Origin: Antedon mediterranea
Taxonomy: Eukaryota; Echinodermata; Crinoidea; Comatulida; Antedonidae
Direction: 5' to 3'
Length of the DNA: 64,000 nt
Assembly (NCBI RefSeq): GCF_964355755.1
Contig: NC_092670.1
Coordinates: 39,543,795-39,607,794 of the forward strand
The position numbers and the translations under genes are program-made. Positions 1 to 64,000 of the stretch are shown piece after piece; the stretch's first letter is position 1; the number at the start of each line of letters is the position of its first letter. The notes under the pieces are model-generated. The model was given only the letters and a program-made list of their open reading frames with translations, made no database searches and was not told the origin of the DNA.

Positions 1-162
1 TACATTCTCTGCCTCATCAGCAGTTTAAAACATTCATTTTGGATGGCGGTATAGACAGTTTAATACTTGTGGGTCAAATTGGGAGAATTTGATTGAAAAT
101 TACTTCTGATCTTATTTTGTTTTTCTATAAATACCAGAATGGTAACTGAGCAGTAATCTGAA

Positions 163-3100
163 ATGGATGAAAACAACCAGAAGGGAACAGCAAATGATAT
201 ATGGCTTAAGAGATCAGATTTGCAACAAGAGGATGATGCTACAGAAAATACAGCATTAAATGAAGAGGAGGGGCCAGAAGAGGAGGGGCCATGGTATAGA
301 CGGCCTGGTTTCAAGGTGGTTGAGCAAGGAGTTGAGCCAGATGCTGCGGATGGTGCAGGACATGATGATAATGTCGAATCAGGTAGGAAGATTTAAAAAC
401 GAGGCAAGGAGGTTGGTAGCAAGATTTGAAAAGGTGGCAGGGTTGGTTGTGACATTTTAAAATAAATGCTACTGTATATACAGTGTGTATTGGTGTTGCC
501 TTTTTTTTCTAAATTATGGATCTGCAATTTTTTTAATTTGAAATGTGCAGTTTATTTTAAATTACTTTTCCATGAACAAATGTATATTTGAGTCATAAAA
601 AATGTAAGCTTTGTTTGAATGAAGGTTAGCTAAGTTTAAGTTGAGGCCAACATTTCCTTCTGACTAAAAAACAACAATTGGGCAGTTATAATAGTACAGG
701 TTAATTGAGGTTTTTTAAGTTCAAGTAACAGTATGATCATCCATCCATAAAATCTCAGCTTACATAGTAAGTGTACCTTAATTGAGAAACCTCTTTCTCA
801 ATAGTTTAACAAAATATTTCCACACAATACCCATCTTCCTCTTGGCACTGCTCAGGAGCCCCCATAAGCTCCGGGCCCCTGGGTTTAACCAGTGAGCGCT
901 CATAGCCATTATGCCGCTGGTCTCCCGTAAAGGCTATCCAAAAATCTGTATGGACAGATTCAGAAAGTGTTTTTATTGCTAACATAAAATTTTGTCCAAA
1001 TATTCAATAAAACGACTGACATTGATAAGTAGTATCCCTCTATTATAAGTCTAAAAAGCTGATAAATACTATCAATATCAAGTTGATTACCTCTTATCAT
1101 GTATGGTAGCTACTAGACCATGTAAATGACAATTTTATCTTGTCTAGGTGCATTATTGTACCAATACATGATAAACGTTAGCCAATCAGAACAGAGCTGA
1201 GGTCGTGTAAGCCACAGGCATAGATGGTTAAACTCCATTATACTTTTGAACAGAACTCTGATATGTTATTTTATCAACAAGTAACATGTCAGTCATGTTG
1301 ATGTTTAGCATTAATGTATGTTTGATATCAATAATTGACACGTTTATGACCACACGACAGGTGTCAATCATGCCGCCTAAAATGTTATTTTTAACACTGT
1401 TGGTTGTGTGTCAAATTTGAGTAGCAGCCAAATAATAAGCTCTGTCTACACTATCAAACTAGTTTGACATAAAAGTGTGATGTGCCCATATATGGTAGTG
1501 ATATAACATCATCATTCCCGTATATGGGCACATCACATTTTTTTGTCACATAAAGTTTGATAGTGTAGACAAGGCTTTCTCTTACTTGCCACTCCAGAAA
1601 AGGAGCATGTAAAAGCGTAACAAAAACCAAAAATTCCTGTTAGTTTTATACACAATATAATTCAACTTTCAATATAAGAATAATTATCATAAGATGTGTT
1701 TTGTTTTAGTTGCAAGCTCCGGGAGGTGTTCAAATTTACAAGATTGGCTTCACAGCAATGCATTTCTTATCTACTGTAGCCAAGCCTTATCTTCATGGGT
1801 ATGTTGTTGTTAGTGATAAATTTATATAGATACAAAAACACTTGTTATACAAAATGTGTAATGCAGATTCAGTGAGCACCACAACTGCAACAGAGCAATG
1901 CTTACCAAGATTATCCTGCAAGACGACTATAATAATCCCTAGAACATTTTTCTAATTAAATTTAATTAATTTATTATGTATCATTTATTCATATTTTTAT
2001 GTAATCTTCGGCCAGCCTCATTAGATTCACTCACTCCATGGTTCTGGTGGTAGAACGAGTCTTCTCGGATAAGGACTATAAACCGTAGGTCCAGTGTACA
2101 CAACTTGCTTGTGTGCACTTTAAAGAACCTAGTACATCTTTCGAGACGAGTAGGGGGTTACCCCGGTGTATTAGTACATCACAGCCACTGATCACCAACT
2201 GGGCCCTCTGGGAGACCAGTCTTTGACTGAAGAGGTCACCCAGTATAAATATATATTTCAATCAATATTCTTGTTTAAACAGCGCATAGAGACTATTTAT
2301 ATTTTGCGCTATACAAATTTAAAACCATTAATCAATCTTTTTCCAATACAAGTATTTTACTCTCATTTATTTTATTTTATTTTATTTAGTATTAAAAACT
2401 TATAGAACAATTCTGAAAGTATTATATAAACAGCTATATTAAGGCTTATCTTTTAGTTATTGAGAATTTAACACACATCTTCTATGTTAACCAATATTTA
2501 AACTATGTAAGATTAAATTGGATTTTTTTTTTAGGGAGATCGGATGTGGTCTTTTGGAGTTGCGCTCTACTTAGTACAGTTTGAAGACGGCCTACTACGG
2601 CTTACCTCAATATTTGGCTTGGCTCGTACAATTTCTGTTTTATTATTTGGTGCTATTGTTGGCGAATGGGTCGACCGGACGCCACGACTTCGAGGTTTGA
2701 TTTTGTTCTATAATAATAGTTGCAGCGCAGTAATTGAAGTATATTGAAATTAAATTTGAAGTGCTAACTGAAATTAAATCTATCACTATTGGCTGATTTG
2801 CATCCATATTTAATTTCAAAACATCCTAATATTGTTCAGAAATGTCTAATTTATAATTTGTGTCACAAATTAATTACCATTATAATTAATTGAAGTGTAT
2901 AAGTGTATTTATCCTATGATAGGAAACATATGAAATGTGTGGAAGTATAGAATAAAGCTTTAATATCCATAAATCAACTTTGAAAAAAAACCCATTTTTG
3001 ATGATTCATTAGGATTAGTTCACACGGTTCTTAGTGATTCGCTATCATCCTGTTTATTTTTTTCCAAATTGAAAGATGAGTTAAGCTTTGTCCACACTAT

Positions 3101-6031
3101 CAAACTTTGTGTGGCAACAAAATGTGCCCATATATGGACATAATGATGTCATATCACTACCATATTCTGGCACACTTTTAGAATTGGGTAAAAATATGCA
3201 TTTTGGTTATCAATACTGTGCATTTGTAATGGTTACCAATTTAAGAAATAAACAACAATATTATTGATTTTATTCATGCAAGCAAGTTTCATAAACCTAA
3301 TATTTTTCCTAGGTATACAAAATGCATCACTTGTATTCATAAAATGGTATTTTCTTAATACAGAATGAAGGATGAATTTATTTAATAATTTTTGTCAACT
3401 AAAATATGATCAATTATTGTTTTCTTTAGCTACAAGGATGTCGCTTATCATCCAGAACTCTTCCGTCATGATATGCGCCCTCTTTCTGCTCTTCTTCCTT
3501 TTATTTGAAAGCTGGCTAAAGGACCAGTTAGGTGGCGCTCTTGCCATTATAACTCTCGGGGTCATTATTGTTATCGGTTGCATTGCGGACATTGCAAGTG
3601 TAGCGCTGAAAATTTGTATTCAGAAAGATTGGGTTGTTGTAATTGCTGGCGGTGACGGAGCTAGACTTGCAGGTACTGTTGTTTTCTAGCAGATTCTTAA
3701 TACTGTATCTCAATTTGCCCAGTACCGTGATACAACACCTGTATCATAGACTCTAACCTTCCATGAAAAAGGCAGCACATGTGATACATACAGTATGATG
3801 TATTATGGCATTTTGCCTATGATACTGTTATGTTGAGATACAGCGCTGAGCTGAGAATAGGATGTCTCAACATGTATTCTACTCTGCTCTCAAATATTTG
3901 TAGCTCAGCATTTAAACATAGCTTCACCTAATTTCAAAATGAATTTCCTCTTGGAAATATAAAATGAAAAAAACTATGAATTACTGTAAAGCTCTGTCTA
4001 GATCATCAAACTTTATGTGACAAAAAAAGTGGTGTGCACATCACAAGTTTGTGATAGTGTAGAGCTTTAGAATGATATCTTAAGTTCACAAAATGTTACA
4101 AATATTCTCACCTGATTTCTGTAGCTGCTTTGTGTTGGAAGTGTACTCTTTGTAACTTTTGTTTCGTTAACTCAACAGAAATCAACTCGGTAATCCGCCG
4201 TATCGATCTTCTTGCCAACATCTTAGCGCCAATCCTGGTTGGTTGCATAATGACTTCACTTTCATTAGAAATTGCCGCCATGTTTCTTGCTGGCTGGAAT
4301 TTGGTGTCCATGTTTGTGGAATATTTTCAACTGCATAGGGTGTACAAAGCTGTACCTCAACTTGCTGTGAAACAAGTTAAGACAAATCAAGGTATGACAA
4401 ATCAAGGTATTTGCATAACATCTGAATAATGAACATATTCATTATTAAAAGTACCTGGAAATCACATCCCATTCCAACTTACACAGACGAGTGGTAACAG
4501 TAATAAAAATATAGAATCTATGTTATTCCTTATGAATTTACATTTACACAAAACCACTTGGGTAGGATACAGATTCTACGTGGGACAACCTATGCGGTTT
4601 CCCGCTTACCGTTACCACTTGTCTGTGTAAATTGGCCTTTAAACAGATTAAAGAAAGATAAATTGATGAAGAATTATTATAGAACTTTATTATTTTATTA
4701 CTGTAGGTGATTACAATCCAATTAATTGTGTAGAGAATAGTGACCTACCTCCAGGGAATTCAGGCAACGTAAGCCGACAGAGAAGTGAAGAGCAGAAGCC
4801 GTTCTTGTGGCGTATAACACAGTGGTTCACCTCCACGTATCAAGGCTTCAAAACATACAACTCGTATCAAGTGGCGTGGGCCGGAATCAGTCTCTCGTTC
4901 CTCTACATGACCGTTCTTGGATTTGACGCCGTTTCTAGCGGTTACGGGTACAGTCAAGGTCTATCAGGAACAGTATTAGGCGTATTCATGGGTCTGGGAT
5001 CAGTGATGGGCGTTTTGGGAACCATTGTTTATCCTATTGTACAAAAAAGGCTTGGCGTGGTACGAACTGGTATATATGCTAATGCAGAGCAAGTTTTATG
5101 TCTTATGTTATGTGTTGCATCTATTTATGCACCCGGGTCATCGTTTGATCTCGGTTATAGACGTCGCCCTCCTGTACCGACGGACGAGCCCATGTATTAC
5201 ACAGATCCATACAATAACATTACTTCTAGCAACATGCTAGAAAGTGATTACAATCAACATTCCTATTGGTCAGTTGGTTTGCTATTTGCTGGAATGATTT
5301 TGTCAAGAACAGGTTAGTGGCAAATATTCAACCTTTAACCTTTACCACACACACACACACATTGGGTTGTTGTCATAGGTTCCCCAAGAAAACCGCAAAA
5401 TATATATAAAGTTAGTTAATTAGTATTTATTAGTAAAACAAAAATAAAACCTACTTAATAGACTTCAAGCAAGTTGGTTATTCTGTTCACATTGTTGTAT
5501 TCTTTCAGTAGAGTCACCAGCAAGTATTTTTGTTATTATAGGGACTGTATAACACGCTATGTGTGCAAAAACGTTTCTCCTCTTCTTTTATTAAACCAAA
5601 TCACTTCTAGAACTAGGTCTGCTCTCTACTTAACTATGTACTCTATTTTGTTTAAAATTTTTTTTTTAGGTCTGTGGATGTTTGACCTTACAGTGACACA
5701 GCTCTTGCAAGAAAATGTTGCAGAGAGTGAACGTGGCGTTGTTGGCGGCATTCAAAACTCGCTCAACTGTTTCATGGACATGTTACATTTTGTTGTAGTA
5801 ATCATAGCACCTCAACCAGAATCATTCGGTGTGCTTATTTTCATATCTGTTATGTTTGTAACCATGGCAGGTATTTTGTACTCCGCATATGTCTATAGGG
5901 TCAGAGGTCATTTATTCCACCCAGAAAAACTTATTCCCTGTAAAAATATGGTACAAAGCGACTTAAGAACGGATAAAACAAGTAACGGTTATAGCGATGC
6001 TAATAAGAGGTCTAATGGTGAACCTGTATGA
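163..6031 (+). CDS. SLC40A1: Ferroportin, iron exporter (seven coding exons)
   Basis: Spliced CDS: 163-382, 1710-1798, 2535-2694, 3430-3672, 4179-4391, 4707-5312, 5670-6031; all phases join and give about 630 residues (human 571). Ferroportin is the plasma-membrane exporter of ferrous iron, a 12-helix MFS-like carrier. Diagnostic segments are WGDRMWSFGVALYL at the first helix, WVDRTPRLR, IRRIDLLANILAP, FLYMTVLGFD, YSQGLSGTVLG, FDLTVTQLLQENVAESERG and the final LHFVVVIIAP helix. The start is the first ATG of an acidic N-terminal exon whose phase-1 donor fits exon 2; that exon is divergent, so the start is less sure than the rest. The metal-site Asp of helix 1 and the His of LHF are kept, but the helix-1 His is Ser and the human Cys326 position is Ala. 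Transcribed towards SelO. Confidence 0.93.
383..1709 (+). other. Ferroportin intron 1
   Basis: Non-coding by the gene model. It holds a full MITE-1 copy (1437-1576). No other gene was recognised. A second short reading frame over 260-460 is a shadow of exon 1. Confidence 0.6.
1437..1576. mobile_element. MITE-1 copy (full length)
   Basis: Foldback element in ferroportin intron 1. One end reads AAGCTCTGTCTACACTATC and the other is its inverted complement ending GATAGTGTAGACAAGGCTT. The interior has TGTGCCCATATATGG and its near-inverted copy. No coding capacity. Confidence 0.85.
2013..2265 (+). mobile_element. SINE-A copy
   Basis: Dispersed element with the words GAACCTAGTACATC, GAGTAGGGGGTTACCCC and CAACTGGGCCCTCTG. 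Related copies lie at 13729-13995 (opposite strand), 28709-28800 and 39546-39723. Short, non-coding and repeated; SINE is the best class but the promoter head is degraded. Confidence 0.6.
3083..3185. mobile_element. MITE-1 copy, 3' truncated
   Basis: Starts AAGCTTTGTCCACACTATC, followed by the family interior (TGTGCCCATATATGG, then CACTACCATATT), and lacks the second terminal repeat. Confidence 0.75.
3988..4069. mobile_element. MITE-1 copy, internally deleted (about 80 bp)
   Basis: Both termini are present (AAAGCTCTGTCTAGATC and GATAGTGTAGAGCTTTA), but most of the interior is missing. Confidence 0.75.
4179..4406 (+). other. Ferroportin exon 5 with two tandem 5' splice sites
   Basis: The exon end carries a 15-bp imperfect tandem repeat (GACAAATCAAGGTAT-like), giving two donors, AAG|GTATGA after 4391 and AAG|GTATTT after 4406. 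Both leave the same phase, so use of the second adds five residues to the large cytoplasmic loop. Which is used cannot be told from sequence. Confidence 0.6.
4474..4638. mobile_element. Foldback element (MITE-5)
   Basis: Ends are inverted copies of each other: ACTTACACAGACGAGTGG at the left and CCACTTGTCTGTGTAAATTG at the right. Lies in ferroportin intron 5. A fragment with the same terminus is at about 59057-59082. Confidence 0.6.
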
Positions 6032-7173
6032 GAGTAATTTGCTGCACTTTTGTTTTTTAGAATTTATATCGTGCTGCAAGAAGTGCCAAAACATTGTTTT
6101 AAATAGCTTTAATTTTGGAATCACTTTAAATGTCACGTAACACTTTCTTAAATCTGATGCACGAGTTTAACCAGAGTCACAAGTACATTACATAAAGAAA
6201 GCGCTATAACGAAAAGAGTCACAATTCAAGGCATCTCGGTGGATATTAGTGAAATAAAAGTATGTTATAACTGTAAATATCTGTAAAATATTAGAGAAAG
6301 AACGTGAAAAACAATAGAATCTCGAAATCAAAACACTTTGAGAGTGAAAAATAATAATTCAAAGGAATAAATCAGGTATTTATGTCACATTAAGTGCCTA
6401 GATCTACCAATTTATAGGTTACATACTGTATTTATAATTATTTCCAATTTGTATGATCATGAAGGAAAAAATCAATATATTTATAAAAATTAAAATGAAT
6501 TGTTTATTTTTTCTTTGTGGCATGATAAACATTTTGTATAATCTTGTTTTGTTACTAATGAAGCCATTTCACTGAATAGCATAATGTAATATAATGTTAT
6601 AATATATAGCAACAATATATTTTTTGTAAGTCATATTGTAAAAATGTGCGTTTAGTGTTAGTTTTAGTATACTTGATCAGTGTGTATCACATTTACCTTG
6701 GGCCTGCAATAGCTTATCAAGATATTGAGCTGTAAATCTTCATTTTATCAACATAGTCATTTCTGCAATTTCATTTTTGTAAATTTGTTTATTTTTTTTA
6801 ATTATTATTTCATACTCGTATATTAATACAAAAAAAAAAAATTTTAAGGGAAAAAAAAAAAAAATAAAAAAAAAAATTTGTGTTTATTGATATCGTGAAT
6901 GTGTAGTGCTGTATTATCATTTGGTCTGTAAGTATATATTTTATATTTAGGAGGAAAAATTTAGTTAGGTGTTAATGTAAGTATTATTGTATTATGACAA
7001 ATAAATGTTTAAATGCACTGCATTGCTTCTATGAAATGTTTGTTTGCTTGATGATGAGAAACACAATGAAAACATTGTTTTATTAAGTTATTTGTTTTTA
7101 TTAGAAAAATAAAATGTGCTAAAATTACGATAAGTATGATACACATAAGCTTATTGAATCAATGACTGTCCCT
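6032..7173 (+). other. Ferroportin 3' UTR and downstream flank
   Basis: Very AT-rich, no coding signal. It has an A-rich tract near 6830-6890 and candidate AATAAA poly(A) signals near 6367 and 7000 (GACAAATAAATG). The second, about 970 bases after the stop, is followed by a GT-rich stretch and is a reasonable 3' end, but this is inferred. Confidence 0.4.
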
Positions 7174-7294
7174 TAAGCTTACTCTACACTATCAAAAGTG
7201 TGATACGTATGGTAGCGATATGCTTAAATTCTATAGTGATATGCACATCACATTTTGTTGTCACGTAAAGTTTGATAGTGTAGACAGAGCTTAA
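7174..7294. mobile_element. MITE-1 copy
   Basis: Between the ferroportin and SelO 3' ends. Termini TTAAGCTTACTCTACACTATC and an inverted end GATAGTGTAGACAGAGCTTAA, flanked by TTAA-like bases. Confidence 0.8.
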
Positions 7295-7455
7295 AGCATC
7301 TTTCACACCACCTCCGGTCCGGATCCAGTAAATAAAATTGCATCTAAATTTTTCACTTTCAAATCGCTCGATATGCGAAATCAAAAATTCGCTGATGGAT
7401 GGTGATCTGATGGAAACCTGAACTGGAGCGGAGCAGGTGTGAAAGACCCTTTACT
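7293..7455. mobile_element. Foldback element (MITE-6)
   Basis: Terminal words CATCTTTCACACCACCTCCG and an inverted copy GGAGCGGAGCAGGTGTGAAA form an imperfect hairpin of about 160 bp. No coding capacity. Confidence 0.55.
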
Positions 7456-7456
7456 C

Positions 7457-7832
7457 TAAAGGTGCCCTTAAGTAGACATGGAACTCAACTCAACTGTTGA
7501 CATAACCTTAATAGTTTCTTTCAATTGCCCATGTTTAATTTTTTTTCATAACTGAAAACTTTGAATCAAGTAACGTGTGCAGTATGGGTAACCGCGACCA
7601 TTAGGGATGAGATTTTACCATAAAAGTTCTTGCGCATACTGTTTCCTATAAAACTACAAATCGTGTTGTGCACTTAAGGTAAGCATGACTAGTTACAATC
7701 ATTTCCAGTGTTGACATAAGCACTCGCACACTGGTTCCTTTCCGTTGCTCAGAATGTCGAACATTAGTGCTTTCGAGCAACTAGTTCCTTTCAGTTGAGT
7801 TGAGTTCCGTGTCGACATAAGGGGCCTTTATG
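7457..7832. mobile_element. Foldback element with about 38-bp terminal repeats (MITE-7)
   Basis: Left end includes CATGGAACTCAACTCAACTG and right end its inverted form CAGTTGAGTTGAGTTCCGTG. The match runs outward through AAAGG/CCTTT. About 370 bp, in the space between two convergent genes. Confidence 0.65.
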
Positions 7833-7959
7833 TAACATAGATTTGAACTCAAAGCAATGAGAAATAAATAATGTTAATTGATATTTTACAATAGTTATAG
7901 GAAAGTTAACATTGTGAGAAAAAACTAATTAGTATAAGTCACAAAAACAACAGTGGCTG

Positions 7960-15679
<7,720 letters not shown>

Positions 15680-16589
15680 CTATGCTCATAATTTGTTATT
15701 TTAAACAGTTAATTACAATCTTCCAACTTCTATTGCCAGGCCTAAACTTGCATTCCGCGAAGGTAAAAATTTCCTACAACTATGGAACGTCAAACGTGCA
15801 ATATAACAGTGTTTATAGATAAATTTTTTTTTTTATCACAATATAAAATGTTTATTGTTCATTTTTAAAATACACCATTAGTGAATAACATGCATACACC
15901 AATTTTGAAAGATATTTAGGCCTATATGTATTTCATGTATATTGTTATCTATACCCCATATTGGTATATATGGTATATTTGAATAAATTGAAAAATTAAA
16001 ATATCAGGTTAAAAAGCTAAAAATGACAGCAAACAGTCAAAAACCTTTGGTACTTGTAACAGTTAATTCCTCAACAATTAAAACTAGAAGACTCAATTAA
16101 TTGTGCGATATATAAATGGTTAGCACCAGGCCAACCAGTTGCAACAATTTATCCCTTTGTTAGAAAAAACAAAAATGTTATCTTTAAAATATAATTAAAC
16201 CTCTAATGATAAACAATATCAATGTATAAAAATTAATATAATATTACTCTCCCAAAACCAGACACTGTCAAGCTGGCCCACTGACAATTCTTATTGGCGG
16301 AGAGCCTCTAGCAGCCTGATAATCTATGGTTGTATTCACCATTAACACTTAGTCTACTAGGGAAACACCCGTAACAATTTAAAATTCCCTTAAATTAAAT
16401 ATTCATGCAAATGTTAAATACCACCACTGTTGTATTTTTATTTCTATATAATTTATATGTAGTACTGTTTATAGTAATGTATTGTAATTAAATAATATTT
16501 TATATATAATTAAATGATAAACAAGATAGATAAAATGAGGCTCTTGACTGGTCCACAGCAAGCACAGAGATTATAATGGGTTTACTTCA
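15680..16589. other. Intergenic: SelO 5' flank and GRL-like 3' flank
   Basis: AT-rich, no gene seen. A short upstream ATG (about 10 bases before the SelO start, out of frame) would give a 16-codon overlapping uORF. No clear TATA box. Confidence 0.35.
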
Positions 16590-19500
16590 CTATACTTCAG
16601 CAACAACAACTTTAGTTGCAAAGGCTAAAGCAATGGCTAAGATAGCACCAACCACCGTTGCATAGTTTAGAGCCATTCCAAAAATCTGTCGGGGGAAAAA
16701 AAAACAATGCAAATTAGTAAAAATTTGCTAAAACCATGGGGCCCTCGGCCTGTACGTTACGCCACTGCCCGTCTACCAAACTTAGTTCCGCCTCCGATAC
16801 TGCGATAAAGTACATACCGTAAACGACAATGGAGCCTTCATAATGAAGCTGATTAATGGCATTCTCTCTTCAGTGGGAACAATACTCTGAAATGGTAAAT
16901 ACAAAATGATTATTATCTATTGTGCTAAAGTGCAATCATAAAACATAAATACAATTATAGCAGCAGGGACAAGATATTTCAAACTATATGCTTATTTAAT
17001 TTATAGACTTATAAGCATATGCTTACACTAGAACAAATTCATCAGAGTTTTGGAAAAGCAAAAGATATTTTTCAGTGTAAAGCTCTGTCTACACTATCAA
17101 ACTTTATGTGGCAAAAAAATATAATGTGCCTATATCACTACCATATTTGGGCACATCACACTTTTTTTGTCAAACAAGTTTGATAGTGTAGACAGTGCTT
17201 TACATCAAACCAGTTACCTTGGCAACTCTTTGACCTTCTCCATTGACCTCTGTGGGAGCTGAGCACAAGAGTGGAAGACAAAACAATGGTATGAAGAAGA
17301 TGACCATGTCTGAGACGGTAGCGTTATGGTCAATCCAGTAGATCAAGTAGAATACACTCCACGATATCAAGAGAACAATCCAAGTGGCTAACCAACGTTG
17401 GAGGTACATAGATGTTGTACGAAGGCGACACTGCAAAGGATAGAACAAATTACTGTATATAGTCCATGGGATTTAGCTAACAAATGACATATTTTCAATA
17501 CTAATTGCAAGAAATGTTTTTTTACATGAAATAGGTTCTTTGGACTATACAGAACAGAACTATCAACGTTAGGACGTGTTTGGACATTGGGAAGTATGTA
17601 GCTTACAGACTTGCAACAAAACATATAATGCATAATTTATGCTAAGTCCTAAAGCTCTGTCTAAACTATCAAACTTTATGTGACAAAAAAATGTGATGTG
17701 CCCATATATGGACATGATGATGTAATATCACTACCATATTTGAACACATCACTACCATATTTTGGCACATCACAGCTTTTTTTTTTTTCAAACTAGTTTG
17801 ATAGTGTAGACAGAGCTTTAGTTGTTGCAGATCCAAAGCTTTTTATTATAAAACATAGGATTTCAAATTTTCATATTATTTCTTGGGCTAACCTGTAATT
17901 TCCAATATTTGTTCAGTATTTCTTCATTTGTCAGCATCTCCATGTGTATTTCTGCTAAATCAAAATCTACTTCATCTGTTCCTTCTCTATCGATACTTTT
18001 CTCTATGCTCTCTGTTGTTGACTGTAAACACAACAGTATTTTAACATTTTAATAGTATTTTTCTTTGTAGTTTTATTGTCTTAATTATGCCAAGCAAAAC
18101 AAATTTCCATTTTAAAGTGGACCAATAAAATCTCTTGAATTTTGTTAGTAATCTCTACTGTTTTGCTGTCATTTTCATTTTTATCTTTTTAACAAATTTT
18201 ATTTATCTTTATAATGTTATTTAAATTATTATGGTTTATTCAGAACAATTGTCATCGTGGCCCAAAGGCCAAATTGTGAACAATTTTACAATTAAATACA
18301 TGGTTAAAAACAGATACATTAAAAAACCACCAGAAATAAAGTAGAAAAGCACATTAATATAAAAATATATAAACATATACAGAAAGTACACAAAAATTTC
18401 ATTATTTACATTATGTATGCTTACATTTGATTGGTTGATTTTGTATCACATGCAATTATTCACTGCTCTACCTAATGGTTCTATTGAATGGTTCTATTGA
18501 ATGGTTCTACATAATGGTTCTATTGAATGGTTCTATCTAATGGTTCTATTGAATGGTTCTATTGAATGGTTCTATTGAATGGTTCTACCTAATGGTTCTA
18601 TTGAATGGTTCTATCTAATGGTTCTATTGAATGGTTCTACCTAATGGTTCTATTGAATGGTTCTATCTAATGGTTCTATTGAATGGTTCTATTGAATGGT
18701 TCTATTGAATGGTTCTATCTAATGGTTCTATTGAATGGTTCTATCTAATGGTTCTATCTAATGGTTCTATTGAATGGTTCTATTGAATGGTTTTACCTAA
18801 TGGTTCTATTGAATGGTTCTATCTAATGGTTCTATTGAATGGTTCTATCTAATGGTTCTATTGAATGGTTCTATTGAACAAAAACCAAACATTTTAGGAT
18901 TGCATTCAATTGATTACCAACCTGTATAGAATGGTTATTGCGATATTCTTGTAGATACTTGTACGGAGGTTGTGACACGTCACCGATCTTTTGAAGAAGA
19001 CCGTACGATTCAAAGCTACGAGCTAAAAATGCCACTGATCTACGTCTTCTAGCTCTTTCATTATGATCCCATTCAACTGAAAAGAAAAGCTTGGCTTGAA
19101 CTATGACCTTAATTTTAGCAAGATATGCTATTCACACTGAAAATGAAAGGCAATTGATATCGACTTGTCACTTTAATTATTTTGTTTTTACATAGCGTTT
19201 TTTAGGAAATTTTAGCTTAAGTATGGTTATGACACGCCAAATTGGATTGGAAAAACAATTATTTACCTGAAAAAACTGCAATTTAAAATAAAGAAAAAAA
19301 TAGTCAAATTGGCTACCAGCCAGTGGGTTTTTGGTTGAATTTAACTATTTATTTTGTCATTTTATAAGTGAAAATATTATTTTTTCTCGTTTTTTTTTCT
19401 ACAGAAGTGATTAAATCTACAAATAACCTATTCAACGTCTGAATAATTAATCTTCATTTTTCAGGTTTTTGGGGGACAATACATCTTTAAAGCTGAATCA

Positions 19501-20843
19501 CCATCTAAAACCTAAACATTATGTTGATATCTAACATAACTTGCCTTCTAGATCTTGAGTAGACTGTACAGTAACATTTCTTTTTCGTTTGTTGCAGTGG
19601 CCATTACTAGTCTCAAGGGTGTCTCTTTGATGTATGCTCCTGTCAATAGCCTTAGCATTGTCTGTTGCATCAATACTCATCTTCTTCTTTATCTGCTTCA
19701 GTTCATATGCCATCACATCCATGTCTAATTCCATCAGGAATCTACGAATACCTGGAAATTAACAAAAATACGTAATATGGTAAATTATACTATTGCTTTT
19801 GGGAGTAGGCCTACACTTTTAAAATACCATTATGCTTTATTTAAAGGCTGGGCAATTAACAATTTGATAATTAAATTGAACAATATTTTTGTTCTATTTT
19901 AAGATGATCAAAGAATTAGCTTCAGATTCTTTTTGCCAAATGCACTAATTTTGGTTTTAAAAATAATAATGGCAGCTGGTATTTTTTGCAGTTTTTTCTC
20001 AAAATACCACAAATATGTGATTTTTATGCATTCAACCATGGACGTAAATTTTTATAACTGCATGATTCAAAACTAACATGTCTTGAAATTTGAAAATCCC
20101 CTTCTTGATTGTGCATTTTAAAGCATTAACCCTAGTAATATAGAGCGGTACTTTTTTGCAACCAAATTGAATAACTTACTGTGAGTATGTGTTCGACAGA
20201 CAGACAAACAGACGATGCCAACAAGTAGATTCCACAACAGGCAGAATACCGATAGAGTCGCATGACTAGGGTACATAATATGGCAGATGATAACAGGAGC
20301 CGAGACGTTTCGGCAATGACCAGTCTGGAAATTTATGAATAGTTGATAATCGTAAAGACCGATGAATACCAAACCTAACACCAGGATGAGAATACCGACG
20401 TTCACCTTGAATACAGTTTTAGAATGAAGGCGGACGCTACCGACAAGAACGTTACTCGTGAACAGTTTATAAGCGAGTTGGTTTGCATACAAAGCGACCG
20501 CACAATACGCATAGGCCATGGTCAAATTCACTGTCCCACTTAAGACATCAAATTTTGTATATAAACTTTTAACATCAGCGCAAGTATACCATGTATTCGA
20601 GACAGCATATATCAACGCGCTGGTTAGAGTCAACATGTACAGGAAAGTGGCAAACCATGGTTTGTCCTTTTCGTGAGTTTTGATTCCCAACGATTTGAAT
20701 ATGATCCAACGGATCCACGGGGGCAAGGGTTTGGATTCGGAGACGTTATTCATGTGAATATCATAATATGAAACCGCCGCTTTATTCAGGACGGGGTCAG
20801 AATCTCCCTCATCATTGGTCAGTAGAGTAGGTCTACCATCCAT
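16590..20843 (-). CDS. Seven-helix membrane protein, gustatory-receptor-like (tentative)
   Basis: Exons: 20843-20180, 19751-19545, 19076-18922, 18021-17893, 17430-17218, 16886-16818, 16685-16590; about 510 residues. Exon 1 encodes a roughly 60-residue hydrophilic N-terminus, then four hydrophobic helices (FATFLYMLTLTSALIYAVS, VNLTMAYAYCAVALYA, VGILILVLGLVFIGLY, ATLSVFCLLWNLLVGIVCL). Exons 2-4 form a roughly 165-residue charged loop with RKR and RARRRRS stretches. Exon 5 has two helices (WLATWIVLLISWSVFYLIYW, MVIFFIPLFCLPLLC) and exon 7 the last (YATVVGAILAIALAFA). An N-in topology with a long loop between helices 4 and 5 fits insect Gr/Or and animal GRL proteins, but the TYxxxxxQF signature is absent, so the family call is weak. 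Intron 2 needs a GC-AG donor. Confidence 0.8.
17078..17202. mobile_element. MITE-1 copy
   Basis: Termini TAAAGCTCTGTCTACACTAT and GATAGTGTAGACAGTGCTTTA. Ends about 15 bases beyond the exon 5 donor of the GRL-like gene. Confidence 0.85.
17650..17820. mobile_element. MITE-1 copy (about 170 bp, tandem interior)
   Basis: Termini TAAAGCTCTGTCTAAACTAT and GATAGTGTAGACAGAGCTTTA, nearly perfect inverted repeats. The interior has two CACTACCATATTT units. Confidence 0.88.
18473..18882. repeat. 13-bp minisatellite, about 31 copies
   Basis: Units alternate between ATGGTTCTATTGA and ATGGTTCTAYCTA in an intron of the GRL-like gene. Open in some frames but not coding, since it lies outside the spliced model. 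Confidence 0.92.
19195..19491. mobile_element. MITE-2 (TTAA family) copy
   Basis: In GRL-like intron 2. Right end GGGGGACAATACATCTTTAA, interior TACAGAAGTGATTAAATC and TTATAAGTGAAAAT shared with other copies. The left end is eroded. Confidence 0.65.
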
Positions 20844-21540
20844 CTTGTATTAATCTGAAAAAGAAATAAATATTATAACTAGGACAAAGAAATAATTTCT
20901 CCTATCTATGTTTTATTCAAAAATGATTTTATAAAATTAATATGTAAGAAAACATTCAATTTCAGTGAGGCATGTTTTATTCAAGAAGACAAACGTTAAA
21001 GCATTTTTGAAACATAAGGAAGTCATTTTAATATGATACTAAATAGGATAATATTCATCAGTAATTTCAGAATAAGTAACTAGCCTAGTTAGGCTGTATC
21101 TGCACTGCTGGCTGTCAGCAATCTGAGACTTTGTTTAGTTTGGTATAGTGTATAGGCCTAGTTCGTGTAGCTTATTATTAAGCCTAAGAAGAGGATAGTA
21201 AACACTGCCTTAATAATATCCTAAAAGACAAGGCATAATGGGCCTTATAGTCGGTTCCTTATATTATAGTGGATGGGGCCAAGGCCGAGGGGTCAGGGCC
21301 TCTCTCAGTCTCTAGAGTGTAGCCTAGCCCTAACTAGGCCTAGGCTAGGCCCATTAGCAAGTGGCGGTTTAGTATGATGAGTATAAAATAGCCTAGGCCT
21401 AGCTAGGCATAAATCTAACAAATTACACACTTCTCTCTCTAAACCCTAGCTAGGTCTACTTACCCTCAGCCTCAGGTAGTCTTATGACAAAATTATAAAT
21501 TATTATTTGGCTTTCAAGGACGCTGTGTTGACAAAAATGC
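20844..21540 (-). other. GRL-like 5' UTR intron and non-coding first exon
   Basis: An acceptor (TTTCTTTTTCAG) ends at 20855, 11 bases before the ATG. A strong donor (GAGG|GTAAGTAG) has its exon side at 21464. The most likely model is a non-coding first exon from about 21464 to 21540. The transcription start is not identifiable. Confidence 0.5.
21090..21460. other. CTAGGC/GGCCTA-rich stretch
   Basis: Densely repeated words TAGGCCTAG, CTAGGC and GCCTAG, with local inverted symmetry, lie in the first intron/promoter region of the GRL-like gene. Function unknown. Confidence 0.5.
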
Positions 21541-21764
21541 GCTAATCCCTCGACCACACAATCGATTGTTGTTGATGATCGATGATGATCTGTCAACGTA
21601 CGTAACATACCACACAAAAATGACAATATGCAACAACGCCCTCTAAAATTACATTAACGAGATCAAAGATTTAACACGCGTGCCGCCACCACCACCACCG
21701 CTCGCCCACCGCCCACTTTTACGTCACACGTGATGACTGTTATGCATGAGTGACTACATAAACA

Positions 21765-22046
21765 TGAAAAATGAAGATTAAATATGCCATTTTTCAGTTT
21801 TAATAAAGTTATTCACTTATGTAAAAAAACAAAAAATTATTTCACTTATAAAAAGACAAAAGAAATGGTTAATTTTAACCAAAAACCATTGCCTCCTGAT
21901 AGACAATTAAATCACATTTTTTCAGGTACATAATTTTTTTTTTTCATCCAGCTTTTGGTTAAAGTGAATAACCATTATGTGACCTTAAAATGGCATATTA
22001 AAAAAAAATTGGAAAAAAAAATTGTAGAGGGACAATATATCTTTAA
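21765..22046. mobile_element. MITE-2 (TTAA family) copy
   Basis: Partly inverted relative to 19195-19491. Right end GGGACAATATATCTTTAA. The interior includes AACCAAAAACCATTG and TTATTCACTT. Confidence 0.6.
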
Positions 22047-22522
22047 TTATAAACCCATTCTTGTTGTTTTGCACATCATTAAGCTTGGCCCTACACACAA
22101 TAACACAACATAAAATTTTTATTTCTTTCAATTTTTTTTTCTTCATAATTTGTTAAAAAACTATTTTTATTTTAAATAACATTATATAATCACTGATAAA
22201 TAAAAAATATTTTAACAATATAATTTCAACGTACATAATTAAGAAATGGATTTAATACTGCCTTCTAGGCAAAAAATAAACAGTATCTATAGCCTAATAA
22301 GTAATACTGTACAAATAATATGTAACTAAATTAAACCTATGATTAAGTTAAGTTTATCTTATTGCACACCACCCTTACTTACACTCATTTGTTATGATAC
22401 CAGGTACTATAAAATCAGTACCATTTTATAATAAAGTATTACAAAATATAATACTATTTTATGCAGATTATCTTAAATAATGTATTTGTTATTGTTATTT
22501 GAATTTCCTTTTTGAGGATCAA

Positions 22523-22556
22523 TAAAAGTTATCTTATCTTATCTTATCTTATCTTG
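22523..22556. repeat. (TTATC)n microsatellite
   Basis: Five or more consecutive TTATC units, with an upstream AATAAAAG. It may be the tail of a retroelement. Downstream of the giant receptor gene. Confidence 0.8.
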
Positions 22557-22667
22557 TTAATTTCATCACCACCATTTTTAAATATGCAATTATTTGTTTG
22601 TTAAATTGAAACCACTAAACTATGTTTTGTTCAATCACTATACGATAAATTATTTTTATTTTAAATT

Positions 22668-22960
22668 AAGGGCATGTGGCGCAGTGTGTTGGAAGTTGGA
22701 TTACTGATCGCGAGATCGTGGTTCGAACACATTGCTTGCCTTAGGCAAGATCCTTTAATTACATTTGTGTCTCTCCACCCAGATATATAAAATGGATACC
22801 GGTTACACCAAGACATAACTTTGCGCTGATTTCTAGCTGCATTATAGAAGTATGTTTCCATACATGTTTGATCAAAAAAATTACCGGGGTAATAATGTGC
22901 AGCGGCGCATTCAGAGCTTGCTTATATAAGAATGAACTATTATTATTATTATTAGAAAAC
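22668..22960 (+). mobile_element. SINE-B copy with tRNA-like head and (ATT)n tail
   Basis: The head reads GTGGCGCAGTGTGTTGG (A-box-like) followed by GTGGTTCGAACACATTG (B box). The body runs to GAACTATTATTATTATT. A truncated copy of the tail half is at 26404-26525 (shared CCGGGGT...AATG words and the ATT tail). About 290 bp. Confidence 0.75.
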
Positions 22961-22966
22961 AATGAA

Positions 22967-25466
22967 TCATTTACTAAAACTCAAACCATTTGGCGTTTTG
23001 CCAAATGAAACTTGGTTATTGTTTGAACTGTGTCGCCTCAAGTCTGTGTTTGTGTTTGTAACCGTTCCATTTCCATGCGAAGTGGATGAAAAGTCCGACA
23101 CTTTTTTAGAAGCTGCAAAAGAACTGTTCTTACGATCACTGGAATACCAAGTACTACTTCTGGTTCCTCGGAAAGTCGACGATAGCGATTTAAAACGTCT
23201 CCTGGTCTGGCCTGTCCATTGCCTATACTGACGTTTCCAATATTTACGAACATCTCTACTTCTCAAACAATACATGACAAATATAAAGAAACCTTGAAGA
23301 GAATTCAGGATACAGAAGAGTATCTGGATCATCGTAGAGGCCGTACCGATTGCAAAGAACCCAATAAGCCACGTCATTCCCATCACTACAGATATACAAA
23401 CTGCGTTCTGCAGTAGTTGCATACCTTTATTTTTTTTCTGAGTTTGGTGAGCTTGTTTTGATACTTTGCCCAGTTTACTTAGACTGTATAACACCATCAC
23501 AAATATTACCACGTTAAAGATCAATAGGATTGCTATGGGTATTGCTACGCTGTAATACATGCGGGTTAGAACAAGGAAACAACTGCAATGAAACAAAAAC
23601 AACTAATAACATAAATGAAAATAGTGAACATTTCAGAAAGAAGAAGAAAATGTTTTCACAACTAATAACATGTATTATGAAACCAGAAATGGCGGATTCA
23701 GCAGACAAGGCCTAAAAATGGTAAAATGTAAGTGCTGAACTGAGCCTAATGTCCTTTTGCATTTTAAATTTCAACATTTGGGAATTAATTTGTACTAATT
23801 TTGGGGTTTAAATAATTCAGAAATGATTCACTTACTAGTTGTCTGTATTTGCATAATTATCGACATCAATTGCTATAGTTACAACAACAATCACAACTGG
23901 TATGCCTGTAAAATAAAGATTATAACATGAATGTCATCATCATATGGTCAGATGGTACTGTAATAATGATGTCATTATTTCTATCTCTATTTTGATTTGT
24001 CATATTAAAAAAAAAATTGTTTATTTCATACGCATCCAACAGTGAGCACAAACTCGCCAATTACAGGTAAAACTATTTTATAATTTATCAAGCTGCTTAT
24101 AAACTAAGTCTCATCTCAGGCATAGGGAGTGGAGTTGAAAGAGTTTGAGTTACAACTCTTGCACTAGGTCAGGATTGAACTCTGGACCTTTGGATTTAGA
24201 GGCAAGCACGTTAACCACCAAGCCACAGCTCCACTACTAATTATCATCAACTTAACACAAATCAGTTAGTGCACAACTGATCAACAATTTTAAATTACAT
24301 AAAATACGTTTGAGTATTCCACAAATATATACGCCTTTGGATGTTTTAAACAGCACTGATTGAATACATGGCAAAGACTTACCCCAACCAAAGAGACACG
24401 CTTTTAGGAAAAATCTAGAAACATGCGTATCCAGAACTTTAACAAATGAATAATACATATTAATAGCTTGTATAGTCATCCAAAAGATTGACGTCAGTAA
24501 AAAGTAGTGAATTAGTCCGGCAATAGCTATGCAAGAGCCCTCTTTATCATTTTTGTCAATCCCTACGAGAAAGATGATGTATAAACAGAGTAGCGATACA
24601 CACAGGTGGCACAGAATCTGTTGAGGTTTACTTTTACGTAGCTTCCTGAAATAAGAAATAGTAATCATGCAAGTTAGTTTAAACTGTGAATTGGAACTTG
24701 ATATGTGTAAGAGAGTTCTTGATATAAGTTTGACTTTTTTTACGTTTCGATCAATATGATTTGAGCGTCCTCAGGAGTGAGAACGTAAGAGATTTATTAA
24801 AGTTTAATTTAAGATATTTTATAGAGGGTACTCTACGACCGAGTAGATTCTTGTCATTTGATTGGAGGATTGTGTTTTCCATAACTACTCCATTGAACTC
24901 TTACGTCATCAAGACATCAATTTCGTAATATGTCAATTGAATTTTGTTGCCCGTTTTTTTTATACACATACTTGCAGAAAAACAACTGCTAGTTGAGCCA
25001 AGTTTTTGTGTTTAAATAAAGCATATTATTATTATAGCATTTTGGTATGCACGACACAAGGCTAGGCTGTTGACTGATCGTGTATGAAAATCAACCTCTA
25101 GTGTGAGCCTTTTACTGCCTCTCCAAAGAGTTTTAGGTCTTTTCTCTCAATAAAAATAGGTGTGTTATAAAACTAATAATGAATATTTTATATACCTGCA
25201 ATGGCACAGATAATTTCATTCGGTGAAAGATGGAAAATGTTCTATTTTCACCTAATTTTTTTACGCTTAGTGCACAAATTTTACAGGTTTCAAACAGATG
25301 CAAATGCTTAGAGAGGGTCCTACATAGTAATGTGTTAATTGTTCTATTACCTGTTGCTTGTGAAAGTAAAAATAGTTGCAATTAAGCATGCAATTGATAT
25401 ACCAAGACCAATATATGTGATGTATTCTGCTATTTCGTTTTCCACTATTGTATCCGAATAAAAATT
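22967..25466 (-). CDS. Receptor seven-helix domain and C-tail (four exons)
   Basis: Exons 25466-25351 (helix 1, [20 protein letters not shown]), 24645-24383 (helices 2-3, including [13 protein letters not shown] and [20 protein letters not shown]), 23905-23836 (helix 4, [13 protein letters not shown]) and 23582-22967 (helices 5-7 and tail). Adhesion-family signs are GSC before helix 3 pairing with NYC in loop 2, GMTWLIGFF in helix 6 and [15 protein letters not shown] in helix 7. The tail of about 90 residues is rich in Ser, Thr, Arg and Asn and ends LSFSK. Confidence 0.93.
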
Positions 25467-28400
25467 CTGAAAAGGAAAAAAATATAAATCAACAAATCCA
25501 CTTATGAGAAGAATGGGTTAACATTTGACCTTTAACCCCTGTAGGTATACAGGAAAAACCAATGAATGTCTATCATGACATATCCCTCTTTATTGTGTCC
25601 AACCAAAAATAGCTACAGCTCCGTCAAACACTATCAAACTAGTTTGACCAAAAAGTGTGATGTGTAGTGATATGACATCATCATGTCCATACATGGGCAC
25701 ATCACATTTGTTTGTCACATAAAGTTTGATACTGTAGACAGGGCTTGATGACTAACCATAAGAACAGCAAAATTTGTTAAATGGTCACACTGGCAAACTT
25801 GTCTGTCACTGCCATCCATAGAGCCATTGGCTAAGTAGCAGCCATCACTTGACCAGCCACCAACATCACCGTAAAGTTTGAAATCCCAAAACACACAGGT
25901 GGTCTCATTATTATTCATGGATATCTACATACAAGAAAAATACACAGGTGGTCTCATGTTATTATGGATATCTACATACAAAGAAAAAACACAGGTGGTC
26001 TCATTATTATTCATAGCCTATATCTACATACAAGAAAAAGCACACACAGGTGGACACATTATAATTCATAGATATTTACATACAAGTGGTCTTCCATATT
26101 ACCTCAGATGGTATAAATGTTGTTGTAATTGGTTCTGGTAAATTGTTCAATTCAACTCCAGGTATTGAAAGAGAAATGACTTGACCGTTTGGTCGTCTGG
26201 TTTCAGTATCAAACTGAGTGGTTGGAAACAGTGAGCTATCATTATATACTACTGTAATCACACGGAACTCGTCGCTGCCTGATACAAAAAAAAGGAAGCA
26301 ATATTATATTTGCACAATAAGAAAATGAGGTAACAAAATATGTATATTTATTCACTGTGTGTATCTAAGGACGTGTTTCCTTGCTCTCCACATCTCAACA
26401 CAGTTTTGATGATTTTAACGTTTCATACGTGTATGATCCAAAAAATGACCGGGGTGAGAATGGGCAGGCCATTGAGAGCTTGATTATATGTGCTATATAT
26501 AACAATGAACTATTATTATTATTGTTCAAATAATTTAATTTGGCTTCGTGTGATTATTTTTAAGCCAAAAAGTATTGTTACATATATATAAATATTATTA
26601 TTATTATTTGATGTTCAGCGTTTTCTCTCTGTGTGTAATAATAACACTAATATTCTCACATACCAGATGAGGTTGTAATCATTGAAGAAACTCCTGGAGG
26701 AATATAAATACTGACAGACGCCAAGTTATCCAACTGTTCACTGAACTCTGTGACGTCCGTGATTTCATTGTTGTCTGATGATTGGAAAGACGCGAACCCA
26801 AAACCAAGGTCAAGTTCGTCCATGTTTAATATTTGCGCTTGTACTGCTACGTTGCTGGTAACCATTTCATATTTATCGTTTTCTAAATCAACGATTGCTA
26901 ATTGTTCTTCGAGAGATTCAATAATTCTACTCGGAGCGTTTGATTCCATCTGGCTCTCTAAGAGGACGTCATCTTCAATTTCAAACAGACTAGCAACAGT
27001 GTCAACTAATGTTGATGTAACCTAGACGGGAATTGTAATAAAATAAATAATAATAGGCGGATAACTAATTATTTCATCTGTAACTTTCTAGGAGAACATC
27101 ATCGTACAGTAAAAATTATCATTATCAGATGAACTTAGGAAAATGTTAGCAGAAGACGACCCAGGATTTTTCAAATGGGAGATTGCTAACATGGTATAGG
27201 GGAGGGGGCTTCTCTGCATTGGATTGGCCCCTGGTTAATAATTAATATTGCGAAACTGAAAAAAAGGAGGAAAGAATAAAAACAAGAATGAAAAATAGAA
27301 CAATGGAAACTCACTTGAGGTGACGTTGAATTGACAGCAACAATACTTTCAATAATGTCTGCAGTGGTTGTTAGACCATCTGATGTAATGTTGTCTGATC
27401 CACTTGTAATGTTGTTTACTGCAGTAATTACTTCTTCTGCATTATCTTCAGTAACTTCCACCTGAAAATAATCATTTAGGTGAGATAACATGGGAAATAT
27501 GATGTATGTTCTCTGAAAAAATAATTGTTTGTTATTTCATATGTATCCAACAGTAAGCACAAACTCGCCAATTACAGTATGGATAAACTATTCTATAGTT
27601 TATCGTGCTTATAAACTAAGTATTATTTGAGGCTTAGGGAGTGGAGTTTAAAGGGTAAAGAGTTACAACCCTGGTACTAGGTCAGGATTGAACCCTGGAC
27701 CTTGGAATTGGAAGGCAAGCATGTTAACCACCAAGCTACAGCTCCGCTTTATCAATGAATCTGAATTTTTTTTGGTACAACTAACCTCATTCAGTCGTTC
27801 CAAAAGTTCGTCTGCTGTAGCATCTCGACCGCAGTTTTGGTATTCCACCTGACAAGTTGCGGCAGATAGACCATCGCTATAGCAAGTACAATTGGCTTGC
27901 ATCTTGTCATCTATATTAGAAAGATATATATTTTAATTTCCAATTTCAAATGTCAAGTAGTGGTTAAAGGCAAAGCTTTCAAACACTATCAATGTGCCTA
28001 ATATGGTAGTGATGTGCCCAAATATATTAGTGATATGACATCATCGTGTCCATATATGGGCATATCACGTTTTCTTGTCACATAAAGTTTGATGGTGTAG
28101 ACTATATAAGGAAGTGCTTCCAGCATCTTTTTTAGAAGACAATAAACTACTATGTCCAGTAGTCATTAAGTTGATTAAGGTATATGTCTTGATAGGTTGG
28201 GTAATCATCAGGAATAGTCCTGAACAGGGAGATGAGTGCCCCTGCCCTCCGATGAGTTTCGGGATCCCTTTGACCCGGAGGGAGAGTACCCGTCAGGGTC
28301 CCTACCAAGGGTTACAGGTCCCAGGTTTTTAGTTGTTTTTAAAATTAATTAGTGTTCCATGACCTTCTCATCAAAATTAATGTCTCTCATTGTTGTGCTA

Positions 28401-31400
28401 TGTCAACATAATGTCAATGACGGCGAAATGTCCCCACTAATGGGGATAGCTATGCAAACAAGTAACAAGTAAGTAAGTAGACAGAGCTTTATACATACTG
28501 TATCAATATGAAATGTCAGTTTCACAATTGTAACTTACAATTCACTGTACTTTGTGGGCAAAATTCTCTGGATGCTACGGTTTGACCAACATCAGCAGGC
28601 TCAAATGTTACGTCACCTATCATCCCTCCGCTACAACGCTCTGTAAGTTAATTTAACACGAGTTTACTGAACTATTTAGGAAAAACCATAAAATTACAAT
28701 TGAAGACTCGACAATGTAACCCCCTACTCGTCACATGAGGTAGATGTGTACACTGGACCTACAGTTTATAGTCCTTATCGGAGAAAACTCGTTCTACAAG
28801 TAAAAAACTTAAATATTTATAGAGTTTAAGTTAAATACTTAATATCTACGGGCCTGATAGTGTCTGAGCCATTCTATATCTTACCAGTGCTAAATACAGC
28901 AATACTATCAGCATCAATAAACCCTTCTGTTTCAGCTAACAATGTCAATTCGTTGAATAAACCTTCACTGAATTCAGTGTACGAAATGTCTCCACTTGGC
29001 GTGTAGATGTTGACGTCAGCAATCACGCTTCCAGAACTTAACTTACGAACTTGCACAAATATATCGCTTAATGTGCTTAGACCATTCGTTAACTTTTTAA
29101 AAAAAAGTATTTTTTTAGAAATTATCAAATAGATCAAAAACTGTTTTAATTACTTATTTTCAATAAAAACATTTTTAATTGTAAGTAACCAGTTTAGAAA
29201 TTGTTTTAAATAATTATTTTCATTTAAAACATTTTTAATTGAAGTAACCGGTTTAGTACATCGAACTAAGAAAGGACCAGATAATTTTGAGCGATTTGAC
29301 ATTATTAATTGTCTCTAAATGTCGCTTTTTTTCTGCACTTCATTAAAAACGATTACTAACACCACTTTGATTCTAAAACAAACTTACCAAACTTGCAATG
29401 AGTGTAGACGTGTTTTTAAATTCTTCAGACGTAGTATCGGCCAATGCTGAATTATATGTTAAAGTCAGGAATGACATTACCACCGGTACTGTGTATGCAT
29501 CTAAATGATATTAAAAAAAAATATAAAAAACAATAATTCCAATAAAGTGGTTCCTACTAGAACTCAACAGATGTATACAGGAAATTAAATCAGATTTCAT
29601 GCAGACAGGGCAAACACAATTATTTACAGTACGTAGGTTGCTTTACGTTGTGTTGCTAGTGGAAACCAAACTTTATACTGTATTTATTCAAATAACGGCA
29701 AGGGTTTAATACAAGTTATAATTATTTGTTTTCGTTTTTTTTTCTACGAAAGTGATTACCATTATTAAAACTACAAAATAACCTATTCAAAGTCGGATTC
29801 ATTTTTCATGTTTTTGGGGGACATTGAATACATCTTTAAAGAGCAAGCTACACTCAGCACAAATACACTAATTTGCTTTTATTAGGAAACATTATAAACA
29901 GTAAAACAGGATTTGAATTTTCTTCTAGTGCTGAAACCTTCTTTGAACATTTCACAATATTATAATAAGTAGTAACCTGCAGCAATGAGAATCGCTTCCT
30001 CTGACGTTGCTGTTTCAGCCTCGTGTGGTGACACTCCAAACGCTTTGCAGTAGTAATAGCCTTGATTATCCAGACTCAATTCTTCAATTGTGAGATATTC
30101 TAGACTCTGTGTTTCCGATGGAAGTTCATTGTCGTCTTTATACCAACGCCAATCAACTGAGTAGGTTATGTTGCAATGGAAAGTGGCTGTACTTTGAAGG
30201 TCCTCTCTCAGAGCTAGTGGCTGAATTTCTGCAGTGGGTCTACCTAAAACATTTAAAACAAAAATGGAGTTACTGTATATAGTTTAAAAAATGTTTTCCT
30301 TCAAGAACTAAATTAAATTGCTGAGTTACTTGCTGTTTGATGAGTATGAAATAAAAAACAATGCTAATTTGAACTAGTGCTTTTCCACCAGGAAAAGAGT
30401 AATATCATGTAAAATATTTACCTGGTTCAATTTCACAAATGTCGCCCTCATACAATATCAGACATTTGCATACAAATTCTGACTCTAATTGCGCACATGT
30501 TCCACCATTCATACAAGGATTTGAAGTACAAGAATCTGGTGAAACAAATAAATTTGCATTAGACACAATCAATCAATTCTACAGCTCTGTCTACACTATC
30601 AGACTAGTTTGAAAAAAAAAGTGTAATGTGCCAAAATATGATAATAATATGACATCATTGTATCCATATATGGGAACATCACATTTTTTTGTCACATAAA
30701 GTTTGGTAAACAGAGCTTTATATAAGAGAATGGACAAAACAAACATTTTTAAATCTAATTATACCTCCTACTGTGATTTCAAATTGACAGGTAGCGTTGT
30801 TTCCTGATTGGTCAACTCCGGTGTATGTCACTATATACTGACCAACAGTAAATACATTCCCTGAATTTTCAGTTGAACTTAGCAGCACAGTTTCTCCAGA
30901 ATTATCGGTATACTCCGGATCTTCCCACGTAATATTTATTCCAGAGGGAGAGGTTGCCACAACAATGATTTCGCCAGGGCAGTCTAACACCGGTGATTCT
31001 TTATCTATTAAGAAATAAACAATGGTTAAAGTTCAGTAGATGATAAACTTGTCATGGGTTACAGACATGTGATCACAACCTAATCTAGGTCATAACTTTT
31101 ATTCAAATAATTTCTTCTAATATTAACTTCTTAAAGATATATTCTCCCCCTGAAAAAATTTTATTTTTATAATTGTTGAATATATCATTTTTAGGTCACA
31201 TACCGGTAATAGTTATTCACTTTGACCAAAAACTGGATGGAAAAAACAATTATTTACCTGAAAAAAAAAATCTTAGTTTAACGAATGCAATAATGAGTTT
31301 ATTACCTTCAACAGTGACATTAAATTTACATTCAGCGTTGTTACTGCTGTTATCACTAGCAGTGTAAATGACAAGAGTAGTTCCTATTTCAAATGAACTA

Positions 31401-34400
31401 CCAGGACTTTCTGAAGCTACAAGTGTCACTTGGCCTGAATTGTCTTCAATTACCGGAGTTTCCCAAGTTACTTGAGTGGTAGACAACATTGAATCAGTTT
31501 CCTCAACGATACTAACTGGACAAGTTTGAAATATTGGATCTTGATCATCTAGAATGAATCAATTTAAATGTCAAGACTTTTTTGTGGAGTATTCAAGAGG
31601 ACAACCACCAAGTACCAAGTATTTATTCATCAAATCAAGGAATAAATACATACTTGTATTTGATGGTTGAAGACGGTGAAGTAGAAAGGAATGTATTATT
31701 GAAAGAGTGGGTATGGGAATCCACCATCAAATAAAGAAGTTGAAGTATGAACAGTATGTTTACTTAACCATGGGATAAACATGACAATCACATAACATTT
31801 ACAAAAACAGTAAAATGCTTGAAAAATAAAATAATCTAAGTGCATGTTAAAATGAAAACCTGAAATAAATTAATCACACCTTGTTATTACCATTTAGAGC
31901 CAATACCTAAGCCTCATAATAAGATTAGAAAATGGGGGTTCAAATTTCTGTAACTTGTTTACAAGGAGCATGTCTAGGGGACTGCCCTGGACTGCCTTAT
32001 AAGTTGTTTACCTATGTACTCCTTCCTAGAAGGAGACGGAAAGCCAGACAGTGGCATGTTATAAAAGATACTTGATTTGCTCTTGATGAAAGAAGACATG
32101 TTTTGTTAATTAATTAACTCTAAGTACAGAGTAATAATTATCTGACTATTTATTTTACAAGTCTAAATAGATCCCAATATAACAATAAGTTCAATCTTAT
32201 ACATGGGCTAAAACAAACATGGTACCTTTGACAATAACGTTAAAAGAGCACTTGTCCATGTTGCCAAACACATCTGTAACCACATACTCTAAAGTTGTGA
32301 CACCGATAACAAAAAATTGTCCAGATTGGTTGTACTGAGTACCGGACCCAGACACGCTCAAGTCTTCAGTGTTGTCTGTGAAGTTAAATGACCAGCTGCT
32401 GACCAATGCAAAAGCTGACCCATCATCAGCGAAGATATCAATATTGTCAGGACAAAATATACTTGGGTTTTCTTCATCTATTTACAGTTTGTAAAAATGT
32501 CAAATAGAAGATTACTATTATATATATACATGTATCCGTAGAATAAAGACAATATAAATAATAATTACGCCTACCACCATTAGTGGAAAAATACAATTTA
32601 TATTATAAACAATTGAAAAAAATTGATAATAGAAATATACAGATAAAAGTAGTACCAACAACTGTTGTAAGTCCTGGTAAACTAAAATATAACTATAATA
32701 AAAATAGTAATGCATGGTTATCATAATCTAAAAAAAAATCACAATATTAACAAATATAATTCCCTAAACATTTTATTCTATCTATATATACATTCAAAGA
32801 CATTGAAATGAAGAAAACTGTTGAAAATCTACAGAAATATGGAGAATTCAGTTGGCACAATTTCCATTTTATAAAAATAGCACTTTTTGTTAGAAAATGT
32901 CAAATGTTTCAAACTTTCTTCTGTAAAATTAAGAGATAAGAAGAAAAACACAATGCATGCTCATATACAAACCTGTGTTTGAAAGTTATAAAACAGCTTA
33001 TAAAACCGTCTTCTACAACTTTGACAAGATAATACTTGATTATCTTCCCGTAAAATTACCAAATAAAAGAAGAAATAGCAAGCCGTTCGCGCGCAAAACA
33101 AAACAGAGCGAAAAGAATAATAATATACTCGCATACAGTTATATGGCTACAAACAAAAATTGATCTGCCAGTAAATCTACACCGTAACCACAACAGTAGT
33201 AGTAGTCTATATCTACTGACAAATGTCTCTAATTTTACGCATTATCAACAAGAACCAAATAATTGAACAACTTTATACCTTATATACCTCATACACATAA
33301 GTAGTAAAGTATTATACTCTTCAAATATGCATTTTTCTTTATTGTTCTGATATTAATTACAATCAATGCTTTATAATGAATTTTCTTGTTTTTTCACTCG
33401 CCATTGAAAATTCATTATTTACTGATTAATAGTAATCATATCAGAAACTAAAAAAATGTTATTTGATTGAAAACTCTGATCAATTCAGAAGAATAGAATA
33501 GATCACACAAGTTGAAAAGACACTAACAACTTGACACCATGTGTGCAATTGGTGTCTTCTCCTTATCTCGAACGATAGCTAAGTATACATAGGTACAATA
33601 GAAAATATATGACAATTGTCCACTTTAAGTATTGATGTTAAACAGACTTAGAATTATTATTTTATCATATTCAGCAAATTTAAATTTCTTACCAAACACT
33701 TTAATATAGAATGTACATTCTGCCATATTCCCATACACATCAGTAGCTTCACATGTTACATTTTGTCTTGTCACAGGCCAGATCGCATCAAATTGATCAC
33801 CAGATTCTCTACTACAGGTCCAAGTTACATTGCCTGAGTTGTCACTTACTGATACATTCCATGAGACAGTGGAATATGCTTGACCAGGATCAGTTAATGC
33901 TACATCAATGTTGTCAGGACATGTTAACATAGGTTCATCGTCATCTAAGAACAAAAATAAAGTTTTTTTATATATTACTAACACTGTCAAAGCCAAAATC
34001 ACCTTCTGAGTAAAAAAGTAAGTTACTTGCCTGCAACATTTACTGTAAAAGAACAATTGGCAGAGTTGCCAAATATATCTTCAGCAATATATTCTATTTT
34101 AGTTGTGCCAACATAAAATTCTTGTCCTGAACTATCATAGTTTGTAGAAGAGCCAGTCACAATTACATCATACATTGCTGGACTGTTGTCTGTGATGCTC
34201 ACTGACCAGCTGACCATTGCTTTATTGGACCCATTGGTAGTGAAGACATCAATATCACTGGGACATGAAACAACTGGTTGTTCTTTATCTAAAAACATTG
34301 GAAAAAATGAATGTGTATAAAAAAAGACAATAGTAGAAAAGTTACTTACATAATTATTAGGTGAAGTAGAAAAGTCTTACCAATTACAATGACATAAAAA

Positions 34401-37400
34401 GTACATTTTGCCATATTCCCATACACATCAGTAGCTTCACATGTTACATTTTGTCTTGTCACTGGCCAGATGACATCAAATTGATCACCAGATTCTCTAC
34501 TACAGGTCCAAGTTACATTTCCAGAGTTGTCACTTACTGATACATTCCATGAGACAGTGGAATATGCTTGACCAGGATCAGTTAATGCTACATCAATGTT
34601 GTCAGGACATGTTAACATAGGTTCATCGTCATCTAAGAACAAAAATAAAGTTTTTTTATATATTACTAACACTGTCAAAGCCAAAATCACCTTCTGAGTA
34701 AAAAAGTAAGTTACTTGCCTGCAACATTTACTGTAAAAGAACAATTGGCAGAGTTGCCAAATATATCTTCAGCAATATATTCTATTTTAGTTGTGCCAAC
34801 ATAAAATTCTTGTCCTGAACTATCATAGTTTGTAGAAGAGCCAGTCACAATTACATCATACATTGCTGGACTGTTGTCTGTGATGCTCACTGACCAGCTG
34901 ACCATTGCTTTATTGGACCCATTGGTAGTGAAGACATCAATATCACTGGGACATGAAACAACTGGTTGTTCTTTATCTAAAAACATTGGAAAAAATGAAT
35001 GTGTATAAAAAAAGACAATAGTAGAAAAGTTACTTACATAATTATTAGGTGAAGTAGAAAAGTCTTACCAATTACAATGACATAAAAAGTACATTCAGCC
35101 ATATTTCCATACACATCAGTAGCCTCACATGTTACATTTTGTCTTGTCACTGGCCAGATGACATCAAATTGATCACCAGATTCTCTACTACAGGTCCAAG
35201 TTACATTTCCAGAGTTGTCACTTACGGATACATTCCATGAGACAGTGGAATATGCTTGACCAGGATCAGTTAATGCTACATCAATGTTGTCAGGACATGT
35301 TAACATAGGTTCATCGTCATCTAAGAACATAAAATCCCCAAAATATAAGTTTTTTATATATGCATTGACATATATTGATACAAACATTGTCAAAGCCACA
35401 ATCAGCTTCTGAGTAAAAAAAGTATGTTACTTGCCTGCAACATTTATTGTAAAAGAGCAATTGGCTGAGTTGCCAAATATGTCTTCAGCAACATATTCTA
35501 ATGTTGTTGTGCCAACGTAAAATTCTTGTCCTGAACTATCGTAGTTTGTACCAGAGCCAGTCAAAGTTACATCATACATTTCTGGACTGTTGTCAGTGAT
35601 GCTCACTGACCAGCTGACCATTGCTTTATTGGACCCATTGGTAGTGAAGACATCAATATCACTGGGACACGAAACAACTGGTTGTTCTTTATCTAAAAAT
35701 ATTTGACAAAAAATGAATGTGTATGAAAAAAGAAGATATTATAATTTTTTTCAGGTGTAAAAAAAGTTAGTTATATAATTATTAAGTGAAGTAGAAAAGT
35801 CTTACCAATTACAATGACATAAAAAGTACATTCTGCCATATTCCCATACACATCAGTAGCTTCACATGTTACATTTTGTCTTGTCACTGGCCAGATCACA
35901 TCAAACTGATCACCAGAATCTCTACTACAGGTCCAAGTTACATTGCCTGAGTTGTCACTTACTGATACATTCCATGAGACAGGGGAATATGCTTGACCAG
36001 GATCAGTTAATGCTACATCAATGTTGTCAGGACATTCCAACATAGGTTCATCATCATCTAAGAACAAAAAAACATTCCCAAAATGTAAGTTTTAAATATA
36101 TGCATTCACATTTATTGATTCCAACTCTGTCAAAGCCACAATCAGCTATAATTTACCAATTTCCTTGGAGTCAAAAAGTATTTTACTTGCCTGCAACATT
36201 TACTGTAAAAGAACAATTGGCCGAGTTGCCAAATATGTCTTCAGCAACATATTCTAATGTTGTTGTGCCAACGTAAAATTCTTGTCCTGAACTATCGTAG
36301 TTTGTACCAAAGCCAGTCAAAGTTACATCGTACATTTCTGGACTGTTGTCTGTGATGCTCACTGACCAGCTGACCATTGCTTTATTGGACCCATTAGTAG
36401 TGAAGACATCAATATCACTGGGACACGAAACAACTGGTTGTTCTTTATCTAAAAATATTTGAAAAAAAAAGAATGTGTATGAAAAAAGACGATATTAGAA
36501 TTTTTTTCAGGTGTAAAAAAAGTTAGTTATATAATTATTCGGTGAAGTAGAAAAGTCTTACCAATTATAATAACATAGAAAGTACATTCTGCCATATTTC
36601 CATACACATCAGTAGCTTCACATGTTACATTTTGTCTTGTCACTGGCCAGATCACATCAAATTGATCACCAGATTCTCTACTACAGGTCCAAGTTACATT
36701 GCCTGAGTTGTCACTTACTGATACATTCCATGAGACAGTGGAATATGCTTGACCAGGATCAGTTAATGCTATATCAATGTTGTCAGGACATGTTAACATA
36801 GGTTCATCATCATCTAAGGACAAGAAAACCCAAAATGTTTTAAATATATGCATTCACATTTAATAATACTAACAACTGTCAAAGCCACAATCAGCTTTAA
36901 TTTACCAATAACCTCAGAGAAAGAAAGTATGTTACTTGCCTGTAACATTTACTGTAAAAGAACAATTGGCAGAGTTGCCAAATATGTCTTCAGCAACATA
37001 TTCTATCGTTGTTGTGCCAACATAAAATTCTTGTCCTGAACTATCGTAGTTTGTACCAGAGCCAGTCACAATTACATCATACATTGCTGGACTGTTGTCT
37101 GTGATGCTCACTGACCAGCTGACCATTGCTTTATTGGACCCATTGGTAGTGAAGACATTCACATCACTGGGACACGAAACAACTGGTTGTTCTTTATCTA
37201 AAAACATTGGACAAAAAATAAATTTGTATAAAAAAGACGATAGTAGAATTTTTCAGGTGTAAAAAGTTAGTTATATAATTATTAAGTGAAGTAGAAAAGT
37301 CTTACCAATTACAATGACATAAAAAGTACATTCTGCCATATTCCCATACACATCAGTAGCTTCACATGTTACATTTTGTCTTGTCACTGGCCAGATCACA

Positions 37401-40400
37401 TCAAATTGATCACCAGATTCTCTACTACAGGTCCAAGTTACATTGCCTGAGTTGTCACTTACTGACACATTCCATGAGACAGTGGAATATGCTTGACCAG
37501 GATCAGTTAATGCTACATCAATGTTGTCAGGACATTCTAACATAGGTTCATCATCATCTAAGAACAAAAACACCCAAAAAAGTTGTAATATATATGCATT
37601 CAAATGTTACCAACTCTGGCAAAGCCACAATTAGCTAAATTATCAATAATACCTCACATTAAAAAATGTTACTTACCTAGAACATTTACTGTAAAAGAAC
37701 AATTGGCAGAGTTGCCAAATATATCTTCAGCAACATATTCTATCGTTGTTGTGCCAACATAAAATTCTTGTCCTGAGCTATCGTAGTTTGTACCAGAGCC
37801 AGTCAAAGTTACATCGTACATTTCTGGACTGTTGTCTGTGATGCTCAATGACCAGCTGACCATTGCTTTATTGGACCCATTGATAGTGAAGACATCAATA
37901 TCACTGGGACACGAAACAACTGGTTGTTCTTTATCTAAAAATATTTGACAAAAAATGAATGTGTATAAAAAAAGACGATATTAGAATTTTTTTCAGGTGT
38001 AAAAAGTTAGTTATATAATTATTAAGTGAAGTAGAAAAGTCTTACCAATTACAATGACATAGAAAGTACATTCAGCCATATTTCCATACACATCAGTAGC
38101 TTCACATGTTACATTCTGTCTTGTCACTGGCCAGATCACATCAAATTGATCACCAGAATCTCTACTACAGGTCCAAGTTACATTGTCTGAGTTGTCACTT
38201 ACTGATACATTCCATGAGACAGTGGAATATGCTTGACCAGGATCAGTTAATGCTACATCAATGTTGTCAGGACATGTTAACATAGGTTCATCATCATCTA
38301 AGGACAAAAAAACCCAAAATGTTTTAAATATATGCATTCACATTTAATAATACTAACAACTGTCAAAGCCACAATCAGCTTTAATTTACCAATAACCTCA
38401 GAGAAAAAAAGTATGTTACTTGCCTGTAACATTTACTGTAAAAGAACAATTGGCAGAGTTGCCAAATATGTCTTCAGCAACATATTCTATGGTTGTTGTG
38501 CCAACATAAAATTCTTGTCCTGAACTATCGTAGTTTGTACCAGAGCCAGTCAAAGTTACATCGTATATTGCTGGACTGTTGTCTGTGATGCTCACTGACC
38601 AGCTGACCATTGCTTTATTGGACCCATTGGTAGTGAAGACATCCATATCACTGGGACACAAAACAACTGGTTGTTCTTTATCTAAAAACATTGGAAAAAA
38701 TAAATGTGTATAAAAAAGACGATAGTAGAAAAGTTAGTTATATAATTATTAAGTGAAGTAGAAAAGTCTTACCAATTACAATGACATAAAAAGTACATTC
38801 AGCCATATTTCCATACACATCAGTGGCTTCACATGTTACATTTTGTCTTGTCACTGGCCAGATGACATCAAATTGATCACCAGATTCTCTACTACAGGTC
38901 CAAGTTACATTGCCTGAGTTGTCACTTACTGACACATTCCACGAGACAGTGGAATATGCTTGACCAGGATCAGTTAATGCTACATCAATGTTGTCAGGAC
39001 ATGTTAACATAGGTTCATCATCATCTAAGAACCAAAACACCCAAAAAAGTTGTAATATACATGCATTCAAATGTTACCAACTCTGGCAAAGCCACAATTA
39101 GCTATATTAGCAATAATACCTCACATTAAAAAAATGTTACTTGCCTGCAACATTTAATGTAAAAGAACAATTGGCCGAGTTGCCAAATATGTCTTCAGCA
39201 ACATATTCTATTTTAGTTGTGCCAACATAAAATTCTTGTCCTGAACTATCGTAGTTTGTACCAGAGCCAGTCAAAGTTACATCATACATTGCTGGACTGT
39301 TGTCTGTGATGCTCACTGACCAGCTGACCATTGCTTTATTGGACCCATTGGTAGTGAAGACATCAATATCACTGGGACACGAAAGAACTGGTTGTTCTTC
39401 ATCTAAAGAGAATTAAACAAATGCAATAGATGGTGATGAAGAAACCTGAAAGTGCATAGTATAGAGATGTTGATGTGTTTGAAAACACATTAAGATGGAT
39501 TAAAGAAAAGAATGTTGGTTAAAAAAAAAATCAAACCACTTAAAAGTACCTAGTACATTTTTCGAGATTAGTAGGGGGTTACACTGATGTACTAGTACAT
39601 ATAAAATATAAAATCTTCGTACGCAAAGTAAAGCCAAGAAGGAGAAGAAGACTAGTACATACACAATCACTGATCATAACTGGGCCAGTCTTTGACTGAA
39701 AAGGTCATCCAGTATAAATAATAACAAATTCAAATATGATATAGTCTACATCATTTTATATAGGCCTAATTGACCAAAACATTATCAGCTATATTCATAA
39801 TTTTCTAACTGAACTCAACTAATTTGTACATAGTTGTTGTACTTTGTATGGGTAGATCCAAAGGGCAGCGCTAGGGTCACGTTCTTCTTTTGAAAGCTAA
39901 AATTAAATCATGAAGTACTTTTTTTGGGAGACTATTATTATCAATATGTTAGTGCTCCTCCATTTAACCAATCTTGGATCCGCTCATACCTTGTAATTGT
40001 GTATTCAATGCACTTTTGTAGTATTAAGTACTATATTAAATGCAATGAATAATAATAATAATGTAATATATAAAACAGATGCTTGTGTATAAATCTGTGT
40101 AGAAATTATGATTTTGATAAAGAACAACTGATTCAAACGGCGAGTAATTTGAAACAGTCCTCCTTTTTAACATAATACACAATTTTACAGATTCAAAGCA
40201 GTTTGCTGAATTTATATTACATTTTGGATAATTCTAACTGGTTGTCTTTACACAATGGCCAAACAAAAATAGCCTAATTAAAGATATTTGCCATTTAAGT
40301 TCACTTCAATTCAATTCCTGAACTAACCACTAAAGACAAAATTTAGCTCTAACTAAAGATGGAACTTTTAAGAATAACAAGAATTTGACAATGTAAATTC

Positions 40401-43400
40401 TGACGTTGTACGGCCACAGGCATGAGCATAGTGTGTGTAGCTGTAATACAGCCATAAAGACTAAAATGTTTGCAATATCTATCTTTAACACTATGTTTAC
40501 GTAATTCAAGTTTTAAAAAAACAACACAAACAAATAATTGTACTTTTATTAAACATAATACAAACATATGGAAATGCACTATACATACAAAATACTGAAT
40601 GCATTTTAGCACTTTAAACAAAGCAATGGTTTTTTAAAAGAAGGTAAAACATACATATACTATACATACAATAAGATAGAAGAAAAGCAAACAACACAAT
40701 CTATACCAATAATACATGGTAATCTTTATTAATAAAAAGTTAACTCAAACTTCTTCATGATAATGAACTTGTCAGTAACCACCTACCAAACACTTTAACA
40801 TAGAAAGTGCATTCTGCTGTATTCCCATACACATCAGTAGCTTCACATGTTACATTTTGTCTTGTCACTGGCCAGATGACATCAAATTGATCACCAGATT
40901 CTCTACTACAGGTCCAAGTTACATTTCCTGAGTTGTCACTTACTGATACATTCCATGAGACAGTGGAATATGCTTGACCAGGATCAGTTAATGCTACATC
41001 AATGTTGTCAGGACATGTTAACATAGGTTCATCATTATCTAAAAAAAAATAAAGATTCTTATTTTTCTGTCTATTAAATTGTCTGTTGGAAGACATTTAA
41101 TGATTAAATTAATTAAAATGACTGTACTACAATTACACAGGTTAAAAAGAAAAAGTTTAAAAAGTCAAGTAAACAAGTCTTTTGGGCAATAGCTTTTTGT
41201 TATATCTTTATAGTATGACTACATCCATTACCAGTAATCTCCACCTGGAATGTGCATACATCAACATTTCCAGATTCATCCGTCGCTGTATACATAACAG
41301 TAGTTATTCCAACAGGAAAGGAAGCTGGTGGGTCACTACTTCCCGATATCACCACAGTCACTGGTTGGTTAGAATTATCTGTGTAGGTTGGTGGCGTCCA
41401 GGTGATACCATTTGCTATTTTGTCCATATCATCAGTAGTGTTTGTGATGTCACTGGGACAGTCCATTGTTACAGGTGGTTGGTCATCTGTAAAACAATGT
41501 ATATATGATTAAGTGTAGGTTTGCTATTATAAACCAATTACTCATGTTAGCAAACAATTAATAACTTACCTGTGATATTGATATAAAACGTGCATGTAGC
41601 CTCATTTCCAGATGGGTCAGTAAATGTGTAGACAACTGTATGCTCTCCAATTTCAAAATTATCTCCAGGACTAAAATAACTTGACTGCATTGGCGTACCA
41701 TCGTTATCAGTTGCTGTGGGTTCCGTCCATGTTACTGAAGTATAATTTTGATTTAGATCCGTTGTTTGTGTTATATTATCAGGACAGTTTGAAATTACTG
41801 GATCTTCTGGATCTGAAAAGTTGATATAGAATATTTAATTTCAATCCACTTATTAAGCTTCTTTGTGATGTAAAGCCACAATTACGGTAAAAATTAGAAT
41901 TGAATAAAAATAAACTAAGTTTATGCCCTCTTTAATCTTCATCCTTTGACATTGTAAAATGTACATACCAGTTATAGTCACAGTGAAGGTACACATTTCA
42001 ATGTTGCCAGAGTTGTCAGTCACTGTTACCATAACATTTGTGTCACCGATTTCGAAAGCGGTTCCAGATGGAGGGGAAGATGTGACATCAGCTACTCCAT
42101 CATTATCACTATTTGTTGGAGTAGACCACATAACAGAGACTGTGTCATCACCAGTAGCTGTGTCCATTGATGCGATTGTAGGACATGTCACATTTGGATT
42201 CTGTTGATCTTAAAATGTAAAGAAAGCAAATTAGTTATCCCTAGGAAAATAATAGTGTATTTTGAGTACACCCCTATACTTGAAATCTCTACCCTTAAAC
42301 TTTAACTAGGCCTACTACTACAATTAATGAATTTAGTCTAAATTTGTATAGACATCAATCATCAGATCAGCCATTATGGCAGAATGGCTGAGCTTAAAGG
42401 TTAAAAACCCTCAAACTTTCTTTTGAATGTTATTTTTAAAATAAATTGAATGGATTTGAAATTCAATATCATAGATGTGAAAATAAACACCATCATAATA
42501 ATGTAGTCATGCTTTGGTTTTTGAAAGAACTTACCTGTAATGTTGACAAGAAAATAACACACAACTGTGTTTCCAGAGCTATCAGTAGCCAAATATGTGA
42601 CATCGGTAACCCCAATGGCAAACATGAATGGAGAGGTGTGAGATGAGCTAACGTCTGGTACACCATTATTGTCAGTTGGTGTGGGAGCAGTCCAGCTTTG
42701 CTCGGAAGTGTTCTCATCAAAATCAGTAGTGTCTTCAATATCAGTAGGGCAATTTTGGAACTCTGGTGGTTCATCATCTACAATAATAATGGTATTTCTT
42801 ATAAACCGGGCACACATTTACAACATATTTCAATGGAGCAGTAGCTTGGTGGTTAATGTGCTTGCCTACCAATCTCAATGCCCAGGGTTCAATCCTAAGA
42901 TAGTGTCTTTCTACTCCAATCTCTCAACCACTCATTCAATGAAAGTAATATCAATCTCTCAATCTCTCAGTACCTGAAATTGTTACAGTAAATATGCATT
43001 GGCCGAGATTTCCAGATCCATCAGTAAAGTTATATTCCACTGTCGCCATCCCAAATTCAAAGACATCGTTTGGTGAATGAGATGACGTCATCATTGGTTC
43101 TTCATATGAATTGTCAGTGGCTGTCGGTTCTGTCCAGTTGACGTTACTGGCATTTGTTCCCATATCTACCATTTGTGTTATGTCAGCTGGACAGTTCATA
43201 ATACTTGGAACTTCATCATCTATATCAAACATATACTTATCATTAGTAATAACCAGAAATTGGGGATTGTAAAGTTAATGTGTAACGCCTCCTGGATGGC
43301 ATGTGTTTATTAACGAACCACTCATCTTATGGTATAGTGCATGTCTTTCATCTACATTATTGGTAATATAATTGCAATATTTTCTGGTTTTTAAGGGGAG

Positions 43401-46400
43401 TTTGCCTACCTATAACCAATACATCAAAAGTACAGGTTGCTTCATTGCCAGCTCCATCTGTAGCTGTGGCTGTCACTGTAACAGTTCCAATGTAGAATTC
43501 ATCATTTGGATTGTGTGAACTAGCAATTGTGGGTGTAACTAACGAGTTGTCTATTGCTACTAGCATGTCCCATGTTATAGTTGTGTAATTAACTGTGGCA
43601 TCAGTAGTTCCATTTAGTTCACCTATACAATTTATAAACTCCGGAGGTTCCATATCTAGAAAAAATGTACAAGAAGCAGTGTCTAATTATCTATGGTAAA
43701 ATCAAATATATTATTAAAGTGTTAAGTTTATGATTAAACAGTAGGGAAGAATGAATGTCAACACCAAGATCTTCTCAGATAGTCTCCGTGTACTGTACCT
43801 TGAATCCAATCACTCTTCTAACTGTTAACCTTGTTGTATTGGTCCATTCTTGGCATGGATTTGACAACATACCACTGTATCATGCAATAGAAATATTTGA
43901 TTATCATTTGTGTTTAAAACATTTAGCTTTACCTTCAATTGTGACAACAAATGTACAATTAGCCTCATTCCCAGCTGCATCCGACGCAGTAAAAGTAACA
44001 GCAGTATCACCAAAATTGAACATTGAACCCGAAGGAATGTCAACATTTTGTGAAGTTACATTAACGTTGTCAGTTACAGTTGCTGTGTAGTTTACTATAG
44101 CTGTTGCGGCGCCCTCAGTTGAGTTGGCGGTTATATTACTTGGGCAAGTAACAACAGGATCCTCAGTATCTTGAATCAAACAAATTAATTTTGCATAAAA
44201 ATTAAAGATTATTATTTCTAATAGAAGAAGATGAATAAAGGCTATTGATATGACCCCTTTGAATCTGCCGATGAAAGTAAACAAAAATGAAGAAAGAATC
44301 CCATTAAATTTCAAGAAATGAATTACTAGAATTGTACATAATAAAAGTTTTTGTAGAGGTTATTCAAAAGCTTATATGCAAATCCTATGCAAATCTATAT
44401 ATAATGAATAAATTAAGGCCATAACCAATAAATTGGGTATCGATTCACAAGTCTGAAAAATGTTTCCTTACCAATAACGGTTATAAAAAACGAGCAATAT
44501 CCAGTATTCATTGCTGCATCTGTAGCGTAATACTCCACCTCTGTAGTTCCAAGTTGAAATGTATATGTATTAGGAAAAATATTATTATAAGTAGGAATTG
44601 TCCCAGGTACGTTATCATTGAATGCTGGTGGCGTCCATGCGACATTATCCTTTGTACTCACTCCCATATCTGTACTGTAGGTGCTATTACTTGGACAGCT
44701 AGTAGGTACTGGAGCTTCAATATCTATGAATAAATAAGTACTGTACATTGGCATATATCTGGAATGGTTTTCAGTAGTTATTAAGGAACCTCAAAAACAT
44801 AGATTTGTTCTGCTTGATTACAACTTTAATCATTAATTCATTTGTATAGGTATACATTTACACTGTGATAAACATAGTGACCAATTGGTATCATGGTCCT
44901 TATACTATACTTACCAATAATTGTAACTATGAATTCACATGAGGCTAAATTTCCTGAAGGGTCTGTGAAATTATATGTGACTGTAGTGTTATCCAGATCA
45001 AATGTTGAGCCATTTGTGTGTGACTGAGAGACAAAAACACTTCCTGAGTTATCCATTGCTGTTGGTTCTGTCCAGTAGGTTACTCGATCTGGTTCGCCGT
45101 CGTCTGTTGGCAATATGAAATCTTCAGGGCAATCACTCACAATCGGGGCCTCAGTATCTATTAATTCAGTTTAAATCATCATCAACAATTAATTTCAGTT
45201 GTCAACTTTCTACTTTACCATACAATTTTACAATAAGTTATAAAAGTTAAGAATTTCATCTTCTTTTACAGAGAACTAAGCAAAAACTAAGCGTTATAAG
45301 TTTCATGTACTCTTGTTACTTATCGACCTGCTACAGAGATATTTTCATATAAAGAAGTGTCCATGGCATTTGCACAGGTAGGGATCTCACGAAATAGACT
45401 GTTGGCTTTGACCTTCAGGCAAAGTTTAAGTTGCAATGCAAGCCCATAACCAGAATTTTTTTCATTTTTCAACCAAAGAGGAAAAAATCTAATTTGCCAT
45501 TACTTCTGCTGCTGGTCTGAAAGAAAATATAGTATATTGGTCTATTGACATACCTTCAACAGTTATGTTAAATGTACAGCTTTCCATGTTACCACTTGGA
45601 TCAGTTGCTTGATAAGAGACAACTGTGGTACCAATTGAAAAGGTGCTTCCATTCATATAGTCTACAGCTAGATCAACATTGCCATTACTGTTATCACTGG
45701 TAGTTGGTGAACTCCATTTAACAGATGTTTCTAGTTGTCCTGCATCAGCACCAACCGTTAAATCCCTTGGACAGGTTATTACTGGTTTTTCAATATCTTA
45801 ATGTTTAAAAAAAAATGTATTCACTGTGAGTTTATTGCAAATATTTTGTTATTATTATTATTATTTATTGAGGAATTTGATTTTTAGGAACCAGCATTGG
45901 GCTGTCAATAGTGAATTAAGAAAGAGGATTTAAAACAAACAAGAGCCAGAATTAGCCCAAAAAAATCATCTTAACTTAGTTAATTTTTAAATATTTATGG
46001 ATGAAGTCCACTCATCATAAAAAGAACTTCATAACCCCATTAAGCAAAAAAGATATTAACTGTCAGCCCATGCCCTGCCATTGGGAGGTAAACAATTAGG
46101 TGCAATAGGTTATATAGAAATAATACTAAGAAAAAGAATACATACCTGTAATGTTGACAATGAACATGCATTCATTCATATTCATATTTGCATCAGTAAA
46201 TGTAAAAGTAACAGTTTCAACTCCAATACCAAATCCATCACCTGACGTTGCTGTTTGAACTGTTGTAAAGAAACCACTGTTGTCTTCAGCAACAGGTGGC
46301 AACCATGTGATGTTTGCATAGGATAGACCAGGTTCAGTGTTATTGTGTATATCGTCTGGGCAGAACAATACTTCTGGGTCTTCAAAATCTAAAACCAGTA

Positions 46401-49400
46401 TGAAAAATTGTATTTCACAAATTAAATTTGTTCAACCATATTTTTATACACATATCAACTATAAGAAAGATGTTGTGACCTGTACCTACCATTAATACTT
46501 ATATTGAAGGAGCAAGAGTCTTCATTTGAGTATATATCTTCAAATGAATAAGTTACTTCATGTACTCCAATTTCAAAAACAGTTGGAATGGTATGACTTT
46601 CTGTTACAGTAACCATTTCGTAGGAATTATCCATAAATGTTGGATACTGCCATGTAACATTGGTAGAGTTTGCATTCATAGATGTGTTGACATTAAAACT
46701 TGCTGGACAATTGAATGTTGGTGGCTCATCATCTGCAATATTAAAGAATATTTTTAATAAAAGGTCATCAAGTGTCAACTGTGGTTAATAGGGAGCTTTT
46801 GATTTGATGTGTCATGAGTTGTCACCTGCACCTAGAAACCAACCAAATAAAGTGAAGAAGCACATTCTAACTTCTCCACATACGCACTGGCCAAACTTTT
46901 TTCCATGTTGTCAATCATCACTAATCAAAATCTCCCATTTTGTTTTATAACAATCTCAGGTTCAAGGGTTCAAATTCTTACTCAGAATTTTTTTTTTACA
47001 TTGTGTAATTGGTGTTTAGTGGGTGTATAATTGGTGTTTAATGGGTGTATAATTGGTGTTTAACTGGTGTTTAATTGGAGTTTAACTGATATTTAATTTG
47101 TGTTTAACTGGTGTTTAATTGGTGTTTAACTGATATTTAATTGGTGTTTAACTGGTATTTAATTGGTGTTTAACTGATATTTAATTGGTGTTTAACTGGT
47201 GTTTAATTGGTGTTTAACTAGTATTTAATTGGTGTTTAACTGGTATTTAATAATTGTTTAATTGTGGGATGTGTACTGAATATCAATCTTGTACAAGCTA
47301 ACCTATTAAATTTACGGTAAAATTGCAAATTTCAGTATTTCCATAAGAATCTTCAGCTGTGTATGTCACCAAAGTTTCACCAATATAGAAATCACTACCA
47401 CTATTGTGCGTTGAGACAAGGGTCGGTGTTCCTGCGTTATCAGTTGCTGTGGGTTCTGTCCAGATGGCAGCAGTGTAGTTCACACCAGAAGACGTTGTCA
47501 GATTCTGATCAGGAGGACAGTCATTGATAACAGGATGTTCCTTGTCTGTAAAATTATTTTTACACTGTTAGTGGTGGATATAACATAAATCTATCAAAGA
47601 TATACAAAAGTACTGTTGAATTCAGTACTATTGAGCAACATAAACTTATCCTGAATGTACATAACATGCATGTGCATTTAAGGGCAATTTGCAGTGCACA
47701 ATGATCAAGATAACTACTATTTTAGTATACTGTGCACATTTGCATTTATGAAACATGTACAAACATAAGAAGGTATTTTGGCAAATTGATGGTTAAAGAT
47801 GTATTGTCCCTTTGACTAATTTCCAAAAAAATTTTTTTTTAATATTTACAAAAAAAGTGGGTCATTTTGAAGTATCATAATAGTTACTAACTTCCACCAA
47901 AAATTAGTCGAAAAAAAAAATCATTTAACTGAAATGCAGACGTTTTTTTGTTCAAAAAATAACTTTGACTTCCAGTCAAAGTTTTCGATCAAAGCATATC
48001 TCATAATGCAACGCGCTTGTTTGGCTACTCTGTATGCATAATCATAAAACTTCCTCGCGATCTGGGTGAAAACACCTTCTCAACAGTGACGAGTTGTAAA
48101 CAATCCTAATTAGCATAATGCATACTCGTGGTTTGAAATCTTTGTTTACTTTCGCTTGCGACGATTTTCCAGACGAAATGTAATAAAGTTAATTTACCTG
48201 TTAATTACGTAAACTTGTTGTTTTTGGCTTGAATTTTCAACTTAAAGTGAATAACTTTAATATTACTTTGATATGGCCAATTTAAATTTAGAATATTTTG
48301 ACCTTCATTTTTTGTGTCTCAAGGGACAATACATCTTTAAGATATTGTGCTACACCCATTCTTATCACTGTCTTGAATGTGGAAACAAAAGCCTCTTTTA
48401 TTATATAACCTGTATTCCAACCAAAATCTGGATTCACCCCCAACTTTGAACATGTTTTCTCTTTATAATTTACACTTTTTCCCCTTTGTTCAAATCTAGT
48501 AAAAAGAACAAGTACCTTCAACTATGATATAGAATGTACAAGAAGCTGTGTTCCCTGCAGTATCTTCAGCTGTGTAGGTTTGCTCAAATGGTGTACTACC
48601 AGTAACAGCAATACTTATAGGAGGAGTGACATCAGGACTTGCTACTGGACTTGTAGGGAGAAGTTCTACATTGTCAGTGGGTACAGGTACTGTCCAATCT
48701 GGAGAACCTGACCCTAACCCAGGTGCTGTTTCTGCTGTTATATTATCAGGACATGTAATATTAGGATTTTCCTGATCTGATAGAGAAATAAACAAAGATA
48801 AGAACACATACAACAGAAATTTGTCATACTCACATAATGTAAATATGTATAAAAAAAACGACAAAAGTGAGAATAACAATGAAATAGTTATTATCATTAT
48901 TATCACAGAAGTATTCAATAATTGTATAAATCTGTTGAAGATGAAATAAATAAATAAATAAATAGTGGTTAACGCCACAAAAGAGAAAAAAAAATTGTCA
49001 TAGTAAAATTCAAACACATAAATCAACATTTCAATTGTGGTTTTATTCTACATAAAATAATATTTTTTTAGGTAAATGTCATTATATTAGAACAAATATT
49101 ACTTTAGGAAATCATGGTTGTAAAATAGAATACAGTACAGTATCAGAAGTTCGGGAGAAGTAGAAGTTCGGGAGATGATTTATAGGTTGTTATTGTAAAT
49201 ATAGAGTTGTTTCTTGAAATTAATGCCATAAATATTATGTTAAAAAGATACATAAACAATATCTGTAATATAGATAAACAATATTTACTACTAATACTTA
49301 AATTTAATTATATATATTATTATCTACTATTGTACTTGGACCAGTGGCGTACATACTACTGTATTGAATGAAAGAAAAAATAAATACCAATAGCATAAGG

Positions 49401-52400
49401 GATGAAACAAACATTATTCTGACTGCAGTAACTACATTTTTAAAGTTTGTTTCATTGTAAAAGTTTATGAGGCAGTCACTGCAATAAATAAACAGTGTAT
49501 AAACAAAAAAAATGATACAAATTGTAGTTACTGCAGTATCTGCAGTAGAATCATCATATTGACATGATCTTGACGCACCTTCAACTGTAATGACAAATTC
49601 ACAGGTTGCATTGTTATTGGAATCATCATAAGCGACGTACACAACAGTGAATTCAGAAATGTTGTAAATCTGATTTGGGTAATAATTCTGTACAGTTCTG
49701 TTCACACCATTGTTGTCCATGGCAACAGGTTCAACCCAAGACACAACCGCTGTTGCTAATCCAGGATCTGTTCCAATTGTAAACGATTCAGTACAGTTTT
49801 CAAAATAAGGCGATTTCAAATCTAATCAAAGAAAGAAAAAACATGTTGCATGAAATATGAGAATAAAACCCAAGAACTTGATAAGGGCTGACTAGCATCA
49901 GAAGTTAACAACAAAGATTAGATATTTTCCAATATTTACCTCTAACAGTTACTGCAAATGTGCATGTAGCCACATTGCCATAAACATCAATTGCTGTATA
50001 TATTATAACAAATGTTCCAATATTAAACTCATCACCACTCATCTTTGGAGAAGACGAAAGTGTTACAGCCAACCCAGAATTGTCAGATACTTCAGCTTTT
50101 GTCCAGTTGACAAAAGCGGTTGAACTTTCATTTCGAAGCATAACAAGTGTATTGTTAGGACAGGTAAGATCCGGAACAACATTATCTATAAAATATAGAA
50201 AAACCGTTTTTGTAATCCTGGGATTGTACAAAACCAGTATAGGAAAGTATAATACAGTGATGTTACAGTATAATAAATACAAATCAAACATTTGTAAAAA
50301 ACTACTTTACTTTTTATAAACCCCTAGAATATGGAAGTTATTTTAATTTCTGCCTAGAACAAAACACACAAGGCAAACACCTAAAAAATGAAATCTGTGG
50401 AATGGCTTTACTAGAAATGTTTATGTGCACCTTTGTCAATACAGTACATCCGTTCTAGTTGGAGCCATGCCCAGTTAATAGTCTAATGTATACAAGTTTT
50501 ACCTATAATTTCAATGTTAAAAGAACATGTAGTGTTCACATTGCCAGAACCATCTGTAGCATTAACATAAACGGTGTGATTTCCAATAGACAATGTTGCG
50601 CCTTGCTGTATACTGGTAGTGATGTTAGGGTCTACACCAGAGTTATCTGTAGCAGTAGTGGTTGGTGACCACATTACAGATGTAGAATCCGTTGTGGTGT
50701 CTGTGTAGTCCACAACATCGCTGGGACACAACGTAATTATTGGTGCTTCATTATCTGTACAAAAAATAAATTGCAATCTTAAAAAACAATTTTTTGACTT
50801 TTGTGAATCTTTCTGATATTTATGACGACACCACAAAAATAAAGCTTCTTATAATGGGGTACCTTTTATATATAAGTTGATTAAAAAGTACAAAATATCA
50901 TGAGCAATTTTAATTGATTGTTTTACTGTCCAAATACAATCATGATTTCATGTTAAAAATAACACCACAATACTTCTATACATCTAATGTTTTATTACTT
51001 GATTAATAAACATACCTTCAACAGTAATGGTAAAAGTACATGTTGTATTAACATTATCATATGGATCAGAGGCTGTGTACTGTACTACTGTTTCACCAGC
51101 TGGGAATTCAAACGTGGTTTGGTTGTGAGAGCCAACGATGTCTGGTATAGCTCCCGAGTTGTCCGTAGCTGTTGGTTCCATCCAGGTTGCCAGGCCTGTA
51201 GGTTCTCCCTCTGTTGTGTTAACTGACTGATCATCAGGACACATTGTAAACACTGGGGCTTCTTCATCTGCCATTAAAAACAACATTTTCAGTTAATGCA
51301 GTATGTTTGTTTATTGGCCTACTTACATTGCTGTATTTGGACCATCAGAATGATTTTTACTTAAATTGTATATCTTTCCAAAACTGTACTACATACCTGT
51401 GACATATATGTTAAATGAACACATTCCTTTATTTATTGATAAGTCAGTTGCATTTATAGTTATCATTGTTGCGCCTATACTAAATTCAGTAGCAGCATTG
51501 CTGGTCTGTGATTCACTGATACTAAGATCCATAGTAGAATCAACGTTATCCGTGAACGTTGGTGAAGTCCACGTCACACCAGTGGCAACATCGTCGCCGC
51601 TATCTGTAGTTACCATCTGATCATTTGGACAATCATCTGTTATTGGAATCTCATCATCTGTTGAGTTAAAAAATACATTTTAATATTGGTAATGGGACTA
51701 TCTAATAATATTTTGAGAACGATAGCATTTTTGTTAATATATGTAGACAATTTTTCTTTTTTTTAGTTACCCTAACCTAGTTCAATTCTAATAAACTACT
51801 ACATATACAATTGTAATTGGCAGTTCAATGTAACTTTAGGAAAGATTCGGATCTTCTCCAGGGAGAATGCATTAATTGTAATGTTGTTTTTTTGAGGGAT
51901 TTGATTGAGGACATCTTTTATGTTAAAACTCATTTATCAGAAGATATTAATAACAAAAAATTTAAACTATATAAACCTGAAATTGAATACCTGTTATAGT
52001 AATGACAAAAACACACGTATAATTCACGTTTCCGGCAGCATCCGATGCATTTATCTGCACGGTAGTGTCACCAAATTCAAAGGTATCGCCGGAGTTGTGA
52101 TTGCGCATATACATTGGGGTTTCATTTGAATTATCCGTAGCCTGTGCACTCATCCATTCCATAGTTGTTGAGTTTATTCCTTGATCTGTTGTAGATGTGT
52201 TGTCCGACGGACAAAAGGTAAACACTGGAGCTTGATCATCTAAACAACAATTATAAATGTTTTTGAAATGAATATATGTTTCTTTTTTGCAAAGGTGATA
52301 AATACTGATGTCATGTGGCAATTACGGTAATGGCACAATCTTTCGTTTTGTGAAACAGAAAATATGAATGTAGCTTTACCTGTAACATTAACAAAGAACT

Positions 52401-55400
52401 GGCATGTTGTATTAACGTTTTCCCCCATGTCAGTTGCATTATATTTGACAAGAGTAGATCCAATTGAGAATGTGTCACCACCATCAAAGTTTGATAGAAT
52501 CGTCGGAGGGTCACCAGAGTTATCGGTTGCTTCTACAGTTGTCCAGTTGACGACTGCTGATGGAAGATCTGGATCGGTTCTTATGATTATATCCGATGGA
52601 CATTCCGTGAACACTGGCGGTTCAGTATCTACAATAAAAATGTATGTAAATATTGGTCTACAGTTTTTATGTATCTCCAGTGCCCTATTATGTGCTGTAC
52701 TGAATAGTTCCTATTGAGCTACTCAATGCTGAGAAGAACTATACTGTAGCAACAACCACACTGTGTTTTTATTATTGCTTATACAGAGTAATTACTGCTG
52801 CAACCACAGACAGTGCTTCAGAAATACTAAACTACAGGTATATTATATTGTGAATACTACACCCAAATGGTATTACAGCAAATGATATACTGCTGTGACC
52901 AAAGAAGTCTATGCAGCTATAACAGCAGTATTACAGCAGAAAAAGACAATTTCTGCCAAAAAAAGTTAATTTCTCAAACAAAATGATTGTCTCACCTTTA
53001 ATAGTAACTGAGAATTTGCAGGTAGTGTTAACATTGCCGGCAGGATCAGTAGCATTGAACATAACATCAGTTGTGCCAATTGGAAAAGTTGCTCCAGATT
53101 CAAGAGAACCATCTATCATAACAGTCAGCAGAGAATTATCAACAGCAGTTACATTTGGCCAGGTGACTATAGCAGTTGGGAGACCAGGATTGGTTTCATT
53201 CATAATGTCACTCGGGCAACTTGTAAACTCTGGAGGCTCCATGTCTGTAAAAAAAATAATAATATAGCATTATTTCAAAGTTATTGTTTTCACTGTAACT
53301 AGAAGATTTTTACAAAGATTCCATAGCATTGTGCAAAGTAGGTGGACATAGGCCTATATATGGCTGTTGAAATTTTTAGTAGATTTAATTTATTATTTGC
53401 TTCGAAAATTTACAAATATTTTCTATTTTACCCATGATTGTAATGTTGAAGGAACAAGTTCCATTAACATTGCCGGCTGCATCTGTTGCATTGTATTCAA
53501 CTGTAGTAACACCAATTGGAAATGCAAAACCACTGTCATAGTTTGATAAAATGGTTGGTTGCTCATTTGAGTTGTCTGTAGCTGTCACGCTATCCCATGT
53601 TTCAACCGATGTTGAAGATCCGGGATCAGTCTCAGATGTAATGTCAACTGTACATGATGTAAATAACGGGGCTTCGTTATCTAAAAAAATAATAATAACA
53701 TACGGTAAACAATATCTCATAAGGTACAAATATTAATCATGGTAAAAGTATGTTTGATTGGTATAATACCTGTTATATCAACTCTGAATGAGCAGGAATC
53801 GTTAGTATTGCCGTACATATCTGTAGCATTGTACATGACAAGAGTTGAGCCAATCGGAAAGCTTGTACCATTCTCGTAATTACTGTCTATTGTTGGTGTG
53901 ACACCAGAATTGTCTATAGCTTCGACGGCACCCCATGTGATTACTGCGTCTGCAGAGCCTGGGTCAGTGGTATCTGTGATATCATCCGGACAGGCCGTGA
54001 AATCTGGTTTTTCATCATCTAATTTTCATTGATAAAACAAAAATGATTACATTATTTTAACATTTTGAACCGACTGATAACTGGGAATGACATTTTGTTT
54101 AGACATAATGAGGTAGTAGGCCTATATGAGTGAGATTAACTACTTGTTCAGTTATGTGCTAATGGTAGAAATAAATTACTGTAGTTAATTATTACTGCAG
54201 TAAGTATTTTCATAAAAAAAACTTTAAACCTTTGACTGTTACAGAAAATGTACACGTTCCAGTATTTCCACTAGGATCTGTTGCTATGTATGTATTAGTA
54301 ATAGTAGTAGTAAGGCCTGACGTCAAAGCAACTTGATCTCCAATGTCATAGTTTGAGACAATCGATATAGCACATTGGTTGTCCTCATCTACCGTTGGTT
54401 CAACCCATGATAGCGTTGCAAAGTTTTCATTGGGATCTGTTGGAACTGTTTGATCTGGTGGACAGTAAGTGAACGTCGGACTGTCCGAATCATCAACTGA
54501 AAACGACACAAGAAAAAAACCCCAATATTAAAAAAAAGTGGTACATTTCCACAAAATATTTGAAGCTCTGTCTACACTATCAACTAGTTTGACAAAAATG
54601 TGTGATGTGCCCATATAGTGGTGATATGCCCAAATATGGTAGTGCTATGACAAATGTCCATATATGGGTACATCACTTTTTTTTGTCACATAAAGTTTGT
54701 AGACAGAGCGTTAGCATAAATGAATTATGTATAAATATGTGGTTAATAATCTATGCATGCAAAAAAGGAGGAAGCTTCACAATAGGAGTTTGACAACATG
54801 GCACCACATCATACTTACATATTTAAAAAGGCGATTGAACCACCGAAGAACATACTTACATATTTCACATACAAAAGATAGGATATCAGCACAGCTTTGA
54901 TCGTTCCAGTTCCACTGGTTTGCATACATTTCAATGCAATCTTCATCACCCAAATTATTTGGTTCAGCATTACGAAAATCTGCAAATGTCCATTAATTTT
55001 ACATAAAATTACGTTATAGTAGACACTTAAATTAGCAGTGGTTGATACAATACTTTAAAATAATGGTGGGGGGGGGGGGGGGGAAGGGGAGAGAAGGGAA
55101 CCCAGGGCCTAAAAATTGATTAGCAGTGGTGGATACCAAACTTTGAAATAGTGGTGGGGAAGGGGAGAAAAAAATTTAAAAGTGAAGTGTTGACTAAATG
55201 TTGGATTTTTACAAATTTAGATTTTAAAGTAATTCCAATTGTGCTGCAGTCTATTCATAACCTACATTAACCAAGTTGTTCAAATATATTTGTTTACTTT
55301 AGCACTGTATAATATTGTAAATGTCTTACTTGTATAATTGGTGCATTCCCCAGTTTCTACCCAAACAAATAGTCCTTCTTCATCTATATCTCTAAAACCA

Positions 55401-58400
55401 ATCCATACTCTTGCGGAAATAAGTGAACCAATAAAATCATTTTCTGCTTGACTGCTTATCACAACAAGATCAGCTCCAAGACTCTGACAGGTTGATCTAG
55501 CTGTTTGCCAATTAGCGTTATCATCGCTAAAGTATCTGTAACAGCTTCCATTGTATGCTGTCCAATCAGGTGGGCAAGCTAAATATAAACAGTAGAATAG
55601 TATGAAATGTGAATTTAATAATAATAATACTGTATTTATTAGGTCATCAATGAATAATATCCATAAGGGGAAATGGCTAAAAATTGAAATTGTTGGTGAA
55701 CTCTTTATGTATGTAAAGGCCAACTCAGACAGCGTCGTACAACGAGGCCCGACGAAAAGTTTTGACTTGTAGGTGTTGTCTGTTGAGTTGTCTTATGCGA
55801 TAGCTTCGGGCATAGTTTTTAGGTCGTCGCAAGAACTTTAAACATGTCACTCATCAGGCCTTGATGCTGTCTGAGGTGGCATGAAATAACAATCTAAGAA
55901 AACTTTCATTTTTATATTTACCTGTTATATTAACTGTGAATGAGCAGGAATTGTTAGTGTTGCCATACATATCTGTAGCATTGTACATGACAAGAGTTGA
56001 GCCAATCGGAAAGCTTGTACCATTCTCGTAATTACTGTCTATTGTTGGTGTGACACCAGAATTGTCTATAGCTTCGACGGCACCCCACGTGATTACTGCG
56101 TCTGCAGAGCCGGGGTCAGTGGTATCCGTGATATCATCCGGACAGGCCGTGAAATCTGGTTTTTCATCATCTAATTTTCATTGAAAAAACAAAATTTATT
56201 ACATTATTTTAACATTTTGAACCAACTGATAACTGGGAATGACATTTTGTTTAGACATAATGAGGTAGTAGGCCTATATGAGTGAGATTAACTACTTGTT
56301 CAGTTATGTGCTAATGGTAGAAATAAATTACTGTAGTCAATTATTACTGCAGTAATTAGTATTTTTATAAAAAAAACTTGATACCTGTGACTGTTACAGA
56401 AAATGTACACGTTCCAGTATTTCCACTAGGATCTGTTGCTATGTATGTATTAGTAATAGTAGTAGTAAGGCCTGACGTCAAAGCAACTTGATCTCCAATG
56501 TCATAGTTTGAGACAATCAATATAGCACATTGGTTGTCCTCATCTACCATTGGTTCAACCCATGATAGCGTTGCAAAGTTTTCATTGGGATCTGTTGCAA
56601 CAGTTTGATCTGGTGGACAGTAAGTAAATGTTGGACTATCCAAATCATCAACTAAAAACGACAAAGGGAAAAAAAAGCTCAATATTATAAATAAAACTTG
56701 AAGAAATATGGTGGTGATATGCCCAAATACGGTAGTGTTATGTCCATATATGGGCACATCACTTTTTTTTTGTCACATAAAGTTTGATAGTGTGGACAGA
56801 GCTTTAGCGTAAAAGAATGATGTATAAACACATGGTCAATAATCTATGCATGCAAAAAAGAAGGGAGCTTCACAATAGGAGTAGAAGTTTGACAACATGG
56901 AACAATATCTAACTTAAAATTAAATCTTTGTTTACCTAACATTACAGACTAAAAATTATTATCTTATTATACCAGAAAAAAGTAAAAAGGCGATTGAACC
57001 ACCGAAGAACATACTTACATATTTCACATACAAAGGATAGGATAAGAGTACAGGGTAGATCGTTCCAGCCCCACTGGTTTGGATACATTTCAATACAATC
57101 TTCACCACCCGCGTTATTTGGTTCAGAAGGACGAAAATCTGCAAATTTCCATTAATTTGGTATTTATATTATAAAAAATTACGTTATAGTAGATACTTAA
57201 ATATACGAGTATAGCAGTGGTTGATACAGTACTTTGAAATAGTGGTGGGGAAGGAGAGAAGGGAAGCCAGGGCCTAATATTGATTAGCAGTGGTGGATAC
57301 CAAATTTTGAAATATTGGTGGGGAAGGGGAGCCAGGGCCTAAAGATTGATTAGCAGTGGAGGATACCAAATTTTGAAATAGTTGTGGGGAAGGGGAGAAA
57401 AGAACCCAGAGCCTAAAAATTTAAAAAATGAAGTGTTGACCGAATGTTGGATTTTTACACATTTAGATTTTAAAGTAATTCCAATTGTGCTGCAGTCTAT
57501 TCATAGACCATCTTAACTAAGTTGTTCAAATATATCTGTTTACTTTAACACTGTATAATATTGTAAATGTCTTACTTGTATAATTGGTGCATTCCCCAGT
57601 TTCTACCCAAACAAATAGTCCTTCTTCATCTATATCTCTAAAACCAATCCATACTCTTTCGGAAATAAGTGAACCAATAAAATCATTTTCTGCTTGACTG
57701 CTTATCACAACAAGATCAGCTCCAAGACTCTGACAGGTTGATCTAGCTGTTTGCCAATTAGCGTTATCATCGCTAAAGTATCTGTAACAGCTTCCATTGT
57801 ATGCTGTCCAATCAGGTGGGCAAGCTAAATATAAACAGTAGAATAGTATGAAATGTGAATTTATTTATTAGGTCATCAATGAATAATATCCATAAGGGGA
57901 AATAGGCTAAAGCCCAAACGGATTCTGCACTCACTCCATACAATAGTTAAATAAACCATGTTATTATACCTCCATGAAACCCTTATATCAAGGAGATTAA
58001 ACAATTGTATTACAAATAAAACTATACATAAATAAAGTGTTTTGTTAGAGCATCTTTAAATATTGAAATTGTTGGTGAACTCTTTATGTATGTAAAGGCC
58101 AACTCAGACGAGGCCCGACGTCTTGACGAGTTGTCTTATGCGATAGCGTCAGGCATAGTTTTTAGGTCGTCACAAGAACTTTAAACATGTCACCCGACGA
58201 GATGACTCATCAGGCCTCGTACGATGCTGCCTGAGGTGGCATATCAACAATAAGTACTTTTGTATGAATGACAAACCTCCATATGAAATAATTATAAGTC
58301 CTGTGGGTTCGGATATAGATCCTTCAAACACATTTGCCGTGACTGGCGTGGTTGTGTTGGCCCCTTCAACTGCTTCAACTCTCACTACTTCGTGTTCATC

Positions 58401-61400
58401 CCAATCCGTATAATAAACGAATCCTCGGTGATAAAATACATCGAACGGCCTTCCTTGAGCGATTTCATGAACTAGTTGATTCAAATTCCCCCAGTAATCC
58501 ATTCTTCGTATCATAGACCCAAGCCCAGTAGAAGTGGATATAGCAACGTACAACCAACCGCCTTTAAAAACAACATTACATGTTATAACACACCCGGATT
58601 GTATTTTTGCAATTTGATTGGTCAAAAATACACATCACGTCATTTGGAATTAGCCTTACCAATGAAAAAATGATATCTGATGGTGATAAATAACAGGCTC
58701 TTATGCACGTTCAACTTTCTGTAAACATTTTGAGGATTTTTACCATGCGACATGTTGTGCGCGCCGTCTATAACTGTCAAAAGTCCGATGATCTAAAGCT
58801 TTTATTTAAAGGAGTTCAATGAATTTGCAACATATACCTTTGACATCCAATGACAGACCATTAAACCACCCATCTACTTCCATTGCTATAGTAGTCCTAT
58901 CTTGGCCCTCATAAGAACTTCGTTCAATTTTATTAGTCTTCCTGTCACTCCAAAATAATGTTCTAAAAAAGCATGTACAATATGTGTTTTAATTTTTTTT
59001 TCTACAGTCAACCTTCCAGTTGCTTGTATTAAAATGTGTATATTTTTATTTTCGTTACCGCTCGTCTGTGTAAATTGGCCTTAATACAAACCTGTTTGAA
59101 ATAAGTGCCAGAATTCCTCTTGGCTTTTGTAGACCGGTATTGATTATAATTTTGCGATCACTTCCATCAATTTGTACAGACTCAATTGTATCGTTTATTG
59201 AGTCAGTCCAAAAGATGGTTCTTGTTAAATGATCAACCGCGACTGCCTCTGGATCTGAAACAGAACAACACATTTCATTTTATTTTATTTAACTTTACTA
59301 ATAACTTAAATAAAGCAAAGGAGCCTAAATGAAAGCATAGCTTGTTTGTATATATATTGCAATATACATACAGTGCAACATCAGAAAATCTTTTTTGATA
59401 CAATGCAAATACAAAAATATATTTATAAAATAAAGTATAAACTGTTATCAAAATATTCAATAAGAAAAAATATAGTAGCCAATTAATGGTCTAGATTTTA
59501 ATGTAGTATTAAGGAAGAAACCACCTCTTTTGAGATATTCCGGTGACATCCACTATGAAGAGGACACGCTCCTGTGAAGTGGACAAGTGAATGTTGCCCC
59601 TATTAAGTGAACAATTTGCTGGGTTCAGACAGTGTCACTTTAATAGGGGTTTTACTAGACTAAAGAACACATAACACATGTTATTTTTTTTAAACTTTCC
59701 TAATACTACATTAAATAAATAAACGACAACGATTTGATGCAACTGTACCTGCCACCTCTGAAAATAAATTAAAATAACTTACATGTTATATTTTCACTGA
59801 CAACAATAGTAAAACTGCTTCCGCTGAGCGGCGTCTTTAGTATCAGCCCGTTCTCAACGTCTGTTATATAAATTTCTTGTAACACTGGATCATAGTCGAT
59901 TCCAGAAAATCCGTATGTACTGTTATAATAATAAATTTGTAAATCAGTTTCATTATTATTTAATCTTCCGCCATAAATTGCTCCGGGTGCACCATCTAAA
60001 ACCATGAGTATGTCATTAGTCTCACCATCTGAAACTAGATAAAAAAAAATATCTTAGGCTTTGAATTATTCACTGCAGTTACAGGTTAAAATTGTAGGTG
60101 ATTAAAGTTTCATTGGTTACATCCTAGGCCTATAAAACTTTTGAGTCAGTCTCAGTATCATAATTGTCAACCATTTTCACATCTGCAGATAGTAACATCA
60201 TATTTTGTAAACAAGTGCATGTGAAGACAATTTGTTAAAATTCTCCAGAGATTTTCCGGCCAGAAGCCTGATTTTTGATCAGAGATTGATACTGTGCAAC
60301 TTGCACTGGTATTTAACTGACCAATCACTACCGGTACATTATGCTGAAAAGTGCTTCCAACTATTATGACAATACTTGTGCAAGGTTCGCAAAATAATAT
60401 GTTTGAAAACGTGGAATCAAAATATATGTTACAATGTTTAACAATTTATGCAGTGTGAAAGGGGTTCAAATAATGTAAACCATGGGGTATAAAATACATC
60501 TTGCATGTTGTAACTTAACTTACTGAGTGATGTAACTTAACTTACTGACTGAGTGATGTAACTTAACTTACTGAGTGATGTACCTTAACTTACTGAGTGA
60601 TGTACCTTAACTTACTGACTGATGTAACTTAACTTACTGACTGATGTAACTTAACTTACTGAGTGATGTACGGTAACTTAACTTACTGAGTGATGTAACT
60701 TAACTTACTGAGTGATGTACGGTAACTTAACTTACTGAGTGATGTACGGTAACTTAACTTACTGAGTGATGTAACTTAACTTACTGAGTGATGTTAAGTT
60801 CCATGGTTGTAATCCTAAACACATTGATTCATCAGAACCGTCTGAACAATCAATATATTGAGAATCACACTCAAAACTTCCTGGAAGACACAACATTGAA
60901 CCGGATATACACTGGAACTCATCTGCATTGCATGTGGCTGCAAAATGATAACAAAATCAGTTAAATTGAATAATATGACATGTGGTTGGATATTGGAATT
61001 TGAAGAGACAGGCCTTTTTCATAATTTGTTATATCAAATTTGTAATGATTTTACTGACATACAAACACTAAGATTGAGTAACAATTCCAATAAAATATTT
61101 TCCTGTAAAATTAATTCTTCTTTTGATGTTTTGATTTATATACTTTTTACCTAAGAAAAATGCCACAAATTTACATACATGAGAGTCAATTTGACTTTCC
61201 TATCTTATAAACACAAAAAAGTCCTGTGTAGCTATATATATTTTTTTATAATCAACAAAAGCACTTTTAAACCTGGAGTTGCCCTTTGACTTTTTTTTTA
61301 ATCCCACCTGGCTTAACTACCTTTTTGCTTGACACAAGGTCAACATCTTGTGGGTGAATGTGACCGAGGAAGAATAACTTACCATATTGTATAGACTCAA

Positions 61401-61586
61401 GTACTAAACTGTACTACTTTCCTTTCCACACCTTTTTACAATGTCTTTAAAGTATCAAACTGAACTTACTACAATTGACTTCATCAGATGAATCGCTACA
61501 GTCACCTGTTCCGTCACATCTTCTTGTATAATTCGAAATACATTCACCATCCTGGCAGGTGAAACCATTAGTACAGGATTGGCATT
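22967..61586 (-). CDS. Giant HYR-rich adhesion GPCR (71 exons recognised, 5' end open)
   Basis: A single phase-consistent chain of 71 exons gives about 5,490 residues and ends at TGA near 22967. Order: LDLa x2, four propeller exons, CTLD, HYR x2, CTLD, HYR x45, EGF, Ig, SEA-like, a Cys-rich exon, GAIN, GPS, seven-helix core, tail. The family consists of surface receptors that autocleave at the GPS and signal through a tethered agonist; adhesive ligands here are unknown. Nearly every ectodomain exon is phase 1-1. The first recognised exon needs one base from an upstream exon, so the start and signal peptide lie beyond or were missed. That it is one gene rather than two is inferred from unbroken phase and strand, with no start or stop in between. 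Confidence 0.85.
24117..24236 (-). mobile_element. SINE-C copy (tRNA-like head)
   Basis: Minus strand reads GGAGCTGTGGCTTGGTGGTT (A box region), then GCTTGCCTC and AGAGTTCAATCCTGACC (B box). In an intron of the seven-helix region. Related copies at 27596-27752 and 42826-42935. Confidence 0.7.
25617..25746. mobile_element. MITE-1 copy
   Basis: Ends 10 bases outside the GPS-exon donor. Termini CAGCTCCGTCAAACACTATC and GATACTGTAGACAGGGCTTG. Confidence 0.78.
25757..25924 (-). CDS. Receptor GPS exon
   Basis: 56 codons. [31 protein letters not shown] match the GPS motif (four Cys, two Trp, HL|T cleavage site). The residues after Leu (TNFAVLM) form the tethered agonist. Confidence 0.95.
25886..26095 (-). 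repeat. Tandem copies of the GPS-exon 3' splice site
   Basis: About four copies of a roughly 50-bp segment (plus-strand words ACACAGGTGGTCTCAT and ATATCTACATACAA) run from inside the GPS exon into the upstream intron. Each retains a TGTATGTAG acceptor and the first exon bases, creating potential alternative acceptors. Confidence 0.8.
26103..27910 (-). CDS. Receptor GAIN domain exons and preceding Cys-rich exon
   Basis: Exons 27910-27786 ([27 protein letters not shown]), 27461-27315 (helical, [14 protein letters not shown]), 27021-26664 ([21 protein letters not shown]-like beta region, [15 protein letters not shown]) and 26278-26103 ([23 protein letters not shown]). Helical part A followed by beta part B just before the GPS is the GAIN layout needed for autocleavage. 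Confidence 0.85.
27596..27752 (-). mobile_element. SINE-C copy
   Basis: Same head as 24117-24236: GGAGCTGTAGCTTGGTGGTT, then AGGGTTCAATCCTGACC on the minus strand. Lies in the intron before the Cys-rich exon's partner. Confidence 0.7.
27971..28102. mobile_element. MITE-1 copy, diverged
   Basis: Left end CAAAGCTTTCAAACACTATC, right end GTTTGATGGTGTAGAC. Interior TATGGTAGTGATGTGCCC units. Confidence 0.72.
28539..29500 (-). CDS. Receptor SEA-like module and Cys-containing linker
   Basis: Exons 29500-29388 ([19 protein letters not shown]), 29092-28885 ([36 protein letters not shown]) and 28640-28539 ([27 protein letters not shown]). The beta-alpha pattern with a VxxxxxGSVxADV strand fits SEA domains. 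No clear GSVVV autocleavage loop is visible, so it is probably non-cleaving. Confidence 0.7.
28709..28800 (-). mobile_element. SINE-A fragment
   Basis: Shares AACCCCCTACTCGTC and CTACAGTTTATAGTCC with the copy at 13729-13995. Confidence 0.5.
29690..29845. mobile_element. MITE-2 fragment
   Basis: Contains CTACGAAAGTGATTACC, CTACAAAATAACCTATTC and TTTTTGGGGGACATTG as in other TTAA-family copies, ending ATACATCTTTAA. Its left half is missing. Confidence 0.55.
29977..30243 (-). CDS. Receptor immunoglobulin-like exon
   Basis: 89 codons. [17 protein letters not shown] and [15 protein letters not shown] give the Ig core Cys, Trp and DxGxYYC pattern. Confidence 0.92.
30422..30535 (-). CDS. Receptor EGF-like exon
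   Basis: 38 codons, phase 1-1. [30 protein letters not shown]: six Cys with EGF spacing. It has DSC at the start but no full calcium-binding consensus. Confidence 0.92.
30582..30720. mobile_element. MITE-1 copy
   Basis: Between the EGF exon and the last HYR exon. Left ACAGCTCTGTCTACACTATC; the right end has a small deletion (GTTTGGTAAACAGAGCTTTA). Confidence 0.8.
30765..32477 (-). CDS. Receptor HYR exons 45-47 (C-terminal)
   Basis: Exons 32477-32226, 31548-31306, 31004-30765, all phase 1-1, 80-84 residues each. They have the HYR pattern CPxxI, ITW(E/S)xP, DNSG and (V/I)YTAxDxSGNxAxCxFxxTV. Exon 45 resembles the neighbouring A/B array ([15 protein letters not shown]). Confidence 0.92.
31131..31262. 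mobile_element. MITE-2 fragment
   Basis: Left end TTAAAGATATATTCTCCCCC with interior TTGACCAAAAACTGGATGG. Truncated 44 bases before the exon 46 donor. Confidence 0.55.
32478..33692 (-). other. Long receptor intron, no gene seen
   Basis: AT-rich intron between HYR 44 and HYR 45. Short plus-strand frames here have no family features. Confidence 0.6.
33693..41038 (-). CDS. Receptor HYR exons 28-44, A/B dimer array
   Basis: Type A exons (252 nt each): 41038-40787, 39024-38773, 38297-38046, 37557-37306, 36813-36562, 36057-35806, 35320-35069, 34632-34381, 33944-33693. Type B (258 nt each): 39402-39145, 38681-38424, 37934-37677, 37197-36940, 36448-36191, 35692-35435, 34976-34719, 34288-34031. They alternate A-B. 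Type A reads [49 protein letters not shown] (four Cys). Type B reads [43 protein letters not shown] (two Cys). Seven B exons end AG|GCAAGT (GC donor); the one at 37677 ends AG|GTAAGT. Introns are repeated along with the exons. Confidence 0.95.
33945..35320 (-). repeat. Two nearly identical 688-bp A-B units
   Basis: Units offset by 688 bases include one B exon, one A exon and both introns. The two B exons (34031-34288, 34719-34976) encode identical 86-residue domains, and the flanking introns match almost base for base. A very recent duplication or conversion. Confidence 0.9.
39403..40786 (-). other. Receptor intron separating the first A exon from the array
   Basis: Holds a SINE-A copy and AT-rich DNA. 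No further HYR exon was found in this interval, although A-B spacing elsewhere is only about 370 bp. Confidence 0.6.
39546..39723 (+). mobile_element. SINE-A copy with an insertion
   Basis: ACCTAGTACATTTTTCGAG and GTAGGGGGTTACACTG, then an unrelated stretch, then AACTGGGCCAGTCTTTGAC and CATCCAGTATAAAT, matching 2013-2265. Confidence 0.6.
41232..47545 (-). CDS. Receptor HYR exons 15-27
   Basis: Exons 47545-47303, 46732-46490, 46388-46146, 45796-45554, 45157-44915, 44723-44472, 44169-43933, 43655-43410, 43219-42974, 42777-42535, 42208-41969, 41812-41570, 41486-41232. All are phase 1-1 and 79-85 residues. Each has a CPxDI-like start, a (V/I)xWxxPxxxDN core and a (V/I)xYxAxDxSGNxxxCxFxVxxxG end. 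They are much more diverged from each other than the A/B array. Canonical GT-AG introns. Confidence 0.93.
42826..42935 (+). mobile_element. SINE-C copy
   Basis: GGAGCAGTAGCTTGGTGGTT, GTGCTTGCCTACC and CAGGGTTCAATCCTAAG match the heads at 24117 and 27596 in the other orientation. Confidence 0.65.
47010..47268. repeat. 11-bp minisatellite with a 22-bp dimer pattern
   Basis: Alternating TTGGTGTTTAA and CTGRTATTTAA units, just beyond the donor of HYR exon 15. About 20 units. Confidence 0.88.
47793..48340. mobile_element. MITE-2, full-length TTAA-flanked copy (548 bp)
   Basis: Begins TTAAAGATGTATTGTCCC and ends GGGACAATACATCTTTAA, a perfect terminal inverted repeat bounded by TTAA. This suggests mobilisation by a piggyBac-type transposase (TTAA target). 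No coding capacity. In the intron between HYR 14 and 15. Confidence 0.85.
48516..53680 (-). CDS. Receptor HYR exons 5-14
   Basis: Exons 53680-53432, 53244-52996, 52628-52380, 52239-51991, 51657-51397, 51267-51016, 50754-50503, 50185-49940, 49821-49579, 48776-48516. All phase 1-1. Exons 5-8 are a closely similar subgroup of 83 residues (CPSDI, NATDxAGNVNxTCxFxxxI), continuing the style of exons 2 and 4, so an older local duplication is likely. Confidence 0.93.
53770..54496 (-). CDS. Receptor HYR exons 3 and 4
   Basis: Exons 54496-54230 (267 nt; [27 protein letters not shown], an atypical HYR with an inner Cys and a longer loop) and 54018-53770 (249 nt; [25 protein letters not shown]). Duplicates of exons 1 and 2. 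Confidence 0.93.
54563..54713. mobile_element. MITE-1 copy within the duplicated block
   Basis: Left end GAAGCTCTGTCTACACTATC. The interior has two 21-bp-type units (GATGTGCCCATATAGTGG, GATATGCCCAAATATGG). The right end AGTTTGTAGACAGAGC has a small deletion. Confidence 0.85.
54860..55578 (-). CDS. Receptor C-type lectin domain, copy 2 (two exons)
   Basis: Exons 55578-55330 and 54979-54860. [45 protein letters not shown] (WIG core), then [19 protein letters not shown] and LSFVCEI. EPN plus WND are the calcium and mannose-type sugar ligand motifs of CTLDs. Confidence 0.93.
55068..55083. repeat. Poly(G) run of about 16
   Basis: A 16-base G run in the CTLD intron on the plus strand, inside local repeats of AGCAGTGGTKGATACMA. 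A G-quadruplex or sequencing-error-prone site. Confidence 0.8.
55718..55882. mobile_element. MITE-3 foldback, copy 2
   Basis: Ends GGCCAACTCAGACAGCGTC and an inverted GATGCTGTCTGAGGTGGC, interior GACGA/TCGTC words. Lies at the edge of the duplicated block; the partner is at 58093-58240. Confidence 0.65.
55922..56651 (-). CDS. Receptor HYR exons 1 and 2
   Basis: Exons 56651-56385 and 56170-55922, paralogous to exons 3 and 4 with only a few substitutions. Phase 1-1. Confidence 0.93.
56709..56805. mobile_element. MITE-1 copy, left end lost, in the duplicated block
   Basis: GATATGCCCAAATACGG, then the interior and right end GATAGTGTGGACAGAGCTTTA. Same position within the block as 54563-54713, so insertion preceded the duplication. 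Confidence 0.8.
57019..57824 (-). CDS. Receptor C-type lectin domain, copy 1 (two exons)
   Basis: Exons 57824-57576 and 57138-57019. The first exon is almost identical to copy 2. The second differs more ([28 protein letters not shown]) but keeps EPN, WND and the paired Cys. Confidence 0.93.
58093..58240. mobile_element. MITE-3 foldback, copy 1
   Basis: GGCCAACTCAGACGAGG and an inverted ATGCTGCCTGAGGTGGC. Interior TCTTATGCGATAGC shared with copy 2. Confidence 0.6.
58277..60034 (-). CDS. Receptor LDLR class B (YWTD-type) propeller, four exons
   Basis: Exons 60034-59783, 59254-59092, 58962-58838, 58561-58277. Blade motifs: [34 protein letters not shown] with [25 protein letters not shown], and [28 protein letters not shown] and YYTD stand for YWTD. 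The length suits five to six blades. LDLa followed by a propeller is the LDL-receptor arrangement, though the usual EGF cap is not seen. Confidence 0.9.
60507..60797. repeat. 22-bp array of splice-donor-like sequence (about 12 copies)
   Basis: On the minus strand each unit reads CACTCAGTAAGTTAAGTTA plus a short linker (22 bp, some 27 bp). The first unit is the real donor of the second LDLa exon (CTCA|GTAAGT), so exon end and donor have been copied downstream into the intron. Confidence 0.88.
60785..60937 (-). CDS. Receptor LDLa exon 2
   Basis: 51 codons, phase 1-1. [34 protein letters not shown]: six Cys and the acidic CSDGSDE calcium motif, then a linker to the propeller. Confidence 0.92.
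61470..61586 (-). CDS. Receptor LDLa exon 1 (most 5' exon recognised)
   Basis: 39 codons. [35 protein letters not shown]: a canonical LDLa repeat. Needs one base from an upstream exon not found in this window. Confidence 0.92.
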
Positions 61587-61949
61587 CTATTAAAAAACAA
61601 ATAATACATGTGTGTTACGTGCATTGCGAATTACACGTGTCCACCGGCACATCCAGCGCTCCTGATCAATTGGAATCATCTTCCGCTCTCCCGCTAAAAA
61701 TGCAATTTCTCCCGATATTTTAAATAAAAAACAAACAACATTCTGACATTGATGTTGGGCCTATTACTATAATTTTGACTACTATGTACTACTACTACTC
61801 TACTACTCTGTCTAGTAGAAAAGAGAATGACATATATGATAATAGCGCCCTCTAACGGCTGATGTAATATTATAATAGCGCCCTCTATAGTTATAGCTTA
61901 TATCTTTTTCCGAGTTAAGTTGGGAGAGGCCGCGACAACGGTATTTTTT
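61587..61949. other. Upstream flank or intron, no gene seen
   Basis: Two copies of the word ATAGCGCCCTCTA at about 61843 and 61876. No start exon or signal peptide recognised. Confidence 0.4.
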
Positions 61950-62266
61950 ACTCGGGGTACCCGAGTCTAGGACTTACTCATTTTCTCCTCCTCCTCCATC
62001 TGGACACTATTGAGTAAAAAGTGCGATTTTTAAAGTAATACTCCTCCCTTATTAGTTGTAGTATTGAGCTGGGATTTGGCATGAATATACTACAGGGATA
62101 TGTCCTCAAATCTATAGAGCCAGATTTTTTAATTTCAAACAGACGCAGCTATATGACGTCTCGAAGATGGTACCATGATAGCCGTATTTGGTAGGTTATT
62201 GATGTGTATGTGACGTCACATCCCGTCTTATGACGTCATTACAGCTTCATTTGCTGTACCCCGAGT
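61950..62266. mobile_element. MITE-4 copy 1
   Basis: Terminal inverted repeats ACTCGGGGTAC and GTACCCCGAGT, flanked by TA. The interior includes CTACAGGGATATGTCCTCAA and two TGACGTCA palindromes (CRE-like). Confidence 0.8.
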
Positions 62267-62356
62267 ATCGCACATTCGTGCTTTTTGTTAAATAATTTGT
62301 TTAATTAAGAAGCCACAATGTGTGACACACACCACAGCGTTATGTAGTCATATGCG

Positions 62357-62427
62357 GCTTCTTGGCGTAGTGGTTATGACGTTTGCTTAACACGCAGAAG
62401 GTACCTAGTTCGAGCCCGGGCGAAAGC
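62357..62427 (+). pseudogene. tRNA-Val(AAC)-like sequence, degraded
   Basis: TAGTGGTTAT D-loop, TTTGC-TTAACAC-GCAGA anticodon arm (AAC), TAGTTCGAGCCC T arm. The acceptor stem has two mismatches and the T stem one. A T run follows at once (Pol III stop). Sister of the next copy. Confidence 0.6.
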
Positions 62428-62642
62428 TTTTTTTTTAAACTTTATGGTGAAAAGTACTGTATACGCAATATGATAATTATACACAGTATATCTTATTTTT
62501 ATTATTTTTTTAAATACTTATTTTGTGTAATCGGTAATTATCACTTTTACACATGTTTATTTTGCTTTGTGCTTATTACCATATGTAGTTGTAATTAAAA
62601 TGGATTAAAAAACTTTGTGTAATCCACATTTTAAGTGTAAGA

Positions 62643-62713
62643 GATTTCGTAGTGTAGTGGTTGTCAAGTCTGCTTAACACGCAGAAGGTCCCGGTTCGAG
62701 CCCTGGCGAAACC
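62643..62713 (+). tRNA. tRNA-Val(AAC)-like gene, possibly pseudogene
   Basis: GTAGTGTAGTGG A box, a perfect TCTGC-TTAACAC-GCAGA anticodon arm with anticodon AAC at 62676-62678, CGGTTCGAGCCC B box. One mismatch each in the acceptor and T stems; followed by TTTTTT. It and the copy at 62357 share about 70 bases of 3' flank (CTTTATGGTGAAA, TACTGTATAC), so they may be SINE heads or a local duplicate. Confidence 0.5.
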
Positions 62714-62784
62714 TATTTTTTCTTTAACTTTATGGTGAAATATACTGTATACATAATATGATATAGAGTATATCTCGTTTTATT

Positions 62785-63108
62785 ACTCGGGGTACCGGAG
62801 TCTAGGACTCTCTCATCTTTTCCTCTTCTTCTTCCATCCGGACACTATTGAGCAAAAAGTGCGATTTATAAAGTACTACTCCTCCCTTATTCGTTGTAGT
62901 ATTGAGCTCGGATTTAGCATGAATATACTACAGGGACATGTCCTCAAAGCGATAGAGCCGGAATTTTAAATTTCAAACCGGATGCAGCCATATCACGTCT
63001 CAAAGATGGTACCGTATAGCCGTATTTGGTAGCGCGGTTATTGATGTGTATGCGACGTTACATCCGGTCTTATGACGTCATTACAGCTTCTTTCGCTGTA
63101 CCCCGAGT
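62785..63108. mobile_element. MITE-4 copy 2
   Basis: Same termini as 61950-62266 and similar throughout (CTACAGGGACATGTCCTCAA, TGACGTCA). Both copies are followed by GCACATTCGTGCTT, so the duplication extends past the element. Confidence 0.8.
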
Positions 63109-63115
63109 ATTGCAC

Positions 63116-64000
63116 ATTCGTGCTTGTTCAATCAAGCGGCTAGCTAGGTATACACAATTAAAAAAAAAATTCTCTTTCAAAAATCCTCATTTATGGTTCT
63201 CATTCGTGGTTGGATATTTTATAAAAAAGACAGAAGCCTTGTAAACCTTAGTCTTCACTCCATTTTAGAAACTGTTGGTGAGGCCGAAATTAATTTCTGT
63301 GCCTCCTTGTGGTTTTTTGTAATTACAATTGTTATGATTTACGCAATTGAATAAATCAATAAGAAGTAAAGAAATCTCAGTGATTCAGCAAATGTACAAA
63401 CTTTTTATATAAAAGTATTGACGACTTAGACAGCGAGTGCAATCATCCGATAAGTAAAGAAAAAGTGAATAAAAAATTATAAAGATCAAAGAGCCGATTT
63501 ACGCTTGTGGACAAAATATTTTGATTTGACCTTTTTACTTGGTATAAAAAAAATGTCAAAATACTTTAGGTTGCTAAATGTAAATAGTGTATGGCATTAC
63601 AAGAACGTCATGCTAAGTATAAAAACAACTTTTCCACCAAAGTTTGTTTTTGCAATTCTTCGCTTTTTTACAGCACTACAAAAACAGTTTATTCGGTAAA
63701 AAAGTAATACAAAACTTACGCTTCAATATGGGCGCTACTATCCCATGAACTAGTTCATGATTATCAGGTAATGTGACAAATAACGACACGATGCAACACC
63801 CGAACTGTCACCTGATTGGTCAACTTGCTTTGCGCCTAGTATACAGTTATATACATGACCTTATTTGGTCTGATATCGAGTTTTTTTTGTTTAATTTATT
63901 TATTTATGTGTTTATTTATTATGTATTTACTTGTTTTGCTTTCAACAGTAACTTCTGTCACTGTCGCGTTTTTTAGGCCTACCATAGGCTAGCTATTAAT
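63116..64000. other. Right-end flank, no gene seen
   Basis: AT-rich. Short frames (for example 63505-63699) have no recognisable domain. The missing first exon of the giant receptor could lie here or further right. Confidence 0.4.

Follow-up and report, generated by a model that had tools for sequence, protein, structure and literature searches.

The window, as we call the whole stretch of 64,000 bases analysed here (C1:39543795-39607794 of a 354 Mb genome), raises the question of whether its minus strand carries one gene for an adhesion GPCR of extraordinary length or two neighbouring genes that merely read as one. A sequence-only reading had proposed a single receptor of about 5,490 residues, in which an LDL-receptor-like head, two lectins and 47 HYR domains precede a seven-helix core. 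We consider it probable that this is indeed one gene, coding for a giant echinoderm adhesion GPCR with a conserved base and a varying head.

Exon model and domain order

The model was built exon by exon from splice sites and comprises 71 exons on the minus strand, from 61586-61470 (first) to 23582-22967 (last), with all phases agreeing. Spliced together, these give 5,484 codons with a sole stop at 22967, so that the in-phase chain from LDLa to the seven-helix core, and very nearly its claimed length, were recovered independently. The introns range from 83 to 1,384 bases (median 261); the two longest, of 1,384 and 1,215 bases, both lie in the HYR region and, compared with each other for homology, gave short chance matches only. 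The spliced model contains 148 possible N-glycosylation sites, and no start codon of the model lies inside the window. An exon-chain search trained on the HYR exons handled GC donors badly, left several array exons too short, recovered the 7TM region only in part and did not pick up the Ig exon. The order of domains is LDLa twice, YWTD propeller, C-type lectin, two HYR, C-type lectin, 45 HYR, EGF, Ig, SEA, HormR-like, GAIN-GPS (HL|T) and 7TM. The Pfam scan covered two HYR exons and both ends of the protein (its first 600 and last 1,108 residues), and matches above the Pfam cut-off were obtained for both LDLa, the LDLR class B repeats, C-type lectin, HYR, EGF, GPS and 7tm_2. The features are as follows, from 5' to 3'.

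74831-74771 in window-based numbering (C1:39618625-39618565), minus strand: candidate signal-peptide exon MAPSKFTFCVIFGLLLPVLI, 10.8 kb beyond the window edge
61470..61586, minus strand: LDLa 1 exon, first exon of the model, phase 1 (Pfam)
60785..60937, minus strand: LDLa 2 exon (Pfam)
58277..60028, minus strand: YWTD (LDLR class B) beta-propeller, Pfam Ldl_recept_b; exons 60028-59783, 59254-59092, 58962-58838 and 58561-58277
53753..57911, minus strand: block of lectin plus two HYR, doubled (copies 53753-55681 and 55904-57911), single in the tandem paralogue
57019..57824, minus strand: C-type lectin A with EPN and WND; exons 57824-57576 and 57138-57019
55922..56651, minus strand: HYR1 and HYR2 (Pfam HYR)
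54860..55578, minus strand: C-type lectin B with EPN and WND; exons 55578-55330 and 54979-54860
41232..54496, minus strand: HYR3 to HYR27, one exon each (Pfam HYR)
33693..41038, minus strand: HYR28 to HYR44, near-identical copies of an A/B pair
40786-39403, minus strand: largest intron, within HYR28-44, directly 3' of HYR28
30765..32477, minus strand: HYR45 to HYR47; HYR46 and 47 are similar to the HYRs that end the run in other family members
30422..30535, minus strand: EGF exon (Pfam E 6.9e-7), the sole EGF-like match in the gene region
29977..30243, minus strand: Ig exon (Pfam Ig_2 E 4.4e-5, below the curated cut-off), kept in five paralogues
28885..29500, minus strand: SEA domain (Pfam SEA E 1.5e-4, below cut-off), kept in paralogues; exons 29500-29388 and 29092-28885
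28539..28640, minus strand: HormR-like exon, by position and pattern, with no Pfam match; kept in paralogues
26103..27910, minus strand: GAIN; exons 27910-27786, 27461-27315, 27021-26664 and 26278-26103
25757..25924, minus strand: GPS (Pfam E 2.3e-13) with CDHL|T and the tethered-agonist-like TNFAVLM
22967..25466, minus strand: 7TM and cytoplasmic tail; exons 25466-25351, 24645-24383, 23905-23836 and 23582-22967 (stop)

Elsewhere in the window, a ferroportin gene lies in exons on the plus strand at 2535-6028 (Pfam FPN1 matches all four of the plus-strand frames examined there), and a minisatellite at 10235-12918 consists of 127.6 copies of a 21-base unit with 97% matches. The latter leaves hundreds of codons open in several frames on both strands and is easily mistaken for coding sequence. 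Downstream of the receptor, at 20121-20849 on the minus strand, an open frame of 243 codons has hydrophobic stretches and no Pfam match.

The combination of two LDLa and Pfam-recognised LDLR class B repeats, that is, of LDLa plus YWTD propeller, makes the head LDL-receptor-like, as had been read from the sequence. LDL-receptor-like proteins have a single-pass anchor with an NPxY tail. Among solved structures, the propeller matches LRP2, LRP4, LRP6 and nidogen, and an NCBIfam search of the head gave no match. Both lectins of the earlier reading proved to be of the C-type, with the EPN and WND motifs of Ca-dependent mannose-type lectins, EPN marking the mannose type; solved relatives of the lectin in the PDB are proteins of the mannose-receptor family and DC-SIGN. 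Between lectins A and B, the first exon shows 1 difference in 249 bases and the second, which carries the sugar-binding motifs, 18 in 120. This contrast is as expected from a diversifying binding site, and conversion of the first exon would look alike.

Each HYR domain is encoded by one exon of phase 1-1, and Pfam HYR (PF02494) matches 47 of the 47 exons at E<=0.01, which bears out the count of 47. A local HYR profile, built from the window gene and its tandem neighbour, likewise counted 47 domains on the minus strand of the window and 0 on the plus strand; the reversed sequence, the complemented sequence and 3 shuffles made base by base within 300-base blocks also gave 0 matches. Chance repeats were rejected as a source of the HYR matches, as all of these controls were empty. 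The donors of the HYR exons are GT in 40 cases and GC in 7. The seven GC donors (G|GCAAGT) lie within 34031-39402, and the tandem paralogue has five; the donor changed within the array, because GT is found at further array exons of that type. One HYR exon searched against PDB sequences had no match at E<=0.1. A structure model of one HYR from the 47-row alignment is all beta (mean pLDDT 95.9). In fold comparison it comes closest to Ig-like domains of bacterial surface proteins and to dystroglycan and cadherin domains, with modest TM-scores and one match only at E below 0.001. HYR domains are modelled as Ig-like beta-sandwiches.

The earlier domain list was correct as far as it went, but it had overlooked the EGF, Ig, SEA and HormR-like exons between the HYRs and GAIN; the last is presumably HormR. 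The GAIN region matches ADGRG6 (PDB 6v55, E 4.5e-19, query residues 147-465), and Pfam GPR128_GAIN_subdomA falls just below its cut-off. An H-L-T cleavage triad and a hydrophobic tethered agonist lie at residues 5120-5130, so that the ectodomain has about 5,120 residues and the fragment C-terminal of the HL|T site 361. The 7tm_2 match is complete (Pfam E 8e-42, profile positions 4-250 of 250). With 7tm_2, a GAIN with GPS beside TM1, and H-L-T followed by a tethered agonist, the protein is an adhesion GPCR (class B2) by its domains. When GPS plus 7TM was compared with the PDB, ADGRG2 scored E 1.1e-61, ADGRG6 3e-59 and ADGRV1 E 7.6e-17.

A conserved base with apparently different heads

About 73 kb upstream of the window gene lies a tandem paralogue with the same order, 45 HYRs and one lectin; the one lectin and two HYRs that it lacks correspond to the block found in double in the window gene. 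A trypsin exon ending in a stop is found upstream of the tandem paralogue, at about 39686 kb on C1, and bounds that gene on its 5' side. Frames are kept in all 67 exon pairs compared, and length differs only in the Ig exon, which is one codon (3 bases) longer in the window gene. Between the two copies, pN/pS is 0.11 for GAIN-7TM, 0.29 for EGF-SEA-HormR (without Ig), 0.28 for the HYR28-44 array, 0.28 for HYR45-47 and 0.54 for HYR3-27; these groups leave out the Ig exon as well as HYR1-2 and lectin B, for which the paralogue has no equivalent. For LDLa-YWTD the ratio is 0.99 (5 silent and 18 replacing changes), with no excess of silent changes, and 23 changes are too few to claim selection. Lectin A against the lectin of the tandem paralogue gives 0.68, and the value of 0.83 for the whole head mixes lectin A with the paralogue lectin, whose second exon resembles lectin B. 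Small as the numbers are, the pattern agrees with a signalling base that is held constant while the tip changes.

Counting window gene and tandem copy, the genome contains 14 copies of the GAIN-c exon with an identity of at least 67%, as well as four more distant copies at 37-40% and four weak ones at 28-31%. Mitochondrial COX1, by contrast, had no match in the assembly. All listed genome matches lie on contigs C1-C11, which suggests eleven chromosomes; crinoids have eleven chromosomes. At 13 of the 14 GAIN-c loci, an HYR match lies within about 1.4 kb upstream of the Ig exon, and for the copy on C2 there was no such match among the best 150 of 1,417 candidates. The order HYR-EGF-Ig-SEA-HormR-GAIN-7TM is kept in five diverged paralogues, two on C1 and one each on C3, C4 and C8, with per-exon identities of 44-82% from HYR to the GPCR core, and HLTNFAILM is kept in all five. 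The two C1 loci and those on C4 and C8 match exon by exon (HYR-HYR-EGF-Ig-SEA-SEA-HormR-GAIN(4)-GPS-TM1-TM2/3-TM4-TM5-7), and the C3 paralogue has the same order up to TM2-3, where the examined DNA ends. Directly before its EGF exon, the C3 paralogue has 40 HYR matches, 38 of them near full length, the first lying 0.7 kb from the edge of the DNA examined. From these five paralogues it follows that long HYR runs do directly precede such receptor cores.

The modules before the HYRs differ. The C1 member at 7.23 Mb has a CUB exon (E 3.3e-11) just before the HYRs and a MAM-like stretch before them (E 0.0013, below cut-off), the C4 member a mucin WxxW domain (E 9.3e-16) just before the HYRs, and the C8 member sits behind four CUB exons. 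Judging by their position, the CUB, mucin WxxW and MAM-like modules would belong to the same transcripts as the paralogue receptors. On the same strand near the C1 7.23, C4 and C8 loci, no copy of the fourth propeller exon was listed, and none of the window gene's lectin exon was among the best 150 of 295 candidates. The fourth propeller exon occurs at three places, the window gene, the tandem copy and C1:39.34 Mb (46%), with a further weak, partial match on C6; the search for LDLa and the other propeller exons covered the DNA of the loci examined. Judged by these comparisons, the window gene is not a singleton but one of a family of about fourteen genes with differing tips, in which the base HYR-EGF-Ig-SEA-HormR-GAIN-7TM appears conserved and both HYR number and head appear to vary. 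Exons of the same CUB family also form tandem clusters at C1:5.64-5.86, C6:24.19-24.24 and C9:18.90-18.97 Mb, the C9 cluster lying amid many 7tm_2 matches.

One gene or two

Whereas HYR-EGF-Ig-SEA stands beside the receptor core in the five further paralogues, the head is joined to the core by the model and the tandem copy only. The spliced model, Pfam and the same layout in the tandem paralogue back the original proposal of an adhesion GPCR in which a long HYR region follows a head of LDLR and lectin modules; that the head is part of the same transcript is only likely, and from the sequence a single continuous transcript from head to 7TM is likely.

The main alternative, which we regard as unlikely, is that two adjacent genes lie on the same strand. 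The first would encode an LDLa-YWTD-lectin-HYR protein, either secreted or anchored, and the second a shorter receptor of the order HYR-EGF-Ig-SEA-GAIN-7TM; their border would fall in one of the long introns after HYR13, HYR28 or HYR44. The locus at C1:39.34 Mb (C1:39.339-39.389 Mb) speaks for this alternative, where LDLa, YWTD, HYR, EGF and lectin exons occur with single-helix-like ends after EGF, there being no 7tm_2 among the matches listed and no GAIN or 7TM exon in 50 kb; these are perhaps anchored HYR proteins. HYR1, 3, 14, 15, 19 and 20 of the window gene are closest to the HYRs of that locus (79-96% identical), and for this reason the 5' part may be a separate gene, or may have been one in the past. 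HYR46 and 47, for their part, are 65-70% identical to the last HYRs of the receptor paralogues, and with its affinities split in this way the window gene is therefore a mosaic of two sources. However, HYR15 and HYR20 also have relatives (71% and 58%) in the third-last and second-last HYR of the C3 receptor.

The two longest introns fall in the region of the proposed border, and a hydrophobic frame at 40633-40352 is readable as an anchor. Yet a border at the longest intron would cut the A/B array, because HYR28 belongs with HYR29-44, and the HYR region has neither an EGF exon nor a helix exon like those closing the genes at C1:39.34. A second gene might start at one of the signal-peptide-like readings found in four introns of the model (49414, 48897, 40567 and 31845). 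Those at 49414, 48897 and 31845 are not among the start-like readings of the paralogue, although 48897-48834 has a good donor (GTGAGT). The reading at 40567-40501, after HYR28, has a weak donor and is also present in the paralogue, where its conservation is uninformative because the host intron is 98.3% identical; codon use did not separate the start candidates. Against these stands the candidate signal-peptide exon upstream of LDLa-1, which has a GTAAGT donor and phase 1, occurs in both tandem copies with one change, and is the only start candidate with a strong donor common to both. Together with the tandem copy, which keeps the entire order, this argues for one gene from head to 7TM.

It is very improbable that the repeats, or the tandem copy as a false duplication of one allele, are artefacts of the assembly. 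Identity to the second copy is 95-98% over most of 22.5-55.9 kb, which in marine animals is within the range of alleles. But it drops to 81-92% in the head, and the introns differ by 11.8% in the head (the LDLa-YWTD exons by 2.1%) and by 6.7% in the array, against 1.2% for HYR3-27 and 1.5% in the tail. As the intron differences are so uneven, the pair looks old and partly homogenised rather than like two alleles. Moreover, the match ends on the 3' side near 21.4 kb, short repeats apart, and continues on the 5' side only as diverged pieces (76-92%) to about 76 kb; the lectin block is doubled in one copy only, and the layout from HYR to 7TM recurs in diverged paralogues. A decaying pair of pseudogenes is more improbable still, since the GC donors and the one-codon difference in the Ig exon are all that was found in its favour, against a pN/pS as low as that of GAIN-7TM and reading frames that run without an internal stop or a break through the 71 exons and through the 67 paralogue exons compared.

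Known relatives and possible mode of action

Our searches of the literature, on HYR proteins generally and on HYR or hyalin in adhesion GPCRs, found no described adhesion GPCR with HYR or with this domain order, in line with the sequence-only reading, which knew of none; a figure supplement of PMC12716839 may list HYR. No HYR occurs in the main text of that paper, though it is indexed for both terms, and no HYR-bearing adhesion GPCR appears in the excerpts of PMC12716839, PMC4302439, PMC13197933, PMC6208332, PMC12549020 and PMC9496679. The sponge adhesion GPCRs likewise carry unusual heads (SRCR, Ig, FN3 or EGF) on a GPS-7TM core, according to an excerpt of PMC4302439, and HYR is absent from the domains named in the figure legend given there.

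By rank of PDB score, ADGRG6 (GPR126) and ADGRG2 (GPR64), both of adhesion GPCR group G, are the best solved relatives of GPS plus 7TM, and ADGRG6 that of GAIN. ADGRG6 has SEA and HormR before GAIN, as the window gene does. Its tip, however, consists of CUB and pentraxin, with no HYR, lectin or LDLR modules, and it has about a quarter of the window gene's length. ADGRV1 (VLGR1) is likewise a giant adhesion GPCR that owes its length to many copies of one beta-domain, but its repeats are Calx-beta instead of HYR, it has EPTP and LamG modules, and the 7TM of the window gene matches it far less well. The window gene has neither Calx-beta repeats, of which there was no match in the segments scanned, its repeats being HYR, nor a 7TM of the ADGRV type. 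An excerpt of PMC9496679 mentions numerous Calx-beta motifs in ADGRV1 and an antibody against murine residues 6198-6307.

Hyalin has long HYR runs in an echinoderm protein, and differs in being a secreted egg-coat protein without a receptor core. Among the egg bindin receptor proteins of sea urchins, EBR1 combines HYR repeats with CUB and TSP repeats (excerpt of PMC8403831), and EBR1_5 has a transmembrane domain, SEA and seven HYRs (excerpt of PMC5521101). The likeness to EBR1 lies in the HYR repeats, and CUB exons also precede the HYRs in paralogues of the window gene; the difference is that these excerpts describe no GAIN or 7TM for either protein, EBR1 being said to have no predicted transmembrane domain. 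Our guess is that EBR1_5 is an incomplete model of a member of the HYR adhesion-GPCR family.

Binding modules, a cleavage site, the tethered peptide and a 7TM region are all present in the window gene. By analogy with the adhesion GPCR family, binding, force and signalling could be linked as follows. GAIN would cleave itself at HL|T, the two pieces staying together. The HYR chain would hold the sugar- or ligand-binding head up to about 0.2 micrometres from the membrane, a reach that is calculated from about 4 nm per domain of this kind. The head might then bind a glycan or protein on another cell, on the matrix or on a microbe, and binding would pull on the HYR chain, which would transmit or limit the force. 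As a consequence, the GAIN-cleaved halves would separate or shift and free the tethered agonist TNFAVLM, which would activate the 7TM and switch on a G protein. The protein may thus serve as a stalk, mechanosensor or recognition receptor, as had been suggested. One might speculate, as a rather doubtful proposal, that on egg or immune cells it responds to sperm, kin cells or microbes that touch it with a direct G-protein signal.

If this reading is right, the gene shows how far exon duplication can lengthen an adhesion GPCR and how heads can be exchanged while the signalling base stays the same. Its modules overlap with those of the bindin receptor, which suggests that the recognition of sperm or cells may be linked to GPCR signalling, and the varying number of HYRs among paralogues provides a natural series in which stalk length can be set against force sensing. 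As bindin is known from echinoderms, the genome most likely belongs to one of them: it has a Pfam Bindin match at C1:15552879 (E 2.3e-28, profile 98-163 of 238), with one stop inside when introns are disregarded.
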